Assembly (NCBI RefSeq): GCF_031583595.1
Contig: NZ_CP134145.1
Coordinates: forward strand, 2,480,001 to 2,544,000
Origin: Thalassotalea psychrophila
Lineage (GTDB): Bacteria > Pseudomonadota > Gammaproteobacteria > Enterobacterales > Alteromonadaceae
Length of the DNA stretch: 64,000 bases
Direction: 5' to 3'
The translations under genes were made by a program, and so were the position numbers. Positions 1-64,000 of the stretch are shown here, in pieces; the stretch's first letter is position 1; each line of letters opens with the position of its first letter. Under the pieces are notes generated by a model. The model ran no database searches, was not told the origin of the DNA, and saw only the letters and a list, made by a program, of their open reading frames with translations.

Positions 1-1096
1 AAGCTTTAATGTCTTTCGGGTAATTCATTAATACCAGTGGACCTTTAACATGCTCTTCAGCAAGGTAACGTTCGTGTTCTGAATTTAAATCTACACCCCA
101 TTCAACTTTGTTTTCAAATTTCTTACCACATTTTTGTAAGATATCGATAGCATCGGTGTAATCCATACGCACAAAGTCTGAATCGACTACTGATTGCAAA
201 CGGTCAATAACGGTTTTATCAACTCGTTGTTGGAAGAAAGCCATGTCATCTGGGCGTTCTTTTAAAACAGCTTTAAATACATAACGTAACATTTCTTCAG
301 CAAGTGTAGCTGCATCGCCTAAATCAGCAAAGGCAATTTCAGGCTCCATCATCCAAAACTCTGCTAAATGACGTGAAGTATTTGAATTTTCAGCACGGAA
401 TGTAGGACCAAAGGTATAAACCTTAGACATGGCACAGGCTAGCGTTTCAGCGTTAAGCTGACCAGATACCGTTAGGAATGTTTCTTTACCGAAAAAATCT
501 TCGGTGTAATCAACTGCACCTTTATCATCACGAGGTAAGTTTTCTAAATCTAACGTACTTACACGGAACATTTCACCTGCACCTTCGGTATCAGACCCAG
601 TAATTAGAGGCGTGCTGATCCAGAAGTAACCTTTTTCATGCATGAAGCGATGAATAGCTTGCGCTAAACAGTTACGAACGCGAGTTACGGCGCCGCCTAT
701 ATTAGTGCGATTACGTAAATGAGCTTGTTCACGTAAAAATTCAATTGAATGACGTTTTGCCGCCATTGGGTAAGTATCTGGGTCTTCAACAAAACCAAGT
801 ACTTCAACATTCGTCGCTTGAATTTCAAACGATTGACCTTTACCCATAGACTCAACAAGCGTACCGGTTACAGAAACTGATGCCCCAGTAGTTAATTTTA
901 AAACTTCTTCTTCATAATTATTCAAATCACTTGGCACAACTGCTTGAATAGGATCGAAACACGAACCATCGTGAATAGCTAAAAAGGAAATACCGGCTTT
1001 AGAGTCACGGCGGGTTCTGATCCAACCCTTTACTGTCACTGTTTCGCCAACAGCTGATTTACCCGCTAGGGCATCAGTAATTGCAGTAAATGTCAT
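1..1096 (-). CDS. asnS: asparaginyl-tRNA synthetase (3' end outside the window)
   Basis: Class II aminoacyl-tRNA synthetase that charges tRNA-Asn with asparagine in the cytoplasm. The reverse strand reads from ATG at 1096 through an N-terminal OB-fold anticodon-binding part ([12 protein letters not shown], about residues 22-33) into the class II core (motif 2 region [21 protein letters not shown]) and is still open at base 1, giving 365 codons of a protein usually near 466 residues. The missing part is the C-terminal portion with motif 3. The [15 protein letters not shown] motif separates it from AspRS. It stands alone; the gap upstream holds a weak hairpin and a MITE-like repeat. Identification is very secure. 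Confidence 0.96.
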
Positions 1097-1227
1097 TATT
1101 GACCTCATTTTATTTGAATAATTAATAGATTAATAAACGCATTTTAAAAATATGCGCTTTTTGAATGGGTGTATTTTACCTAGGCTAAAATTAGACTCAA
1201 GCAATACTTACTTTAATACACCAATTA

Positions 1228-1492
1228 ATACCAAATCCATTAAATAATTGCTCATTTAGCGAGAATTAAAAGGTTTATATACAAGGCATTGATTGCAGAT
1301 AATGGTAATTCCCTTGTCAAAATTAATAACGCAGTAGATAAGCCTTTTAAACTCGCCCTTTGGGAACTTGTATTAGCAATGATAACTGCGCCAAATTTGT
1401 TTAATATAGAATAACTAAATCAAATAAATTTGGCTTGTTCTCCCTACTAATACATAGTTCTAAATTGATCAATTATTTAATGGAGTTGGTAT
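1228..1492. repeat. MITE-like element with 23-bp terminal inverted repeats
   Basis: The bases at 1228-1250 and 1470-1492 are inverted copies matching at 22 of 23 positions (outer ends ATACCAAATCCATT and AATGGAGTTGGTAT). Inside them a second imperfect inverted pair is visible (GCGAGAATTAAAAGG near 1259 and CCTTTTAAACTCGC near 1342). The 265-bp unit has no coding capacity, which is the form of a miniature inverted-repeat element or a large hairpin repeat. It fills most of the gap between asnS and bioA (1097-1529), where nothing else is evident. No clear target-site duplication is visible and no second copy occurs in this window. Confidence 0.6.
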
Positions 1493-1529
1493 AATACCTT
1501 AAACAGGCTTATTTTAACGTTTGTTTATT

Positions 1530-2831
1530 TTATTTATTAAAAAGATCATCACAATCAATGATTTTAGCCATTGCCGTGGTTAATTTATATAATTCGTCTC
1601 GGCTAATCACAAACGGTGGCATTATATAAATAAGCTTGCCGAAAGGTCTGATCCAAACACCAAGTTCAACAAATTTCTTTTGAATGTTTGCCATGTTCAC
1701 CGAATACTTAGCTTCTATTACGCCAATAGCACCAAGCACTCGAACATTCTCAACATTTCTATTAGTAGCTAACGGTAAAAGTTCGGTTTTTAATTGTGCT
1801 TCAATATTACTTACTTGGCTTTGCCAGTCATTGTTAACAAGTAAATCTAAACTAGCATTTGCCGCGGCGCAGGCTAGTGGGTTGCCCATAAACGTAGGGC
1901 CATGCATAAACACACCAGCTTCTCCTTCACTGATGATTGTAGCCACATGTTCAGTACATAGTGTTGCTGCAAGTGTAAGATAACCTCCAGTTAATGCCTT
2001 ACCCAAACATAAGATATCAGGGCTAATACCTGCATGCTCACAGGCAAATAATTTTCCGCTGCGACCAAATCCCGTAGCAATTTCATCGGCAATTAGTAAA
2101 ACATCGTATTGATCGCACAATTCTCGGCAAGCTTTTAAAAATTCAGGGTGGTAAAAACGCATACCACCAGCACCTTGTACTATCGGTTCTAATATAAGTG
2201 CAGCAATATGTTGATGATTATCATTAAACTGTTGCTTTATACTATCCAACTCAGATTCGTGCCACGTTTGATTAAAACCAATTTGTGGAGCGTCTGCAAA
2301 GTAGTTTTCAGTAATAAATCCACTAAACAATTGATGCATACCATTAACAGGATCGCAAACAGACATAGCAGCAAACGTATCACCATGGTAACCATTTTTA
2401 ATAGTCAGAAGCCTATTTTTAGCTGGTTTATTTTTACTATGTTGATATTGGATAGCCATTTTTATAGCAACTTCTACCGCTACAGAGCCGCTATCGGCAA
2501 GAAATACTTTATTTAAACCTGCAGGCGTTAAGTTGATTAGCTTTTCTGCTAAATCTACAGCCGGTTGATGAGTTAAACCGCCAAACATTACATGTGAGAA
2601 CTTATCTATTTGTACTTTCATCGCATCATTTAACGCAGGGTGATTGTAACCATGGACAACAGACCACCAAGATGACATACCATCGATGATTTTTTCACCG
2701 CTGGATAAATGTAAATATACACCTTCAGCGTGTTCGACAAGGTAAGATGGCAGCGGCGTAGCCATTGAAGTGTATGGGTGCCAAAGATGTTCTTGGTCAT
2801 ACGTTAAGATTTCTGTATACTTTTTAACCAT
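1530..2831 (-). CDS. bioA: adenosylmethionine-8-amino-7-oxononanoate aminotransferase (DAPA synthase)
   Basis: PLP-dependent class III aminotransferase that converts KAPA to DAPA using S-adenosylmethionine as amino donor, the third committed step of biotin synthesis. The 433 residues are the family's usual length. The N-terminal HLWHPYTSM and MSSWWSVVHGYNHPAL motifs are typical of BioA, the cofactor aspartate lies in IADEIATGFGRSGKL, and the PLP lysine is in LCLGKALTGGY. The gene is transcribed away from bioB, the classic divergent bio arrangement. The ATG at 2831 is well placed, and nothing in the sequence looks damaged. Confidence 0.97.
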   Translation of the reverse strand: MVKKYTEILTYDQEHLWHPYTSMATPLPSYLVEHAEGVYLHLSSGEKIIDGMSSWWSVVHGYNHPALNDAMKVQIDKFSHVMFGGLTHQPAVDLAEKLINLTPAGLNKVFLADSGSVAVEVAIKMAIQYQHSKNKPAKNRLLTIKNGYHGDTFAAMSVCDPVNGMHQLFSGFITENYFADAPQIGFNQTWHESELDSIKQQFNDNHQHIAALILEPIVQGAGGMRFYHPEFLKACRELCDQYDVLLIADEIATGFGRSGKLFACEHAGISPDILCLGKALTGGYLTLAATLCTEHVATIISEGEAGVFMHGPTFMGNPLACAAANASLDLLVNNDWQSQVSNIEAQLKTELLPLATNRNVENVRVLGAIGVIEAKYSVNMANIQKKFVELGVWIRPFGKLIYIMPPFVISRDELYKLTTAMAKIIDCDDLFNK

Positions 2832-2947
2832 AGGTAAACAATTAGTCTTTTAGTTAGTTGACAGGCTGATTGAGAAAGCTAGACTACCCATTAAATGCAA
2901 AACATGCAATAACCCGTTATATAGCAGTTACATCTACAGAGAATCTT
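2832..2947. promoter_or_regulatory. divergent bioA/bioB control region with a bioB promoter
   Basis: A perfect -35 hexamer TTGACA at 2858-2863 is followed after 16 bases by TAGACT at 2880-2885, a plausible sigma-70 promoter reading toward bioB. A BirA-like half site (GGTAAACAA, 2833-2841) lies next to the bioA start. In enterobacteria BirA binds a palindrome in exactly this gap, but the second half-site is not convincing here, so BirA control is only a guess from position. Confidence 0.45.
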
Positions 2948-4009
2948 ATGTCAATAAATGCCATTGTCCGAAACGACTGGACCGTATCTGAAGTACAAGC
3001 ACTTTTTAATTTACCGTTTAACGATCTAATGTTTCAAGCACAAACTGTGCATCGAGCTAATTTTAATCCAAACGAAGTACAAGTGAGCACATTATTATCA
3101 ATTAAAACTGGCGCTTGCCCGGAAGATTGTAAATATTGTTCACAAAGTGCCAGATACAGCACTGATGTTGATAAAGAAAAATTAATGGAAGTTGATAATG
3201 TGTTAGAAGCCGCTAAAAAGGCTAAAGCACAGGGTTCCACTCGTTTTTGTATGGGCGCAGGTTGGAGAAATCCAAAAGCTCGCGATATGCCCCATATTGT
3301 AAAAATGGTTGAGGGTGTAAGAGAGCTAGGCATGGAAACATGTATGACGCTTGGTATGTTATCAAAAGAGCAGGCAGATACACTTAGTGTCGCTGGTTTA
3401 GATTACTACAATCACAATTTAGATACGTCTCCTGAACATTATAACCAAATCATTACAACGCGTACCTATCAAGACAGATTAGACACCTTAGACAATGTTC
3501 GAGGTTCAGGCATGAAAGTGTGTAGTGGCGGTATTATGGGGCTTGGCGAAACTTCAGTTGATCGGGCATCATTATTAGTACAACTTGCCAACCTCGACAA
3601 ACAACCTGAAAGTGTTCCTATTAACATGCTAGTTAAAATTGATGGTACGCCATTAGCTGAGGTTGCGGATTTAGATAACTTTGATTTTATTCGTTGTATC
3701 GCTGTGGCACGTTTAATGATGCCAAAATCACATGTTCGACTATCTGCAGGTCGTGATGCAATGAATGAACAAATGCAAGCAATGTGTTTCCTTGCCGGCG
3801 CTAATTCAATTTTCTATGGTTGTAAATTGCTTACTACAGATAACCCTGAAGCTGATGCCGATATGATGTTATTTAAAAAGTTAGGTATTAATACTGAACG
3901 ATTAAATGCTCAAACAGAAGGGCAACAAGCAGACGAAGAATATGCACTAAGAACGGCTATTGTGAATAACGAAAATAAAGATTTGTTTTACGACGCCACT
4001 GTAGAATAG
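2948..4009 (+). CDS. bioB: biotin synthase
   Basis: Radical SAM enzyme that inserts sulfur into dethiobiotin to form biotin. With the start at ATG 2948 the product has 353 residues, normal for BioB, and carries the radical-SAM cluster motif CPEDCKYC (Cys57, Cys61, Cys64) and the [10 protein letters not shown] and [16 protein letters not shown] motifs; the arginine of the latter is a ligand of the second Fe-S cluster in the E. coli enzyme. An upstream in-frame TTG (2870) would add 26 residues but falls inside the likely promoter, so the internal ATG is preferred. It heads the run bioB-bioF-bioC-bioD. Confidence 0.96.
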
Positions 4010-4022
4010 TACCAGTTAGCCA

Positions 4023-5198
4023 ATGTCATTTTCGTTTATACAAGCACAGCTTGCTAAGCAACAAGCGTTAAATCTTTATCGAACTCGTAAAGTATTAGAT
4101 AAAGGTACCGGGCGTTTGTTGATACATCAAGGTGTTAAATACATAAACTTTTCAAGTAATGATTACCTTGGGTTAAGTCAGCACCCAGATATAAAGTCGG
4201 CTTATATTAAAGGCATAGAACAATATGGTTGTGGCTCTGGCTCATCGAGTTTGGTAACTGGTTACAGTAAAGCCCATCAAGAGTTAGAAGAATTGATCGC
4301 TGATTGGCAACAAGCACCTAAGTGCTTGTTGTTTTCAACTGGCTTTAGCGCTAATTCCGGGGTGTTATCTACACTCGGGCAAAATACCAATACCGGTTTC
4401 TACCTAGATAAACTTAGTCATGCTTCTCTGATTGATGGTGCTTTTAACTCTAGAGCTAAAAGTAAGCGCTTTAAGCATAACGATATTAATCAGCTCAACG
4501 AGATGCTCAGCAATAGTAATTCTATTGACAAGTTAATCATTGCTGAAGGCGTTTACAGTATGGATGGCGATACGGGGAATTTATCTGGCCTTAATGATGC
4601 GGCTTTAAAACATCAGGCCAATTTATATATTGATGACGCCCATGGTGTTGGTGTACTTGGCAATAATGGCCAAGGTACATTTTCCCAACAAGGAATTGAA
4701 AAAGGCAGTCATCTAATTCAAATGATCACCTTTGGTAAGGCGCTAGCAACGCAAGGTGCTGCGGTTACTGGTAGCGAAGAGTTTATTGATTATTTAGTTA
4801 ACCGTTGTCGTGATTATATTTATTCAACGGCTATGCCTGCTGCTAATGCGTTGGCAACAATTGCCAGCATTAAGCTTTGTCATTCTGAACGTTGGCGTAG
4901 AGAAAAAATAAGCAAACTTACAAATTTATTCAAATCTAAACTCGATGAATGTATCGAAATAACTGATTCAGAGTCATCAATAATTGGTATTTTAACCGGT
5001 AGTGAAGAAAGCGCATTGTTTTGCCAGCAGCAATTAAAAAACAATGGTTTTTGGCTAACCGCAATTCGTCCACCTACTGTTGAAAACGGCAAGTCAAGGT
5101 TACGCGTTACTATAACCTCTAACCATAACGACAATGATATCAGTGAGTTAGCTAATCGCATTAATGAGGTTATAGGCAAATGCCTTCAGAACAAATAA
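4023..5198 (+). CDS. bioF: 8-amino-7-oxononanoate synthase (KAPA synthase)
   Basis: PLP-dependent alpha-oxoamine synthase that condenses pimeloyl-ACP (or -CoA) with L-alanine to make KAPA. The 391 residues match the family. Visible motifs are the N-terminal NFSSNDYLGLS, GSGSSSLVTGY, the cofactor-binding DDAHGVGVLG and the PLP lysine in TFGKALATQGAA. It starts 13 bases after bioB and overlaps bioC by 19 bases, so translation of the cluster is probably coupled. Confidence 0.95.
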   Translation: MSFSFIQAQLAKQQALNLYRTRKVLDKGTGRLLIHQGVKYINFSSNDYLGLSQHPDIKSAYIKGIEQYGCGSGSSSLVTGYSKAHQELEELIADWQQAPKCLLFSTGFSANSGVLSTLGQNTNTGFYLDKLSHASLIDGAFNSRAKSKRFKHNDINQLNEMLSNSNSIDKLIIAEGVYSMDGDTGNLSGLNDAALKHQANLYIDDAHGVGVLGNNGQGTFSQQGIEKGSHLIQMITFGKALATQGAAVTGSEEFIDYLVNRCRDYIYSTAMPAANALATIASIKLCHSERWRREKISKLTNLFKSKLDECIEITDSESSIIGILTGSEESALFCQQQLKNNGFWLTAIRPPTVENGKSRLRVTITSNHNDNDISELANRINEVIGKCLQNK

Positions 5199-5965
5199 AA
5201 CTACAAATTGCCAATACATTTGGTAATGCATCATCATCTTATGATGATTCTGCTAGATTACAGCGCTATTCTGGGGAATTATTGCTGTCGAAACTACCTA
5301 AAAACACCGACAGTGTAGTATTAGATTTGGGTAGTGGTACTGGTTACTTTGCTGAAGTTTTAGCAACTAAATTTAATACTGTAATAGGCTTAGATTTATC
5401 AAAAGAAATGCTAAACTTTTCAAAATTAAACCGTAACAAAAACATAAATTGGCTAAATGCCGACATGCACAATATACCATTGGCTGATAACAGTGTTGAT
5501 ATAGTATTTTCTAACCTTGCTATACAGTGGTGTAACCCATTAACAGATGCGTTTATTGAAATAAAGCGGATATTAAAACCTGACGGAGTACTGATTTTCT
5601 CAAGTTTATTAGATGGTACTTTAACTGAATTAAAGCAATCATGGCTTAGTGTTGACAATGATGACCATGTGATCGATTTTAATGAATTAATTGATATTGA
5701 AAACTCTTTACAAATTAGTGGTTTGAGCATAACTAAACTTGAGAAAAAACCGGTTGTACTTGATTATGATAATGTACGACACTTAGCAAAAGAGCTTAAA
5801 AATTTAGGTGCCAGTAAAGTTCCAAACAGAGCTCGTAAAGGGCTGTCAGGCAAAAACCGTTGGAAAAAAATGACACAAGCATATGACGGATATTTGACAA
5901 AACAGGGTGTTTACCCTGCAACCTATCAACTTTGTACCGGTATGGTGATGAATACTCATGAGTAG
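5180..5965 (+). CDS. bioC: malonyl-ACP O-methyltransferase
   Basis: SAM-dependent methyltransferase that methylates malonyl-ACP so that the fatty-acid elongation machinery can build the pimeloyl chain. At 261 residues it is close to E. coli BioC. Motif I (VLDLGSGTGYFAEVL, near residue 48) and the post-motif GLDLSKEMLNFSK form the SAM pocket, and NLAIQWC is typical of BioC. The start overlaps the end of bioF by 19 bases and the stop overlaps bioD by 8. No bioH, bioG or similar esterase lies alongside, so the demethylating partner must be elsewhere in the genome. Confidence 0.92.
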   Translation: MPSEQIKLQIANTFGNASSSYDDSARLQRYSGELLLSKLPKNTDSVVLDLGSGTGYFAEVLATKFNTVIGLDLSKEMLNFSKLNRNKNINWLNADMHNIPLADNSVDIVFSNLAIQWCNPLTDAFIEIKRILKPDGVLIFSSLLDGTLTELKQSWLSVDNDDHVIDFNELIDIENSLQISGLSITKLEKKPVVLDYDNVRHLAKELKNLGASKVPNRARKGLSGKNRWKKMTQAYDGYLTKQGVYPATYQLCTGMVMNTHE

Positions 5966-6629
5966 TTTTTTTATTACAGCAACAGATACAGATGCAGGAA
6001 AAACTTTAATTGCCACAGCATTAACGGCTAGCTTAGTAGCCAGTAATAAAAGTGTTGCTGTTTTTAAGCCTGTTTCTGCTGGATGTGATTTAGTTGACGA
6101 CACCCTTGTAAATCAAGATGCCAAGCTTTTACAAGGCCAGGCGAATTGTCAGCAGTCAATTACAAATATTAACCCTATTGCTTTTGCTGAGCCGATAGCA
6201 CCGCATATCGCAGCCTTGAACGATAATACTGAAATAACAACAGAACTGATCTGTGAACATTTTAACGAAGTTATGCAAATAAAATCGGATGTGATCATAA
6301 CTGAAGGAGCGGGTGGCTGGCGCTTACCTTTAGGTAACGGAGAATTTCTCTCTGATTTTGTCAGACAACAACAACTGGATGTAATTTTAGTTGTAGGTAT
6401 GAAATTAGGCTGTTTAAATCATGCCATTTTAACGTATGAAAGCATTATTAACGACGGCGTTAACATTGTTGGCTGGGTAGCAAATCATCCCGTTCATATG
6501 CCATACCTTGAAGAGAACATTGAATTACTTAAATCAACATTCAAAGCACCATTACTAGGCCGACTTGGATTTGTAAGTGATTTAGAGCAAGCAATTAATT
6601 CTATAGATATAAGGCACTTAATTAACTAA
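5958..6629 (+). CDS. bioD: dethiobiotin synthetase
   Basis: ATP-dependent carboxylase that closes the ureido ring of DAPA to give dethiobiotin. The P-loop variant TATDTDAGKTLIA lies at the N terminus, the substrate lysine in FKPVSAGC follows, and the EGAGGWRLPL motif is characteristic of BioD. The length of 223 residues is usual. It is the last gene of the biotin run and is followed at once by a strong intrinsic terminator. Confidence 0.95.
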   Translation: MSSFFITATDTDAGKTLIATALTASLVASNKSVAVFKPVSAGCDLVDDTLVNQDAKLLQGQANCQQSITNINPIAFAEPIAPHIAALNDNTEITTELICEHFNEVMQIKSDVIITEGAGGWRLPLGNGEFLSDFVRQQQLDVILVVGMKLGCLNHAILTYESIINDGVNIVGWVANHPVHMPYLEENIELLKSTFKAPLLGRLGFVSDLEQAINSIDIRHLIN

Positions 6630-6656
6630 AGGCTTTTTATTTCAACTTCAAAAATT

Positions 6657-6693
6657 AAAAGCGCAGCTAACCTTGGTTAGCTGCGCTTTTTTT
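6657..6693 (+). terminator. intrinsic terminator of bioBFCD
   Basis: A GC-rich hairpin with a perfect stem of about 13 bp (AGCGCAGCTAACC pairing with GGTTAGCTGCGCT) is followed by seven T residues. It sits 28 bases after the bioD stop. Confidence 0.93.
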
Positions 6694-6767
6694 ACAGTGT
6701 TCTAAACATCAATAGCTGCTTTGTCTTTATTCTAGTGACAAATTGATATCCATTTATCCGAATCGAT

Positions 6768-7175
6768 TTAACTATCTTTTAATTCATTTATAGCAGCAGT
6801 AGCCAAAAAACCAGAACGAGTAGCATAGTTTGGATTTGATGAAACCCGCTCATCTATTTTCTTAATTAACAGTTCTGGTAGTGTCACATTAATTTTATGG
6901 CTTTTACCTAAAAATGGGGTGATGTCGATATCGACTACTGCCCACACACCCCCTCTAAATTCCATTTTACTAACATGAACTTCAAAAGTCGAAGCGCTTG
7001 GAATGTCCTCTGAGTATTCTGCTAACAAAGAAAGATGGCCTTCTATAACAGCAATAATTTCATTTAAAGCGATGTCCATTGTTTTAGCTCTACAGCTACA
7101 ACCAGGCATGTCAGGAACGGTGACTTTGTAATCATTTGATTCTGGGTTAAACAACAAAACGATAGGGAAGCGCAT
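6768..7175 (-). CDS. hicB: HicB-like antitoxin, apparently without HicA
   Basis: A 135-residue protein with the HicB fold: an N-terminal partial RNase-H-like domain (FPIVLLFNPESNDYKVTVPDMPGCSCRAKTMDIALNEI, written here only for its pattern of VPDMPG-C and A-EI) followed by a C-terminal ribbon-helix-helix segment (INVTLPELLIKKIDERV, about residues 94-110) that would bind DNA. HicB normally neutralises the HicA mRNA interferase encoded just upstream. No hicA-like frame lies in the 400 bases upstream or the 140 bases downstream, so this is a solitary HicB, either a relic or a regulator. Family is clear; function here is open. Confidence 0.8.
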   Translation of the reverse strand: MRFPIVLLFNPESNDYKVTVPDMPGCSCRAKTMDIALNEIIAVIEGHLSLLAEYSEDIPSASTFEVHVSKMEFRGGVWAVVDIDITPFLGKSHKINVTLPELLIKKIDERVSSNPNYATRSGFLATAAINELKDS

Positions 7176-7578
7176 AGCTAAATTCTCTCAATTAAATGCA
7201 ATTATTTGATAACTCTAACAACCCTGAGAGATGAAATCAATAGGACTCTGATAACTCCGTACCAACTAAAGGCGATAACTCCGCTAACCCTTAATGATAA
7301 TACATCACTAACCCTGCTAACTCTTAAATAAAGTATGTGAATATTCACCTACCGCGTAGTTATCTACAAGTATGGCTGCATTAGATGAGTCAGTGAATTC
7401 AAAGCACGTAAGTAAATTGGTGGTTATTTGATCACCGTGTTATCCACAGGGTATTGGTTAAAGTTTATGTTAGAGTTATTGGAGGCGAAGGTATTTTAAA
7501 TAAAAGATTAGAATGACTAATGGAATAACGTAATTGTTATTGTATTCATAGTTTAATTTTACGTTTTAAAAAGGGTCT
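7176..7578. other. non-coding gap with TAAC(T/C)C repeats and two DnaA-box-like nonamers
   Basis: No open frame of note. Between 7208 and 7326 the word TAACTC or TAACCC occurs six times, three of them as GATAACTC. Further right a one-mismatch DnaA box (TTATCTACA, 7360-7368) and a perfect one (TTATCCACA, 7440-7448) lie 80 bases apart. The function is unknown. Confidence 0.5.
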
Positions 7579-8289
7579 CTAACTGGAATGTTTTATATTT
7601 ATATAGTCAATTGTTTTGGTTATATCTTCAAATAGCCATGCCTGATTAAATGTTGGCAAGGTATTATCGAGTTCGCTTATTGACGGGTATGGTTTAAAAA
7701 CTGCAACGAGTTTGCCGGTAGGATTTATTAAAAACAAATGAACACCATGGCTAACATTAACTTGGGGAACATTGTTTATTATATTAGTTTCAACATTTGC
7801 TTTAATACCTAAAGTATCGGCAAAAGCATCTTTCATATTTGCTAATTTGTCTTGTGTTAAACCAATAAATTTATCATCAAAAAATCGTAAGTATTGTTTT
7901 ATATTCTCAGGCCTATCTCTGTTTGAATCGACGCTGTAAAACACGTAATTAATAATATACGGTTTGTTTTGTAACTGCTCCTTAAGCTTCGTCAACAACA
8001 ATAGGGTCGTTGGACAAACATCAGGACATTGCAAATAGCCATAACTGATTAAATGCCAATTACCGATTAAATTATCATTGTTAAATAGATGATTATTTTG
8101 ATCGACAAGTGTAAATGGAGCTAATTCATAGGGTGTAATTAAAATTGTACCGCTAATTCGTGGAGGTACTATGTGAGAAGCATTGTTTGATGGGAATGTT
8201 AAATATATCAAGATGCTTATAGAGATAAATAAAATAAAACCAATCCCGGCAAAGAATAACTTGGATGGCGCATTCATTATTGTGGCCAT
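7579..8289 (-). CDS. Sco1/SenC-type copper chaperone for cytochrome oxidase
   Basis: Membrane-anchored thioredoxin-fold protein that delivers copper to the CuA centre of cytochrome c oxidase subunit II. A single N-terminal membrane segment (LFFAGIGFILFISISILIYLTF) precedes a periplasmic domain with the copper ligands CPDVC (about Cys88 and Cys92) and a histidine in VSHGVHLFLI. The start is placed at the ATG that shares its A with the ctaB stop (TAATG, 8287-8291), indicating translational coupling; a TTG 7 codons upstream is less likely. It is the last gene of the oxidase operon, as expected for a CuA assembly factor. Confidence 0.88.
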   Translation of the reverse strand: MATIMNAPSKLFFAGIGFILFISISILIYLTFPSNNASHIVPPRISGTILITPYELAPFTLVDQNNHLFNNDNLIGNWHLISYGYLQCPDVCPTTLLLLTKLKEQLQNKPYIINYVFYSVDSNRDRPENIKQYLRFFDDKFIGLTQDKLANMKDAFADTLGIKANVETNIINNVPQVNVSHGVHLFLINPTGKLVAVFKPYPSISELDNTLPTFNQAWLFEDITKTIDYINIKHSS

Positions 8290-9212
8290 TAACGAATAAA
8301 AATGAACCAATAATGATCAACTAAAAGAGCCATAAATAGACCTAATAGGTAATATATTGATACATAAAAGCATTTAATAGCACTGCTAGAATTTGGGAAG
8401 AATTTAAGTTTGACTGCTGAATACAGGAACCAAGCAGATAGCCCTGCGGTGAACATACTGTAAATATAACCGCTCATACCTGTAATAACCGGGATGTAAC
8501 TGACTAATATGGTTAAAAGGGTATATACAATTACACAGTTTTTTGTATATGGAATACCTTTTACGACCGGTAGCATAGGCACTTTTGCTTTTTTATAATC
8601 TTCAATTCTATCTATCGCCAAAGCCCAAAAGTGCGCAGGAGTCCAAAAGAAGATTATCGCTAAAAGCACAATGCCATTAAGCGTTATTTCGTTTGTCATC
8701 GCTGTCCAACCTAATAATGGCGGTAAGGCTCCGGATAAGCCTCCTATAACAATATTTTGCGGCGTCGTGTGTTTTAAATAAAGGCTGTAGATGAATGCAT
8801 AACCAATTAAACCAGCAAATGTTAATAGCGCCGTTAGTGCGTTTACATAAACAATGAGTAAGGTCATAGAAGTAAATGCTAAAACAGTCGCTAACAGTTT
8901 AGCAACATTGCTATTTACACTACCTACAACCATAGGGCGTTTATGGGTACGTACCATTTTACTATCAATATTTACATCAACTAAGTGATTAATAATGGCC
9001 GCTGCACTTGCTGCAAATCCTATCCCAATTAAAGCGATGAACATTATTGATAGCCGATTTATCGAGGTGTCTTGTGATAAATTAGGTGTTAATTGCATGC
9101 CAACAAAAGCAGTTATTAACAACATAAGTACAACTTTAGGCTTGCACATTTCAAAATATGCCCAAGCATGTAAACTAAATTTTTTTTGTAAACTAACTAT
9201 TTGTTCAACCAT
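8289..9212 (-). CDS. ctaB: protohaem IX farnesyltransferase (haem O synthase)
   Basis: Integral membrane prenyltransferase that attaches a farnesyl group to haem b, the first step toward haem A for the aa3 oxidase. The 307-residue sequence has about nine membrane segments and the Asp-rich prenyl-binding motif NHLVDVNIDSKM followed by THKRPMV, with a second conserved DRIEDYKKAKVPMLP segment. It lies in the oxidase operon between subunit IV and the Sco protein. The haem A synthase gene ctaA, often adjacent, is not in this operon. Confidence 0.94.
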   Translation of the reverse strand: MVEQIVSLQKKFSLHAWAYFEMCKPKVVLMLLITAFVGMQLTPNLSQDTSINRLSIMFIALIGIGFAASAAAIINHLVDVNIDSKMVRTHKRPMVVGSVNSNVAKLLATVLAFTSMTLLIVYVNALTALLTFAGLIGYAFIYSLYLKHTTPQNIVIGGLSGALPPLLGWTAMTNEITLNGIVLLAIIFFWTPAHFWALAIDRIEDYKKAKVPMLPVVKGIPYTKNCVIVYTLLTILVSYIPVITGMSGYIYSMFTAGLSAWFLYSAVKLKFFPNSSSAIKCFYVSIYYLLGLFMALLVDHYWFIFIR

Positions 9213-9247
9213 TTTAAATGCCTGTTATTATTAGTTTTAAATTTGAA

Positions 9248-9562
9248 CTATTGCCAAAACGTTAATCGGTTTAAATAAGTATAATCAGCCTCTATAGCCA
9301 TCAGGATAATAAAAACAAGAATTGCTATAGGGGGCACAAATAGCAATAATTTTACTGAGTATTTCTCCCAACTAACATGCATGAATATACCTATAATCAA
9401 TCCTGCTTTTAAAAACATGAACACAAGTATTAGGGTCCACCTAACGATTCCTTGCACTTGAAAATAGTCAACAAGATACGAAAGTGTACTTAGAACAAAT
9501 AACAAGCACCATATTTTCAAATAAAGGCTAATTGGATGTTGTTCATCGCTAGATTGACTCAT
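9248..9562 (-). CDS. cytochrome c oxidase subunit IV (prokaryotic type)
   Basis: Small 104-residue protein with three predicted membrane helices (roughly residues 13-32, 39-62 and 70-90) and the F-L-K-A-G-L-I-I-G-I-F-M-H pattern of the bacterial COX4 family. It is a structural subunit of haem-copper oxidases, not catalytic. It lies 34 bases after the second subunit III gene and 35 bases before ctaB, in the same operon. Confidence 0.82.
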   Translation of the reverse strand: MSQSSDEQHPISLYLKIWCLLFVLSTLSYLVDYFQVQGIVRWTLILVFMFLKAGLIIGIFMHVSWEKYSVKLLLFVPPIAILVFIILMAIEADYTYLNRLTFWQ

Positions 9563-9596
9563 GATAATTCTCCATTAAACTAATATAGCCAGTAAG

Positions 9597-10271
9597 CTAC
9601 CAAAGATAGAAAAAGGCGAAAATAAACACCCAAACTAAATCTACAAAATGCCAATACAAACCGGTGATCTCAACAATATGAAAACCTTTTTTGTCATAAT
9701 CGCCTTTGCGCACTTTATTAGCGACTATCGCTAAATAAATAACGCCACAACTGACATGTAAACCATGAAAGCCAGTGATCATAAAAAATATAGAACCAAA
9801 TTGAGCTGCACCTAGTGGATTAGCCCAAGGTCTGATTCCTTCATCAACAATTAACTTAGTCCACTCAAAGGCTTGCATACCAACAAAAGATGCACCTAAT
9901 ACTGCGGTTAAGATCATCAAATAAAATGTTTTAGATTTATCTCCCTTATAAGCAAAGTTAACTGCCATTGCCATGGTGCCACTGCTGGTTATCAAGATAA
10001 ATGTCATAATCGCGATCAATACTAAAGGTATGTGGTTTCCTGCAATGGTTAGCGCAAAGACTTCACTTGAGCTAGGCCAATCGGCTGTCGTTGTCATCCT
10101 AACTTTCATATAACTGGTTAAGAAAATACTGAATATAAAAGTATCACTTAACAAGAATATCCACATCATCAACTTACCCCAAGGCATGTTGAACGTTTCT
10201 TTATCAGCAGACCAATCGCTTACAGCACTTTGCCAAGAGCTTGTTTGATCAGTGTGTTTGTTATTTGACAT
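9597..10271 (-). CDS. coxC: cytochrome c oxidase subunit III (second copy type)
   Basis: A 224-residue integral membrane protein with about five membrane segments. The end HGLHVSCGVIYL followed by GLYWHFVDLVWVFIFAFFYLW is the standard subunit III signature, and MPWGKLMMWIFLLSDTFIFSIFLTSY matches the N-terminal part of the family. It starts 7 bases after another subunit III-like gene. Two adjacent subunit III genes also occur in the alternative oxidase of rhizobia (coxMNOP), which this operon resembles in order. Confidence 0.9.
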   Translation of the reverse strand: MSNNKHTDQTSSWQSAVSDWSADKETFNMPWGKLMMWIFLLSDTFIFSIFLTSYMKVRMTTTADWPSSSEVFALTIAGNHIPLVLIAIMTFILITSSGTMAMAVNFAYKGDKSKTFYLMILTAVLGASFVGMQAFEWTKLIVDEGIRPWANPLGAAQFGSIFFMITGFHGLHVSCGVIYLAIVANKVRKGDYDKKGFHIVEITGLYWHFVDLVWVFIFAFFYLW

Positions 10272-10278
10272 AAATCAC

Positions 10279-10956
10279 CTAAAAGCCGCAAATTTGGGCT
10301 ATTGTTTTAAATGTTTCAGTTGAGCTTGTTAATAAACCAAATAATGCAATCCATAATATGAGTAGGTAGTGCCAATAGGTTGTGGCTAGTTGTAAAGCTT
10401 GATCAAATTTCTTTGAATTATTGTTACGGTAAAATATATAGATAAGCCTAAATACAGCAAACAGCCCTCCCAGTAGATGCAGGGCGTGCATACCGGTAAG
10501 TAAATAGAAGAAACTATTAGCAGGGTTAGAGTTAACATAATAGCCGTTGCTGTTTAATAGTTGCCACACTTGCCATTGCCCAAATATAAATAGCAAACTT
10601 GTGGTCATTGCTACGGTGATCAAAGTAAATTTAACATTGGCCGAAACTTTTGTTCTAAATTGAACTGAAATTTGCAATAAAATACTCGCTAACAAAATTA
10701 AACCAGTATTTATCAGCAATTGATTACTGTTTTCTAACGGTAACCAGGGTTCGCCCGCTAACGCTTGAAAATCAGCAAATTGAGTGCGTGACAAGAAAGT
10801 AATTATAAAAAGGAAAAACAACATAGAAACAACAGTTAGAAAAAACTTGAGAGCTGTTTTACCTGGTGTGTAATTGTCTTCTACTATGTGTTCAAAACCA
10901 GTTCCTGTTGAACTTCCAATCCAAGGCTTTTCACTTAATGTATTAAAAACCTTCAT
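10279..10956 (-). CDS. subunit III-like protein of cytochrome c oxidase
   Basis: A 225-residue membrane protein with five membrane segments. It shares the subunit III core (FYLLTGMHALHLLGGLFAVFRL and YWHYLLILWIALFGLL) but diverges from its neighbour, and its last helix lacks the usual D-x-VW. Its start overlaps the coxA stop by 4 bases. It is probably the first of two subunit III components (CoxO-like), though a distinct structural role cannot be excluded. Confidence 0.82.
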   Translation of the reverse strand: MKVFNTLSEKPWIGSSTGTGFEHIVEDNYTPGKTALKFFLTVVSMLFFLFIITFLSRTQFADFQALAGEPWLPLENSNQLLINTGLILLASILLQISVQFRTKVSANVKFTLITVAMTTSLLFIFGQWQVWQLLNSNGYYVNSNPANSFFYLLTGMHALHLLGGLFAVFRLIYIFYRNNNSKKFDQALQLATTYWHYLLILWIALFGLLTSSTETFKTIAQICGF

Positions 10957-12743
10957 GAGTCTTCTCCATGTTTTTCAGGGCTATGACCCTCATATATGGA
11001 ATTGTCGAGCATCTTCACTTCGTTATCAGGAAGGTTTTGCGGTAGAAAATCATCAGTAGCGCCAGGTACACTAAAGTCATAAGCCCAGCGATGCACTACC
11101 GGTAATTTTTCTCCCCAATTGCCATGTTTGGGTGGGTGATCAGGTGTTTGCCACTCTAAACTTGTTGCTCCCCATGGATTTGGAGGTGACTTTTTGCCAT
11201 ATTTTAAACTATAGATGACATTGTATAAGAATATTAATTGCACCACGCCAACGATAATTGCAGACACGGTAATACTGGCATTTAATGATTCCGCAGACTC
11301 AGGAATAAAATTGGTTTCACCCATGGCAAAATACCGTCGAGGTACGCCTAAGAAGCCTAAATAATGCATCGGCAAGTATATTGCGTAGGTGCCTAAGAAA
11401 GTAAACCAAAAATGGATTTTACCTAAACCATTATGAAAATATCGTCCAGTAATTTTTGGATACCAGTGATAAATGGCAGCAAATAATACCATCACCGGTG
11501 ATACCCCCATTACCATATGAAAATGTGCGACAACAAAATAGGTATCTGATAGTGGTAAATCAACTACAACATTACCTAACCAAAGGCCGGTTAAACCGCC
11601 ATGAGTAAAGGTGAAAATAAAACCTATTGCAAATAACATTGGTACCGTTAAATGAATATTGCCTTTCCAAAGTGTTAATACCCAATTATAGACTTTGAGC
11701 GCAGTTGGCACGGCAATAATCAAGGTAGTCGTTGCAAAAAAGAATCCGAAATATGGGTTCATGCCACTTACATACATATGATGCGCCCAAACGATAAAAC
11801 TTAAACCACCAATTGCAACAATGGCCCAAACCATCATTCGATAGCCAAATATATTTTTACGTGCATGAGTTGCAATAACATCTGATACCATGCCAAATGC
11901 AGGTAGGGCAACGATGTATACTTCAGGATGTCCGAAGAACCAAAACAAATGTTGAAATAGAATAGGGCTGCCATTGGTATATTGTAATGACTCGCCTAAT
12001 GAAATTATCGCCGGCATAAAGAAGCTAGTACCTAATAATTTATCAAACAACATCATAATAGCGCTAACTAACAAAGCAGGAAATGCGAGTAGACCTAGAA
12101 TTGTGGCAATAAAAATACCCCATATCGTTAATGGCATCCGCATTAATGTCATGCCTTTAGTTCTTGCTTGCAATACCGTAGTTACGTAGTTCAAACCTCC
12201 CATTGTGAAAGCCACAATAAATATTGCCAATGAAATTAACATTAAAATAATGCCTTTATCAGAGCCGGGGGTGCCTTGCAGTATTGCTTGGGGAGGATAA
12301 AGCGTCCAACCAGCTCCCGTTGGACCACCAGTGACAAAAAAACTACAAATAAGGACGATAACAGCTAATAAATAAGTCCAATAGCTCAGCATATTTAGAT
12401 AAGGAAACACCATATCTTTTGCACCGACCATTAATGGAATTAAGTAGTTACCAAAGCCACCTAACAATAGTGCAGTTAATAAATAAATAACCATGATCAT
12501 GCCATGCATAGTTACAAACTGAAGATATGAACTAGGATCGATAAAAGAAAAACTGTCTGGAAAGCCTAATTGAAGGCGCATCATCCCAGATAGTACCAAT
12601 GCTATTAATCCTACGAAAATGGCAGTAATGGCGTATTGTATAGCAATTACTTTATGATCTTGGCTCCAAATATACTTACGAATAAAACCACTTGGTTCAT
12701 GGTCCTCTTCTTCTATTTGATCGGCTATCGCAATGTGTGTCAT
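10953..12743 (-). CDS. coxA: cytochrome c oxidase subunit I
   Basis: Catalytic subunit of a haem-copper oxidase reducing O2 to water and pumping protons. All the ligand motifs are visible: MHGMIMVIYLL (low-spin haem histidine), WFFGHPEVYIVALP (CuB histidine, cross-linked tyrosine and the D-pathway glutamate), WAHHMYVSG (CuB pair), and DTYFVVAHFHMVMG (high- and low-spin haem histidines). The GGFGNYLIPLMVGAKDM segment carries D-pathway residues. With 596 residues and 12 core helices it is an A-family enzyme. It lies 27 bases after coxB and overlaps the next gene by 4 bases. Confidence 0.96.
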   Translation of the reverse strand: MTHIAIADQIEEEDHEPSGFIRKYIWSQDHKVIAIQYAITAIFVGLIALVLSGMMRLQLGFPDSFSFIDPSSYLQFVTMHGMIMVIYLLTALLLGGFGNYLIPLMVGAKDMVFPYLNMLSYWTYLLAVIVLICSFFVTGGPTGAGWTLYPPQAILQGTPGSDKGIILMLISLAIFIVAFTMGGLNYVTTVLQARTKGMTLMRMPLTIWGIFIATILGLLAFPALLVSAIMMLFDKLLGTSFFMPAIISLGESLQYTNGSPILFQHLFWFFGHPEVYIVALPAFGMVSDVIATHARKNIFGYRMMVWAIVAIGGLSFIVWAHHMYVSGMNPYFGFFFATTTLIIAVPTALKVYNWVLTLWKGNIHLTVPMLFAIGFIFTFTHGGLTGLWLGNVVVDLPLSDTYFVVAHFHMVMGVSPVMVLFAAIYHWYPKITGRYFHNGLGKIHFWFTFLGTYAIYLPMHYLGFLGVPRRYFAMGETNFIPESAESLNASITVSAIIVGVVQLIFLYNVIYSLKYGKKSPPNPWGATSLEWQTPDHPPKHGNWGEKLPVVHRWAYDFSVPGATDDFLPQNLPDNEVKMLDNSIYEGHSPEKHGEDS

Positions 12744-12770
12744 AAAAAACCTTTAAAATTTGGTTACTTG

Positions 12771-14165
12771 TTATTCTAGTGATGCGGTTTTGAGTTGCTC
12801 GTTGTCAACAGGTTGTAGTTGATTGATATAAGCAATTACTTGATCAATTGCCTCATCGCTTTGCAATAGGCGCGACATAAGCACCATCTGTTTTCCATAT
12901 AAGTCATTTTTATGTTTGCCGCGTATGTCATTTTTAAAGTTAAGTAATTGACGTTTTAAATACCAGTTATGTTGACCAGCAAGCCTAGGCGCATTTAAAG
13001 CGTAATTACCTTGGCCATTACTGCCATGACAGAAACTACAGTTACGATATAAAGCCTTACCTTTTTCAATATTTGCGCTGCTACTTTGTTTTATAATTAC
13101 GTCAGGCAATGATTCTATATAAGCAGAAACATCATTAATGGCTTTGTCATCAGGCAAGGTAATTGACATTGCTGCCATTTGAGCGCCGAAAGTGTCTTCA
13201 GCTGTTGTTCCTCTTACTTTATGCTTAAAATATTGTAATTGTCTCTTAGTGTACCAAGCGGAAAGACCAGCAAGTCTTGGGGCATTCAATGCTTCGTTAC
13301 CAACACCATCACTACCATGACACGCAACACATGCCTGATAATATTGTTGACCGGCAACAACATCACCTTTCGGGCGTTGTAGCGATTCTGCAAAGGTAGG
13401 GTAATTTTTTAGCCATTCCTTAAAGTCGTCTTCTGTTTGGACAACAACTTTGCCGCGCATTAAATAATGGGCGATACCACATAGCTCTTGGCAAAGAACA
13501 TCAAAGGTACCTATTTTTGTTGGGGTAAACCAAAAGTAGCTTGTTAGACCTGGGACTAGGTCCATTTTTACTCTAAATTGCGGGATAGCAAAATTATGTA
13601 ATACATCTTTTGATCGTTGTAACACTTTAACTGGTTGGTCTATTGGTAGATGTACTTCGTTTGAGTTAATTAATACATCATCTTGGCCATTAGGATCGTT
13701 TGGACTTATTCCAAATGGATTTTCAGCTGAAATTTGTGCGCTATCAATTTTACCCAGCAAGCCATCTTCACCTGGAAATCTATAATTCCAACTCCATTGT
13801 TGGCCAACAACTTCAAATTCTTTGGCATCTTCGGGTACATGAACAAATTCAGACCAAACCACAAGACCTGGGGCGAGCATTGCGGCAACGCCGATAGTGG
13901 TTAGAATTGTTAACCAAGTTTCAAGTTTTTTATTTTCTGGCTCATAATCAGCTTTTAGGCCTTTCTTATGTCGATACTTATATACAACGAAAGCAAGAAA
14001 TAAGTTTACTAAGACAAATACAATACCGGTGATCCAAAGAGTAATGTCTATGGTGCCATCAATAGAGCTCCAATTAGAGGCGAGGGGAGTAAACCACCAA
14101 GGGCTTAAGAAATGAAAAATTACAGTCGCAAGTACGAGTATAAGAATAACAATCGAAATTGCCAT
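12771..14165 (-). CDS. coxB: cytochrome c oxidase subunit II fused to two cytochrome c domains
   Basis: Electron-entry subunit of a caa3-type oxidase. Three N-terminal membrane segments (about 2-20, 41-63 and 84-105) lead into the CuA domain, whose ligands are His190 and the cluster C225-x-E227-x-C229-x3-H233-x2-M236. After this come two covalent haem c domains with CVACH (279-283) and CSFCH (376-380); the two domains resemble each other (both have ALNAPRLAG and WY-KRQL) and probably arose by duplication. The 464 residues exceed the roughly 280 of plain subunit II. The 263-base gap upstream presumably holds the operon promoter, but I could not place it. Confidence 0.94.
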   Translation of the reverse strand: MAISIVILILVLATVIFHFLSPWWFTPLASNWSSIDGTIDITLWITGIVFVLVNLFLAFVVYKYRHKKGLKADYEPENKKLETWLTILTTIGVAAMLAPGLVVWSEFVHVPEDAKEFEVVGQQWSWNYRFPGEDGLLGKIDSAQISAENPFGISPNDPNGQDDVLINSNEVHLPIDQPVKVLQRSKDVLHNFAIPQFRVKMDLVPGLTSYFWFTPTKIGTFDVLCQELCGIAHYLMRGKVVVQTEDDFKEWLKNYPTFAESLQRPKGDVVAGQQYYQACVACHGSDGVGNEALNAPRLAGLSAWYTKRQLQYFKHKVRGTTAEDTFGAQMAAMSITLPDDKAINDVSAYIESLPDVIIKQSSSANIEKGKALYRNCSFCHGSNGQGNYALNAPRLAGQHNWYLKRQLLNFKNDIRGKHKNDLYGKQMVLMSRLLQSDEAIDQVIAYINQLQPVDNEQLKTASLE

Positions 14166-14396
14166 ACCAAATGAATCCTTTTAAATTATTATTACTGTTA
14201 TCAATATTTACATTGGCAAAATCAGTGCTAATTATTTATTTAGGGTTTTCACTACAAACTACGAAAAGACCAAATAATTATGTATGTATTAAACATAGTC
14301 TATTTTTGGTATTTGACCACAAGTAATTGAAAGTTAGGTTATTAAAGGGATTGTGATAATTAGCAGAAGTAAAATTAAATAATCGAGATTGAATGA

Positions 14397-14420
14397 AACG
14401 TCCGAATAAATTCGGACGTT
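14397..14420 (-). terminator. hairpin, probable weak terminator of the 14429-14986 gene
   Basis: A perfect 10-bp inverted repeat (AACGTCCGAA and TTCGGACGTT) with a four-base loop. It lies 9 bases beyond the stop of the minus-strand gene. Only three T residues follow on that strand, so termination strength is uncertain. Confidence 0.5.
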
Positions 14421-14428
14421 ATATACTA

Positions 14429-14986
14429 TTAAGGCATTGTTTTCATGAAATCATGATACTTATCCTGGCCTCTAACGATCCAAGATGGAGTAGCTTCGCC
14501 AAGTCCTTCAACAACTAAGTTAGGATGATGTTTCATTAATCTTTTTAATAGAGGTTCTTGCTCTGGTTCGGCATCAACGAAAAATATATGATTACCTTCG
14601 GCTAACATTTTTTGAAAGCGGACAAATTCAACATTGGGGCGTTGAATACCTATAAACCCACCTTCCCAAGTACAAAAACCTAATACCACCACAGCTAAGA
14701 ATATAAATGGCATCCAACCCGCTGCGCCATTAGTCCATTCGAGTAAATATGCTGTAGTTAATACCAATACTGCACCTGCCAGCCCGACCAAAGCGCCAAT
14801 CTCAGTCGAATGAACTACATCTTTTTTTAATACCGACTCCACTTCATGTAAATGATGTTTTTGTACTTCTGCATCGTTTTCACTTAACACGTGCATTTGT
14901 GGTGTTGTAAATCCCTCTTTTAAAAGCTCGTTTTCAACGTCTTCTAATTCGTCCAAATCATTGCTTAAATAATAATGGCGTACCAT
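14429..14986 (-). CDS. conserved inner-membrane protein of unknown function
   Basis: A 185-residue protein that I do not recognise by function. The first 60 residues are acidic and soluble (many Glu and Asp, then HHLHEVESVLKKD). Two membrane helices follow (about 64-86, glycine-rich, and 91-112), and the last 70 residues are soluble again, with SWIVRGQD near the end. Similar proteins occur in marine gammaproteobacteria under vague names. It is a single-gene unit upstream of the oxidase operon with a hairpin after it. A link with respiration is only positional. Confidence 0.6.
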   Translation of the reverse strand: MVRHYYLSNDLDELEDVENELLKEGFTTPQMHVLSENDAEVQKHHLHEVESVLKKDVVHSTEIGALVGLAGAVLVLTTAYLLEWTNGAAGWMPFIFLAVVVLGFCTWEGGFIGIQRPNVEFVRFQKMLAEGNHIFFVDAEPEQEPLLKRLMKHHPNLVVEGLGEATPSWIVRGQDKYHDFMKTMP

Positions 14987-15476
14987 AAGGTTCTCCGCGT
15001 TGTTCTGTGTTGAATATTATTCATTAAACAAACAAGTGCGGTTTTGGAAGAGTGCACAACTTAGCATAAACATATTTAATGAATGCTTAAGATAAGTATA
15101 GCAGTTAAATAAAATAAGCAATTTAGCATTTAATTTGTTTATTTGGCTTGCTCAAGATAGAGACTATCATTGACATATCGGCAAATAACAGTTCCCAAGA
15201 ATGTTCAACAACATGTTCAATTAGTTATAAATTCTTTGGAATATTAAATCAACAATCTATCTCTTGTTGGTTTAGTGCTAATCAATTAATAATACAAACG
15301 ATTGAAAGAGGATTTCATGCTCAAAAGAATAATATTATTAACTGCTAACACTGTTTTATTTGTAGATGATTAGAAATTTAGAATAGGAACCTGAATGCAT
15401 TCCTTCATCGTTGAAGTAATGAACAACCATTTTTATATGGCTGTTTATTATTTGGATTAGTGATGACTAGTTTAGA
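14987..15476. other. 490-base gap with one possible micro-ORF and a hairpin
   Basis: The gap holds a possible 18-codon frame (15317-15373, beginning MLKRIILLTANTV) behind a good ribosome-binding site (GAGG), which looks like the truncated start of a lost secreted protein, and the short hairpin at 15403-15416. Nothing else is evident. Confidence 0.4.
15403..15416. repeat. short dispersed hairpin, diverged TCCCTG family member
   Basis: CTTCATCGTTGAAG forms a 5-bp stem with loop TCGT. The preceding GCATTC matches the start of the 52-bp repeat at 18914, so it is read as a diverged copy of the hairpin family seen at 18951-19022, 42442, 42491 and 61944. Confidence 0.5.
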
Positions 15477-16919
15477 TTACTTTTTTTCGTAACCCTTAAA
15501 TTCTTCTCCCGGTTTTATATTTCTATATATAGCCATGCTTGTTTTAAGATCAACAATCTTTTTCATAATTGGTTCCATTACCCAACCGTGTACATACCCC
15601 TGATTTCCCCATAACTCATACGCTTCTTTTGGGTCATTTTTAATGTCAAAAAGTTGTGGAAAGGTAAATTTAGTTACCGCTACAGAGTGTGTTGATTCTG
15701 TAGCCATAAAATGCATTTTCATGTTTCTCCATTTAATGGCAAACAAATCATCTCCAACAAAAACGATAAAATGATCGCGGTTAGACTTTTCTTGTTTACC
15801 TAAGAAAAAATCTGTTTGATTTACACCATCAATAGGGCGATCTGCTGGTACTAATTTATCGCCACCAGCGAAACTTGCAATAGTAGTGTACATATCAATA
15901 TCACCTACGATTTCATCTGACACTCGACCAGCTTTAATTTTATTTGGATACCTGATCATCGCAGGTGTTCGTAAGCCACCTTCGTATGCAGTACTCAATC
16001 CACCGCGCCAAGGGCCATTAGAACCACCACCTCCATCTTCACCAGCGGCAAGACCACCTGTTTGAGGGAAGTTTCCTGCGCCATTGTCACCGGTAAGAAT
16101 TACAATAGTATTTTCAGAGATTCCGGCATCATCAATAGCTTTTAAAATTTGTCCGAAATTGTGATCAACTTCCATTTGAGTGTCAGCGTAAATTCCGGAT
16201 TTAGATGCGTTTTTGAAATCAGGGTGTACGGTAAAGGGGGGGTGAAAATGTGTAAACGCAATATAACTATAAAAAGGTTTACCTGTTTTAGCCTGTGTTT
16301 TTATATTTTCAATCGCTCTTTGAGTTACTTCATTATCTAATGTTATCTTTGCATCTATATCGAACTTCTTAACTTTTTCAGCATCTTTACCTTTTACCCC
16401 TTCATAAATATAGGGGGTGGTTGCGACTGTAGGATCCCACTGTGGTGTAGATGTGTAACCTGCAGCATTCGTTCCTTCTTGTGTCCCCCAAAAATAATCA
16501 TAACCTTGATAATTTGGTAATTTTTTTATATTTGCACCAACATGCCATTTTCCAAAAAGGGTTGTGTGATATCCCGCATCTGAAAGTAATTCTGGCAGTG
16601 TATATTCCCAATATGCCAAGCCATCAGGCTCCCCTGGAGCAGGGACTTTTTGATTACCACTTCTTATTGGTAAACGACCTGTGTGTAAAGCTGAACGAGT
16701 GGGAGTACATTGATTTTGCACGTTGAAATTAGTTAAGCGTAACCCTTCATTCGCAAACTTATCGATACTAGGCGTTTGTATTGTACTGCCCTGAATACTC
16801 AAGTCTCCCCAGCCCCAGTTATCAACCAAAACATAGACAATGTTTGGTTTGTCTTGTGCTGTCACACTTGATGAAAGTAAAAAGAGCGTGACAAAGAATG
16901 TTTGTTTTAAGTAATTCAT
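15477..16919 (-). CDS. secreted type I sulfatase (arylsulfatase family)
   Basis: Periplasmic sulfate-ester hydrolase. The start is set at ATG 16919 because AGGAAA lies nine bases before it and the product then opens with a clean signal peptide (MNYLKQTFFVTLFLLSSSVTA, cut before QDK). The formylglycine motif CTPTR is followed by SALHTGR, and the metal-site segments VDNWGWGD and LTGDNGAG are present; the usual second Asp at the N-terminal site is Asn. About 480 residues is normal for the family. No formylglycine-generating enzyme, transporter or glycosidase lies alongside, so the natural sulfated substrate cannot be inferred. Confidence 0.9.
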   Translation of the reverse strand: MNYLKQTFFVTLFLLSSSVTAQDKPNIVYVLVDNWGWGDLSIQGSTIQTPSIDKFANEGLRLTNFNVQNQCTPTRSALHTGRLPIRSGNQKVPAPGEPDGLAYWEYTLPELLSDAGYHTTLFGKWHVGANIKKLPNYQGYDYFWGTQEGTNAAGYTSTPQWDPTVATTPYIYEGVKGKDAEKVKKFDIDAKITLDNEVTQRAIENIKTQAKTGKPFYSYIAFTHFHPPFTVHPDFKNASKSGIYADTQMEVDHNFGQILKAIDDAGISENTIVILTGDNGAGNFPQTGGLAAGEDGGGGSNGPWRGGLSTAYEGGLRTPAMIRYPNKIKAGRVSDEIVGDIDMYTTIASFAGGDKLVPADRPIDGVNQTDFFLGKQEKSNRDHFIVFVGDDLFAIKWRNMKMHFMATESTHSVAVTKFTFPQLFDIKNDPKEAYELWGNQGYVHGWVMEPIMKKIVDLKTSMAIYRNIKPGEEFKGYEKK

Positions 16920-16943
16920 TAGCAAATTTCCTATGTTTTTCAC

Positions 16944-17251
16944 AATAACTGTAAAAAATATTTTATTTATTAAGTTTTAAGTTGGTTATTTTCAAATTAA
17001 ATCTGACTTACTTATTTATATTAGGAGAGATTTTGAATATGTAAATATTAATCAACTAGTTACATTTCTCTAATGAATAAAGCGGCATCTCGGTTTTCCA
17101 TAAATAATTGCATTTCTAGTAAATAAATGAAGTTTGTAAAGATTCTTAAATATCTGGTAATAGTCATATAATTTTAATGTGAGCTGAATTATCAAGCTAA
17201 CTGAACTGTCAGTCATATAATTAAGTCATTATCAATTAATTTACAATTAAT
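16944..17251. other. AT-rich gap without genes
   Basis: It contains two direct copies of AGTCATATAATT (17162-17173 and 17211-17222) ahead of the dead dehydrogenase gene. Otherwise nothing is seen in it. Confidence 0.35.
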
Positions 17252-17817
17252 ATGACCTCAAAGTATGTACTCATAATTGGTGCAAATAGTTGAATAGGGC
17301 TTGCTACATGTCTTCATTTAGCAAACTCGGACTACACTGCACAATTATTGCTGGACTTTATATAAGTTTAAGCACCTCAGATGATTTATTTGCTTAATCA
17401 AATACACCTGTTTTACCAATAGCGATAGACGTACAAGACCGTAATTATATTGAAAATGCATTTCAAGTGACTTCTGTTCTAGGAGAATATGGATTAACTG
17501 CAGTTATTAATTGTAATGGCATTGCTTTACTGATGCCATGTGAAACCATCACCACAAAAGAAGTTCAAGCGGTAATAAATACAAACTTAATCGGTACATT
17601 CTTAACTAGCCAAGAAAGTCTGCCCTTTTTGCGTTTGGCAAAGGGAACGCTAATAAATATTGCCTCCTATGGTGGTTATTTAACGATGCCATTTGGTTAT
17701 GCTTATTGTGCTGGTAAGTTTGGAGTAGAAGCTCTGTCAAACAGTCTCCGTGTTGAAGTAAAACCTCAAGGCATAAACGTTGTTATAGGAGTATTTTACT
17801 TAAAAAATCTTAGTTAG
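17252..17817 (+). pseudogene. short-chain dehydrogenase/reductase, inactivated
   Basis: The frame opening at ATG 17252 reads MTSKYVLIIGANS, then a TGA at 17291-17293 where the Rossmann motif should have glycine, then IGLATCLHLANSDYT. More stops and a frameshift lie between 17355 and 17400. From about 17410 the frame is intact again and shows PVLPIAIDVQD, NCNGIAL, NTNLIGTFLTSQ, the catalytic serine region INIASYGGY, and YAYCAGK with the Tyr and Lys of the active site. The C terminus also ends early, before the usual PG motif. An intact internal frame (17467-17817) therefore looks gene-like but is a fragment. Confidence 0.85.
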
Positions 17818-17973
17818 GTGAATCTAGATAGAGCGTTTACAAACCAGAAATAGAATAAACATCTTAACTGTTAATCATCAGGTTTAAATCAGGTTTAAAT
17901 CATATTTTTGATGCCGTAATAATACAATCATTAACTAATCTTACTTGTTGAGTCAAAATTAACAGGAGGATCT

Positions 17974-18363
17974 ATGAGACTTACTCACTTCTTTACAGCA
18001 TTAATAGCATTAACCACTACGTTGCAGGTCGCCGCTCAAGGTGATACTAAATTCAATTTTGTTGCACAAAACAACTCCATAAACACACAAATTTGCATAG
18101 CATCGGCAAACAATGAATTAATAAAGTTAAGACAGCTCATCATAATGGATAAACTCGGCACAAAAGACATTACTAAGAATCTTTTCTGTAATAATATAGA
18201 TGTCACCCATTTTGCCGCTTTATATGGTGCAAACAAAACCACGAAATATCTAAACAGATATGCCCCAAAAAAGTTTAAAGCCAGTGTAGATGATATTAAA
18301 ATAATTGAATTGGCGAACAACGACTCCTCACCAATAAATATTATTGTCGTCTCTAGCAAGTAA
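17974..18363 (+). CDS. small secreted protein, DUF3718-like
   Basis: A 129-residue protein with a good signal peptide (MRLTHFFTALIALTTTLQVAA, cut before QGD) behind a strong ribosome-binding site (AGGAGG, 7 bases before ATG). The mature part has two cysteines, in TQICIASANN and LFCNNIDVTHFA, likely to form a disulfide; the pattern C-x-A-A...C-N...FA is that of the DUF3718 family found in Alteromonadales, whose function is not known. It stands alone and is followed by a 12-bp hairpin. The family call is from memory of the pattern. Confidence 0.65.
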   Translation: MRLTHFFTALIALTTTLQVAAQGDTKFNFVAQNNSINTQICIASANNELIKLRQLIIMDKLGTKDITKNLFCNNIDVTHFAALYGANKTTKYLNRYAPKKFKASVDDIKIIELANNDSSPINIIVVSSK

Positions 18364-18369
18364 AATCTA

Positions 18370-18398
18370 TTGCAACAGCAATCTACTTGCTGTTGCAA
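18370..18398 (+). terminator. 12-bp perfect hairpin after the DUF3718-like gene
   Basis: TTGCAACAGCAA and TTGCTGTTGCAA pair perfectly around the loop TCTAC. It begins 7 bases after the stop codon. No T run follows, so it may act as an mRNA 3'-end stabiliser or a factor-dependent terminator. Confidence 0.5.
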
Positions 18399-18745
18399 AC
18401 ATCAAACCTAAGTTAGGGATTTATGGGCAAATAACCTATTGCAACACGATATTGTTCTACATTATGGAGTTTTGAAATAAAACCTTAAAAGTATTTTCAG
18501 CTTTTAAAAATAATGGTAAAAGCCCTTTACGCTAGAGAAGAAGGGCAAGTAAACTGACGGCGTAATTCTTGTGTATTAGTTAAAGTGTTCATTGTTTTAG
18601 TCATTTTGGAGTACTTAATTTAATAAAATTTAGGAGTACTGCCAACATTACTACCAAGACTAAAAAATGAATAGAGAAGCAGTTGAATTAGCTAGTTGCC
18701 TTAAAAGCTATGTAGAACAAGCTAATTAAGGGTTCTAATTATAAT

Positions 18746-18764
18746 AAAAAGAGCCATAAAGGCT
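18746..18764 (-). terminator. weak terminator of tRNA-Pro
   Basis: On the minus strand AGCC-TTTAT-GGCT is followed by five T residues, 17 bases after the tRNA 3' end. The stem is only four solid pairs. Confidence 0.4.
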
Positions 18765-18780
18765 TCTTAGTATAGAGAAT

Positions 18781-18857
18781 TGGTCGGGATGACAAGATTC
18801 GAACTTGTGACCTCACGTCCCCCAGACGCACGCGCTACCAGGCTGCGCTACACCCCG
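18781..18857 (-). tRNA. tRNA-Pro (anticodon GGG)
   Basis: The 77-base reverse strand folds as a tRNA: acceptor CGGGGTG/CATCCCG with one G-T pair, D arm GCGC-AGCCTGGTA-GCGC, anticodon loop CTGGGGG with GGG at 34-36, T arm with GTTCGAATC, and an encoded CCA end. The D-arm sequence matches bacterial tRNA-Pro. Confidence 0.95.
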
Positions 18858-18898
18858 ACTGTTTCAATTTACAAATTTAAAGCCGTTCATGGCAATTT

Positions 18899-19022
18899 AC
18901 ATTCCTTATCTCTGAAGTGAGCCAACTTTATAACATTCTTGTTTAGTTGGCATTCCTTCATCCCTGAAGTGAGCCAACTTTATAACATCCATGTTTAGTT
19001 GGCATTCCTTCATCCCTGAAGT
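18899..19022. repeat. 52-bp tandem repeat (about 2.4 copies) ending in TCCCTG hairpins
   Basis: Two full copies (18914-18965 and 18966-19017) differ at only two or three bases, with partial copies on each side. Each unit holds a 7-bp inverted pair, GCCAACT and AGTTGGC, and ends in CTTCA-TCCC-TGAAG, the hairpin family also found at 42442, 42491 and 61944. The array lies between tRNA-Pro and the yejM terminator. Confidence 0.85.
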
Positions 19023-19050
19023 AAAAAAAGAGCCATATAAATGACTCTTC
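19023..19050 (-). terminator. intrinsic terminator of yejLM
   Basis: On the minus strand AAGAGTCAT pairs with ATGGCTCTT (one G-T) around a four- to five-base loop and is followed by seven T residues. It lies 60 bases beyond the stop of the 19110-20801 gene. Confidence 0.82.
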
Positions 19051-19109
19051 AATAGTAATTAAGTTTTTAACTAAAGCATAGTTAAAATTTAACTTAAGTG
19101 GTTGATTGT

Positions 19110-20801
19110 TTAATTATTAATCTGTTCTTTAGGTTTGTTTTGTAAACTAAATGAATTAATCAGTTTCACTCCATCTATTAACATTGGAAAATCAGAGTCT
19201 TCACTGATTAATGTATCTAATTGGGTAGAATAAGTTTCAAAATTTCCTTGAGAGTCAATAAATAGATTCTTATCTTTCTTAATCACCAACAATCCATCTT
19301 CAGTGGTATTAGCGAATAATCTATCATCTTTTACTCGATAAATATTATGGCCATTACTGTAGCTCTTATAATCTAAACGACAATTGAACCAATTTTTCAT
19401 TAACGTGGTTTGCACATCCATAACACTGGTTAATTCATTAATTGTCTTACTTTGTCTTTCAGGAAAAATAAATAAGGCAGGTTTTGGTGTTAATGATGTT
19501 TTATCCGATGCATTACCCAAAGAGCTAAGCCATATAATGTCTTTGAACTCTTTTTGTTGTTGAGCAAGCAGTAGGGCATTTACAAACAGTTCATACTGAT
19601 AATCTGTTTGACCTGAAAAATAAAAAACGTGTAAACCAGGTTTTAGGCCATTTAATTTATCAGCAAACAGGAAACTTGATATATCTTCGTACTGGCTTTG
19701 ATTAGTAAATAATTTAGAAATCCACAGTGGCAAATCTGACGGTTGTTCTTTGTTAGCAAATACATTAATTGATGTATCGAGTTTTGTTGATTCAATTTGT
19801 TTAAACAGCATAGGTACCGACTGCTGACTCTTCATATCTTCTTGATAAATGGTAGGAAGACCATAAAGTAAATTGAACCAGGCATCATAGTTACTGGCAT
19901 TATCAATGTAATTAACTAATTTGCTGCCTTTTACACTTGAGCTTAGGTTAAATTGTTTAATTTGATTATCAGTTAAAATCTTATCATTTAACACCAAAAA
20001 AGTAGAATGTTGCGGAGTAGTTACATTTTTACATTCTTGGCTAAGCTCTGGGTAATCTGGTGTCTTATTAGTAAATGAAAAAGGATTATTTTTTCGTTGC
20101 TCATAGTCTGCTCGATCAAATAGACCATATTTGGTGAGTAACGTTTTAGCCGTCGATGGATATGAGAATGGTAATACAGTGTCTTGCCTTAACACACTAT
20201 AATCAAGCTTTGCATCAGCCCACACATGGATTAAATGTGACACAAAGAAAGAAAAAACAAAAACAGCAATAAAATATTTTGGTGCTTTCCTTTGCTGAAG
20301 TTCTTTAAGATGTTTCCAGCAATAATTACTCATTACCAATTGAAATAATAAAATGGCAATAAATATTATCCAATTAAAGGTGGTTAAAGATACCGTCCCA
20401 AATTGAAATTTTTCTTTTAATAATGCAAATATCTGTGAGCTTGAGTCTGTATTTAAATGATAACCAAGCTCAGCATAAGTAAAGCCATCAATAACTAATA
20501 AGCAAAGGACAAAGCTAAAGATAAATGATGCGGCGCCTCGAATAAACTGAGTTTTTGGAAATAACAGGGTTAGGGGAAACACTGTCAGTACAAAGGTAAT
20601 AAACGTTAAAAAGGCCATATGACTAAGCCAATTGGTAAGCATATATACTTTACCTATTGCTTGTTCAGGAAGGCCTTCGGCATCCAAAAATATTATAGCG
20701 ATTAATAATGCTGCACCAATATTAAAGAAGGTAAACCAATGTCCCCAACTAATAAGGTGCAATAGTTTTTTACTGTATGAACTATTTTCTGTAGTAACCA
20801 T
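19110..20801 (-). CDS. yejM: YejM/PbgA/LapC-like inner-membrane protein (DUF3413)
   Basis: In enterobacteria this protein senses periplasmic-leaflet LPS and controls LpxC turnover, setting lipid A synthesis. The first 200 residues hold five membrane segments with the DUF3413 features (SWGHWFTFFNIGAALL, DGFTYAELGYHLN). The periplasmic remainder is the sulfatase-like domain, but it is strongly diverged: no catalytic Cys/Ser motif and no metal-binding aspartates are visible, consistent with a non-enzymatic role. At 563 residues it is slightly short. It follows yejL by 21 bases, and yejK is divergent, the same arrangement as in E. coli, which supports the call. Confidence 0.85.
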   Translation of the reverse strand: MVTTENSSYSKKLLHLISWGHWFTFFNIGAALLIAIIFLDAEGLPEQAIGKVYMLTNWLSHMAFLTFITFVLTVFPLTLLFPKTQFIRGAASFIFSFVLCLLVIDGFTYAELGYHLNTDSSSQIFALLKEKFQFGTVSLTTFNWIIFIAILLFQLVMSNYCWKHLKELQQRKAPKYFIAVFVFSFFVSHLIHVWADAKLDYSVLRQDTVLPFSYPSTAKTLLTKYGLFDRADYEQRKNNPFSFTNKTPDYPELSQECKNVTTPQHSTFLVLNDKILTDNQIKQFNLSSSVKGSKLVNYIDNASNYDAWFNLLYGLPTIYQEDMKSQQSVPMLFKQIESTKLDTSINVFANKEQPSDLPLWISKLFTNQSQYEDISSFLFADKLNGLKPGLHVFYFSGQTDYQYELFVNALLLAQQQKEFKDIIWLSSLGNASDKTSLTPKPALFIFPERQSKTINELTSVMDVQTTLMKNWFNCRLDYKSYSNGHNIYRVKDDRLFANTTEDGLLVIKKDKNLFIDSQGNFETYSTQLDTLISEDSDFPMLIDGVKLINSFSLQNKPKEQINN

Positions 20802-20822
20802 ATAAATATTCTTGAAATTTTG

Positions 20823-21044
20823 TTATTTTATTGTTTTTGTTGATTGAGCTAGTGCGTTTGCAAAGTTTTTGGCAATAGCCTCTCTTTGTTTTTCGGGAAC
20901 TTGATTGTTTATTATCGTTGATAATGTGTTACCAAGGCACATTAAGGCAAGATCCGTAGAGGCTTCTTCATTAACGAGTACATCAATTAAGTCTTGAACG
21001 ATCTTTTCTACACGTTCATTAGAATATTTAGATACAATAGGCAT
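20823..21044 (-). CDS. yejL: YejL family protein (DUF1414)
   Basis: A 73-residue soluble helical protein; [18 protein letters not shown] and [15 protein letters not shown] match the DUF1414 family. Its function is unknown. It is encoded immediately upstream of yejM and divergent from yejK, the arrangement conserved across gammaproteobacteria. Confidence 0.92.
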
Positions 21045-21135
21045 TATTTTTTAAATTACATCCTTTTACAGGGGTTTTAGTTTAATAGCATTTAGTTTAT
21101 CAAAACCTAACACAAGTTAACACTGACCAATTATT

Positions 21136-22227
21136 ATGAGTTTAATTATAACCAATATCGATCTGCATTATCTAACTAAAGCAGAAAATAGCTCCGAAGT
21201 TAAAATAACTTCAAGTAAAGGGCTTATTGAAATCAATGAAAAAATTACAAATTTCATTGAATCTCTTCACAATACGTACAACAGCAAAGGTAGTAAAGCC
21301 TATGGTGCATTTAAAGATGAACCTAGCGAGGACGTATCACAACCGTTTAAAAAGTTGATGCAAGACTATTTAGACGATCAAGAGCAATTTATTCCATTTT
21401 CAAACCAAGCTTGTATCAGGTTAAAACAAGAGCTTGAAAAATATGACCTCGCAGAAACAGGTTATTTAGTAACTTGCCACTATGAAATGCTTGGTGGTCG
21501 TTATTTATTTGTTTGTTTATTACCGGTTACTGAACATTATTATGTCGATGGTGAGTTAAATATAGCTGCTGACCAACATATTGATAGCTCTAAAATGCAA
21601 CTTGCTGCCCGTATAGACTTATTTGATTATGCTGACTCACCTGAAAAGGCTCGTTACATTTCATTTATTAAAGGGCGTGCAGGCCGTAAAGTATCTGATT
21701 TCTTTTTAGACTTTTTAGGCTGTGAAGAGGGCGTTAACCCTAAACAGCAGTCACAAGTATTAGTGCAAGCGGTTGAAGATTTTGTAAATGTGAACCAGTT
21801 AAACCCTGAAGAAAAGCAAAAGACTCGTAAAGAGCTACTTTCTTACTGTAAGGAACAACAACAAACTGGTAAAGAAGTAGACTTACAAGAGTTGTCACAA
21901 GTTATACCGCATGAAGATAATGGTGAAGAGTTCTTTAATTTCTGTAAAGAAAATGAATATGAAATAGAGAATAGCTTTCCACATGATCAAGCTGTTATTA
22001 ACAAAGTAACAAAATATTCAGGTGTTGGTGCTGGTATCAGCGTTAGTTTTGAGCGTTCACACTTTGGAACAGACGTTACCTATAACCCATTAAAAGGTTC
22101 GTTAACAATACATAAAGTGCCACCGAATTTAAAAGAACAACTAATGAAACTACTTGCCGCTGCTGAAGATGAAAAGCTCAAGCAAGAAGCAAACCAAAAT
22201 CAGCAAGAAACTTCAAATCAATTTTAG
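21136..22227 (+). CDS. yejK: nucleoid-associated protein YejK (NdpA)
   Basis: A 363-residue protein of the NdpA family, which co-purifies with the nucleoid in E. coli and interacts with DNA topoisomerases. Family signatures visible are LVTCHYEMLGGRYLFVCLLP, the central ARIDLFDYADSPEKARYISFIKGRAGRKVSDFFLDFLGC segment (about 165-203) and the C-terminal GISVSFERSHFG. A glutamine-rich tail (about the last 20 residues) is disordered in appearance. It is transcribed away from yejLM with a 91-base gap that must carry both promoters. Confidence 0.93.
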   Translation: MSLIITNIDLHYLTKAENSSEVKITSSKGLIEINEKITNFIESLHNTYNSKGSKAYGAFKDEPSEDVSQPFKKLMQDYLDDQEQFIPFSNQACIRLKQELEKYDLAETGYLVTCHYEMLGGRYLFVCLLPVTEHYYVDGELNIAADQHIDSSKMQLAARIDLFDYADSPEKARYISFIKGRAGRKVSDFFLDFLGCEEGVNPKQQSQVLVQAVEDFVNVNQLNPEEKQKTRKELLSYCKEQQQTGKEVDLQELSQVIPHEDNGEEFFNFCKENEYEIENSFPHDQAVINKVTKYSGVGAGISVSFERSHFGTDVTYNPLKGSLTIHKVPPNLKEQLMKLLAAAEDEKLKQEANQNQQETSNQF

Positions 22228-22267
22228 TTAATACATTTAATTAAAGTGTAATAAAGTGTTGATTTTA

Positions 22268-22288
22268 TTGCCTTAAAAAGTAAGGCAA
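22268..22288 (+). terminator. hairpin after yejK
   Basis: TTGCCTTA and TAAGGCAA form an 8-bp perfect stem around AAAAG, 41 bases after the stop. No T run follows, so it is only a possible terminator. Confidence 0.4.
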
Positions 22289-22322
22289 GCTAGGATTAGC
22301 AGCAATATTAATATATAAATTT

Positions 22323-22340
22323 GCTTACTTTTTTGTAAGC
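22323..22340 (+). promoter_or_regulatory. leader hairpin just upstream of pyrC
   Basis: GCTTAC and GTAAGC flank six T residues, ending 11 bases before the GGA of the pyrC ribosome-binding site. E. coli pyrC is controlled by a leader hairpin whose formation depends on the transcription start base. Whether this hairpin plays that role is unproven: it does not itself include the ribosome-binding site. Confidence 0.35.
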
Positions 22341-22357
22341 TGAATAAGTTGGAACTT

Positions 22358-23386
22358 ATGACTACATTAACAATTACTCGTCCAGATGACTGGCATGTAC
22401 ATTTACGCGATGGTGATGTACTTAAAGATACCGTTAAAGACACTGGCCGATATTTTGGTCGCGCTATAATTATGCCTAACCTGGTTCCACCAGTGATGAA
22501 TGCAGATCAGGCAAGAGATTACTTTGATAGAATTCAAGCGGTAAACGAATCAGAGCATTTTCAACCGTTAATGGTGTTATATCTAACGGATAATACAACC
22601 GCTGAAGACATTAAAGCATGTAAAGAAAGTGGCATTGTATATGCGGCTAAGCTATACCCTGCAGGCGCTACAACGAATTCAGCTTCTGGCGTAACTGATA
22701 TTAAAAATATCTATCCAGTACTTGAAGCTATGCAAGCTGAAGATATGCCATTATTACTTCACGGTGAAGTGACTGATAACGATATTGATATTTTTGATCG
22801 TGAAAAAGCATATATAGACAGAATATTAACGCCTGTTGTTAATGACTTCCCTAAGTTAAGAATTGTGCTTGAGCATATTACTACAAAAGATGCGGTAGAT
22901 TTTGTTAACAATGCTAGTGACAATGTAGCTGCAACTATAACGGCTCATCATTTATTGTTTAACCGCAACCATATGCTAGTTGGCGGTATTCGCCCTCATT
23001 ACTTCTGTTTACCAGTACTTAAGCGCAACACTCATCAGCAAGCACTTGTAGAAGCTGCAACCAGTGGTAGCACGAAGTTCTTTTTGGGTACCGATTCCGC
23101 ACCACACACACAAGCGAATAAAGAAAATGCTTGTGGCTGTGCAGGTTCATATACCGCACATGCCGCAATTGAGCTTTATGCTGAAGTATTTGAGCAAGAA
23201 AATGCTCTGGATAAACTTGAAGGTTTCGCTAGCTTCAACGGTCCAGATTTTTACAAGCTGCCACGCCATACAGACTCTATAACGTTAGTTAAAGAAAGCT
23301 GGGATGTTCCGGCGACTATGCCGTTTGGAAACGATGTTGTAGTACCAATTCGCGCGAATGAACAAATTTTATGGCAAGTTAAGTAG
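22358..23386 (+). CDS. pyrC: dihydroorotase
   Basis: Zinc metalloenzyme of pyrimidine synthesis that interconverts carbamoyl aspartate and dihydroorotate. The product from ATG 22358 has 342 residues, like the E. coli class II enzyme. Zinc ligands appear in [11 protein letters not shown] (His13, His15) and in the histidines of LLLHGEV and [10 protein letters not shown]; the carboxylated lysine is in [14 protein letters not shown] and the catalytic Asp in [13 protein letters not shown] three codons upstream is an alternative start but is weaker. A single gene with the T-fold protein 10 bases downstream. Confidence 0.96.
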
Positions 23387-23396
23387 GTAGTTTCAG

Positions 23397-24284
23397 ATGA
23401 AAAACATGCAGCTATTTGTTAATGATTTAACTGTTATCGATTTCTCGTACTTATGTAGTGATAGGGGAGTTGTAGGTGAAAGTTGGATAGTTGATGTACT
23501 GTTATCCGGTGATCTTAATGCTGAAAGTATGGTGTTAGATTTTGGCATTGTTAAAAAACAAATTAAAGCCATTATTGATGAAAGTGTTGATCACAAGTTA
23601 GTGTTGCCTACACTAAATACTGACATTTCAATTTCTAAATCTAGTCGAAGTGAGCATTTATATGTTGATTTCGATCTAAAAGATAACGGCTTGTTCTTAC
23701 AATCTCCGAGTGAAGCGTTTGCACAAATAGAAACCGATTACATTAACGAAGTTAACGTAACGCGTTACCTTGAAACTGTTATAAAACAACAGCTTCCAGA
23801 AAACGTGCAAGGTATAAAATTAACCCTTCGCGCTGAGAATATCAATGGCGAATATTACCATTACACCCATGGTTTGAAAAAACATGATGGAAATTGCCAG
23901 CGAATAGCGCATGGTCATCGTTCTACAATTCATATTTATGAAAATGAAGCGCGCTCAACTGAACTTGAGGAAATGTGGTGTAAACGCTGGAAAGATATTT
24001 ATCTGGCAACTAATTCTGATCAAATATTGTCAAGCCAAGTTGAATTGTCAGACCATGCAAAAGCTAATTTAAAACCCGATCATCAATACTTTTCTTACTA
24101 TGCACCGCAAGGAAGGTTTGACATTGCGGTAAGAGCAGGCACACTGGAAATAGTTGATTGTGATTCTACAGTTGAACTATTAGCAGATTACATTGCCAGA
24201 CAATTAAAAGCAGAAAACGACGCTAATAACTATAGAGTTGTTGCATTTGAAGGCGTAGGTAAAGGAGCAATAGCAAGTGCTTAA
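23397..24284 (+). CDS. 6-pyruvoyl-tetrahydropterin synthase/QueD-like T-fold protein
   Basis: A 295-residue protein that seems to contain two T-fold units. The first half has the QueD-like MVLDFGIVKKQIKAIIDESVDHKLVLPTLN block; the second has GEYYHYTHGL and the HGHRSTIHIY metal-site motif, with a terminal EGVGKGA. Relative to QueD (about 120 residues) the segments occur in permuted order and the protein is twice as long. It may act on a pterin or deazapurine precursor, but no queuosine or folate gene is nearby. It is probably co-transcribed with pyrC (10-base gap) and overlaps the M23 peptidase by 8 bases. Confidence 0.7.
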   Translation: MKNMQLFVNDLTVIDFSYLCSDRGVVGESWIVDVLLSGDLNAESMVLDFGIVKKQIKAIIDESVDHKLVLPTLNTDISISKSSRSEHLYVDFDLKDNGLFLQSPSEAFAQIETDYINEVNVTRYLETVIKQQLPENVQGIKLTLRAENINGEYYHYTHGLKKHDGNCQRIAHGHRSTIHIYENEARSTELEEMWCKRWKDIYLATNSDQILSSQVELSDHAKANLKPDHQYFSYYAPQGRFDIAVRAGTLEIVDCDSTVELLADYIARQLKAENDANNYRVVAFEGVGKGAIASA

Positions 24285-25146
24285 GAAATTTCCAATAAAT
24301 AAAGTAGTTACTGGCTTATTATTTGTATGTTTAAGTCAATCAGTACAGGCAAAGGTATTACTTGAGCTTGATGGCGATATAACTCAAGGCGGTCTAGTCG
24401 TAGGTAGTACGAATCCTGGTAATGCGGTCTATTTAGACAAAGATCCATTGAAAGTATCTCGTCACGGTTTATTTACCTTAGGTTTTTCCCGAGATGATGA
24501 CAAAACTCATGAGCTTAAAATAGTAAAAACTGATGGTGAAAAATTGCTGCAGTATTTAACCCCAACTAAGCGTAAATATAATGTTCAAAGCATTGAAGGC
24601 ATTGATAAAAAAATTATGGAGCCAAGTGCTGAAGCATTAAAACAAATTGCCAAAGACAGTATACAAATTCGAGCGGCAAGGGCGATTTCATCAGATAATA
24701 TAGATTTTGCCCATGGTTTTAAAGCTCCAGCTACAGGACGAATTACAGGTGTTTATGGTAGTCAACGGATTTACAATGGTGTACCTAAAAACCCTCATTA
24801 CGGATTAGATTATGCAGGACCCAAAGGTACTGCGGTAAAATCTCCTGCGGCGGGTATTATCACGCTTTGGTCACCGAATATGTTTTATTCTGGCGGTACA
24901 TTGATAATTGATCATGGTCACGGCATTACTTCTACATTTTTACATTTAAGCGCAAGCAAAGTTGAAGTTGGTGATAAAGTATTACAAGGCCAACCAATTG
25001 CTGAAATTGGTTCGACAGGGCGCTCAACTGGTCCTCATCTTGATTGGCGAGTAAATTGGCACAATGTAAGACTTGATCCAGCATTGGCATTAACATTGCC
25101 TAACTCTCATACATTTAAAGCAAAAAAGACTAAAGCGGCAGAGTAG
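24277..25146 (+). CDS. secreted M23 family metallopeptidase
   Basis: Periplasmic peptidase of the lysostaphin/LytM family, which cuts peptidoglycan cross-bridges or activates amidases. A GTG start (24277) with AAAGGAG nine bases upstream gives a signal peptide cut after SVQA. The C-terminal domain carries the zinc motifs HYGLD (near residue 172), a histidine pair in FLHLS and GPHLDW. About 100 residues before it form a beta-rich N domain typical of marine homologues. The start overlaps the T-fold gene, so the two are translationally coupled. Confidence 0.9.
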   Translation: MLKKFPINKVVTGLLFVCLSQSVQAKVLLELDGDITQGGLVVGSTNPGNAVYLDKDPLKVSRHGLFTLGFSRDDDKTHELKIVKTDGEKLLQYLTPTKRKYNVQSIEGIDKKIMEPSAEALKQIAKDSIQIRAARAISSDNIDFAHGFKAPATGRITGVYGSQRIYNGVPKNPHYGLDYAGPKGTAVKSPAAGIITLWSPNMFYSGGTLIIDHGHGITSTFLHLSASKVEVGDKVLQGQPIAEIGSTGRSTGPHLDWRVNWHNVRLDPALALTLPNSHTFKAKKTKAAE

Positions 25147-25153
25147 CCGCAAC

Positions 25154-25212
25154 AAAAAAGGGGTCAGTACCTTTTACTAGTTTAAACAGTAAAAGGTACT
25201 GACCCCTTTTTT
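25154..25212. terminator. bidirectional terminator formed by a 25-bp perfect inverted repeat
   Basis: Arms at 25154-25178 and 25188-25212 are perfectly complementary around a nine-base loop and begin and end with six A and six T residues. It separates two convergent genes and ends 2 bases before the recombinase stop, so it can terminate both. The GGGGTCAGTACC core resembles the GGGGTCAG ends of REP-type elements in other gammaproteobacteria. Confidence 0.9.
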
Positions 25213-25213
25213 A

Positions 25214-26491
25214 CTATCTACTTTCAATAAGACGTTTCTTACCTGATTTGGCACGCTCTAAGTGATCAGACTGAACATAAACTCTATCTGTAGTTCCCAT
25301 ACTTGCATGACCAAGCTCATCAGCCATATGCTTTAATGGTCTTGAATCTATGTCCATTGAAGCACCAGTATGTCTAAGCCAATGAGTTGTTGCTTCTTTT
25401 AATGTTTGAGCTTCATTTTTAAAGCCTTCTCTAACCATTTGTTCGTAAGCAAAGTCGAAAACTTGCTGGACAATTCGGCGTAATTGCCTTGATGTCATTC
25501 CGCCAGAGCCTTTAAGTTTATGGATCAACGGATCTGTTTCACTAGATAACGGGTAACCCGATAAACCACGGCATTCTCGATAGCGTTCAAGGTAACCAAT
25601 ATAAGAGTCGGGCACTGATACATCTCGTTGCTTAGAGCCTTTACCAAATACTTTAAACCAGTGGTTTTTGTCTTTATCTTGCCAAAAATGGCCCATAACA
25701 GGTGCCCAATTACTGCGTTCAGATAGCTCTGAAATACGTAAATATAAGGTTTTTAAACTCGCAATGATAAATAGGCTGCGTTCATGATCTTCATTTTCAT
25801 CTGCCATTTTAATCGCGCTTTCAAGGATATAATCCCATTGTAAGCTAGATAATCGCTTAACCTCAGTAAAAGAGCTGTCTTTGATTAAATACGGGCAATC
25901 TTTCTTGACTGAGGCAATGGCATTGCCAAACGCATAATCTTCAGTAACTAAGTAATCATAATAAACATTAAGCACTGAAAACGTAGCTTTAAGTGTATCT
26001 TGCGAGCATTTGTAATTTAGTTTTTTTTGTTTATGGTCAATATTATCTAGGCGTTGAGCTTTAGGAATTTTAATAGCAAACGGGCGCCAATCTGGATTAA
26101 TATCACGAATGCCATTTCGATTATCAAAGCGACGATAAACATTATCTGAAATCCAGTAATGTGGTGGCTTGTTAATAAAATCAATGTAGGTTTCTAAATC
26201 GCGACGCTTTAATTGCACCACAGATTTTTTAGCGATGAGCCATGACCACAATAAAAACTTTTCAGTTTCGCCACGAAACAAATTATATGTAGCTTCATTA
26301 CGGCGGCCTTTAGATTGAAGAAACTCTTTGGTGTAACGATAATCTTCTAAAGCATCAGGTACAGAGTTACAGACAAGTTCAACAAAAGATTTTACGTTTG
26401 GGTTATCATCACAAAATAATGTGTTTTTATGTATAAGTTGAAAATAGCGATGAGAATCAAATAATGGCTCAGCGTTGAAAACATCTGACAT
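25214..26491 (-). CDS. tyrosine recombinase (phage-integrase family)
   Basis: Site-specific DNA recombinase of 425 residues. The C-terminal catalytic domain has every expected residue: Arg252 in LRISELSE, Lys284 in VFGKGSKQRD, His370 and Arg373 in HWLRH, His395 in ELGHASMGTT and the nucleophile Tyr405 in DRVYVQSD. The N-terminal 200 residues would form the SAM-like core-binding part. There are no phage, integron or transfer genes around it and no obvious attachment sites at its flanks, so it may be a domesticated chromosomal recombinase rather than a marker of a recent island. Confidence 0.88.
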   Translation of the reverse strand: MSDVFNAEPLFDSHRYFQLIHKNTLFCDDNPNVKSFVELVCNSVPDALEDYRYTKEFLQSKGRRNEATYNLFRGETEKFLLWSWLIAKKSVVQLKRRDLETYIDFINKPPHYWISDNVYRRFDNRNGIRDINPDWRPFAIKIPKAQRLDNIDHKQKKLNYKCSQDTLKATFSVLNVYYDYLVTEDYAFGNAIASVKKDCPYLIKDSSFTEVKRLSSLQWDYILESAIKMADENEDHERSLFIIASLKTLYLRISELSERSNWAPVMGHFWQDKDKNHWFKVFGKGSKQRDVSVPDSYIGYLERYRECRGLSGYPLSSETDPLIHKLKGSGGMTSRQLRRIVQQVFDFAYEQMVREGFKNEAQTLKEATTHWLRHTGASMDIDSRPLKHMADELGHASMGTTDRVYVQSDHLERAKSGKKRLIESR

Positions 26492-26954
26492 AGAAAAGTA
26501 CCAAAGTTATTATTATTAAGTAGTAAGGTAAATATTTGCCAATTGTTACTTTTAATTAACCAACAGCAATAGAGCCTATGTTAAATACTTTAAAACCAAA
26601 TGTCCACTAATTAACATTAACGGACATTTCAATGTAAGAAATAGCCCCTAGCGATTGGTTATCGGCATTTATGTACGTTTAAATAAACTAAATGCTTAAT
26701 AAGTTAATAAATCAAACGCTACTGAAACTATTGGTTTATGTAATTTAAATGGAACTGTCGAATGCCAAATATATAATGGAAACAAAAATAGCTGCCCAGC
26801 TTAAGGTTTTATAAAATGATCGTGTGTAGTTTTTGTTACTATTAGATTTATTCGTTGAGAATTCATTGTAGATTTATTCGTTGAGAATTCATTGTAGATT
26901 TATACTGAGTCATGAACTTTACAATTTATGTTCATGACTCTCTTTGACCTTTTA
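26492..26954. other. 460-base gap with a 26-bp tandem repeat and an 11-bp hairpin
   Basis: Besides the tandem repeat at 26844-26902 it holds an inverted pair GAGTCATGAAC (26907-26917) and GTTCATGACTC (26930-26940) just beyond the end of the MCE gene, which may end its transcript though no T run follows. No frame longer than about 30 codons is convincing. Confidence 0.5.
26844..26902. repeat. 26-bp tandem repeat, two copies plus a partial third
   Basis: Copies at 26844-26869 and 26870-26895 are identical and each contains GTTGAGAATTCATTG; a third copy breaks off after AGATTTA. It is a local duplication, not part of a longer array. Confidence 0.9.
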
Positions 26955-29939
26955 TTATTGTTTAAAGCTTGGCTTCCAGTTATGCCAGTTTTCTTCAGCT
27001 TCAGAATTTAATTCAAAAATGTGGCCATTATCGATAGCTGTGGCTTGATTATCTTCAGGTGTTGCAAATGCAATGCCTCCAGCTAAAATAGCATCAATCG
27101 ATGTAGTGTCAACTTTTACCCCTGAAAATAAACCCGCATCTATTTTAATACCACTGGCATTATAAAACTTAGTTTTATTATTCACTAAATGTTTATGCTG
27201 TTCTTCTATATTTATATAAACATAAACGCCATCAGAATTATCGTTAAGGTTAACACCAAGAACTCGCCCAACCTTTACTTGACGATAATAAACTGGATTA
27301 TCTATATTTATAGACCCCTTAACATCACTGGTGAGAACAATATTTACACCATTTGGCTTAGTTGTTGTTACAGGCTCGGTTATTAGCCCAACGAAATCAG
27401 TTTTATCTTCACCAACTGCAGGTAAAACACCAATGTAGTTTCCGGTAAAATAAGCCTTAGCATTAGCAACTCTTGCCACACTAACTTCGGGTTTCACTAA
27501 CCAAAACTTAGAGCCAGAAGAGCTTAATTGTGGATGATCCTTACTTAATGTTAGCAATAACTTGGTTTTGGTTAAATCTTCATTAAGATTAACGGCCATA
27601 ACATGCCCAACAATGTGGCCTGCATGTCGAACCGTAGCATTAACTTTAATATCTACCACTTCATTAAACACTAAGTTTACTTCTTTTCCTGATTGATTCA
27701 TTGTGTCAACGTTTGGATGTAACACAAATTCGCTCATTTCAACGGCTAAGTCATCCAAGTTTGCACGTGTATTATCTAGGGCAATTCCACCTCTAATTAT
27801 ACTCTGCAAACTTTCAGTTTGAACGGTCATACCAGTCATATCTGCGTGTGCTCTAATACCGCTACTTTGATAAAATTGAGAACTTGTACTTACTAAGTGT
27901 CTATAATCATCTTCAATTGTAGCGGCTACTTCTATAGATTTTCCATCATCACTAAAGTTAACTGAATCGACTAAACCAATAACCATTTTCATGTAGGTTA
28001 TTGGTGTACCTTTTTCAATTGAGCCTGCATTTTTTAACATTAACCTGACTTGTAAACCATCATCATCAGCTGACGATGGTGGTGCTTTATCTAATAATTC
28101 AAAACTATTTTTAAATTTAGTACTGTTACCAGGTTTAACTTGTATGAATGTACCTGTAAGTAACGCACTAAAGCCTGCTAAATTGCCACTGGAAAGTTTA
28201 GGCTCCACAATCCATATTTTTGAATTATCTTTAAATAAATTTTTATAATCGCGATGATAGCCAATCGTTAATATAGATGACTTTAAGTCTGAACTAGGTT
28301 TTATGTCTTTAACTGTACCTACTTGCTTATCAGCAAACATTAATTTGGTAATACCAGCAGTTAAATCATATTTATTATCTGCAATAATTGTTACTAATTC
28401 AGTATTTAACGCGTCTTCAAAATTTCTGTTTAAATCAAAAGACGTGCCATTTTCAACCACATCAGCATTATCAAAATCAATGGTATGAAAAGATACTCCG
28501 CCAATTAACATTGATTGTATTGGTGCCGTTTTTACGGTAAACCCCTTTAAAGAGCCTGAAACCTCAACACCACCTTGTTCAAAGAATACAGATGTTGAGT
28601 TAACTAAATGTACATATTCTTTTTCAATATGAATATGAACGTTAAAGAAGCGTTGATTATCGGACAACTTATGATCCTGAATGCTACCAACCTTTAAATT
28701 TTTATAAAATACTGGTGAGCCAAATGATAATGAATCTACACTGTCCGAGACTATATTTAGGTGTAATCCTTCTTCAGTGAATTTAAGAGCAGGCACTGAA
28801 GGTAAAACTTCAAATTCACGGCTAGGCTGACCATCTCCGAGTCTAAATGAAACATACGTACCACTAAGAAGCCTATCAATGTTAGAAACCCCAGCTAAGC
28901 TAATGTTCGGCTTAACAAGCCAAAACTCCATATTTTCTAGAAGATACGGTTCTAATCTAGGATCAAATAAAACACTCGCTGTTACGCCACCTTTGGCCTG
29001 GTTATAAACAAAATCTTCTATAGTTCCAACCTCAACGCCTTCAAAAATAACTTTAGTGATACCTGCTTTAATACCACTATTACGAGGAAAATTCATTTTA
29101 ACAATGATTCCAGCTCTTGCTTCGTCAAATCCTTCAAAGAGAGGGTATTCAGTGAAGTTTTCTACTATTGTTTTTGTATCGCCTAATTCAGGAGTGTGAA
29201 AAGCTATACCACCGCCAATAATAGAAGAAAGAGACTGAGTTCTTAATTTAAAACCAGATAAGTCCCCTGCCATTTCAATACCGCTGGCATTCCAAAAACG
29301 CGAATTCAATTTAACTAAGTTTTTGTATTGCTCTTCGATTAACATATTAATTTTAATATGGCTTTTGTCTTCAGCAAAATCATAGCCATATACTTCACCA
29401 ACCTTTATTTGCTTGTAAAAAACACTACTACCATGAGAAATAGAGCCAAGCTCTTTTGCATGAAGAGTTACATGTAGACCAGGTGCATCTTCAGATTTAG
29501 GTGGTGGTTGTTTTAATGCGGTAAACTCTTTTATAAATTCATTACCTACTTCAGGTAATATTTCAAAATAGTTTCCTGTTATTACAGTATCTAATCCTGA
29601 CACACCTGATAGACTTATTTCTGGTTTAACCAACCAAAACAATGAGTTTTCAGAAAGGTATTGCTTTACACTATTGTTGACTTCGATAGAAACCAAAACT
29701 GTATTTAGATCTTCTAAATCTAAGTCATTTACTAATCCAACAGGAAAGCCCTTGTAGCGAACTTCAGTTTTTCCAATAACTATGCCTTCAGCACTATCTG
29801 TTTTTATTATGATATCAACACCAGCATCACTGAAAGATTTGAATAATAGCCATAAACCAATTAACGCTGCCAAAACAGGCAATAGCCATATAGAAGATAT
29901 TGGTGACTTATTTGAGATTACAGCTTGTTCTTCATTCAT
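26955..29939 (-). CDS. LetB/PqiB-like MCE protein with eight MCE domains
   Basis: Inner-membrane-anchored periplasmic protein expected to form a stacked tube that carries phospholipids between the membranes. One membrane helix (about residues 16-36) is followed by repeated MCE domains. I count eight, beginning near GVDIIIKTD, GLHVTLHAK, GIIVKMNFP, GLHLNIVSD, LVTIIADNK, GLQVRLMLK, EVNLVFNEV and GVNIVLTSD. They alternate: odd ones end in a WLVKPEIS-type strand and G-YF--LP, even ones in FY-ASGI and IIGGGIAF. E. coli LetB has seven domains in 877 residues; this one has 994. It starts 2 bases after the LetA-like gene. Confidence 0.88.
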   Translation of the reverse strand: MNEEQAVISNKSPISSIWLLPVLAALIGLWLLFKSFSDAGVDIIIKTDSAEGIVIGKTEVRYKGFPVGLVNDLDLEDLNTVLVSIEVNNSVKQYLSENSLFWLVKPEISLSGVSGLDTVITGNYFEILPEVGNEFIKEFTALKQPPPKSEDAPGLHVTLHAKELGSISHGSSVFYKQIKVGEVYGYDFAEDKSHIKINMLIEEQYKNLVKLNSRFWNASGIEMAGDLSGFKLRTQSLSSIIGGGIAFHTPELGDTKTIVENFTEYPLFEGFDEARAGIIVKMNFPRNSGIKAGITKVIFEGVEVGTIEDFVYNQAKGGVTASVLFDPRLEPYLLENMEFWLVKPNISLAGVSNIDRLLSGTYVSFRLGDGQPSREFEVLPSVPALKFTEEGLHLNIVSDSVDSLSFGSPVFYKNLKVGSIQDHKLSDNQRFFNVHIHIEKEYVHLVNSTSVFFEQGGVEVSGSLKGFTVKTAPIQSMLIGGVSFHTIDFDNADVVENGTSFDLNRNFEDALNTELVTIIADNKYDLTAGITKLMFADKQVGTVKDIKPSSDLKSSILTIGYHRDYKNLFKDNSKIWIVEPKLSSGNLAGFSALLTGTFIQVKPGNSTKFKNSFELLDKAPPSSADDDGLQVRLMLKNAGSIEKGTPITYMKMVIGLVDSVNFSDDGKSIEVAATIEDDYRHLVSTSSQFYQSSGIRAHADMTGMTVQTESLQSIIRGGIALDNTRANLDDLAVEMSEFVLHPNVDTMNQSGKEVNLVFNEVVDIKVNATVRHAGHIVGHVMAVNLNEDLTKTKLLLTLSKDHPQLSSSGSKFWLVKPEVSVARVANAKAYFTGNYIGVLPAVGEDKTDFVGLITEPVTTTKPNGVNIVLTSDVKGSINIDNPVYYRQVKVGRVLGVNLNDNSDGVYVYINIEEQHKHLVNNKTKFYNASGIKIDAGLFSGVKVDTTSIDAILAGGIAFATPEDNQATAIDNGHIFELNSEAEENWHNWKPSFKQ

Positions 29940-29941
29940 CT

Positions 29942-30625
29942 TTATTTTTCTTCTTTAATTTGATTGGATAAATTAATATCATATTTTTTATCCCACAATA
30001 AACGTGGATCAAAACTGTTAGCAGCTAAAATGGTAATGATAACCATAATACCAAAAGCAGTGGCTCCTGGACCGGCTACTATTTCAACTACTGCACCAAT
30101 TTCAACCAAGGCAACCAGCAAGGCGACTACAAAAACATCAAGCATTGACCATTTACCAAAAAACTCAATATAACGATACATTTTAGTTCTTTGCAGTTTT
30201 GTATATTTTGATCTATTTCTTAACGAGAATAACAAAACAAATAAACCAACTATTTTTGCTAAGGGAACAACAAAACTGGCAAAAAATATTATAGCTGCTA
30301 TTGGGTAGATACCGAGTTTAATTAAAAGGAAAATACCAGAAAGTATAGTATCGGGCTGACCTTTTCCAAAATACAAAATTGTCATTATTGGGTATGCGTT
30401 TGCAGGTATAAAAGCGATAAGCGAACAAATAGTTAGTGCCCAGCAGCGTTGTAATGAATCATAAATTCTCAGATGTATTTTACTGTCACAGCGCGGACAA
30501 TAATTATCTTTAGATTCCTCAATTTCAACTAATAAATTACAAACATGACATTGAGCCAATCCCTGAGACATTGCTGTTTGTATTTCTTCTGTCGACTTTA
30601 TATTATCGCTCATAGTTGAGGTCAT
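29942..30625 (-). CDS. LetA/PqiA-like membrane protein, second half-type
   Basis: A 227-residue inner-membrane partner of the MCE protein. A rubredoxin-like zinc site (CHVC and CPRC, about residues 26-48) precedes four membrane helices; the ALLVALVEIGAVVEIVAGPGATAFG and NSFDPRLLWD segments are typical of the PqiA domain. E. coli LetA and PqiA carry two such domains in one chain; here each is a separate gene. It overlaps the upstream paralogue by 23 bases; a second ATG at 30613 is an alternative start. Confidence 0.86.
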   Translation of the reverse strand: MTSTMSDNIKSTEEIQTAMSQGLAQCHVCNLLVEIEESKDNYCPRCDSKIHLRIYDSLQRCWALTICSLIAFIPANAYPIMTILYFGKGQPDTILSGIFLLIKLGIYPIAAIIFFASFVVPLAKIVGLFVLLFSLRNRSKYTKLQRTKMYRYIEFFGKWSMLDVFVVALLVALVEIGAVVEIVAGPGATAFGIMVIITILAANSFDPRLLWDKKYDINLSNQIKEEK

Positions 30626-31211
30626 CCCAGATCATTTGTTTATCCAGGGTTATTTTTAACGATAACACACATAGCATTAGTGCTGAGAAACACAACAACC
30701 CCAGATTAAAAGACAAATCAGCCATATCTTTTAGCTTAATAATAGACACTAATATGCCAATTAAAAATACTTCTAACATTTCCCAACTATCAACGTGATG
30801 GTAAAACAATAATAATTGTTTATATATTGGATGTTGATGACGATTATGCTTAAAGCCAAAACAAACTAAAAATGCGGTTGTGAGTTTAATTAAAGGGGCT
30901 AAAGCACAAAAAGCAAATACTAAGGTGGCGACTAAATACAACTCTGTTTGCCAAAGCGCAGATATTCCAGACATTAAACTTGCCGAGCTTTCTACTGAAA
31001 GTAATTGCATCGACATTAATGGGAAAAATGTAGCAGGGATAAACAGTAAAAGACCGGTCCCACTAATTGCTAGTGTTCGATTTATTGAATCGTATTTTTT
31101 ATCTAAAATATGATGATGGCATCTTGGGCAGCTAGCAACTTCCCCTTCATTAATAGAAGTGATTGTTATTAATGTATCGCACTCATAACAAGCAAATTGC
31201 TTTTGTTTCAC
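30603..31211 (-). CDS. LetA/PqiA-like membrane protein, first half-type
   Basis: A 202-residue protein with the same plan as the next gene: zinc-binding CYEC and CPRC (about residues 8-31) and four membrane helices, ending in LDKQMIWDDL. It corresponds to the N-terminal PqiA domain of two-domain LetA. The three genes 31211 to 26955 form one operon, overlapping or 2 bases apart, and would make a complete LetAB-type transporter from three polypeptides. Confidence 0.86.
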   Translation of the reverse strand: MKQKQFACYECDTLITITSINEGEVASCPRCHHHILDKKYDSINRTLAISGTGLLLFIPATFFPLMSMQLLSVESSASLMSGISALWQTELYLVATLVFAFCALAPLIKLTTAFLVCFGFKHNRHQHPIYKQLLLFYHHVDSWEMLEVFLIGILVSIIKLKDMADLSFNLGLLCFSALMLCVLSLKITLDKQMIWDDLNYER

Positions 31212-31524
31212 TGTAAGTAACGCCTAAACAAGATATATTTGAAGTTCTATGTATATGATTGTTAGTAATAAATTGAATTAAGGCAAGCTTTATATACATA
31301 TATTTTAATTAAACAATTTGATTTAGCTCAATAAATAACCGGCTTTGTAATCAGTCGTTTACAACTTTATGATTTTTATTAGAAAATTGTAATTTTTACT
31401 TATATTTTCTTGCATAGTTCGCATTTTAAACTAATACTTACTATCAAGAGGAATTAAGCAAATTCCCTTTTAAAAAAATAATTAGCCTTACCCTAGGTTT
31501 GTATTTGTCTTTAAGGATAATAAA
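31212..31524. promoter_or_regulatory. divergent control region of the letA-like operon and the MipA/OmpV gene
   Basis: AT-rich gap. A possible promoter toward the porin is TTGCAT (31410-31415), 16 bases, TAATAC (31432-31437), and AAGGA lies 8 bases before the ATG. I found no promoter for the other direction and no repeats. Confidence 0.35.
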
Positions 31525-32295
31525 ATGAAAAAATTATTAGTTACGTCGCTATTATTAGCGTCTACTTCAGCTGTGGCTGGTTCAGGTGTTGCAGGTAGTG
31601 TTAGTGATGTACCAGACACTCCATCTGAAGCAACGTCAGGTTGGAATGCATCTGTTGGTCTAGGTGTTGTTAATGCTCCTACTTTTGCTGGTGTTGACGA
31701 AACTGAGTCGACCGCTGTACCGCTTATCAATGTTAATTATAACGATACCTTTTACTTTGAATACAACAAATTAGGTTGGTGGGCGTGGAAACCACAAGAT
31801 ACTGGTTTCCGTGTTGGTTTAGTTGCACAATCTCGTAAGGGTTACGATAAAGGTGACGGCCCTCTTGACCGTGAAATAGATGATACTGGTTTAGCAGGCT
31901 TACGCGTAAAATGGCAATCAGGTATGTTTGGCATTGATGCTTCTATACTCGGCTCTTCTGAAGAAGATAGTGGTGGTGAAATGCATATCACCGCAAAATA
32001 TACCTTCCTTGCTTCAGCAAAAGGTACATTAACTGCGATGGTTAAAGCAGAGGCTCTTTCTGAAGATGCTGTAGACTACTTCTACTACTCAGGTGCTTTT
32101 GATTCAGATGCATTTACCCCAGACAGTGCAACAAATGTTTCAGTAGGTTTGGTAGGTACATACAATATTGCGCCAAAATGGACATTAATTGGTGCAGTTT
32201 TAGCAACATCCTATGGTGATTCAATTTCAGATGCACCTGGTGTAACTGAAGATTCAGGTACTACAGCATTACTTGGTGCTACATACAAATTCTAA
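31525..32295 (+). CDS. MipA/OmpV family outer-membrane protein
   Basis: A 256-residue beta-barrel protein with a signal peptide cut after SAVA. WNASVGLGVVNAPTFAG, YNDTFYFEYNKLGWWAW and the final aromatic residue of TALLGATYKF are typical of the MipA/OmpV family of outer-membrane scaffolding proteins. The role of individual members ranges from murein-hydrolase scaffolds to osmotic porins, so no specific function is claimed. It is a single gene with its own terminator. Confidence 0.88.
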   Translation: MKKLLVTSLLLASTSAVAGSGVAGSVSDVPDTPSEATSGWNASVGLGVVNAPTFAGVDETESTAVPLINVNYNDTFYFEYNKLGWWAWKPQDTGFRVGLVAQSRKGYDKGDGPLDREIDDTGLAGLRVKWQSGMFGIDASILGSSEEDSGGEMHITAKYTFLASAKGTLTAMVKAEALSEDAVDYFYYSGAFDSDAFTPDSATNVSVGLVGTYNIAPKWTLIGAVLATSYGDSISDAPGVTEDSGTTALLGATYKF

Positions 32296-32317
32296 TAAAT
32301 AATTAGTTATTTGATAT

Positions 32318-32348
32318 AAAGGTCTCTTTTGAGGCCTTTTTTGTTTTT
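32318..32348 (+). terminator. intrinsic terminator of the MipA/OmpV gene
   Basis: AAAGGTCT pairs with AGGCCTTT (one G-T pair) around CTTTTG, followed by a T-rich tract broken by one G. It starts 23 bases after the stop. Confidence 0.88.
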
Positions 32349-32423
32349 AGCCTGTGTCATCCTGAAATGAAAATACACTCCAAAGGTCATCCCTCTCCTT
32401 CGTATATGAGTATATCCCTAAAC

Positions 32424-32447
32424 AAAAAAGAGCACCTAGGTGCCCTT
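32424..32447 (-). terminator. intrinsic terminator of the phosphoribosyltransferase gene
   Basis: On the minus strand a hairpin around GCACCTAGGTGC is followed by six T residues. It lies 29 bases beyond the stop at 32476. Confidence 0.8.
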
Positions 32448-32475
32448 CTCAAACAACAGGAATATTTAAGTTCTA

Positions 32476-33039
32476 TTAATCTTCAAATATAATGTCATGA
32501 ATGTTGGATAGATCGCTCTTTCCTTCAATAATTTCTTCTTTAGATAAACCTGATAATTCATGTGGGAAAACTAACCATTCATCTGAAGAATGTACAAAGT
32601 AATCTGGTACGATATCAACCTTTGAATTTTGCGGTTTATACCAAGGACACGCCACTCTAATATCTTTAGGTGTGTTTAAACGCATTTGTTCTTGAATTTT
32701 TTCGATTAAGGCCGCAACACTTCTTCCTGAATCAAAAACATCATCAACAATTAATAGTGAATCATCAGCGTTGGCATTTTCTATAAGATAATGTAAACCA
32801 TGTACCTTAATTTCTTTTGCTTGCTGGTTTATGCCGTAATACGAAGAGGTACGAACGGCAATATGATCGGTTTCGATTTTTTTGTAATCAAAATATTCCT
32901 GCACTGCTATACCAATTGGTGCACCGCCACGCCAAATACCAATAATAAATTGCGGTTTAAAACCATCTTTATATACTTTATGTGCAACACGAAAAGAATC
33001 TTCAAGAAGTTCTTGCGCAGTGATAAATTTCTTATCCAT
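32476..33039 (-). CDS. purine-type phosphoribosyltransferase
   Basis: Type I phosphoribosyltransferase of about 187 residues. The PRPP loop LLIVDDVFDSGRS is clear, and IIGIWRGGAPIG is the loop preceding it in xanthine-guanine and hypoxanthine enzymes. It probably salvages a purine base with PRPP, but the exact base cannot be read from the sequence. Start chosen at ATG 33039, which has GGGAAA seven to eight bases upstream; an in-frame ATG five codons earlier (33054) is possible. A single gene with its own terminator. Confidence 0.82.
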   Translation of the reverse strand: MDKKFITAQELLEDSFRVAHKVYKDGFKPQFIIGIWRGGAPIGIAVQEYFDYKKIETDHIAVRTSSYYGINQQAKEIKVHGLHYLIENANADDSLLIVDDVFDSGRSVAALIEKIQEQMRLNTPKDIRVACPWYKPQNSKVDIVPDYFVHSSDEWLVFPHELSGLSKEEIIEGKSDLSNIHDIIFED

Positions 33040-33144
33040 ACTATTATTTCCCATGGATTGAACAATTTTGACTTCTTAGAGCCGATAAACCGTTACTTAA
33101 ATAAACAAAACATGATTATAACGTATATGGATCATTTTTGATGT

Positions 33145-34089
33145 TCAAATTGAAGTTTTTTGCGATAAGTTTTGATCTACTTCGAAGATAAGATTTTTAA
33201 TACTTTCAAAGGCATTTGTATAAAAACCTAGATTAATGTTTTTAATAGTGTCGTTTGGCGAATGGTAGTTTTTATGATTTTCGCCAGTGATGAATAAATA
33301 AGGGATGCCAGCTTTATGGAATTCGTAATGATCACTAGCTTTATGTAGGTTAATAGTCGATCTTACTGATGAAATTTCACGATTATTGAGTCTATTCTTA
33401 AAAACAAAATTCACTGGTGATGTTTGATTTACATGTTCGACTAATGTTTTAAGTTCAGCTTTATTTCTGGAAGCAACAACATACAATGACTTATGTTTCT
33501 TTCCGTAGGAAATCATGTCTAAATTAATATTAAAAACGATGTCTTGCTTATTAATTTTTGAGTCTGTAAGAAACGCTTTAGCCCCCTTAAAGCCGTGTTC
33601 TTCAGCATCTGTAGCTAGTAGAACCAGAGAATAATGAGTATCAATAGATTCTAGCCAGGGTTTCAAACTTAACAATGCCGCCGTACCAGAAGCATTATCA
33701 TCAGCACCGTAATAAACTTTCCCAGACTTTTTACCTAGATGATCGTAATGTGCTGAAATAATAATAAATTTATTTTTAAATAACTTACCTTGTTTAATAA
33801 AAAGGTGATTACGCCCTACTTTACTACTAAAACCATGTTCATACTGAAACTGTTCACTAAAAGATGTGCTGGTAGCGTCTGTTGTAGATAAATGCTGAAC
33901 TATATACTTAGACGCTAGTGTGTGCCCATGACTGCCTGGGTATCGCCCTGAAAACGACTTTGAAGACAATTGTTTTAGGTGTTCGATTAACTGAAGATTA
34001 TTACCTTGAAAAGCAAACAGATGAAAACTAATAAACACACAGATGAGCCCAGCAACTTGCACACGCAAACGTTTAAATATTATTGCCAT
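33145..34089 (-). CDS. secreted M28 family metallopeptidase
   Basis: Zinc aminopeptidase with an N-terminal signal or anchor (VAGLICVFISFHLFAF). All M28 metal motifs are present in order: AHYDHLG, GADDNASG, DAEEHGFKG with the catalytic Glu, NLDMISYG and YHSPNDT, plus SDHYEFHKAGIPYLFITG near the end. The length, 314 residues, is that of a bare catalytic domain. It shares one base with the stop of the upstream lipoprotein gene, so the two are probably co-expressed. Confidence 0.9.
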   Translation of the reverse strand: MAIIFKRLRVQVAGLICVFISFHLFAFQGNNLQLIEHLKQLSSKSFSGRYPGSHGHTLASKYIVQHLSTTDATSTSFSEQFQYEHGFSSKVGRNHLFIKQGKLFKNKFIIISAHYDHLGKKSGKVYYGADDNASGTAALLSLKPWLESIDTHYSLVLLATDAEEHGFKGAKAFLTDSKINKQDIVFNINLDMISYGKKHKSLYVVASRNKAELKTLVEHVNQTSPVNFVFKNRLNNREISSVRSTINLHKASDHYEFHKAGIPYLFITGENHKNYHSPNDTIKNINLGFYTNAFESIKNLIFEVDQNLSQKTSI

Positions 34090-35267
34090 TATAACCGTGA
34101 TAATAAATTAAGTTTACTTTGATATTTGTCCTCAATATCTTTGAATCTTGCATAACGTTTAGCTTTTAACAAATAGTACTCAGATTGTTTATAGTTGCCT
34201 AATTTATAGTAAGATTTAGCTAATCCGAAATAAAATTCATGTTCTTTACCTAACATAGATTTAGCTTTTTTATAGTGGTTGATCGCTAATTTATATTCGC
34301 CATTATAAAATGCTTCATCACCTAATAAACCGTGATAATAAGGGTTTTCCATTCTGGCTTTATGAATATAACTATATATCTTCGTTGCTTCTTCATGTCT
34401 TTCTTGTTCTGTAACTAAGATCGCTAAATTATTCCAAGCATTATAATTTTTGTAATTATAATTAACAGATGCTAAATAAGATTGCTCAGCATAGTCTTGT
34501 AGACCAATTCGCTTATATAACAAGCCTAAATTTCCCCACACAGGACTGAAATCAGGTTCTTGTTTTATTGATGCTCTAAAATACGCATAGGCTAAATCAA
34601 ATTCATTTCTAACCAAGGCTTGTGCACCCTTATTATTGTAGAACATTGCAGTAACACGATTTTTTGAAATTATATTTTTAGGAAAATGTTTTTTAACACT
34701 ATAAGGGTCAAAATCAATAACAGTTTCTTTGCCATTCCATACAACTACAAAAGGTGACTTGGAATCACCAACAACTTTTAAATTAACATGCCCGGTTAAC
34801 ATGTTATAACTGCCCTCTCGTATCCAATACTCAGGAATCAATACTTCTTGAAACTTAATTGTTAAATCAGCTTCATTAGCTAAGGAATAGGCTAATATAG
34901 TTAAGGAAAGGCAATTAGCTGTATTTTGATGAAAAGCTTGAGTAGCGGTTAAATTGGCCCCATTTTGATACCTTAAGTCTTCAGGGGAGCGGTGAAATAG
35001 TTTTTTTAATAACAGACGAGCCCGTTTAGATGGATCTTGTTCATGCATAAGACTGCTATGCACAAAATCGTTCATTTCATTGTCTAAAGCATATATTTGT
35101 TTTTTAGTTTCTATGGGGTAATTCGTATAAGAGGGAAAAGCTTCATCATTAAGTAGTTTACTTGTATCAATATCAACAAGACCTGCATGTTTAGATGAGC
35201 AGGCGGTTAAAAAAACGCACAAACTAAAAAAATAAAATAATGTTAGCTTTTTAGTACTTATCGCCAT
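34089..35267 (-). CDS. lipoprotein with transglutaminase-like and TPR domains
   Basis: The start is set at ATG 35267 because GAGG lies six bases before it and the protein then opens with a lipoprotein signal (lipobox LTAC-S, cysteine near residue 23); a longer frame begins at 35363. Residues of about 85-200 resemble a transglutaminase-like fold with Cys in TANCLSL, His in LTGHVNL and Asp in VIDFDPY. The C-terminal half is a run of TPR helices (for example FSPVWGNLGLLYKRIGL and YHGLLGDEAFYNGEYKLAI). Its function is unknown; it may be an envelope peptidase or scaffold working with the M28 enzyme. Confidence 0.78.
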   Translation of the reverse strand: MAISTKKLTLFYFFSLCVFLTACSSKHAGLVDIDTSKLLNDEAFPSYTNYPIETKKQIYALDNEMNDFVHSSLMHEQDPSKRARLLLKKLFHRSPEDLRYQNGANLTATQAFHQNTANCLSLTILAYSLANEADLTIKFQEVLIPEYWIREGSYNMLTGHVNLKVVGDSKSPFVVVWNGKETVIDFDPYSVKKHFPKNIISKNRVTAMFYNNKGAQALVRNEFDLAYAYFRASIKQEPDFSPVWGNLGLLYKRIGLQDYAEQSYLASVNYNYKNYNAWNNLAILVTEQERHEEATKIYSYIHKARMENPYYHGLLGDEAFYNGEYKLAINHYKKAKSMLGKEHEFYFGLAKSYYKLGNYKQSEYYLLKAKRYARFKDIEDKYQSKLNLLSRL

Positions 35268-35383
35268 AACGCCCTCAGGAATATAAGAGAAAATATTTGC
35301 TGATATATTAAGCATAACTAAAAATTGTAGGAATGACAGAAAAACTGCCGTATGGAAATACAAATTTACAATTTATTACCGGC

Positions 35384-35413
35384 AAAAAAAACTAATCTTT
35401 CGATTAGGTTTTT
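35384..35413 (-). terminator. duplicated copy of the tRNA-Ser terminator
   Basis: Near-identical to the hairpin at 35493-35523: CTAATC-GAAA-GATTAG followed on the minus strand by seven T residues. One base of the outer stem is lost. Confidence 0.8.
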
Positions 35414-35423
35414 CTTTTAAATA

Positions 35424-35479
35424 TGGCGGTGAGATAGAGATTTGAACTCTTAAATATGAGTTGGCTACAAACCCATGCC
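35424..35479 (-). pseudogene. 3'-half duplicate of tRNA-Ser
   Basis: The acceptor 3' strand, encoded CCA, T arm and most of the variable arm of tRNA-Ser are repeated here, including TGGCGGTGAGATAGAGATTT and GGCTACAAACCCATGCC, with a five-base insertion in the variable region. The 5' half and anticodon arm are absent, so it cannot make a tRNA. It lies about 110 bases downstream of the intact gene and has its own copy of the terminator. Confidence 0.88.
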
Positions 35480-35492
35480 TTTTTTATGGATG

Positions 35493-35523
35493 AAAAAAAA
35501 CCTAATCTTTCGATTAGGTTTTT
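35493..35523 (-). terminator. intrinsic terminator of tRNA-Ser
   Basis: A perfect 12-bp stem, AAAAACCTAATC with GATTAGGTTTTT, capped by a GAAA tetraloop on the minus strand, running into eight T residues. It begins 10 bases after the tRNA 3' end. Confidence 0.93.
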
Positions 35524-35533
35524 CTTTAAAATA

Positions 35534-35624
35534 TGGCGGTGAGATAGAGATTTGAACTCTAGATGGGCTACAAACCCATGCCGGTTTTCAAGACCGGTGC
35601 TTTCGACCACTCAGCCATCTCACC
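35534..35624 (-). tRNA. tRNA-Ser (anticodon TGA)
   Basis: The 91-base reverse strand has acceptor GGTGAGA pairing with TCTCACC, D arm GCTGAGTGGTCGAAAGC, anticodon stem CCGGT-CTTGAAA-ACCGG with TGA, a long variable arm (CATGGGTTTGTAGCCCATC, typical of class II tRNAs), T arm AGAGTTCAAATCTCT and an encoded CCA. Confidence 0.96.
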
Positions 35625-35775
35625 AATGACGCGAATATTAAAGATTGCTGACGCACTTGTAAAGGCCTAAATCTAAATTTTTTTAATTAATTTAATAAAA
35701 TTTGACTGTTTGCAGAAAAAACCAACAAAGACTGTTTAAAAAGTGAAAACGTAAGTCAAAATTGTACTAAAAAAT

Positions 35776-36882
35776 CTAATCGACTAAAATACTTGGTGTT
35801 CTTTTTGGCATTCTAGTTAAGGCTTCATAGCCAATGGTATCAGAATACTTCGCAATTTCATTGACAGGAAGTTCTGGTCCCCATAAGAACACATCATCGC
35901 CAATATCAACGTCTTTGATATCAGTAACGTCAATAGTGAGCATATCCATAGATACACGCCCCGCTAAAGGAGCTATTTGACCATTAATCAATGTAGGCGT
36001 TCCAGATTTTGCCCCCCTTGGATAGCCATCACCATAGCCAATAGCTACAGTGGCAATTTTGGTCGTTCGTGTAGCTGTCCAAGTTTGGTTATAGCCAACT
36101 GACTGCCCTGCTGCAATCTCTCGAATTGAAATAATTGCTGACATTAGAGTCATCACAGGCTTTAATCGTTTTGACGCTTCATTGTCTTTAGTCAAAGGTG
36201 AATTACCATAAAGCATAAAACCAACTCGGTTCCAATCTAATCGAGCTTCAGGGCAAGCAAGCAACCCGGCTGAATTGGACAAACTACAAGGTATAATTTC
36301 GCTATCAGCTAAAGATTTTTGTAGCAGTGTTTTAGTTTCATTAAAGATTTTAATTTGATTTTTCGTTTCCGAACTTTCATGATCATCAGCACTAGAGAAA
36401 TGAGTTGCTAACACTATTTCTTCGCAAACATTAACACTGGCTTTTAATGCTAAATAAATATCATTTACCAGCTTAGGTTGAACCCCTAAACGGTGCATGC
36501 CAGTGTCAACTTTCAACCAAACGTTAACTGGCTGTGAAATATTAGCATTTAACACCCAATCAGCTTGCTGAGAGTTATCAACCATGATCCAAAAATTGTT
36601 CGTAACAGCTATTTCAACTTCATCGTTGCTAAATATACCCTCTAATAACAATATCGGCTTGCTTATCCCTCCGGCTCGAAGCTCAAGAGCTTCTTCAATG
36701 CAGGCAACACCGAATGCAGGTACTAGAGGCTCTAAAATAGATGCAATTACAACGGCACCATGGCCATAAGCATTTGCTTTTACCACGGCTAAATTATTAG
36801 AGTTAGGTGCTAATTCTTGCGCAACTTGATAATTGTGACATAGCGCACTTTGACTTATTAATGCTTTAGTAGGACGAGCCAT
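35776..36882 (-). CDS. alr: alanine racemase
   Basis: PLP-dependent fold-III racemase interconverting D- and L-alanine. The PLP lysine is in VVKANAYGHG (Lys35) and the catalytic tyrosine in VAIGYGDGYPR; GRVSMDMLTIDVTD is the C-terminal signature. The length of 368 residues is usual. It is the last of seven genes transcribed together from 41811, and its ATG overlaps the stop of the aminotransferase by one base. In this setting it would convert the D-alanine made by that aminotransferase to L-alanine, a catabolic use rather than cell-wall supply. That is inference from context. Confidence 0.93.
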   Translation of the reverse strand: MARPTKALISQSALCHNYQVAQELAPNSNNLAVVKANAYGHGAVVIASILEPLVPAFGVACIEEALELRAGGISKPILLLEGIFSNDEVEIAVTNNFWIMVDNSQQADWVLNANISQPVNVWLKVDTGMHRLGVQPKLVNDIYLALKASVNVCEEIVLATHFSSADDHESSETKNQIKIFNETKTLLQKSLADSEIIPCSLSNSAGLLACPEARLDWNRVGFMLYGNSPLTKDNEASKRLKPVMTLMSAIISIREIAAGQSVGYNQTWTATRTTKIATVAIGYGDGYPRGAKSGTPTLINGQIAPLAGRVSMDMLTIDVTDIKDVDIGDDVFLWGPELPVNEIAKYSDTIGYEALTRMPKRTPSILVD

Positions 36883-37739
36883 TAGTAATTATATTTTCCT
36901 GAACTAAATAGTGATTGTGCTGCGAGCCAAACATCACCGATTTCACCGTTACCAACAGCTTTACCGTTAAGTTCTACTACAGGTGCGACTTCTTTGCTTG
37001 AACTAGTTAGCCAAATTTCATCAGCATTTTCAACTTCTTCCATAGTAACTATACGTTCCTCAACTTTCAATGAGCCATCTTTTGTAAGAATGTCGAGTAA
37101 AATCAAACGAGTAATACCAGGTAAAATTTGATTGTCTAAAGGTGGTGTAGCGATAACACCATCTTTAACAACATAAACATTACAAGCACTTGCCTCAGTT
37201 AGTTCGTTGTTTTCATTAAATAATAATGTTTCATTACAGCCTTGTTCAAAGCCATGTTGGTAATGCATTACATTACCTAATAGAGCGGTTGACTTTATGT
37301 GACAACGTTTCCAGCGTAAGTCTTCTGTTGAATTTACTTTATATGTTTTAGCAATAGCTTTATCTGCTACGTTTGCTGCTGGAATTTCAAAAGCGAAAGC
37401 ATACACCGTAGGAGCTACATTATTTGGATATGCATGCGCGCGTTTAATATCGGCACCACGACTTACATGTAAGTAAATCCCTAGATTGCCACCACCATTT
37501 TTTTCAATGAGTGCATCAACAACTTCACGCCACTTGTCTTCTGTCCAATCGAGCTTTATACCTATTAAGTTCATTCCCTCTTGCATGCGAGCAATATGAG
37601 GACCAAAACCGACTAATTTTGTGTCATAGGTCGGGATAACTTCATAAATTCCGTCACCAAACAAAAAACCACGATCCATTGGGGAAATTTTTGCCTGCTG
37701 CATAGGCATAAACGAATCGTTTAAAAATACAATACTCAT
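36882..37739 (-). CDS. dat: D-amino acid aminotransferase
   Basis: Fold-IV PLP aminotransferase that exchanges amino groups between D-alanine and 2-oxoglutarate, giving D-glutamate and pyruvate, and the reverse. The 285 residues match the family; the N terminus has the MDRGFLFGDGIYEV motif, the PLP lysine is Lys149 in RCHIKSTALLGNV, and LTEASACNVYVV with WLTSSSKEV holds the cofactor and phosphate-binding residues. It lies in the D-glutamate operon, where it would drain D-glutamate to 2-oxoglutarate. A branched-chain enzyme is less likely from the RGFLFGDGIYE motif. Confidence 0.9.
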   Translation of the reverse strand: MSIVFLNDSFMPMQQAKISPMDRGFLFGDGIYEVIPTYDTKLVGFGPHIARMQEGMNLIGIKLDWTEDKWREVVDALIEKNGGGNLGIYLHVSRGADIKRAHAYPNNVAPTVYAFAFEIPAANVADKAIAKTYKVNSTEDLRWKRCHIKSTALLGNVMHYQHGFEQGCNETLLFNENNELTEASACNVYVVKDGVIATPPLDNQILPGITRLILLDILTKDGSLKVEERIVTMEEVENADEIWLTSSSKEVAPVVELNGKAVGNGEIGDVWLAAQSLFSSGKYNY

Positions 37740-37753
37740 ATTACTCTCTAATC

Positions 37754-38620
37754 TTAAATAAATTTGGTTAACTTGCGCAGGTTCAAAATAATCTCATCAC
37801 CATACGATGGTGGAAAACTGTCTTCAGTTAAATTATTTTCTCGGGTAACACCATCCACGCTGCCTCTTGCCGATATGTATTTAAGGACAGCAGTTGGGTC
37901 TACCTTACCTAGCAAGTCAATATTTGACCACATACCTAATAACGCAAGGATCCCATAGGCCCCCCAATTGGAAACGTCGGCAATTAGCAGCTCATCACAT
38001 GTTGTTACGGAAGGAGTGATATCTAAACCTGAAATTGCTTGTGTTATATTGCCCATCCCTATTTCATTGCCACCGTCGCCTATGGCAATTGTTGAACATG
38101 TTGCTTCATTTAAATAATGATCAAAACAGGCGCAATAAGCGCTTATATCTTCACCGCGCATATTAAAATAGCCACCGTGTTCAGCAAGACCTGGACGTTC
38201 AATAGATATAATTGCTTGCGGTTTAAGCTTAGCCAGCGTAGCTATTGCTTCTTCTTTTGCATGGGTGAAATCACCTTCTAACAGTTTATGTACTCGATAC
38301 TCATCTTCAGTCAAACTTAAAAATGATTCTCCACCAACTAATATGGGATAAGCACCTAGTTCTTCTAGTGCGTTATATAGAGCAATAGCCCCTACTGGTC
38401 CATCTGTTTCAAATGTATCAGTTACAGGAAATCCTGTTCCGATTAAAATTGTTCCGGTTAAACCCTGTAGACGTTGGGCTGCTCGAAGATAATACCCAGG
38501 CTGTAGTGCGGTTTGTACATCTTTCATACCGCGTGGATTTCGAGCGACAAGTAAATCTTCAATTTGCTTACTTAGTTCAATATCTCTATGGTTTGATTGG
38601 TTTTTATTTAAATCAGTCAA
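37754..38620 (-). CDS. DUF4392 protein, C-terminal-type half of D-glutamate cyclase
   Basis: A 288-residue protein of the DUF4392 family. GTILIGTGFPV, ETDGPVGAIALYNALEELG, AIISIERPGLAEHGGYFNMRG and the glycine-rich IAIGDGGNEIGMGN are the conserved segments. In mitochondrial D-glutamate cyclase (DGLUCY), which turns D-glutamate into 5-oxo-D-proline, a DUF1445 domain is fused to a DUF4392 domain. Here the two are separate genes in one operon, with the oxoprolinase genes between them. It is 14 bases upstream of dat. Activity is inferred from family and context. Confidence 0.85.
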   Translation of the reverse strand: MTDLNKNQSNHRDIELSKQIEDLLVARNPRGMKDVQTALQPGYYLRAAQRLQGLTGTILIGTGFPVTDTFETDGPVGAIALYNALEELGAYPILVGGESFLSLTEDEYRVHKLLEGDFTHAKEEAIATLAKLKPQAIISIERPGLAEHGGYFNMRGEDISAYCACFDHYLNEATCSTIAIGDGGNEIGMGNITQAISGLDITPSVTTCDELLIADVSNWGAYGILALLGMWSNIDLLGKVDPTAVLKYISARGSVDGVTRENNLTEDSFPPSYGDEIILNLRKLTKFI

Positions 38621-38639
38621 AATTTCTCTCTTTAAATAC

Positions 38640-39599
38640 TTAATTTAATAGAAGTTCAATAGGTTCTACTGGATTTAGTTCTATTAATGCCATTTCTATA
38701 TGTAAAATGTTATGTGCTTGTTCAATTGAAATCTCTTCAAAAGTAACTGTAGCACCTGGTCCACATTGAGCTAATTTAGCTAAATCTATCGATAGAACAG
38801 ATCCAATTTTGGGATAGCCACCAATAGTCTGCCTATCGTTCATTAACACAATGGGTTGGCCATCAGCAGGCACTTGTATAGCTCCTAAACAAATACCTTC
38901 AGATAAAATACCATCTATTGAAGGTTTAGTTTTAGGACCATTTAATCGATATCCCATCCGATCACAGCTTTGTGATACGGAATATTTACCAGAGAAGAAA
39001 ATCCCTTTTTGAACTTGAGAGAATGCTTCATGTTGGTAGCCTAGTATTACTCTTAAACTAACTGCAGTATCATAAGTCGGAGGCTTATTTAACTTATTGT
39101 GATGAGCAGTATTGCTTGTAGTGTATGGTAATACTTGACCTTGTAATATTTTTCCGCCATCAAAGCCACCTACTCCTTCACGAACAACAGTGCTTACACT
39201 ATTAAATGTTGGTTTGATATTGAACCCACCTGCAACAGCAAGATATGCATGCATTCCTTCGCTCACAAAGCCTAACTTTACGATATCGCCTTTATAGACA
39301 GATAAAGATTGCCATTGTGGTTTTGTTTGACCATTAATTGTAAGCGGTAATTTAGCACCTGTGACGCAAAAAGTTGTATCAAGTTGTACTTCTAATTCTA
39401 ATCCACCAAAAGTAATCTCTAAACAGCTAGTATTGTCAGCATTTGCACACAATTTATTTGCCCATTTAAATGCACTCGAATCTAATGGACCGCCAATGGT
39501 TAAGCCAATACTGTGACAACCAAATCGACCTAAGTCTTGAATAAGAGTTAACATTCCAGGGTTAATTACTCTAAATCCTAAAGAAGTTGATTCGTTCAT
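38640..39599 (-). CDS. pxpC: 5-oxoprolinase subunit C (KipA-type)
   Basis: A 319-residue subunit of the bacterial ATP-dependent 5-oxoprolinase PxpABC, of the biotin-dependent carboxyltransferase-like family. MLTLIQDLGRFGCHSIGLTIGGPLD at the N terminus, YLAVAGGFNIKP, SCDRMGYRLNGP and the GQPIVLMNDRQTIGGYPKIG segment are diagnostic. It overlaps pxpB by 4 bases. In E. coli and Bacillus the three subunits hydrolyse 5-oxo-L-proline to L-glutamate; whether this set takes the D-form is unknown. Confidence 0.92.
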   Translation of the reverse strand: MNESTSLGFRVINPGMLTLIQDLGRFGCHSIGLTIGGPLDSSAFKWANKLCANADNTSCLEITFGGLELEVQLDTTFCVTGAKLPLTINGQTKPQWQSLSVYKGDIVKLGFVSEGMHAYLAVAGGFNIKPTFNSVSTVVREGVGGFDGGKILQGQVLPYTTSNTAHHNKLNKPPTYDTAVSLRVILGYQHEAFSQVQKGIFFSGKYSVSQSCDRMGYRLNGPKTKPSIDGILSEGICLGAIQVPADGQPIVLMNDRQTIGGYPKIGSVLSIDLAKLAQCGPGATVTFEEISIEQAHNILHIEMALIELNPVEPIELLLN

Positions 39600-40273
39600 A
39601 ACTTGCCACCTAAGGCGATAAATTCATCGCGAGTAATCGCCTTGAATTTTACCGTATCTCCAACAACTACCGGCATTGTTGGTGTTGCCATAAGATCAAA
39701 CATTCGCACAGGACATGATCCTATAATATTCCAACCGCCAGGAGATTCAGCTGGGTAAACTGCTGTTTGTTTATCAGCAATAGCTACCGCTCCTCGAGGT
39801 ACTTTAAGTCTAGGAGTAGTAAGCCTAGGCGCCGCGATACGCGCGTCTACTTCACCTAAATAGGCAAAACCAGGTGCGAAGCCAATAGCGTAAACCCGAT
39901 ATTCAGTTTTTTGATGGATCTCTATGACTTCATCTACAGATAAGTTTGCTAGCTCGGCTAAACGTTCTAAGTCTGCACCAGATTCTGACGAGTAATAAAC
40001 GGGTAATGTCACCACTTTTCCTGTTGTCACATCGGCTGTTGAATTATTAGATAATGTACGTTTTATAGTTGCTTGCACATGAAAGTTATCAGTTAAGAAC
40101 GCATCATATATAACCAGTAAAGATGCATAAGACGGAACGACGTCAATTAATACATCCGCAAGAGCATCTTGAAGTAGCATTGATGCTTGTTGTACTTGTG
40201 CTGATACTTCTGGTGATGCACTATCACCAAAATAAATGATTAACGAATTTTCACCCGCTAGCTCAATTTTCAT
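39596..40273 (-). CDS. pxpB: 5-oxoprolinase subunit B (KipI-type)
   Basis: A 225-residue protein with the KipI/allophanate-hydrolase subunit 1 signature: YAIGFAPGFAYLGEVD, PRLTTPRLKVPRGAVAIADKQTAVYP and SPGGWNIIGSCPVRMFD. It is the partner of PxpC in 5-oxoprolinase. The gene overlaps pxpC and pxpA by 4 bases each, so the three are translated together. The same family includes the Bacillus sporulation inhibitor KipI, but the neighbours here point to oxoprolinase. Confidence 0.93.
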   Translation of the reverse strand: MKIELAGENSLIIYFGDSASPEVSAQVQQASMLLQDALADVLIDVVPSYASLLVIYDAFLTDNFHVQATIKRTLSNNSTADVTTGKVVTLPVYYSSESGADLERLAELANLSVDEVIEIHQKTEYRVYAIGFAPGFAYLGEVDARIAAPRLTTPRLKVPRGAVAIADKQTAVYPAESPGGWNIIGSCPVRMFDLMATPTMPVVVGDTVKFKAITRDEFIALGGKL

Positions 40274-41004
40274 TTAGAAATACGCTCTCTAATTTCTTCA
40301 ATAGCATTAACGCCATCCATATTATCGCCATGCACACATAATGTGTCTGCATGAATCGCTAAAGTATTACCACTAACTGTTGTTACTGTGCCATGGCTAC
40401 AAAGTTGTTCGACTTGCGCGATCATTTTTTCTTTATTGTGTACGGCGCCTACTTTACTACGGGCTAGCAGTTTGCCATCATCGTCATAACAACGATCGGC
40501 AAAGGCTTCAAACCATAGTTTTATGCCTAACTGCTTCGCTTCTTGTTGATGAATTTTAAAGGCTGGTGTTGCTTGCAGCATTAAGGTAATCGGGTATGGA
40601 AATTCAGCAATTGCTTCCATAATTGCCGCTCGCACATCAATATTTGCCATCATGTCATTATATAAAGCGCCATGAGGTTTTACATAGACTAACGTTAAAC
40701 CTTGAGTTTGGGCCATGCCACTTATAGCAGACATTTGATAATGCATAAAAGCAACAATTTCTTGTTTTGAACATTTCATTGAACGACGTCCAAAACCAAC
40801 CAAATCTGGATAGCCAGGATGTGCACCAACCATAACATTATGTGTTTTTGCTAATGATAGAGTGTTTTGTATAACTAAAGGGTCTCCAGCATGGAAACCA
40901 CAAGCAATATTTGCTTGATCAATAAACGGCATTACCGCAGCATCTAGGCCCATAGTCCAAGAGCCATAGCTTTCACCTAAATCACAATTTAATAATAACG
41001 ACAT
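40270..41004 (-). CDS. pxpA: 5-oxoprolinase subunit A (LamB/YcsF family)
   Basis: A 244-residue TIM-barrel-like subunit. LLNCDLGESYGSW at the start, IDQANIACGFHAGDPLV, VMVGAHPGYPDLVGFGRR and VKPHGALYNDM are the LamB/YcsF signature and include likely metal and catalytic residues. With PxpB and PxpC it forms the ATP-dependent 5-oxoprolinase. It is 18 bases downstream of the DUF1445 gene. Confidence 0.94.
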   Translation of the reverse strand: MSLLLNCDLGESYGSWTMGLDAAVMPFIDQANIACGFHAGDPLVIQNTLSLAKTHNVMVGAHPGYPDLVGFGRRSMKCSKQEIVAFMHYQMSAISGMAQTQGLTLVYVKPHGALYNDMMANIDVRAAIMEAIAEFPYPITLMLQATPAFKIHQQEAKQLGIKLWFEAFADRCYDDDGKLLARSKVGAVHNKEKMIAQVEQLCSHGTVTTVSGNTLAIHADTLCVHGDNMDGVNAIEEIRERISK

Positions 41005-41022
41005 AATAATTCCCTTATTCGT

Positions 41023-41811
41023 TTATAAAACAGCTAATTTACTGTTTGGCAAATCGGTTACTAACATACAACCTGGGCTGTGAGTTATACAAAATGGCGG
41101 TTTCGCTTGTTCTAGTGCGACTTGAGGGGTCACACCACATGCCCAAAATACGGGTTGTTCACCATCAAAAATGGTTACCGCATCGCCATAGTCGGTAGAG
41201 TTTATATCATCGATACCAATCATGCTTGGGTCGCCAAAATGTACAGGTGCACCGTGAACCGATGGAAACCTAGTACATATTTGTATTGCTCGTATTGCAT
41301 CACTCGGATTAAAAGGACGCATACTTACCACCATATTGCCTTTAAAAGGCCCCGCTGGTTTGCACTCAATGTTAGTTCGATACATAGGAACATTAACTTG
41401 CTCGCTAATATTGCGAACATCAAGGCCATCAGCGATTAAACTTTCTTCAAACGAGAATGAACAACCTAAGGCAAAGGTAACTAAATCATCACGCCAGTAC
41501 TCAGTAATATCAGATACTTCTTCAGTCATTACACCATCTTTAAAAATTCGATAGCTAGGAATATCTGTTCTTAAATCTAAATCAACTGCAACATCATCTA
41601 AGTGTACATCACCGGGGTTCTCCGAAACACTAATTAACGGGCAAGGCTTCTGATTTAATTGACAAAACTTTAAAAAATCTGCAGCCCAATCTTTTGGCAA
41701 CATCACTAAATTACATTGCACAAAACCATGGCAATATCCGGAAGTGTTAGAGTTATGCTCTCCACTTCGTATTTTTTGTCTCAACTGACTAGGGCTAATA
41801 TTGGTACTCAT
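41023..41811 (-). CDS. DUF1445 protein, N-terminal-type half of D-glutamate cyclase
   Basis: A 262-residue protein of the DUF1445 (YcsI) family, which is often found with oxoprolinase genes. Conserved segments are [57 protein letters not shown] and PVHFGDP, with the C-terminal [13 protein letters not shown] and [12 protein letters not shown]. Mammalian DGLUCY fuses this domain to DUF4392. It heads the seven-gene operon (DUF1445, pxpA, pxpB, pxpC, DUF4392, dat, alr). The upstream gap contains a weak copy of the palindrome found near the LysR gene. Confidence 0.88.
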
Positions 41812-42185
41812 GTTTATATGGACACTTTATTAATTATGACTATTAGTACTATTACTCTATATTGCTTTACAGAGTATGCATAGTCTAGGCGAAAGGTTTT
41901 TTATTATAGTCATTTAGATTAAAAATTGTATATTATTGAATAATTAATCAAATATAAAATAGAAAATGGCGTTTCTGATATATCAAATTAATTATTTTAT
42001 TTTTGAAATTTATAAATGATATTGAAATTCACTATTTATTAAGGAAATCGCTATTAATAGATGCCATAACCTTTATCTATACCATTCAAAACTCTTGTGA
42101 ATATTTATTAATGGCAAAGTCTTTTATTCTAAATGTATAAATTATGTTAACCAAAATCAAATGTTAGAGCAATGAAGGTGAAATC
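41812..42185. promoter_or_regulatory. upstream region of the D-glutamate cyclase/oxoprolinase operon
   Basis: A very AT-rich 374-base gap between two divergent genes. At 42064-42082 it contains CCATAACCTTTATCTATAC, which matches the LysR-region palindromes at 48641 and 54787 at its two ends (CCATAACC and TATAC) but not in the right half of the core. No clear promoter is seen for the operon. Confidence 0.4.
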
Positions 42186-42350
42186 ATGAACGAAGTTAAA
42201 AATGAAGATAACTATTCAATTTTAGACTTATTGAATAAATATTATTCCCCAAAAGTGATTGATGATAAATTTACCAAGCAAAAATTACAGGCAAAATATT
42301 ACGATCGTTTGGAAGAGCCTGGCGAAGCCTTTGTTCTTGGATATAACTAA
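42186..42350 (+). CDS. small protein of 54 residues, unknown
   Basis: An ATG at 42186 with a good ribosome-binding site (AAGGTGA, 5 bases before) opens a 54-codon frame rich in Lys, Asp, Glu and Tyr, containing YSILDLLNKYYSP and DRLEEPGEAFVLGYN. It has no signal peptide or membrane segment. A hairpin follows the stop, and the frame is divergent from the oxoprolinase operon. The family is not recognised; the ribosome-binding site, composition and terminator are the support. Confidence 0.6.
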   Translation: MNEVKNEDNYSILDLLNKYYSPKVIDDKFTKQKLQAKYYDRLEEPGEAFVLGYN

Positions 42351-42363
42351 CCCCCTTCCCTGA

Positions 42364-42385
42364 GTGGTTAAATGGATTTAGCCAC
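42364..42385 (+). terminator. terminator of the 54-residue gene
   Basis: GTGGTTAAAT and ATTTAGCCAC pair (one G-T) and are followed by A then four T residues. It begins 14 bases after the stop. Confidence 0.65.
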
Positions 42386-42441
42386 ATTTTAATAGCCTAT
42401 CCCTCTGTATTCTTAGTATTCCTTATATCCTTTTCTATTCC

Positions 42442-42458
42442 TTACATCCCTGATGTAA
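42442..42458. repeat. TCCCTG-loop hairpin
   Basis: TTACAT-CCCTG-ATGTAA, a perfect 6-bp stem. The loop matches those at 42491 and 61944 but the stem bases differ in a complementary way. Confidence 0.65.
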
Positions 42459-42490
42459 AAGAATTTTTGCCATTAATGACAATTCTAAGT

Positions 42491-42508
42491 TAATTCATCC
42501 CTGAATTA
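42491..42508. repeat. TCCCTG-loop hairpin, same repeat as at 61944
   Basis: TAATTCA-TCCC-TGAATTA, a perfect 7-bp stem. The sequence before it (TTCTAAGT and GAATTT-TGCC further upstream) is shared with the copy at 61913-61961, so the two are dispersed copies of a repeat about 50 bases long. Confidence 0.75.
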
Positions 42509-42535
42509 AAAAACCGAGGACGCTTTCACATCCTC
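42508..42535 (-). terminator. terminator of the D-aminoacylase transcript
   Basis: On the minus strand GAGGATG and CGTCCTC pair (one T-G) around TGAAAG and are followed by GG and six T residues, 36 bases beyond the stop at 42571. Confidence 0.83.
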
Positions 42536-42570
42536 AATTCAGAAAATTGAATATTTATTTTTAGTTAAGG

Positions 42571-44148
42571 TTATTCAAAGATAAATTTACCGGCAAGCTT
42601 GTTAAGATATTGCTCATTCTCAATAACTACATTGCCATTAATAATAACGGCATCTACACCTTTAGAATATTCATTCCATTTGGCGAAGCTTGCTTGTGGA
42701 GCAAACTCATCTGCATCAAAAATAATAACATCGGCTTTAAAATCTAACTTCAATGAACCGCGCTGCTGCAAACCTAGAATTTTTGCTGTTTGACTAGAAC
42801 TTCTAGAAATAAACTCTCCTATGGTAAGTAATTTTTTGTTGCGTACATATTCACTATATTTTTGTGGAAAGCTGGCAAACTTTCGTGGATGGCCGTTGGT
42901 ACCATCAGAAGATGTAACTACCCAAGGTTTCAACATAAACGCTTCGACATCTGTTGGCGACATATTGAAAGATGCGACTCTTACATCGCCTTCTTGTACT
43001 AACTGCATTGCCGTAGCTACAGCAGTTAAATTACGTTGTTCAGCAATCTGCTTTAAATTTAAGCCGACTAAATTCTGTTCCTTAAAGGCAGTTACAAGTA
43101 ACGAAGTTGGCCCGCCTCTACGTCTGATATTTTCTTTAATTTCTTGGTTAAGCTTTTCAGACAGTTTTGGATCATTTAAACGTTGATAAAAAGCCTCTTT
43201 TGAATCAGCCATAACCCATTTGGGCATTACGGCACTATGCAACTTGGTGCCAGATGCAAGCCATGGATATTGATCTGCAGATATACTAATACCGTTTTTT
43301 TGTGCTAATTCAATTTTTTCAATTGCTTGTTGGCTTTGCCCCCAAACGTCGACGCCTAAGGCTTTAATATGAGCCAAGTGTAAATGAATATTTGCTTGTT
43401 CAGCAACTTCGATTGCTTCATCAAGAGATGACAAAAAACCAATATTGAAGGTACTTTCATCACGCATATGTGTGTCATAGATGCCGTTATGTTTGCTGGC
43501 AATTTTAGCCAGTGCTATCACCTCTGCAGTATTTGCATAACTTCCGGGCACATAATATAAGCCACTTGATAAACCAAGTGCCCCATCTATCATTGCTTGT
43601 TCAACTAATGCGGACATCTCTGTAAGTTCAGCTTCTGTTGCAAAGCGCTGTTCTCGGCCCATTACCTGCTCACGGACGCTACCGTGACCTACAAATAATG
43701 CGACATTAGTGCCAATACCATTTTCTTCAAGTAGATTGGCGGTAGCGGCTATATCAACAGGACCTTCACCATCATTACCATTAACAACAGTCGTTACACC
43801 TTGAGTTAAATAATTTAAGTTATGATTTTTATCTGAGCTGCGTAACTCTGCCAAGCTATGTGTATGCGGATCAATAAAGCCTGGACTTACAACTTTACCT
43901 TTAGCATCAATGATTTTTTTAGCATCAACATTGTGCTCACCAGTTTGGTGTAAACCACAAATAACTTGTTCACAAATAGCAATATCCAAGGATTGAGGGG
44001 TTAAATTATCACCAGTATAAACAGTCCCGTTTATGATCAATAAATCAACATTATGAGCAACACTTACTAAACTATTATCAGGGGAGCACGAAGCCAACAC
44101 AGTTAAACTGGTCGCTAGCATTATTAATTTATGTTTAAAATTTTTCAT
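42571..44148 (-). CDS. lipoprotein N-acyl-D-amino-acid deacylase
   Basis: Metal-dependent amidohydrolase of the D-aminoacylase family, which removes acyl groups from N-acyl-D-amino acids. A lipoprotein signal (LTVLASC-S, Cys21) puts it in the envelope. Metal and catalytic segments visible are GFIDPHTHS, SSGLYYVPGSYAN, YDTHMRDES, LHLAHIKALG, DQYPW and TSSDGTNGHPRKFASFP. The 525 residues fit the family. It lies 15 bases after the M14 carboxypeptidase gene on the same strand and is next to D-glutamate catabolism genes, so N-acyl-D-glutamate or D-glutamyl compounds are plausible substrates; that is inference. Confidence 0.88.
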   Translation of the reverse strand: MKNFKHKLIMLATSLTVLASCSPDNSLVSVAHNVDLLIINGTVYTGDNLTPQSLDIAICEQVICGLHQTGEHNVDAKKIIDAKGKVVSPGFIDPHTHSLAELRSSDKNHNLNYLTQGVTTVVNGNDGEGPVDIAATANLLEENGIGTNVALFVGHGSVREQVMGREQRFATEAELTEMSALVEQAMIDGALGLSSGLYYVPGSYANTAEVIALAKIASKHNGIYDTHMRDESTFNIGFLSSLDEAIEVAEQANIHLHLAHIKALGVDVWGQSQQAIEKIELAQKNGISISADQYPWLASGTKLHSAVMPKWVMADSKEAFYQRLNDPKLSEKLNQEIKENIRRRGGPTSLLVTAFKEQNLVGLNLKQIAEQRNLTAVATAMQLVQEGDVRVASFNMSPTDVEAFMLKPWVVTSSDGTNGHPRKFASFPQKYSEYVRNKKLLTIGEFISRSSSQTAKILGLQQRGSLKLDFKADVIIFDADEFAPQASFAKWNEYSKGVDAVIINGNVVIENEQYLNKLAGKFIFE

Positions 44149-44163
44149 ACGATAGTAAAAGTC

Positions 44164-45345
44164 CTATTCTTTATTGTGGTCTTTGTCTGACAACATATTT
44201 GCCATTAATAAATTGGAAGCATTAAAGGCGATATCTTTAATTTCTTGTCTATCAGTATCATCCCCCATTTCATAAGTAATGGCATGTACGCCAAACTTAT
44301 CTGAAAAATACTGTTTAGCAACCGCCTGATCAGGGTTGTTACCGGGTTTTAATACCACTTCTACATCTGGCATTTTGCGATCTAAGTCGCCTAACCAATG
44401 GCGCACGAAATATGGATTTTCAACACCATAATCTACAGGCATGGTATAAAAGATATTTCTTCTTGTTGAATGAAAGTCGACTGCAAACTTAATTTTTTGC
44501 CCTTGGGAAACTAATTGATCTAAATAAGCATTTATTTGACGAGTTTCAACTTGATTGAAGTCTATCCAATCACGATTTAAATCGTATCCATTTGCATTAT
44601 GACGCCAGTTACCTGCTTGGACACCATCGGGGTTGATGTTTGGAATGACTAATACATTGTATTTTTCACGAAACGAAGCGGCTAATTCACTGTTTGAAAG
44701 AATGGTTTCTACGAAAGGGAAAAGTGCGAGTGCGCCAGTCACTTCAGGCGGATGCATACGACCTAAAATTACTAACCATTCATTACTACTGCCTTTACTC
44801 TCAATTTTGTAGATCGGGCGGCCTTGAGTAGACTCGCCAAGTAAATCATAGCTTATAGACGTTTTTGTTAATAAATCCTTTGCCCAATCTTCATAATACT
44901 CATTGTTGATAATTTCTTGACCAGCAATATATACAGGATCAATAGATGCTTCTATATTCATTACTAAACGTTCACCATTGAGCTTATAAGGCTGTAGTTT
45001 CCAAGTTGTTCCGTTTTGGCTAATTTTTGGCGGGTATCTATGTTCGTCACCTTGTACCAGCATAGTAACCTTAATTGTTGTTGCTTGTTCTGCTTGTACT
45101 TTAAAGGCATACCAAGGACTGGAGTTAATCGGCGCATTTGTTTTATTTAGTTCTGGTATTAACGTAATTAAAAATTCGTTTTCTGCAACTTGTTTACAAT
45201 TGTCCATACGACCGGTAGCAAAGTCAGTAGAAAACTTAACATTACCGATATTACACGCTTGCGCATTGTCACTTTCACTAGTGGTGCATGAGATAAGTGA
45301 TAGGGTTGAAAATAATAATGAGCAAGTAAATAATAATTTTTTCAT
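44164..45345 (-). CDS. lipoprotein M14 zinc carboxypeptidase (CCP-like)
   Basis: Zinc carboxypeptidase with a lipobox (LSLISC-T, Cys20). About 130 residues of a beta-sandwich N domain precede the catalytic domain, the architecture of cytosolic-carboxypeptidase-like M14 enzymes. Zinc and catalytic motifs: GRMHPPEVTGA (H and E ligands), NPDGVQAGNWRHNANGYDLNRDW, the third ligand in VDFHSTRRN, and the catalytic Glu in ITYEMGDD. Eukaryotic CCPs remove glutamates from proteins, and other M14 enzymes cut gamma-D-glutamyl bonds in murein peptides; either would suit this locus. It is the upstream partner of the deacylase gene. Confidence 0.85.
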   Translation of the reverse strand: MKKLLFTCSLLFSTLSLISCTTSESDNAQACNIGNVKFSTDFATGRMDNCKQVAENEFLITLIPELNKTNAPINSSPWYAFKVQAEQATTIKVTMLVQGDEHRYPPKISQNGTTWKLQPYKLNGERLVMNIEASIDPVYIAGQEIINNEYYEDWAKDLLTKTSISYDLLGESTQGRPIYKIESKGSSNEWLVILGRMHPPEVTGALALFPFVETILSNSELAASFREKYNVLVIPNINPDGVQAGNWRHNANGYDLNRDWIDFNQVETRQINAYLDQLVSQGQKIKFAVDFHSTRRNIFYTMPVDYGVENPYFVRHWLGDLDRKMPDVEVVLKPGNNPDQAVAKQYFSDKFGVHAITYEMGDDTDRQEIKDIAFNASNLLMANMLSDKDHNKE

Positions 45346-45372
45346 GATTTTATCTTTATAATTGAATGGAAG

Positions 45373-45409
45373 AAAAATATGGCCCGACTAGATTAACGAG
45401 TCGAGCCAT
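45373..45409 (-). terminator. terminator of the TonB-dependent receptor gene
   Basis: On the minus strand ATGGCTCGACT and AGTCGGGCCAT pair at 10 of 11 positions with a nine-base loop and run into ATATTTTT. It lies between the receptor and the M14 gene, so the latter is read only by read-through or its own promoter. Confidence 0.82.
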
Positions 45410-45442
45410 ATTAAATTAAATACTAATTTTAGTAACTAAAGT

Positions 45443-48400
45443 TTAGAAGCTATAACTTGCACTAGTGTAGAAGTATCTACCACGGCTTGAATGTAATGAA
45501 CCGTCATAACCAAAGGTAGTATCTGCTAATGGTGGCTCTTCGTCACTTATATTGTTAATACCAAATGAAAGGTTCAAGTCTTCATATCCCATAAAGTCTT
45601 TACGCGTCAAATAAACATTTGCTCGTGTTTGTGACTCCATTTCATAGAATGTTGTAACATCATCAACGGTATTTGAAACGGCAGTATCTACTTCACCAAC
45701 GTATTTAACAAATAAACCTGCAGCCCATAAGTTATCATTTGACTTCCATTTGATTGACGCCGTAGCTTGCCATTCTGGGATGCTGTTTGTTCCAACAATA
45801 TCGCCAACGGCAGTACCTAAAACTTCTGGATCTGCTCCGGCATTAAGAATAGTTAAAGCATCACCACCAGCTTCTTGGTCAAACTTTAAAGTTCTAGCGC
45901 CATTTAACGATAGACCAAAATCACCAATTGATGTATCCAAGTCATAATTAACTGCAATATCGTAACCCGTAATTGTACGAGTGTTTAGGTTTTCGTAACT
46001 GCGATTGATTTGTACAATTTCACCTAACGGATTGTCCTCATCAATTTCTCCACGCACAACGTCTGGGTTTGATGAGCCTTCGCCTCTGGCAATAAGGTCA
46101 AGACGTGAAATATTTTCGTCTGAAAGTACACCAACGGTATCAGTAGTCTCAATTTCCCACCAATCATAAGTAAACGTTAAGTTATCCATTGGTTGTAATG
46201 TTAAGCCTAAACTAATATTTTCACTTTCCTCAGCTTTTAAGTCTTTGTTACCTGATGTTGATAAATTATAGTTACCATTACCAGAGCCACCATCAGCTAA
46301 AGTAGTTGAATTAACCACAACATTGCCATTGGCATCTAAAGAATTTTCAGCATAGTCATCAACACCCGTAGTAAGTGTAGCACCAGGAGAGTTTAGCTGA
46401 ATTAAGTTAGGCGCTCTAAAACCTTTAGATATTGCCCCCCTAAATTGTAGCATTTCAATTGGGTACCAAGACAAGGCCATTTTCGGACGAGTAATATCAC
46501 CAATATCGCTAAAGTCTTCATAACGCACAGCTAATTGTACATCTAAGCTGTGAACAGCAGGAAGATCAGCTAATAAAGGTACCGCTAGCTCTACGTAAGC
46601 AGAGAAAACTTCACGTTCACCATAAACATCAAGACGAACACTACTACCTTGTAAACTACTTAGGTTGACTGGATCTGCATTACCTTCAACAAATGGTTGT
46701 GAACCATCAAATATATCACTGTTGTTTTCATCTAATGTTTCTTCACGATATTCAAGACCCCACGCAATACCAACATCACCTGCAGGTAACTCAAATAAGA
46801 ATGGGTTAGACGCTTTAAAATCGACCATTGTTAAGGTTGTTTTTGCACTACGTTGAGCTGTAGTTAAAAAGGGGTCAATACTAGATTGCGGATTAGGTGA
46901 TGAATCTAAAATACTGGTAGGATCATCAGGATTAACACCAGTAAAAGGGTTATAAGCATCAGGAGTATCTAAACTTAATTGAGCTAATAGTAAAGGAGAG
47001 CTTATGCGGTTACTCATTTTATCATCAGTTTCTGCTTCACTGTATAATATGCCAGTATCCCAGTCCCAATCATTCCATGTACCGCGTAAACCATTTAAAA
47101 AACGATAGCTGGTACTTTCAACTTCAACTTGGCGTGGACCAACATCGGTAGGTCGAATTCGCAAATTATAAGCAAGGCCTTCAACAGGTACGTCTGCAGG
47201 ATCTAAACCATCAATACGATTAGGGTTTACACGGCCATCGGCAAAGTTTACTGGGCCAAATGGGTTGTAATAACTGTGAGCTGGTACATCAAAAGTACCA
47301 TTACTTAAAATAGCTGATTGTTCCCACTGACGTTCAGCTGTTGAGCTGTAATAAGTTGACTCATTATAAAACTCAATGCCGTTATCAAATTCATGGCTTA
47401 AATTAGTAAAAATATTTAACCTGTCAATATCTGGTACTAAAGTACGTTCTTCATTGCGGTTAGGACGTAATGCTCTGTTGTGACTGCCGGTTTGATCAAG
47501 ACATACATCACCCATCACTCCACCACCATCAGGTAAAGCACCACCACCACAACTGCTTGCCGTTACTAAATCCCCATCATCATTGGTATAAGTGCTAGGA
47601 CGAATAATATAATCATCGATACTGCTAGGTAAGCCAATATAGTGTAGATCGGCATGCGGTTCTAAAGTTGAACGGTTATCAAAACTGGTATTTTCGGCCC
47701 AGTCACCAGGAGCTCTCGAGCGTAAGTCTTGATTACTTGAAAAACCATTTTCTGATGCCATAACGCCTGATTTCTTAGCATAATTAGCACTGATCATGAA
47801 AAACGTTTGGCTATTGTTAAATTCAAATCCTTTGTTACCAGAAATAGTAAAATCATCACGGTCGGTACCTTCTTCAGCGCCATAACGCACTTTAAAGCTA
47901 CCACCCTCAAAATCTTCTTTAGTAACGTAATTTACTACACCCGCTACAGCATCAGAGCCATACAATGCACCAGCACCATCGCGTAGTACTTCAACACGTG
48001 AAAGTCCAGAAACTGGTAAGGTATTTGAGTTAACTGAGGTTACTGGTACGCCAAAGTTTGTTTGCGTAATTGGGTGATTAACCATACGACGACCATTAAG
48101 TAAAACTAAGGTGTTACCTTCACCAATGCTACGTAAGTTTACTGAGCCAATATCACCACGTGCAGCATTAGTTCCTGTATTACCACCTCGAGTGCCAGTA
48201 AAGCCTACTGCGCCAATTTGTGGTATAGAGCGTAAAAGTTCATCTCCATCTAAAGCACCTGTTGCGGCAATATCTTCAGCATTCAATTCAGTTACAGGTA
48301 AAGCACTTGCCATAGTACTGCCTTTAATGTTTGAACCAACTACTATGATTCTTTCAACATCGGCTTCTTTTTCTTCTTGAGTTTGTTCTTGCGCTTGTAC

Positions 48401-48478
48401 AAGTTGTGACGACATTGCTGCCAGTACACACAAACTCAAATGCTTTAGCTTAAAGTTTGACTTAATATTCGTATTCAT
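45443..48478 (-). CDS. TonB-dependent outer-membrane receptor
   Basis: A 1011-residue outer-membrane transporter. The ATG at 48478 is preferred, with AAGGTGAG just upstream; a GTG three codons earlier is less likely. A signal peptide ends at QAQ, a TonB box-like ERIIVVGS follows, then the plug (LRSIGEGNTLVLLNGRRMV, VEVLRDGAGALYGSDAVAGVVNYVT) and the barrel, ending in an aromatic residue (SASYSF). It belongs to the large peptide/sugar-type receptors of marine Alteromonadales. With a divergent LysR gene and two envelope hydrolases downstream it probably imports a peptide or acylated amino acid; the substrate is inferred. Confidence 0.92.
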   Translation of the reverse strand: MNTNIKSNFKLKHLSLCVLAAMSSQLVQAQEQTQEEKEADVERIIVVGSNIKGSTMASALPVTELNAEDIAATGALDGDELLRSIPQIGAVGFTGTRGGNTGTNAARGDIGSVNLRSIGEGNTLVLLNGRRMVNHPITQTNFGVPVTSVNSNTLPVSGLSRVEVLRDGAGALYGSDAVAGVVNYVTKEDFEGGSFKVRYGAEEGTDRDDFTISGNKGFEFNNSQTFFMISANYAKKSGVMASENGFSSNQDLRSRAPGDWAENTSFDNRSTLEPHADLHYIGLPSSIDDYIIRPSTYTNDDGDLVTASSCGGGALPDGGGVMGDVCLDQTGSHNRALRPNRNEERTLVPDIDRLNIFTNLSHEFDNGIEFYNESTYYSSTAERQWEQSAILSNGTFDVPAHSYYNPFGPVNFADGRVNPNRIDGLDPADVPVEGLAYNLRIRPTDVGPRQVEVESTSYRFLNGLRGTWNDWDWDTGILYSEAETDDKMSNRISSPLLLAQLSLDTPDAYNPFTGVNPDDPTSILDSSPNPQSSIDPFLTTAQRSAKTTLTMVDFKASNPFLFELPAGDVGIAWGLEYREETLDENNSDIFDGSQPFVEGNADPVNLSSLQGSSVRLDVYGEREVFSAYVELAVPLLADLPAVHSLDVQLAVRYEDFSDIGDITRPKMALSWYPIEMLQFRGAISKGFRAPNLIQLNSPGATLTTGVDDYAENSLDANGNVVVNSTTLADGGSGNGNYNLSTSGNKDLKAEESENISLGLTLQPMDNLTFTYDWWEIETTDTVGVLSDENISRLDLIARGEGSSNPDVVRGEIDEDNPLGEIVQINRSYENLNTRTITGYDIAVNYDLDTSIGDFGLSLNGARTLKFDQEAGGDALTILNAGADPEVLGTAVGDIVGTNSIPEWQATASIKWKSNDNLWAAGLFVKYVGEVDTAVSNTVDDVTTFYEMESQTRANVYLTRKDFMGYEDLNLSFGINNISDEEPPLADTTFGYDGSLHSSRGRYFYTSASYSF

Positions 48479-48487
48479 TTTTCTCAC

Positions 48488-48909
48488 CTTATTTCCCAGT
48501 TAATCGTTATTTTTTTAAATTTGTAAGTTAATACTAAATTTTGTGTTTCGATTTTAGATTTCATTTGGTTTACATTTATTTAACACCTAGTAACCATGAA
48601 TAAAAAGCCGAACAAATACCAATGACTGTTGATTGTAAATCCATAACCTAAGGTTATACACTAAGGTGAAATAGCTAAAACACAAGATGTTAAATTGATG
48701 TTATCTTACTGAAAAAGTAGCACAAATAATGAAAATTGCCCAAAACCATAAAAATTAACAAACAATAAGTTTGCACTCTACAGATGATATGATTAACTTA
48801 ACTATGATGACGTCCAAGCTATATTTTGAGCTTATATCGTCAGTTTTTGACCCATATTTAGAGATTTTTACTGTAGTGATAGTACTTAATTTACTAAAGA
48901 GAGAAATGA
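48488..48909. promoter_or_regulatory. divergent control region of the receptor and LysR genes
   Basis: A 420-base gap between divergent genes. Its clearest feature is the palindrome at 48641-48659. Otherwise AT-rich, without frames or repeats that I can support. Confidence 0.5.
48641..48659. promoter_or_regulatory. candidate LysR operator, site 1
   Basis: CCATAACCTAAGGTTATAC contains the perfect palindrome ATAACC-TAA-GGTTAT, a T-N11-A type site usual for LysR regulators, in the gap between the lysR gene and its divergent receptor gene. The same 19 bases with two changes recur at 54787. Confidence 0.6.
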
Positions 48910-49797
48910 ATGCGACTACGTCATATTGAAATATTTCATGCCATCTACACCACAGGCTCTATAACAAATGCAGCAAATATGTTGCATGTCTCACAACCAT
49001 CAGTCAGTAAAGTTTTAGCCCATGCAGAACTTCAATTAGGTTTTAATTTATTTAAACGAATTAAGGGAAGATTGATCCCAACCGATGAAGCAGAAATGCT
49101 TTATACCGAAGTGGATAAAATATATAAACAAATTTTAGCCCTAAAAAATACAACGGATAATATCAAGAAGCTGGAGTATGGGCGGATAAACCTAGGGATC
49201 AGCCCTGCACTAGGTTTTGACGTTACCCCGATAAGTATTGCTAACTATCACAAGAAGTTTTCTAATGTAGAGTTTAATATCACCACCATTCATAACGACT
49301 CGGTACAACAAGCTTTGATGGAACACAAGTGCGACTTAGCAGTGTTATTTGCTCCTGAAGATATGCCTGGCGTTAAAGCAATCGATTTGACTACATCAGA
49401 ATTAGTTATTGTTTATCCGAAAAAATTATTCCCACATTGTCCTGATAAACTTAAACTGAGTGAAGTTGCCGACGCTGAATTTATTGATATTACTAGTAGC
49501 GGTCCACTGGGAGATATTGCTTGGAAAAGATTACTAGAAGAAAGTGTTTCACCAAAATCTTTAATTAAAGTACAAACCTATTTTATTGCCGCGAGATTAG
49601 TTGCCCAAGGATTGGGAATATGTATTGTAGATAAATTTACCGCTGAAAATAACTTAACCGAAGATATTGCTATTGCTTCTTTTGATCCACCCTTAAATGT
49701 TTCGATTAAAGGCTTACATCTAGAAAATAAAGGCTTGCCTAAAGTTGTGCAAGAATTCATTCCTTATTTAACTGAAGTGTTTGCCAGTAAAAAATAA
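48910..49797 (+). CDS. LysR family transcriptional regulator
   Basis: A 295-residue regulator. The N-terminal helix-turn-helix (MRLRHIEIFHAIYTTGSITNAANMLHVSQPSVSKVLAHAE, pattern only: AA-LHVSQPSVSK is the recognition helix) is followed by the periplasmic-binding-protein-like effector domain from about residue 90. It is divergent from the TonB-dependent receptor and flanked by glutamate dehydrogenase, so it is the natural candidate for control of the D-glutamate locus. The effector may be glutamate or 5-oxoproline, which is unproven. It shares a bidirectional terminator with glutamate dehydrogenase. Confidence 0.9.
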   Translation: MRLRHIEIFHAIYTTGSITNAANMLHVSQPSVSKVLAHAELQLGFNLFKRIKGRLIPTDEAEMLYTEVDKIYKQILALKNTTDNIKKLEYGRINLGISPALGFDVTPISIANYHKKFSNVEFNITTIHNDSVQQALMEHKCDLAVLFAPEDMPGVKAIDLTTSELVIVYPKKLFPHCPDKLKLSEVADAEFIDITSSGPLGDIAWKRLLEESVSPKSLIKVQTYFIAARLVAQGLGICIVDKFTAENNLTEDIAIASFDPPLNVSIKGLHLENKGLPKVVQEFIPYLTEVFASKK

Positions 49798-49824
49798 AGC
49801 TTGTTAGGTTGGGTAAAGAAAAAC

Positions 49825-49862
49825 ATAAAGGCAGTGATTAACTTTCACTGCCTTTATTTTTG
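49825..49862. terminator. bidirectional terminator between lysR and glutamate dehydrogenase
   Basis: A perfect 13-bp stem, ATAAAGGCAGTGA with TCACTGCCTTTAT, and a seven-base loop, flanked by A-rich and T-rich tracts. It serves both converging genes. Confidence 0.92.
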
Positions 49863-49876
49863 TAATCTACTAATGT

Positions 49877-52800
49877 CTAACTAAGCAACGTGCGCATCTG
49901 TCTGTTGGCAAAATATAACTTGTCGATAGTAAGGACCCCTGCAACTTTTAGATCATCAATTACTCTTTCCACCCTACTTAAATCAGCTACCTTTGTATCT
50001 GCCCACTTATCTATAGCAACATCACAAGCAAACTTGTTATACCTTGTACTGATTTTTAGCACTAATTGCTCTCTTAACTCAAGTAAGTCGAGTAATAAAG
50101 AAAACAATGCCATTCTAGACCAATGATCTGTCGTTTCAACAATTTCCGTTTGTTCAATCAACCATGAAATACCAATTATTTGCGTTATTTTTTGGTAACT
50201 CACCAATACTTGTTCAACAGAAACTTTTAATTCTGCCGCCGTTTTAACAATGTCACAAAAAACCACACTTGAAACTTTTAGTTGATGAATTTTATCGACT
50301 ATACTGCGACTATTTTCTCCCGCTTGTAACTGGTATAAGGATTTGCTTACAGGAGTAAACGGTAATATTACTTCGTCACTATTGAGCTGTTGCAATAAGT
50401 TGATTCCCGGACTGAATTTAGCAACAACACTATTTATGCTTGATTGATGGTCATCATGGTTTATAAACCAAATTGCCATTAACCTATAAAAACGTTGCAC
50501 CTCAACTAACATCTTCACTTGAATTTCAGCAGAAACTATACCGTCTAAAGATTCTATTTCTTTCCATATGCTATCTAACTGGAATATCTCTTTAGTGATA
50601 ATAAAGGCTTTTACAATCTGCTCGATACTTGCACCAGTTTGCTCTCTAACCGCGTGAATGCCGCCCCGATTAAAAATTTCATTAGCAACGGCAGTAGCTA
50701 TAATTTGCTTGGCCAGAGGATGCTCTACAATTTCTTGTTGATATTTTTCCTGCAGTACAGGAGGAAATGCCGCCAATAAGTACTTTTCAAAGTACTCATC
50801 ATCAAGCAAACTTGTTTGCTTTAATAAGGCATTATTTACATCCATTTTTGAGTAAGCCATTAATACCGCTAGTTCAGGACGTGTAAGGCCTTTTTTATTT
50901 AAGATACGTGTTTGTAATTCATCATCATCAGGCAGATATTCAAGTTCTCGATTGAGATCGACACTGTCGACAAGGTAATGGGTCAAACGAGTAAAACTGT
51001 CAAAGTGGGCATGGTTATTCGCTTCATCCAAACTCAACGCTTGTACTTGGTAAGTGTTGTTCTGCAACACCATTTTACTTACGTCAGTGGTCATTTGTTC
51101 AAGTAAAGAGTCTCGTTCACCCTTAATTAAATTCCCGTCAGATAATAAACGATTAAGCAAAATTTTGATGTTTACTTCATTGTCGGAACAATTCACACCT
51201 GCAGAATTATCCACGGCATCGGTATTTACTCTACCACCGGCTTTAGCAAACTCGATCCTTGCCAATTGCGTACAACCTAAGTTACCGCCTTCTCCAATGA
51301 CTTTACATTGTAGTTGGGCAGCGTTAACTCTTAGGGGATCATTACCTTTGTCGCCAACGTCATTATTATTTTCTTCTGTTGCTTTCACGTAGGTGCCAAT
51401 ACCGCCAAACCAAAGTAAATCAGCATTTGCTTTGAGGATATAACTAATTAGTTGGTTGGGGGATAAAGTTTCTACATGGCCAGGAATCTTCAACAATTTC
51501 TTAATTTGTTCTGATGGAGTAATTCTTTTAAGGCTACGGCTAAATACCCCGCCACCCGCAGAAATCAGCTCAGCGCTGTAATCTACCCATGATGATCGCG
51601 GCAGATTGTACAGCCTTTGTCGCTCTTTAAAACTTGTTGAGGCCACAGGAGCAGGATCAATAAAAATATCACGATGATCAAACGCTGCCACAAGTTTAAT
51701 AGTGTTTGAAGATAACATGCCATTGCCAAATACATCGCCAGACATATCACCAATACCAATGGCAGTGATCTCATCATGCTGAACATCTACGTCCATTTCT
51801 CGAAAGTGCCTTTGTACTGACACCCAAGCCCCCTTTGCGGTAATGCCCATTTTTTTATGGTCGTAACCCACACTACCACCCGAGGCAAACGCATCACCTA
51901 ACCAAAAGTCATAATCATTAGCAAGTTCATTAGCAATATCTGAAAACGTTGCAGTTCCTTTATCAGCAGCAACCACCAGATAACTGTCATCTCCATCAAA
52001 ACACACTACTTGCTGTGGTTTTATGATCCCTTGTTGAGTGTTGTTATCGGTAATATCAAGCAAGGATGATATAAATAATTTATAACATTCAATAGCTTCG
52101 CTAGTTATTTCGTCTCTACTACCGTCACTTGGGAGCTGCTTAGGCACAAAGCCACCTTTAGCGCCTTGTGGTACAATAACGACGTTTTTAACTTGCTGTG
52201 CTTTTACTAATCCTAAAATTTCGGTACGAAAATCTTCTTCTCTATCTGACCAACGTAGCCCCCCCCGAGAAACAGCACTAAAACGTAAGTGAACCCCTTC
52301 CACTCTTGGTGAGTAAACAAAGGTTTCTACATAAGGTCTAGGTTGAGGAGCATCTTCAATTTCTCCACTTAAGATCTTAAATGAGCAATATGATTTTTGC
52401 TGACCAGTATTTGATAATTGATAAAAATTGGTTCTTACTGTCGCTGAAATAGCAGCGATGAAATTACGCAGAATTCGATCATGATCTATCTTAGAAACTT
52501 TATTTAAACGACCAAACAGGCACTTAGCTATATCATTGGCTAATAACATGCGTTTAGAAATAGAACTGTTATTTAATGAAAAGCGCTGTTCAAATAATGC
52601 GACTAAATCGCCGACAATTTCTGGGTATGCAATTAATGCCTGCTGAAAATACTCTTCACTGTAACCAAGGCCAAGTTGACGCAAGTATTTACCATAAGCA
52701 CGAATAATGACAATTTGCCTAATATTGATATTGGCAGTTAGTAATAATTTATTGTAGCCATCATTTTCAATTTCTTGCGCCCAGATGTCAGTTAAAGCTT

Positions 52801-54637
52801 GCTCTAAATTAGCTTTAACTTGTTTTAAATCGAGAGTTTTATCACTAGGACATTCAAGTGTATAGCTATACAAATCATTGCTTGAGTTATTATCAGCCAG
52901 CACTTTAAAACTAAATTCATCTAATGGTCGAAAACCAAGATTTTCCAAAATTGGAATTGAATCACTTAAAGCAATACCTTGTGCTTGAGAATAAATGTTT
53001 AAACGTAATAAATTATGTTGGTCTTGCTCATTACGATAAATTTGAAATTGATACTTTTGATCTTGGTTAAGCGTTTCAAAATACTCTATATCTTTAGCTG
53101 CGGCTAACGCTGAAAACTTCTCACGATAACTTTTGGAAAAACAATTACTGTATTTATTAATTAACTGTGTTGCTTGTGCATCATCCCAGCGCTCTTGAAT
53201 AAGCGTACATAGACTTTCCATCCAACTTTTTGTTTTTTCTTCAATACGGTTAATTAAATCGGTAAGATTTACATTGCTTGATGCTTGTTCGCCTTTAACC
53301 AGAGTGAAATGCCATTGCGCCAGATAATTATCATTAAGCATTGAGCACCGAGATAATATTTTCCCACCATAAAATTCACACAATTGTGCTTCAATTTCAT
53401 CGCGTAAATCAGTACAAAAAGCATCTTTAGAAACAAAGACCAGAGCCGATACCTGCTGGTTAAAGTTATTTTCACGAATAAATGTTCCACATTTACTTTG
53501 CGCATTAAGGTTATAAATGCCTTTAGCCAAAGAAAACAAGTTAGCAGCGTTGCTTTCAAAAATTTCACGCTTGGGCAAAGCTTTGAGAATATGCCTAAAT
53601 TTTTTGTAATTATGACTTTCTTCTTTATAGTTAACGCGATCTAGAACCGCATTTAACTTAGCTTGTAAATAAGGTATTTTAATAGGATTTTGACTATTTA
53701 CAGCCTGAGTAAATAAGCCGATAAATCGATGTATAGCAATCACATCACCCTGCGCAGAGTATTCTTTTATGCTTATCTGATCATAGTAATCGTTACGATG
53801 AATCTTTGCCTTTACGGTTGATTTTGAAATCAGCAAGGCTTGCTCTGAATCGATAAAATGTTGCAGCTCTTTGCTGTTAATTCTAAGTACTGATTTATCA
53901 AGTGTGAGCGGATCAATACTTTGCTTAAAAATTCCCAAACTTTCTATATGATTTTTTTGTTTATTGCGCTCATCGATAATAAATGGGTAATAACCTAGAA
54001 AAGTAAAATTATCCTGGCACAGCCAATGCAGAAAATCTTGCACTTGCTCACTATTATCTCCGTTGTTTGCGTGATTACTTTGAACGTCAGCTACAGCTTT
54101 TGCTTGTTTAAGCATTACCGGCCAGTCGTCGGTCACCATCTTAACTTCTATTAACAGAGTAAGAAGTTTTTCCTTTAACGAAGTACAGGCTTTGTCGTTT
54201 AATAAGCTACTTAGTTCAATATAAATAACGGATACATCGCTTTCTTGCTGTATATCAGTATCAATTGTTTCTTGCTCGTTATTAATAACCGGATGCAAGC
54301 AATTTTTGATTCTATATCCCTCAGCAAGCAATAAATTAGTTATTGAGTCAAAAATAAACGGCTTATCATCACTGATAATATGCAAAGTTGAGACGTTCGC
54401 GCCATCTTGCCTTAGTGTTTTTATAACAACTTTATTTTCTTGGCGTTGTCGTGTAGTAAAGCTCTCCCAAAGAGATAGAGCAAGATCAAAACGGCGCTCT
54501 AATGGCATCAGTTGAACTTCGTCATTTAAAGAGGATTCAAGTAACACTTGCGAAAACTCGGTAAAGGGCTGCACGTTAGCTTCACTGTAGTTGTTAGCAA
54601 TATAACTGTTTAAGTTCTGAGTTATTGCTGTAGTCAT
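49877..54637 (-). CDS. gdhB: NAD-dependent glutamate dehydrogenase, large (about 180 kDa) type
   Basis: Oxidatively deaminates L-glutamate to 2-oxoglutarate, a catabolic enzyme. With the start at ATG 54637 (AAGGTGA seven bases upstream) it has 1586 residues, the size of the bacterial 180-kDa class. The catalytic core is in the middle: GGLRWSDREEDFRTEILGLVKAQ, VVIVPQGAKGGFVPKQLP (substrate lysines), and the NAD-domain segments ending in IGEGGNLGCTQ and GGRVNTDAVDNSAGVNCSDNEVN. The N-terminal 700 residues hold ACT-like regulatory regions. It would turn L-glutamate from this locus into TCA-cycle carbon. Divergent from the decarboxylase-like gene. Confidence 0.95.
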   Translation of the reverse strand: MTTAITQNLNSYIANNYSEANVQPFTEFSQVLLESSLNDEVQLMPLERRFDLALSLWESFTTRQRQENKVVIKTLRQDGANVSTLHIISDDKPFIFDSITNLLLAEGYRIKNCLHPVINNEQETIDTDIQQESDVSVIYIELSSLLNDKACTSLKEKLLTLLIEVKMVTDDWPVMLKQAKAVADVQSNHANNGDNSEQVQDFLHWLCQDNFTFLGYYPFIIDERNKQKNHIESLGIFKQSIDPLTLDKSVLRINSKELQHFIDSEQALLISKSTVKAKIHRNDYYDQISIKEYSAQGDVIAIHRFIGLFTQAVNSQNPIKIPYLQAKLNAVLDRVNYKEESHNYKKFRHILKALPKREIFESNAANLFSLAKGIYNLNAQSKCGTFIRENNFNQQVSALVFVSKDAFCTDLRDEIEAQLCEFYGGKILSRCSMLNDNYLAQWHFTLVKGEQASSNVNLTDLINRIEEKTKSWMESLCTLIQERWDDAQATQLINKYSNCFSKSYREKFSALAAAKDIEYFETLNQDQKYQFQIYRNEQDQHNLLRLNIYSQAQGIALSDSIPILENLGFRPLDEFSFKVLADNNSSNDLYSYTLECPSDKTLDLKQVKANLEQALTDIWAQEIENDGYNKLLLTANINIRQIVIIRAYGKYLRQLGLGYSEEYFQQALIAYPEIVGDLVALFEQRFSLNNSSISKRMLLANDIAKCLFGRLNKVSKIDHDRILRNFIAAISATVRTNFYQLSNTGQQKSYCSFKILSGEIEDAPQPRPYVETFVYSPRVEGVHLRFSAVSRGGLRWSDREEDFRTEILGLVKAQQVKNVVIVPQGAKGGFVPKQLPSDGSRDEITSEAIECYKLFISSLLDITDNNTQQGIIKPQQVVCFDGDDSYLVVAADKGTATFSDIANELANDYDFWLGDAFASGGSVGYDHKKMGITAKGAWVSVQRHFREMDVDVQHDEITAIGIGDMSGDVFGNGMLSSNTIKLVAAFDHRDIFIDPAPVASTSFKERQRLYNLPRSSWVDYSAELISAGGGVFSRSLKRITPSEQIKKLLKIPGHVETLSPNQLISYILKANADLLWFGGIGTYVKATEENNNDVGDKGNDPLRVNAAQLQCKVIGEGGNLGCTQLARIEFAKAGGRVNTDAVDNSAGVNCSDNEVNIKILLNRLLSDGNLIKGERDSLLEQMTTDVSKMVLQNNTYQVQALSLDEANNHAHFDSFTRLTHYLVDSVDLNRELEYLPDDDELQTRILNKKGLTRPELAVLMAYSKMDVNNALLKQTSLLDDEYFEKYLLAAFPPVLQEKYQQEIVEHPLAKQIIATAVANEIFNRGGIHAVREQTGASIEQIVKAFIITKEIFQLDSIWKEIESLDGIVSAEIQVKMLVEVQRFYRLMAIWFINHDDHQSSINSVVAKFSPGINLLQQLNSDEVILPFTPVSKSLYQLQAGENSRSIVDKIHQLKVSSVVFCDIVKTAAELKVSVEQVLVSYQKITQIIGISWLIEQTEIVETTDHWSRMALFSLLLDLLELREQLVLKISTRYNKFACDVAIDKWADTKVADLSRVERVIDDLKVAGVLTIDKLYFANRQMRTLLS

Positions 54638-54673
54638 AATAATCACCTTAATATGAAATTTAAATTCAACCAA

Positions 54674-54899
54674 AGCGCTGTTAGCATTAACTTTGGGATT
54701 CTAAAAATCATATCCAGTGTGCAGATCTGCGACAAATTCATTTCGAGAGTAAAGGTATAACCTTGTGTTGTAGGTAAATTTACATGCCATAACCAAAAGT
54801 TATACGTTAGCCAACACTTAGTAATATCGCTACATTTAACAGTCCTTTATCTTAAATGCATCAAATTTTTTACTAAAATTAAAATCTAGAGATGCCCAA
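54674..54899. promoter_or_regulatory. divergent control region of glutamate dehydrogenase and the fold-III gene
   Basis: Carries the palindrome CCATAACCAAAAGTTATAC (54787-54805), matching 17 of 19 bases of the site next to lysR, and a second perfect 5-3-5 palindrome AAGGTATAACCTT (54752-54764) sharing the ATAACCT half. The spacing of about 35 bases between the two suggests tandem LysR binding sites. Confidence 0.6.
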
Positions 54900-56177
54900 A
54901 TGATAAGAAAACAGCAGATAATACAAAAAGCTATTGCGGCTAATGTTATTGATAGTGACCTAACAGCTATTGGTATAATGGATTTCGACGGTTTACAAAA
55001 AACTGTTGCCGCAGCCTATGATGCTTTTCCAACAAACTTTTTTCATACCTTTGCAGTAAAAGCCAATGCACTGGTTGAGGTGTTAAAAGTATTACGCGAA
55101 TACGGTATGGGCGCTGAAGTAGCAAGCCCAGGAGAATTGTTAATTGCTAAGAATGCTGGATTTAGTAACAAAGATATTATATTTGATTCACCTGCTAAAA
55201 CGTTAAATGATTTACGCACATGCATTAAAAACGACATCTCATTAAACATAGATAACCTGCAAGAGCTTGCCCGTGTAGACAAATTAATGCTGGAATTCCC
55301 AAATACCAAATCAGTAATTGGATTTCGTATTAACCCACAAATTGGCGGTGGAGCGATAAGCTCAACCAGTACTGCTACAGCAACATCAAAATTTGGCTAC
55401 CCATTAGCCGATGGTAGCAATAGACAAGAGCTAATTAATATATATCAACAACGCCCATGGCTCACTAGCTTACATACCCATAGTGGCTCTCAAGGGTGTG
55501 CATTAGAATTAATGGCCAAAGGTATTTTGGTTATCACTGAACTAGCCGAAGAAATTAATAACAACACTGGTACACAACAAATTGCTCGCTTAGATATTGG
55601 TGGCGGTTTACCCGTTAACTTTGCCTCAGAAGAAGTAACTCCTAGTTTTGCTGATTATGCACAAATACTAAAACAGACTGTTCCAGTTTTGTTTACTGAT
55701 AAATATCAGGTTAAAACTGAATTTGGTCGAGCAATTGCAGCAAAAAATGGCGTTATTATTACACGAGTTGAATACACCAAAAATTCTGGTGGACGACATA
55801 TTGCCACCACTCATGCGGGCGCACAGATAATGACCAGAACAGCATTTTTACCAACATCATGGCCGATACGCGTAACCGGTTATAGTGCGGTTGGCCTTGA
55901 AAAAACAGCTGAAGAATTTGAAATTGTTGCAACCGACGTGGCTGGCCCATGTTGTTTTGCTGGTGATCTGATTTGTGCAGATCAACAATTACCAAAACTT
56001 GTCCCTAACGATTACGTCATGGCTCATGATACTGGGGGCTATTATTTTAGTAATCACTTTGATTATAATAGCTTACCTCGGGTTGGCGTATTCTCAGTAA
56101 GCGGCAATGATGAAAATTTAAATTTCAACTGCATTCGAAAAGCTGACTCTCTTGACGATGTCGCTAATAATATGTAA
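54900..56177 (+). CDS. fold-III PLP enzyme of the diaminopimelate/ornithine decarboxylase family
   Basis: A 425-residue enzyme of unknown substrate. The PLP lysine is in HTFAVKANALVEVL (near residue 54), the phosphate-binding GGG in DIGGGLPVNF, and EFGRAI and CCFAGDLICADQQLP match the second-subunit active-site region of DAP decarboxylase, while HDTGGYYFSNHFDYNSLPRVGV replaces the usual DAGAY motif. Relatives include meso-DAP decarboxylase, D-basic-amino-acid decarboxylases and the L-glutamyl-carrier-protein decarboxylase BtrK. Its place beside glutamate genes, behind the shared palindrome, suggests a glutamate-like substrate. Not assigned as lysA because lysine synthesis genes are absent here. 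Confidence 0.75.
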   Translation: MIRKQQIIQKAIAANVIDSDLTAIGIMDFDGLQKTVAAAYDAFPTNFFHTFAVKANALVEVLKVLREYGMGAEVASPGELLIAKNAGFSNKDIIFDSPAKTLNDLRTCIKNDISLNIDNLQELARVDKLMLEFPNTKSVIGFRINPQIGGGAISSTSTATATSKFGYPLADGSNRQELINIYQQRPWLTSLHTHSGSQGCALELMAKGILVITELAEEINNNTGTQQIARLDIGGGLPVNFASEEVTPSFADYAQILKQTVPVLFTDKYQVKTEFGRAIAAKNGVIITRVEYTKNSGGRHIATTHAGAQIMTRTAFLPTSWPIRVTGYSAVGLEKTAEEFEIVATDVAGPCCFAGDLICADQQLPKLVPNDYVMAHDTGGYYFSNHFDYNSLPRVGVFSVSGNDENLNFNCIRKADSLDDVANNM

Positions 56178-56313
56178 CTAAAGTCACCTTAATCTGACAA
56201 CCTAAATTACTGAGAGAAAGTTAAATTATTCATAGTAAAATCAAAAAAAGTCATTCTTCTATTTAACAGTTGATGAAAAATAAATATAAAAATTAAGAGG
56301 TAAATACTCTCCC

Positions 56314-57525
56314 ATGAATATTGATATTGGTATTATAGAAACATTATTAGTCGCATTATTGATCCTATTTGCAGGCTATTTTTGCAATAGTAAAATAAAA
56401 TTTCTACGTAATAATAATATTCCAGAGCCAGTCGTTGGCGGTATAGTATTTTCTTTAATTGCAGCTTTTGCGTACAGCTATTTAGATATTCAATTTAACT
56501 TTGACATGAGCTTTAAAAAGCCATTTATGACGATATTTTTTACCACAGTAGGTTTAGGTGCCAGTTTTAAACTGTTACTTAAAGGTGGCCCTAAAGTAGT
56601 GTTGTTTTTAATCGTTACCTCTACATATTTAATTTTGCAAAATGCTGTAGGTGTAACTCTTGCGATGACAACTGGCATGGATCCTCTAATGGGTTTAATT
56701 GGTGGTTCGGTAACACTGTCAGGCGGACATGGTAACGGCGCAACGTATGCCGATTTGTTTATAACAGAATATAATATGGATGGTAGTGTTTTTGAGTTAG
56801 CGATGGCCGCGGCTACATTAGGCCTAGTGCTCGGCGGTTTAGTTGGCGGACCGGTCAGCAAACGCCTAATAAAGCGCAATAACTTAAAAGCTAATGAATT
56901 TCATGAAGAACTTGATGACACTGTAACATTTAATCCTGAAGATCATGATTTAGTTACTCCGAAAAAAATGATGGAAACGTTATTTGTTATCCTATTATGT
57001 ATGGTTGTAGGTCACTTTGGACATGTTGCTTTAAAAGAAATGGGCGTTGTTTTACCCTCTTTTCTAATACCACTTTTATTTGGTGTATTAGCTACCAACA
57101 TATGTGAATTTTCAAAAGCTTATACTATCAGTCGGCCCTGTATCGATTTATGGGGCACTATGTCTTTGTCAATATTTTTAGCGATGGCATTGATGTCGTT
57201 AAAAATTTGGGAATTAGCAAATCTTGCTGGCCCGATGATGTTTATAATTTTAATACAAACCGTAATACTAATGATGTTTGCATATTTTGTGACCTTTAGA
57301 ATTATGGGAAAAAATTATGATGCGGCAATTATGGCTGGTGGACATTGTGGTTTTGGTCTAGGTGCAACACCGACGGCAGTAGCAAATATGGAAGCTTTAG
57401 TTGCTCGTCATGGCCCTTCTCCGCAAGCCTTCTTAGTAGTGCCTTTAGTTGGTGCTTTTTTTATCGATATTACAAATGCCTTGGTGATTCAGCTATATTT
57501 AAGTTTACCTTTCGTTGGAAACTAA
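56314..57525 (+). CDS. gltS: sodium/glutamate symporter
   Basis: Na+-coupled glutamate importer of the GltS/ESS family in the inner membrane, 403 residues with about ten helices in two inverted halves. Family segments visible are LILFAGYFCNSKIKFLRNNNIPEPVVGGIVF, the re-entrant loop motif GGSVTLSGGHGNGATYADLF and its partner AIMAGGHCGFGLGATPTAVANMEAL. GltS from E. coli carries both D- and L-glutamate, which suits this locus. It follows the fold-III gene by 136 bases and precedes the channel gene by 15, apparently one transcript. Confidence 0.95.
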   Translation: MNIDIGIIETLLVALLILFAGYFCNSKIKFLRNNNIPEPVVGGIVFSLIAAFAYSYLDIQFNFDMSFKKPFMTIFFTTVGLGASFKLLLKGGPKVVLFLIVTSTYLILQNAVGVTLAMTTGMDPLMGLIGGSVTLSGGHGNGATYADLFITEYNMDGSVFELAMAAATLGLVLGGLVGGPVSKRLIKRNNLKANEFHEELDDTVTFNPEDHDLVTPKKMMETLFVILLCMVVGHFGHVALKEMGVVLPSFLIPLLFGVLATNICEFSKAYTISRPCIDLWGTMSLSIFLAMALMSLKIWELANLAGPMMFIILIQTVILMMFAYFVTFRIMGKNYDAAIMAGGHCGFGLGATPTAVANMEALVARHGPSPQAFLVVPLVGAFFIDITNALVIQLYLSLPFVGN

Positions 57526-57540
57526 CCATAGAGATATTAA

Positions 57541-58638
57541 ATGTTACGTAAGTTTATTTTTTTAATTAGCTTTATGTCGGCAGTATTACTGCCGAATAAT
57601 GCAGTACTTGCAGAAACTGATAATGGTCAAGTATCCCAGCAACAAATATTACGCATAGGCACGATGCATTCGCCACCGTTTTCAATTAAGAATTCAGACA
57701 ATAGTTGGTCTGGGATCAGTATTGAATTGTGGCGTGAAATTGCAATTGAATTGAATATTGAATACGTATTTGAAGAGAGTACCCTGCCAGAGTTACTTGA
57801 TGGTGTTCAGCAAGGCGATTTAGATGCGGTTATTGCAGCAATAACCATTACTGAAGAACGTGAAGCGTTAATGGATTTCACCCATCCACACCATACAACC
57901 GGTTTTGCCATTGCTACAAAATCCGATCAAGAAAGTAATATCTGGGAATCTACTTTTTTCCAATTATTTTCTTGGCAATTTATTAAGGTTGTGGGTACTT
58001 TATTTTTATTGCTGTTTTTTGTTGGTTGGCTAATGTGGTTAGTTGAACATAAGCATAAATCTAAATGCGAAGACAGTCACACGATTCAACACGTAAACGA
58101 AGGGTTTTGGTGGGCAGCAGCAACCATGACAACCGTTGGTTACGGCGATAAAACTCCACTCACTAAGGTAGGTAGAGCTATTGGCGTAGTGTGGATGTTT
58201 ACTGCATTGATGATAGTAGCAAGTTTTATCGCCGCATTCTCAAGTATCCTCACAGTACAAAAAATTAATACCAATATCCAAAGCTTACATGATCTTAATA
58301 AGATGCATATAGCTACACTAGACGGTTCTACCAGCGAAATATTTCTCAAAAATAACGGTTATATGGTCGTCAACTTTGCCAATATAAGTGATGGGCTGGA
58401 AGCGGTTGCACAAGGAAAAATGGATGCTATGGTATATGATGCACCATTATTACAGTACTTTATAGAAACCGAATTTAAAGGTGAAATTGAAATATCTCCT
58501 GCAACTTTTGAGCGCCAAGATTACGGCTTTGCCTTAACTCAAGGCAGTGAGTTAAGAGAGCCATTAAATCGTGTATTGTTGCGGATTGTACGCAACGAAA
58601 GTTGGCGAGAAAAACTGGAAAAATATTTAGGCAAGTAG
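57541..58638 (+). CDS. prokaryotic ionotropic glutamate receptor (GluR0-like K+ channel)
   Basis: Ligand-gated channel of 365 residues in which a periplasmic amino-acid-binding protein is interrupted by a pore. Order: signal peptide (1-24), ligand lobe S1 (about 36-140) with ITITEEREALMDF, whose Arg107 matches the carboxylate-binding arginine of AMPA receptors, first membrane helix (about 148-169), pore loop with the potassium filter TVGYG (198-202), second helix (about 212-240), lobe S2 with DGSTSE (ligand side-chain contacts) and an acidic residue in VYDAP (Asp300). Synechocystis GluR0 has the same plan. It sits 15 bases after gltS. Confidence 0.88.
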   Translation: MLRKFIFLISFMSAVLLPNNAVLAETDNGQVSQQQILRIGTMHSPPFSIKNSDNSWSGISIELWREIAIELNIEYVFEESTLPELLDGVQQGDLDAVIAAITITEEREALMDFTHPHHTTGFAIATKSDQESNIWESTFFQLFSWQFIKVVGTLFLLLFFVGWLMWLVEHKHKSKCEDSHTIQHVNEGFWWAAATMTTVGYGDKTPLTKVGRAIGVVWMFTALMIVASFIAAFSSILTVQKINTNIQSLHDLNKMHIATLDGSTSEIFLKNNGYMVVNFANISDGLEAVAQGKMDAMVYDAPLLQYFIETEFKGEIEISPATFERQDYGFALTQGSELREPLNRVLLRIVRNESWREKLEKYLGK

Positions 58639-58646
58639 TTATTTAA

Positions 58647-58787
58647 TTAAGCTTCCAATATTTCGCGTTGTTCTGCCACTTCAATACGAATATCAAAATC
58701 ACGTGGCCAGCCACCATTACCATAGTCAAACACTGTCGATTCTGATACTTTATTTACTTCTTTAGTCTCGTTTTGCTCTTCCATCAT
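58647..58787 (-). CDS. small protein of 46 residues, unknown
   Basis: A short frame with a good ribosome-binding site (AAAGGAAAG, 2-7 bases before the ATG). The peptide opens with MMEEQNETKEVN, then VFDYGNGGWPRDFDIRIEVAEQREILEA; the WPRDFDIRIE stretch looks conserved rather than random. No signal peptide or membrane segment. Convergent with the channel gene, whose stop is 8 bases away. I do not recognise a family. Confidence 0.6.
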   Translation of the reverse strand: MMEEQNETKEVNKVSESTVFDYGNGGWPRDFDIRIEVAEQREILEA

Positions 58788-59368
58788 ACTTTCCTTTTTT
58801 ACATTTTATGTAGTATTTTTACACCTAAACAACAAAAATATCAAGTTAAACGTTCTCTAACCCATCATAATGTAATTTAATTACGTAAATATACAAATAA
58901 AAGTAACTCTTCATTGTTATAACTTAAATAGATATATGGCTATATTAGCTTTAATTGTTGTTCGACAACTATTGCCACAAAGCGGAAATGATTTTAAGGT
59001 CAGGTTTAGGCTCAGTAAGTTGAAGTGCTTACAAATTAAATATCATTTACTTAGTTCGCACTTGTCATTAGAAAAATTCAACATCTCGTTAATTTAATTC
59101 ATGCAATCCTGACTTTGTTGTAATCTGAACTCAATATCCCCGCCAATAACTGAACTTATTTTTTACGCTGTAAATGCGATTGGAGTAATGTGTACTAACT
59201 GGTTTGAACATGAAAAATTAATATATTTATTTTTGATTCACAAAGCACCTAGTTAGATTTAATGCTTGATATAAAGAACATTAAATTTAGCAGAAACTAA
59301 TGTGTCAATCCGAAAGGCTGGCAGTCGTAGAGTTAGGGAAGTCCTATACAGTTAGAATTGTATACCAA
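58788..59368. other. 580-base gap, with the left member of an inverted repeat pair
   Basis: AT-rich, without supported genes. At 58980-59004 it carries a sequence that recurs inverted at 61797-61821 (see repeat entries). The rest shows no hairpin or repeat that I can support. Confidence 0.4.
58980..59004 (+). repeat. left copy of an inverted repeat flanking a two-gene module
   Basis: The 25 bases (ending TTTTAAGGTCAGG) match the reverse complement of 61797-61821 at 22 of 25 positions. Similarity continues weakly for about 25 bases inward. Confidence 0.6.
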
Positions 59369-60259
59369 TCAAATATTCGTTAGTTTCAAAATTGATGTAC
59401 ACACTTTATGTAGCCAGAGGTGTACTGGGCTATTTCGATTTGCAGATTTAATGCAAAAAGCGAAATTTAGTGGCATGTAGCAACTCCCTTCAAAGGTGAA
59501 ATATTTTAACTCAGGTATTATAGCCACTTTTGGGATAAACATGCCCATGTCAGATTCTTTTATTAAACTTAGGCCGAGAGACAACTGGTCAACTGTTGCC
59601 GCATGACTCACTTCGATGCCGTTCGCTTTTAGTTTTTCTAAAAAATGATAGCGACTGTCATTCCAGCCTGATGTTTTAAGGATGATAGCTGAGTAACTTA
59701 ATGCCTCGGTTAAGTTTTGTGCAGGATGATCTGCTTTTACCGCTAAGACCATTTCATCTTTTAGGATGGTTTTTTGATAGATGTGCTTTGGTTTTTCTTC
59801 GTTTAAGATATGAATTGCGGCAGTGATCTGTGAAGATTCAAGCTGTTGTTGAGTTTCGCCCGTCCATGTGTACAGCTGTATATGTGCGTTGGGAGCTAAT
59901 GCTGAGAGTTTAGTAAAGATCTCAGAGCCAAAACGTTCCATCAGTCCCATTGAGCACGATAAAATAATCTCTTCTGTGTATCCATTGGCATCAAATTCCT
60001 TGCTGTTGATTAAGCTATTTTCAAGCGTTGTCTGTATAGCAATAAGGTCATTAATCATAGCCAACAAGCGTGGCGTAGGTTCAATGCCGCTTACGCTGGT
60101 AATGAAGAGAGGATCATCATAAAGCTCTCTTAGTCTTGATAGTATTTTACTGATTGCACTGGGAGTTTTACCTATTATACGTGCACATTGTTTTAAGCTC
60201 TTTTCCCTGTAAAGGCAAGTTAGTACTCGAATTTGCTTTAAGCTAATGTCTGTTTCCAT
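59369..60259 (-). CDS. LysR family transcriptional regulator (NodD/LeuO-like)
   Basis: A 296-residue regulator from ATG 60259, which has AGGTGA just upstream; an in-frame ATG ten codons earlier lacks one. The helix-turn-helix is LKQCARIIGKTPSAISKILSRLRE, of the type seen in LeuO/NodD/SyrM proteins rather than the more common QPAVS type, and EPTPRLLAM follows. The effector domain fills the rest. It is divergent from the DUF1254 gene, 111 bases away, and probably controls it. Confidence 0.88.
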   Translation of the reverse strand: METDISLKQIRVLTCLYREKSLKQCARIIGKTPSAISKILSRLRELYDDPLFITSVSGIEPTPRLLAMINDLIAIQTTLENSLINSKEFDANGYTEEIILSCSMGLMERFGSEIFTKLSALAPNAHIQLYTWTGETQQQLESSQITAAIHILNEEKPKHIYQKTILKDEMVLAVKADHPAQNLTEALSYSAIILKTSGWNDSRYHFLEKLKANGIEVSHAATVDQLSLGLSLIKESDMGMFIPKVAIIPELKYFTFEGSCYMPLNFAFCIKSANRNSPVHLWLHKVCTSILKLTNI

Positions 60260-60370
60260 TTTGTCACCTGCAAAGTTCCAAATGTTCATTTATTTATTAA
60301 GTATAGTGAGTGTATGGAATCATGAAGATGAATTCTTACAAATGAACAGTAAAGTGAATAAGGTCAAATT

Positions 60371-61534
60371 ATGAACAAATTAATCGCAGCACTCTTAGTT
60401 ACAGCCGTTGTATCTGGTACGGCAGCAGCAAGTGAAGGCCCTTCAGAAGCTCAGTTTCATGCTTACAAAGCCTACCATCACGGACAATACCTTGTGGTTA
60501 CAGCTGAAAGTGCTGGTGGAACTAATAAACTGGTCCATACAACATCATTACCAACAGAGGGAACGGATCCAGTTGTGAGTCCTGCACTTGATCACCTATA
60601 TAGTAAAGCTGTGGTTGATTTAACTAAAGGTCCTGTAGTGTTGACTTTGCCTAAGGTAGAAGATCGTTATTTTTCACTACATATTACCGATCAAGAACAC
60701 TATACCATTTACGATGAAATCCGCCCTAGGGGGACATATGTGTTTGTCCGATACGATTATAAAGGTGAAGTTCCAGCAGGGACAGTTATAAAAAGTCGTG
60801 GTGATTACCCGCATGTATTCGTCCGTACACAAGCGTTTAATTCTTCTGAACTAGAAAATGTTAAAAAAATACAAGATAAAATCACACTAAAAGGTGTTGT
60901 TGGCTCAATCTCTGTTAAAAATGATGACTACCTTCAGTTCACGATTAATAGTCATGATGTGTATGATGAAAACTCAGGTCTACTAGAGTCTTTGTCACAG
61001 ACCTATACTCAAGCAGACCATGCTAAAATTAGAGAGTATTTGTACGCTTGGTATGCAAAGAGTGGCTTGTTTAGTAACGAGGGGGCTTTTGGTCCAATTG
61101 ACAGTAAAGAGAACCACTCTGACAACACAACGCTAAGAGCGGCTGGTATTATTGGTCATCTCGGCTTACCTGTTCATCATGCTTATTATGCCCCCATGTT
61201 TATTAACTGTGATAAAAAGCGCTTAAATGGCTCTAAAGATTATTCAATCACCGTTCCGTATAAAAACCCTGGTGTAGGTGAGTTTTGGTCAGTAACTCGT
61301 TATTCCCAGCTCACAGGTAATACAATTCCTGGTAAGAACGACTTGTTTAATGCTTACAACACTAAGCCTGATGCAAACGGCAATGTTACCATTACCTTTA
61401 GCGCGACTGAGCCAAACGATGGCACATACTGGATGCCTGTTAATAAAGATGAACCGTACTACTATGTAGAACGCTACTATGCTCCAGATGCGGACACGTT
61501 AGTAACATCAGCAGATGCATGTCCTCAAGGTTAA
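60371..61534 (+). CDS. secreted DUF1254/DUF1214 protein
   Basis: A 387-residue exported protein with a signal peptide cut after TAAA. The N-terminal part (THDVV-type, here HTTSLPTEGTDPVVSPALDHLYSKAVVDL) matches DUF1254, and the C-terminal YSITVPYKNPGVGEFWSVTRY ... GTYWMPV segment matches DUF1214. The two domains often occur together in proteins of unknown function in marine and soil bacteria. The divergent LysR gene is the only clue to its regulation. The ATG has AAGGTCA upstream. Confidence 0.85.
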   Translation: MNKLIAALLVTAVVSGTAAASEGPSEAQFHAYKAYHHGQYLVVTAESAGGTNKLVHTTSLPTEGTDPVVSPALDHLYSKAVVDLTKGPVVLTLPKVEDRYFSLHITDQEHYTIYDEIRPRGTYVFVRYDYKGEVPAGTVIKSRGDYPHVFVRTQAFNSSELENVKKIQDKITLKGVVGSISVKNDDYLQFTINSHDVYDENSGLLESLSQTYTQADHAKIREYLYAWYAKSGLFSNEGAFGPIDSKENHSDNTTLRAAGIIGHLGLPVHHAYYAPMFINCDKKRLNGSKDYSITVPYKNPGVGEFWSVTRYSQLTGNTIPGKNDLFNAYNTKPDANGNVTITFSATEPNDGTYWMPVNKDEPYYYVERYYAPDADTLVTSADACPQG

Positions 61535-61796
61535 TTGCTCTAGCGTAGAATAGTGGAGTTCGAAGATTGGACACTTCTTTTTATGTAACGTTGAAAGGAT
61601 GATATTCAAAAGTAGGTGATATCATTTTTTCTGTATTTGAGATGCAAAATAATCCAATTATGGTTTGCTGTATTACGCTGAAGTCTCAGTAATATGGGTT
61701 AGCAAATATATGGGTGAATACAGGCTTAAGCACTTCCGGTTCGCGAACTACAAAATGCTACTGATTTACACGACACGTCAGCTTATCGCACAAAAG

Positions 61797-61821
61797 CCTG
61801 ACCTTAAGATGATTTTCGCTT
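61797..61821 (-). repeat. right copy of the inverted repeat flanking the LysR/DUF1254 module
   Basis: Reverse complement of 58980-59004 with three differences. The 2.8-kb segment between the copies holds exactly the LysR gene and the DUF1254 gene. Confidence 0.6.
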
Positions 61822-61919
61822 TAGTAGGTTAGTTGGCATTTATTGACGTAAGCCAAAGTTCAACAATTAACGCTAATAGAGCCAAATACATGTGCTTTGA
61901 AGATGAATTAACAGAATTT

Positions 61920-61935
61920 ATGCCGTCCCTGGCAT
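61920..61935. repeat. TCCCTG-loop hairpin
   Basis: ATGCCG-TCCC-TGGCAT, a 6-bp stem with one G-T pair; loop TCCC as in the neighbouring copy but with a wholly different stem. Confidence 0.6.
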
Positions 61936-61943
61936 TTCTAAGT

Positions 61944-61961
61944 TAATTCATCCCTGAATTA
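61944..61961. repeat. TCCCTG-loop hairpin, same repeat as at 42491
   Basis: TAATTCA-TCCC-TGAATTA with the upstream context TTCTAAGT, matching 42483-42508. Confidence 0.75.
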
Positions 61962-61990
61962 AAAAAGAGTGACTACAACAATAGTCACTC
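61961..61990 (-). terminator. terminator of the ATP-grasp gene
   Basis: GAGTGACTA and TAGTCACTC pair perfectly around CAACAA, followed on the minus strand by six T residues; 35 bases beyond the stop at 62025. Confidence 0.92.
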
Positions 61991-62024
61991 CTTTAAAACA
62001 ATCTTATATAATGACGAATAGTAT

Positions 62025-63470
62025 CTAAAAAACTTTACTCAAAATATCTTCACTTGCCAAGGTTGGATGAATGTTCGTTTCTAAACTAGTCGACTGAAAT
62101 TGTGATTTCATCGCGGTAACCCAGTTTTTGGCTCTGGGTGTTAGTTTGTCATTTTTCGTTTGCAAATGCCCTCTAACCAATAAAACTCCCATATCAGCAC
62201 CTTTATAAATGTATTCTCCAGGGCCTAATATTCTCAGAAAGAATGCTTCATCCATACCAGAGACATTACTCCAATCGGCAGTGCGGCGAACTAGCTCAAC
62301 GTCATTGTTTTGCGTTGTACGCCAAATACCAGAGCGTGGTACCTGTTTTAATAATCTAACATCGTCACCGGTATGTTTGAAAACAACTTGCGACCAGGTA
62401 TCAAAATCACGCCAGCGTTTTTGGATCTCACGTATGTTAATGTCATAGTCAATGCCCATATGTTCCAACAAATGAAACATCAGCAATGGCACACCACCAT
62501 ATTTTTGTGTCAGCAAATTAGTGATTGGTGATGCACCGCTGATGCGTGGATTTAATTCACCCAGATACATACGGCCATCATTTTTATCAATCAAATAATC
62601 AATACAGAAAGTACCTTTATAACCTTCTTGATAAAGACGCTCACCAAACTTTTTAACCATACGTTCTAATTTAGTACGAGCATTTTTCTCAAGCACATTA
62701 ACGAAACCTTCGTTACCACTCCAACCACCTTTGAATGGAGTGAGCTCTTTATGACCAACAAGCTCTGTTAAAATAGGCCCAACAATGGTGCCGTGTTTCG
62801 TCGCTACGGCTTCAACAGTGCCACAGCGTGGTTCAATGCGTTTCATTACTTTAATTTGTTGACCAATGATCAGCTTTTCATATTGTTGCCAATCTTTGTT
62901 AGAGGCAATAAAAAATGTGGTTTTACCCGAGTCACCATAGGGTGTTTGTACCACTAAGTCTTTACCTAACTTTCCTGATTTTGCTAACTCCATTAACTGC
63001 TCAAAAGATTCGGCCTCACCCAACACATTTGGAACACTAGCAACTCCAGCTTCATTTGCCATTTGTGTGGTGACAATTTTAGAGTCTAAATGGTTACGTA
63101 ACTCGTGTGATGGCATTGCTAAATTAATGCCCATATCTTTAGCAAGCTGCTCTGTTTTTTCATCAAACATCACTGCTAGCATGTGTCCACCACCACCCTG
63201 TTTTGCCATATAGTCTTTGGTTTCGTTGTGCTCTAACAGATAATTAACCACATCTTCTAAACAAGTAAATTCTGGTGCACCACGACCTTTAGGGGTAAAC
63301 ACCCGATGATGCACACCATCAAAACAATCAAAATAGTTAACATACGTCAGAGAAGGTACTAATTGACCTAATCCTAAAATATTAAAAGGCGAAGCTGAAA
63401 CAAAATATATCGGTTTTTTGTAGGTTCGAAAAAATTTGTATATTTCCGTTAAACCATTGAGTTTTTTCAT
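62025..63470 (-). CDS. ATP-grasp protein (biotin-carboxylase-like)
   Basis: A 481-residue enzyme of the ATP-grasp superfamily, which joins a carboxylate to a nucleophile using ATP. The central domain has LVVQTPYGDSGKTTFFI (phosphate loop), FKGGWSGNEGFVNVL, GTFCIDYLIDKNDGRMYLGELNPRISGASPITN (Mg-binding Glu and Asn). No biotin-carrier gene is nearby. Proteins like this are often annotated as biotin carboxylase and lie next to a basic amino acid decarboxylase, as here (gap 114 bases, same strand). It may ligate an amino acid or polyamine; the substrate is unknown. Confidence 0.82.
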   Translation of the reverse strand: MKKLNGLTEIYKFFRTYKKPIYFVSASPFNILGLGQLVPSLTYVNYFDCFDGVHHRVFTPKGRGAPEFTCLEDVVNYLLEHNETKDYMAKQGGGGHMLAVMFDEKTEQLAKDMGINLAMPSHELRNHLDSKIVTTQMANEAGVASVPNVLGEAESFEQLMELAKSGKLGKDLVVQTPYGDSGKTTFFIASNKDWQQYEKLIIGQQIKVMKRIEPRCGTVEAVATKHGTIVGPILTELVGHKELTPFKGGWSGNEGFVNVLEKNARTKLERMVKKFGERLYQEGYKGTFCIDYLIDKNDGRMYLGELNPRISGASPITNLLTQKYGGVPLLMFHLLEHMGIDYDINIREIQKRWRDFDTWSQVVFKHTGDDVRLLKQVPRSGIWRTTQNNDVELVRRTADWSNVSGMDEAFFLRILGPGEYIYKGADMGVLLVRGHLQTKNDKLTPRAKNWVTAMKSQFQSTSLETNIHPTLASEDILSKVF

Positions 63471-63534
63471 AGCTGTATTCTCTTTTTAGTCTAATTAGTG
63501 ACGTAACGTATTGTTATATGGGTTTTTATTAAAT

Positions 63535-63559
63535 CCCCTTTAGTTATAAACCAAAGGGG
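63535..63559 (-). terminator. hairpin between the decarboxylase and ATP-grasp genes
   Basis: CCCCTTT and AAAGGGG pair around an eleven-base loop, 25 bases after the decarboxylase stop. Only ATTT follows on the minus strand, so it probably attenuates rather than ends the transcript. Confidence 0.5.
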
Positions 63560-63584
63560 TGAGTTGCATTAAAATAACTACCTG

Positions 63585-64000
63585 TTACTTTAATGCGGGT
63601 ACTTTTTGTTTATGCTTAGCTGCTGTTCTGACTGACTTTGTCGTATCTTTAATCGACGTAATTGTTACCAATTCAGCGGTTGTGCTTTGTTCAAGTCGAT
63701 TTAATGCTTGTTCAGTAAACACACTTAAACCTAACTCAGGGTTATAACCATGAATTTCTGTCACATCGAGTGCTTTCATGTATTCCAATATTTCTTGGCT
63801 GATCACTTGTCCAGGTACCAAAATAGGAAAACCAGGTGGATAAGGAATGATGAAAGTACTCGAGACAAGCTCTCTTCCCGACTGCATAGCCCTTTCGAGT
63901 TCACCATTATCTAAATTTATGTATTCATAATTTTGGCAATCATAAGATAAGAAATAAGCCTTTCGAATATCCCCTTCATCTGAACCAAGAGTTTTACCAG
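63585..64000 (-). CDS. Orn/Lys/Arg decarboxylase, C-terminal end (5' part outside the window)
   Basis: The frame is open through base 64000 on the minus strand, so only the last 138 codons are seen. They read GKTLGSDEGDIRKAYF, then RELVSSTFIIPYPPGFPILVPGQVI and ALDVTEIHGYNPELGL, which is the C-terminal domain of the large PLP-dependent Orn/Lys/Arg decarboxylases. The catalytic domain and its PLP lysine lie beyond the window. The tail is Lys-rich. It would make a polyamine or similar amine and precedes the ATP-grasp gene on the same strand. Confidence 0.88.
   Translation of the reverse strand, partial: GKTLGSDEGDIRKAYFLSYDCQNYEYINLDNGELERAMQSGRELVSSTFIIPYPPGFPILVPGQVISQEILEYMKALDVTEIHGYNPELGLSVFTEQALNRLEQSTTAELVTITSIKDTTKSVRTAAKHKQKVPALK

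Follow-up and report, generated by a model that had tools for sequence, protein, structure and literature searches.

The 64,000-nucleotide stretch of Thalassotalea psychrophila DNA analysed here (the window) carries a 23-kb segment whose gene content is far beyond chance. Each of its 15 genes corresponds to an open reading frame at the position given in the original prediction and matches the family named there; most enzyme names score above curated cut-offs, whereas dat, PxpC and the D-aminoacylase fall under equivalog-type cut-offs and are weaker assignments than had been implied. Seven genes on the minus strand, from DUF1445 to alr, are separated by gaps of -4 to 19 bp, which bears out the operon proposed for them. 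The first encodes a protein of the DUF1445 D-glutamate cyclase family (41023-41811; PF07286 219 against a cut-off of 25, NF003969 414 against 324; PDB 3db9 and 2pif) and is followed by the 5-oxoprolinase subunit genes pxpA (40270-41004; NF003816 343 against 213), pxpB (39596-40273; TIGR00370 160.6 against 145.6) and a pxpC-like gene (38640-39599; PF02626; TIGR00724 273 against 230; equivalog NF045499 220, below 500). Next comes DUF4392 or GLUCM-like_C (37754-38620; PF14336 212.9 bits against a cut-off of 28; PDB 4dwz), of an acidic metal-site family (TON_0340), which forms the second half of the animal D-glutamate cyclase. The class IV aminotransferase gene dat (36882-37739), D-amino-acid transaminase-like, is below the equivalog cut-offs (TIGR01121 236.6 against 277.45, NF005209 242 against 320), although these are still among its best-matching families, and the alanine racemase gene alr (35776-36882; TIGR00492 355.7 against 168) comes last. 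We refer to these seven genes (DUF1445, pxpABC, DUF4392, dat and alr) as module B.

Module A comprises a TonB-dependent receptor (TBDR), an M14 carboxypeptidase, a D-aminoacylase, a LysR regulator and often GltS. In the window the D-aminoacylase-like amidohydrolase (42571-44148, minus strand; PF07969, Amidohydro_3, 77 against 30; NF006560 182 against 340) has the D-aminoacylase 1m7j as its nearest PDB entry, with the N-acyl-D-glutamate deacylase 3gip also matching. The M14 protein (44164-45345, minus strand; PF00246 57 against 22) best matches PDB 4a37 (E 9e-11; 8v3m, E 4e-5), and cytosolic-carboxypeptidase-like protein 5 is among its relatives of solved structure. By eye, both enzymes have a signal peptide that ends in Cys, in keeping with the lipoprotein calls made for them. 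The TBDR (45443-48487, minus strand; PF00593 and PF07715, barrel 95 against 27) is 94% identical to that of genome G185, yet 42% to that of G052. The LysR gene (48910-49797, plus strand; 86 against 28) converges with the gene of a large NAD-glutamate dehydrogenase (GDH; 49877-54673, minus strand; PF05088, Bac_GDH, 825 against 23), a second, divergent copy beside a LysA-like gene (54900-56177, plus strand) for a fold-III PLP enzyme that we call LysAl. The segment ends with the sodium/glutamate symporter gene gltS (56314-57525, plus strand; TIGR00210 451.7 against 310.75) and a GluR0-like glutamate-receptor channel gene (57541-58638, plus strand; PF00060, Lig_chan, 68 against 31; PF00497 and PF07885; PDB 2pyy and 1ii5), in whose product a TVGYGD filter motif is visible by eye. 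Among the loci examined, GluR0 adjoins gltS only in the four LysAl-bearing genomes of the genus.

By consensus match only, a terminator-like stem of 13 pairs with a T-rich tail (42511-42540, minus strand) lies 3' of the aminoacylase gene, between modules A and B, and a sigma-70-like site, TATACA-18-TATAAT (41903-41932, minus strand), lies 5' of DUF1445. A two-way terminator-like stem (49825-49857) separates the convergent LysR and GDH genes. Terminator-like sites in the region number 20 against 12.5 in shuffles, and sigma-70-like sites 42 against a shuffle mean of 68.5, i.e. fewer than in shuffles. An Rfam search returned a tRNA as the sole match.

Judged by its gene content, module A matches the surroundings in which DgcN and DgcA lie, the enzymes of a known D-glutamate pathway in marine bacteria that is described in sections of PMC10845958 and PMC12363236. 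Homologues of the D-aminoacylase occur in 42 of 147 genomes of the family (E<=1e-30), and DgcN-DgcA are found amid module A genes in 17 of 18 fetched aminoacylase loci without LysAl. All 17 dgc loci carry LysR, M14 and aminoacylase genes, 16 a TBDR, nine gltS and six an NhaC-like transporter, and none has a LysAl relative. The window LysR clusters with the LysR gene adjoining dgcN in these loci (54-69% identity, 17 loci). Family searches of the genes of the window locus gave neither dgcN nor dgcA, and genome-wide the best DgcA match reaches 51.8 bits against a cut-off of 400. In the window genome and four others of the 25 with a close aminoacylase, DgcA is absent and LysAl stands in its place; four of these five also carry an extra divergent GDH. 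Both the dgc context of module A and the fold-III enzyme at the dgcN-dgcA position had been overlooked in the original prediction.

LysAl scores 227 with TIGR01048, under the LysA cut-off of 297.9, and a true LysA (543 bits) is encoded elsewhere in the genome, which rules out LysAl as the LysA of the lysine pathway. The protein keeps the residues of fold-III PLP decarboxylases, namely K54 (PLP Lys), H194, E274 (pyridine Glu), C352 (catalytic Cys) and Y381 (phosphate Tyr), and retains both distal-carboxylate arginines of diaminopimelate decarboxylase (DAPDC). The distal-amine Glu (Glu315 in the Thermotoga maritima enzyme) is replaced by F353, a Phe that is invariant in 27 sequences. Loop 312-318 of the LysAl model, with R313, has a pLDDT below 50. 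The best solved relatives are decarboxylases; none of the structural relatives listed is named as a racemase, which is no evidence against one.

Neighbours of LysAl were counted by tblastn over 37 loci, in place of called-ORF counts, with L103, L108, L132, L134 and L125 taken as genomes G003, G135, G001, G121 and G188, respectively. We found gltS in 24 loci, GDH in 15 (two bacterial classes), D-aminoacylase in ten and gamma-glutamyltransferase (GGT) in nine, while gabD occurs in three loci of three lineages and the other 34 are without it in the stretch covered. Four loci have no glutamate-related neighbour by the limits used, and L131 has a TBDR match only, plus LysR by clustering. The two GDH copies of the window genome are 35% identical to each other, and the one beside LysAl groups with further LysAl-linked copies from Alteromonadales in a clade of 100/100 support. 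Since this tree comprises three groups and no outgroup it cannot show two origins, and the idea that the GDH-LysAl pairing arose twice was dropped. Between the window and Rhodobacterales records LysAl is 63-64% identical but the linked GDH 38%, which suggests different GDH partners. DgcA is absent from all six LysAl genomes of the family sample, but is over the cut-off, outside the LysAl stretch, in 10 of 36 LysAl genomes searched (GTDB); genome-wide exclusion of the two thus failed, and LysAl is no simple genome-wide stand-in for DgcA.

We propose that LysAl is a PLP-dependent D-glutamate decarboxylase that forms GABA and CO2, a reading to which we give a probability of about 0.5 on sequence and gene context. 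We infer substrate, stereochemistry and reaction, the D form from the aminoacylase, the exchange with dgc and the stereochemistry of DAPDC. Module A would act at the cell surface and in the opening step of catabolism: the TBDR would bring in D-Glu-containing oligomers, the M14 and D-aminoacylase lipoproteins would trim them to free Glu, and GltS would import the Glu, with the LysR protein as its likely sensor. At the step where D-Glu is converted to L-Glu by DgcN-DgcA in relatives, LysAl would act in this branch, and the GABA could pass to succinate through GabT and GabD, both encoded elsewhere in the window genome; the extra GDH would burn L-Glu and regenerate 2-oxoglutarate for GabT. Several observations argue against a decarboxylase: the 34 loci without gabD, the position of gabD in the window genome, 1.9 Mb away, the 10 genomes that have DgcA as well as LysAl, the low pLDDT around R313, the loci with no or hardly any glutamate-related neighbour, and the lack of D-Glu activity in the T. 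maritima E315F variant described below. At close to even odds, LysAl founds a natural D-glutamate decarboxylase family, which would provide marine Gamma- and Alphaproteobacteria with an irreversible route from D-Glu of peptidoglycan or poly-gamma-glutamate to GABA and on to succinate; such a route would differ from those through DgcN-DgcA, racemases or D-amino acid dehydrogenases.

The position of LysAl at the site of dgcN-dgcA would also suit a PLP-dependent glutamate racemase, which would supply L-Glu to the extra GDH and perform the same net step as DgcN-DgcA. The GDH pairing in two bacterial classes fits such an enzyme at least as well as a decarboxylase, and the order GGT-LysAl-GDH in one Ruegeria record (L130) and the 34 loci without gabD point the same way. 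However, LysAl shares its PLP, Cys and pyridine-Glu residues with DAPDC and has decarboxylases as its best solved relatives, gabD is linked to LysAl in three lineages, and a racemase would be redundant with DgcA in the 10 genomes that have both. We therefore regard it as rather unlikely; even so, it would to our knowledge be a new kind of enzyme for the D-Glu/L-Glu reaction.

A different acid as the substrate of LysAl, with an indirect link to D-Glu, is likewise improbable; candidates would be L-Glu, D-aminoadipate, a gamma-glutamyl compound and, by analogy with BtrK, carrier-bound Glu. The L-glutamyl-carrier-protein decarboxylase BtrK is among the nearest solved structures, and GGT lies near LysAl in nine loci. 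In addition, the engineered T. maritima DAPDC variant E315F has no D-Glu activity, and only E315Q shows a trace (5.9 mU/mg), so that a short substrate is not explained by F353 alone. On the other side, the frequent gltS and GDH neighbours point to free glutamate, and the aminoacylase and the dgc exchange to its D form.

DUF1445 occurs in 31 of the 147 genomes of the family, the window genome and 30 others. Beside it in the other 30 neighbourhoods are DUF4392 (25), pxpA (23), pxpB (22), pxpC (21), dat (15, by ORF clustering), a GH3 gene of cell-wall-sugar islands (12) and NamZ (10). Adjoining alr was seen in one of them (G052) and also in G185, and among the loci examined Alr lies within the operon only in these two and the window. 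This context of its own supports a probable role of module B in D-glutamate metabolism. The D-glutamate theme of the original prediction therefore stands, as both modules point there independently, while its claim of one system is unsupported. The complete 15-gene block in identical order is present in three genomes of the genus (window, G052 and G185), as a co-regulated whole would have it. However, module A lies beside DUF1445 in only one of the 30 other neighbourhoods (7.6-20 kb), DUF1445 is missing from 23 out of 25 genomes that carry a close aminoacylase, LysAl is restricted to 4 of the genus's 15 genomes, and the terminator-like stem and promoter-like site (consensus matches) fall between the modules. 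Co-regulation of the whole 23 kb is thus doubtful, and the single system as stated is rejected, since the modules are apart in nearly all relatives examined. The stretch is best read as two modules for glutamate scavenging that have come together in a few Thalassotalea-type genomes.

In module B, DUF1445/DUF4392 would interconvert D-Glu and 5-oxo-D-proline, and PxpABC would open 5-oxo-L-proline. Lactam hydrolysis leaves the alpha carbon untouched; cyclase then oxoprolinase alone therefore cannot burn D-Glu, which leaves a stereochemical gap in the catabolic order originally implied, and the route from D-Glu through 5-oxo-D-proline to L-Glu by these enzymes alone was rejected. Dat could move the amino group of D-Glu onto pyruvate, giving 2-oxoglutarate and D-Ala, and Alr could turn D-Ala into L-Ala; in this proposed flux, module B would handle glutamate lactams and leftover D-Glu. 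Racemases of the kind considered for DUF4392 follow a two-cysteine rule, and the single well-kept Cys in 27 DUF4392 sequences rules out that role. An epimerisation of 5-oxo-D-proline to the L-lactam, between cyclisation by DUF1445/DUF4392 and ATP-driven reopening by PxpABC, would give each of the five core proteins a place in a single pathway and accords with the co-occurrence of DUF1445 and DgcA (31 of 147 genomes each) in only one genome (Fisher p 0.005, phylogeny ignored) and with the likening of DUF4392 to Asp/Glu/hydantoin racemase in part of PMC5339696, but is quite improbable, as none of the operon's proteins is known to epimerise lactams, DUF4392 keeps one Cys instead of two, a relative with a metal site is reported as a Mn phosphatase in a section of PMC5132392, the mouse protein yielded no L-Glu (sections of PMC5339696), and the avoidance is weaker by genus, with two genera having both (rows counted by eye).

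In line with the original prediction, no description of this gene combination was found among the top matches listed from open-licence PMC papers, and none of a D-glutamate decarboxylase among the top matches there. Public records that name LysAl mostly file it as diaminopimelate decarboxylase. If our reading is correct, the LysAl decarboxylase would be an activity without an entry in the searched open papers, and public databases would be carrying it under a different name. Cell-wall D-glutamate is part of the sea's slowly used D-amino acid pool, and the LysAl route would be a second marine path for it. By gene context, module B connects cell-wall catabolism in bacteria with the D-glutamate cyclase family, which is known from animal mitochondria, and thereby makes the bacterial role of this family testable.

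The window shares with DgcN-DgcA systems the TBDR, M14, D-aminoacylase and LysR surroundings and, in 9 of 17 dgc loci, GltS; it differs in that the locus lacks both DgcN and DgcA and has LysAl and a second GDH instead. LysAl has in common with LysA the fold, the PLP and catalytic residues and the distal-carboxylate arginines, and is set apart by its score under the LysA cut-off, the Phe in place of the distal-amine Glu, its gltS and GDH neighbours and, in the window protein, Leu for Tyr289. BtrK resembles it in fold and glutamyl substrate class, but at 22% identity in the structural alignment. The PxpABC 5-oxoprolinase is matched by three subunit genes in a row with operon spacing, and module B departs from it in the company of DUF1445, DUF4392 and dat and in a PxpC under the equivalog cut-off. 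Mammalian DGLUCY, as described in sections of PMC5339696, has DUF1445 and DUF4392 domains on one fused polypeptide, whereas module B encodes the two separately, on either side of pxpABC, in an operon that also includes Dat and Alr.

All genes of the block at 35776..58638, which the original prediction had described as one contiguous 23-kb system for D- and L-glutamate, were found in place and matched to their families, some below the equivalog cut-offs. The window genome (G000) is a single contig of 4.8 Mb, and the order of all 15 genes is conserved in G000, G052 and G185; in G188 the part from the aminoacylase rightwards to the GluR0-like channel is retained, and the contig ends about 0.7 kb past the stretch examined. 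Module B (DUF1445, pxpA, pxpB, pxpC, DUF4392, dat and alr) comprises seven genes in operon spacing with gaps of -4 to 19 bp, and lies 759 bp from the D-aminoacylase gene of module A (TonB-dependent receptor, M14 carboxypeptidase, D-aminoacylase, LysR and often gltS). Between the two we find, by consensus match only, a terminator-like stem of 13 pairs (42540-42511) and a promoter-like site (41932-41903). A tRNA-Ser gene (35534-35624) stands directly past alr at the left edge, and to the right of GluR0 a LysR gene is divergent from a DUF1254/DUF1214 protein (59369-61534). The receptor (45443-48487; loci L055, L166, L167) is 94% identical to that of G185 but only 42% to G052 and 40% to G188, whereas the adjoining M14 and aminoacylase are 79-91% identical across the same comparison; this disparity suggests a local exchange of the receptor gene.

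DUF1445 is present in 31 genomes of the Alteromonadaceae sample (147, the window genome among them). Its neighbourhoods in the 30 other genomes (stretches of 7.6-20 kb, genes assigned by ORF clustering) contain DUF4392 in 25, pxpA in 23, pxpB in 22, pxpC in 21, dat in 15 and alr in 1. Module A adjoins DUF1445 in just one of them (G052), which argues against a single system. Cell-wall-sugar genes recur, named from one scored representative per cluster: GH3 hexosaminidase-like (12), NamZ (10), MurR-like regulator (10), SSF transporter (10) and MurQ (7), with at least two together in 10 of the 30. Module B is thus often found alongside genes for MurNAc use, in keeping with D-glutamate from cell walls. 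DUF1445 and DUF4392 are paired without pxpA-C in four neighbourhoods (G067, G026, G139, G039), as would be expected for halves of one enzyme; DUF4392 is not in the stretch in five. At L038 and L041 (G017, G063) DUF1445 adjoins RecG and SBP_bac_3, with DUF4392 and pxp not in the 20-kb stretch.

That DUF1445 plus DUF4392 make D-glutamate cyclase holds for an animal protein: a mouse fusion protein is reported to be a D-glutamate cyclase and to lack racemase activity (PMC5339696). For the bacterial pair of separate genes this role is putative, a transfer from that animal fusion. For TON_0340, a solved DUF4392 relative, Mn-dependent phosphatase activity and six invariant acidic residues are reported (PMC5132392). 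Cyclase followed by PxpABC would give back D-glutamate, since lactam hydrolysis leaves the alpha carbon unchanged; either both lactams are opened in parallel and D-glutamate is removed by Dat/Alr, or an unseen epimerase takes part.

We then consider the LysA-like fold-III PLP enzyme (LysAl; 54900..56177, + strand), a candidate D-glutamate decarboxylase or, less probably, a glutamate racemase. Close relatives (at least 51% identity) occur in 6/147 genomes of the family and 4/15 of the genus; the nearest named ones among the matches listed are from Thalassotalea nanhaiensis (89%) and T. fonticola (87%), and named entries among 120 relatives listed are mostly labelled diaminopimelate decarboxylase. 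Scanning GTDB contigs with two exact peptide patterns gave 37 loci, a lower bound, with titles including Colwellia, Pseudoalteromonas, Aliiglaciecola, Thalassotalea, Arenicellales, Pseudomonadales, Lysobacterales, Ruegeria, Marinibacterium and Rhodospirillales. Their neighbours by tblastn are gltS (24), LysR (22), receptor (21), M14 (19), glutamate dehydrogenase (GDH, 15) and NhaC-like transporter (11), more rarely aminoacylase (10), GGT (9), PGA_cap (5), gabD (3), class-III aminotransferase AT45 (3), gabT (2) and GluR0 (1). tblastn found no glutamate-related neighbour in four of the 37 (L124, L126, L127, L138), and neither DgcN nor DgcA, of the D-glutamate pathway of marine bacteria (dgc), in any.

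The GDH adjoining LysAl is an extra gene: among 12 chosen genomes, G000, G052, G003 and G135 have two copies and the other eight one. In a 23-row tree, which has no outgroup and so cannot prove two origins of the pairing, the LysAl-linked copies of Alteromonadales group in a single clade (100/100); the window copy shares 35-38% identity with six other-copy family GDHs. Against two Rhodobacterales LysAl-linked copies the window GDH is 38% identical and LysAl 63-64%; judged by these identities, LysAl seems to have a different GDH partner in the two classes. One Ruegeria record (L130) has the order GGT, LysAl, GDH. In G188 (L125/L167) the tblastn match covers 1595 of 1598 residues but not as one called ORF; this gene is damaged or mis-assembled. 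The extra GDH ties LysAl to L-glutamate or 2-oxoglutarate. GabT uses 2-oxoglutarate and makes L-glutamate, so the pairing does not separate racemase from decarboxylase.

In favour of a decarboxylase, a nearby gabD accompanies LysAl in Pseudoalteromonas denitrificans and in two MAGs, one of Psychrobiaceae and one of Marinibacterium; P. denitrificans and the Marinibacterium MAG also have gabT there, and gabD occurs in 0/17 dgc loci (aminoacylase loci with DgcN and DgcA) and 0/29 DUF1445 loci. Its absence from 34 of the 37 LysAl loci counts against this reading. SSADH is over cut-off in 6/6 LysAl family genomes versus 79/147 overall (P 0.02, kinship ignored), which supports it weakly; the window genome has gabD over cut-off 1.9 Mb away, adjoining a class-III aminotransferase not scored by a GabT model.

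At L101 (G097) a DUF1445/pxp cluster ends in dat, directly followed by a GluR0-like channel gene, which links this channel family to glutamate genes in a second way; none of gltS, DUF1445, pxpA or dat is found in the other 10 GluR0 loci examined outside the genus. A protein from a single sequence cluster, whose members at L113 and L122 score as PGA_cap (PF09587, poly-gamma-glutamate capsule type), is encoded near aminoacylase, LysAl or GluR0 genes in 8/17 dgc loci and also in LysAl loci, including G052 (L056, L067-L069, L072, L077-L079, L083; L113, L114, L118, L122, L133).

The aminoacylase was matched in 42/147 family genomes (E<=1e-30). Among 25 with a close aminoacylase (at least 56% identity), DgcA is over cut-off in 18, LysAl present in 5 and both in none; the two with neither are 85% and 87% complete. 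Genome-wide, DgcA is over cut-off outside the LysAl stretch in 10 of 36 LysAl GTDB genomes searched (that of L115 left out), five of them Alphaproteobacteria, and matches under cut-off in one further genome. LysAl is thus not a plain DgcA substitute, and the co-occurrence slightly favours a different product. A Vibrio fischeri study, which reports that mutant gltS alleles let a D-glutamate auxotroph grow on traces of D-glutamate (PMC12502697), makes D-glutamate transport by GltS plausible, although its result applies to mutant alleles.

We retrieved 18 of the 20 non-LysAl aminoacylase loci, and DgcN and DgcA, named by NCBIfam models over cut-off on one representative each (DgcN scored at loci), are present in all except G048. 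These 17 dgc loci all carry LysR, M14 and aminoacylase, with the receptor in 16, gltS in 9 and an NhaC-like transporter in 6. The capture half of the original prediction thus corresponds to the known dgc context, differing from it in the fold-III enzyme.
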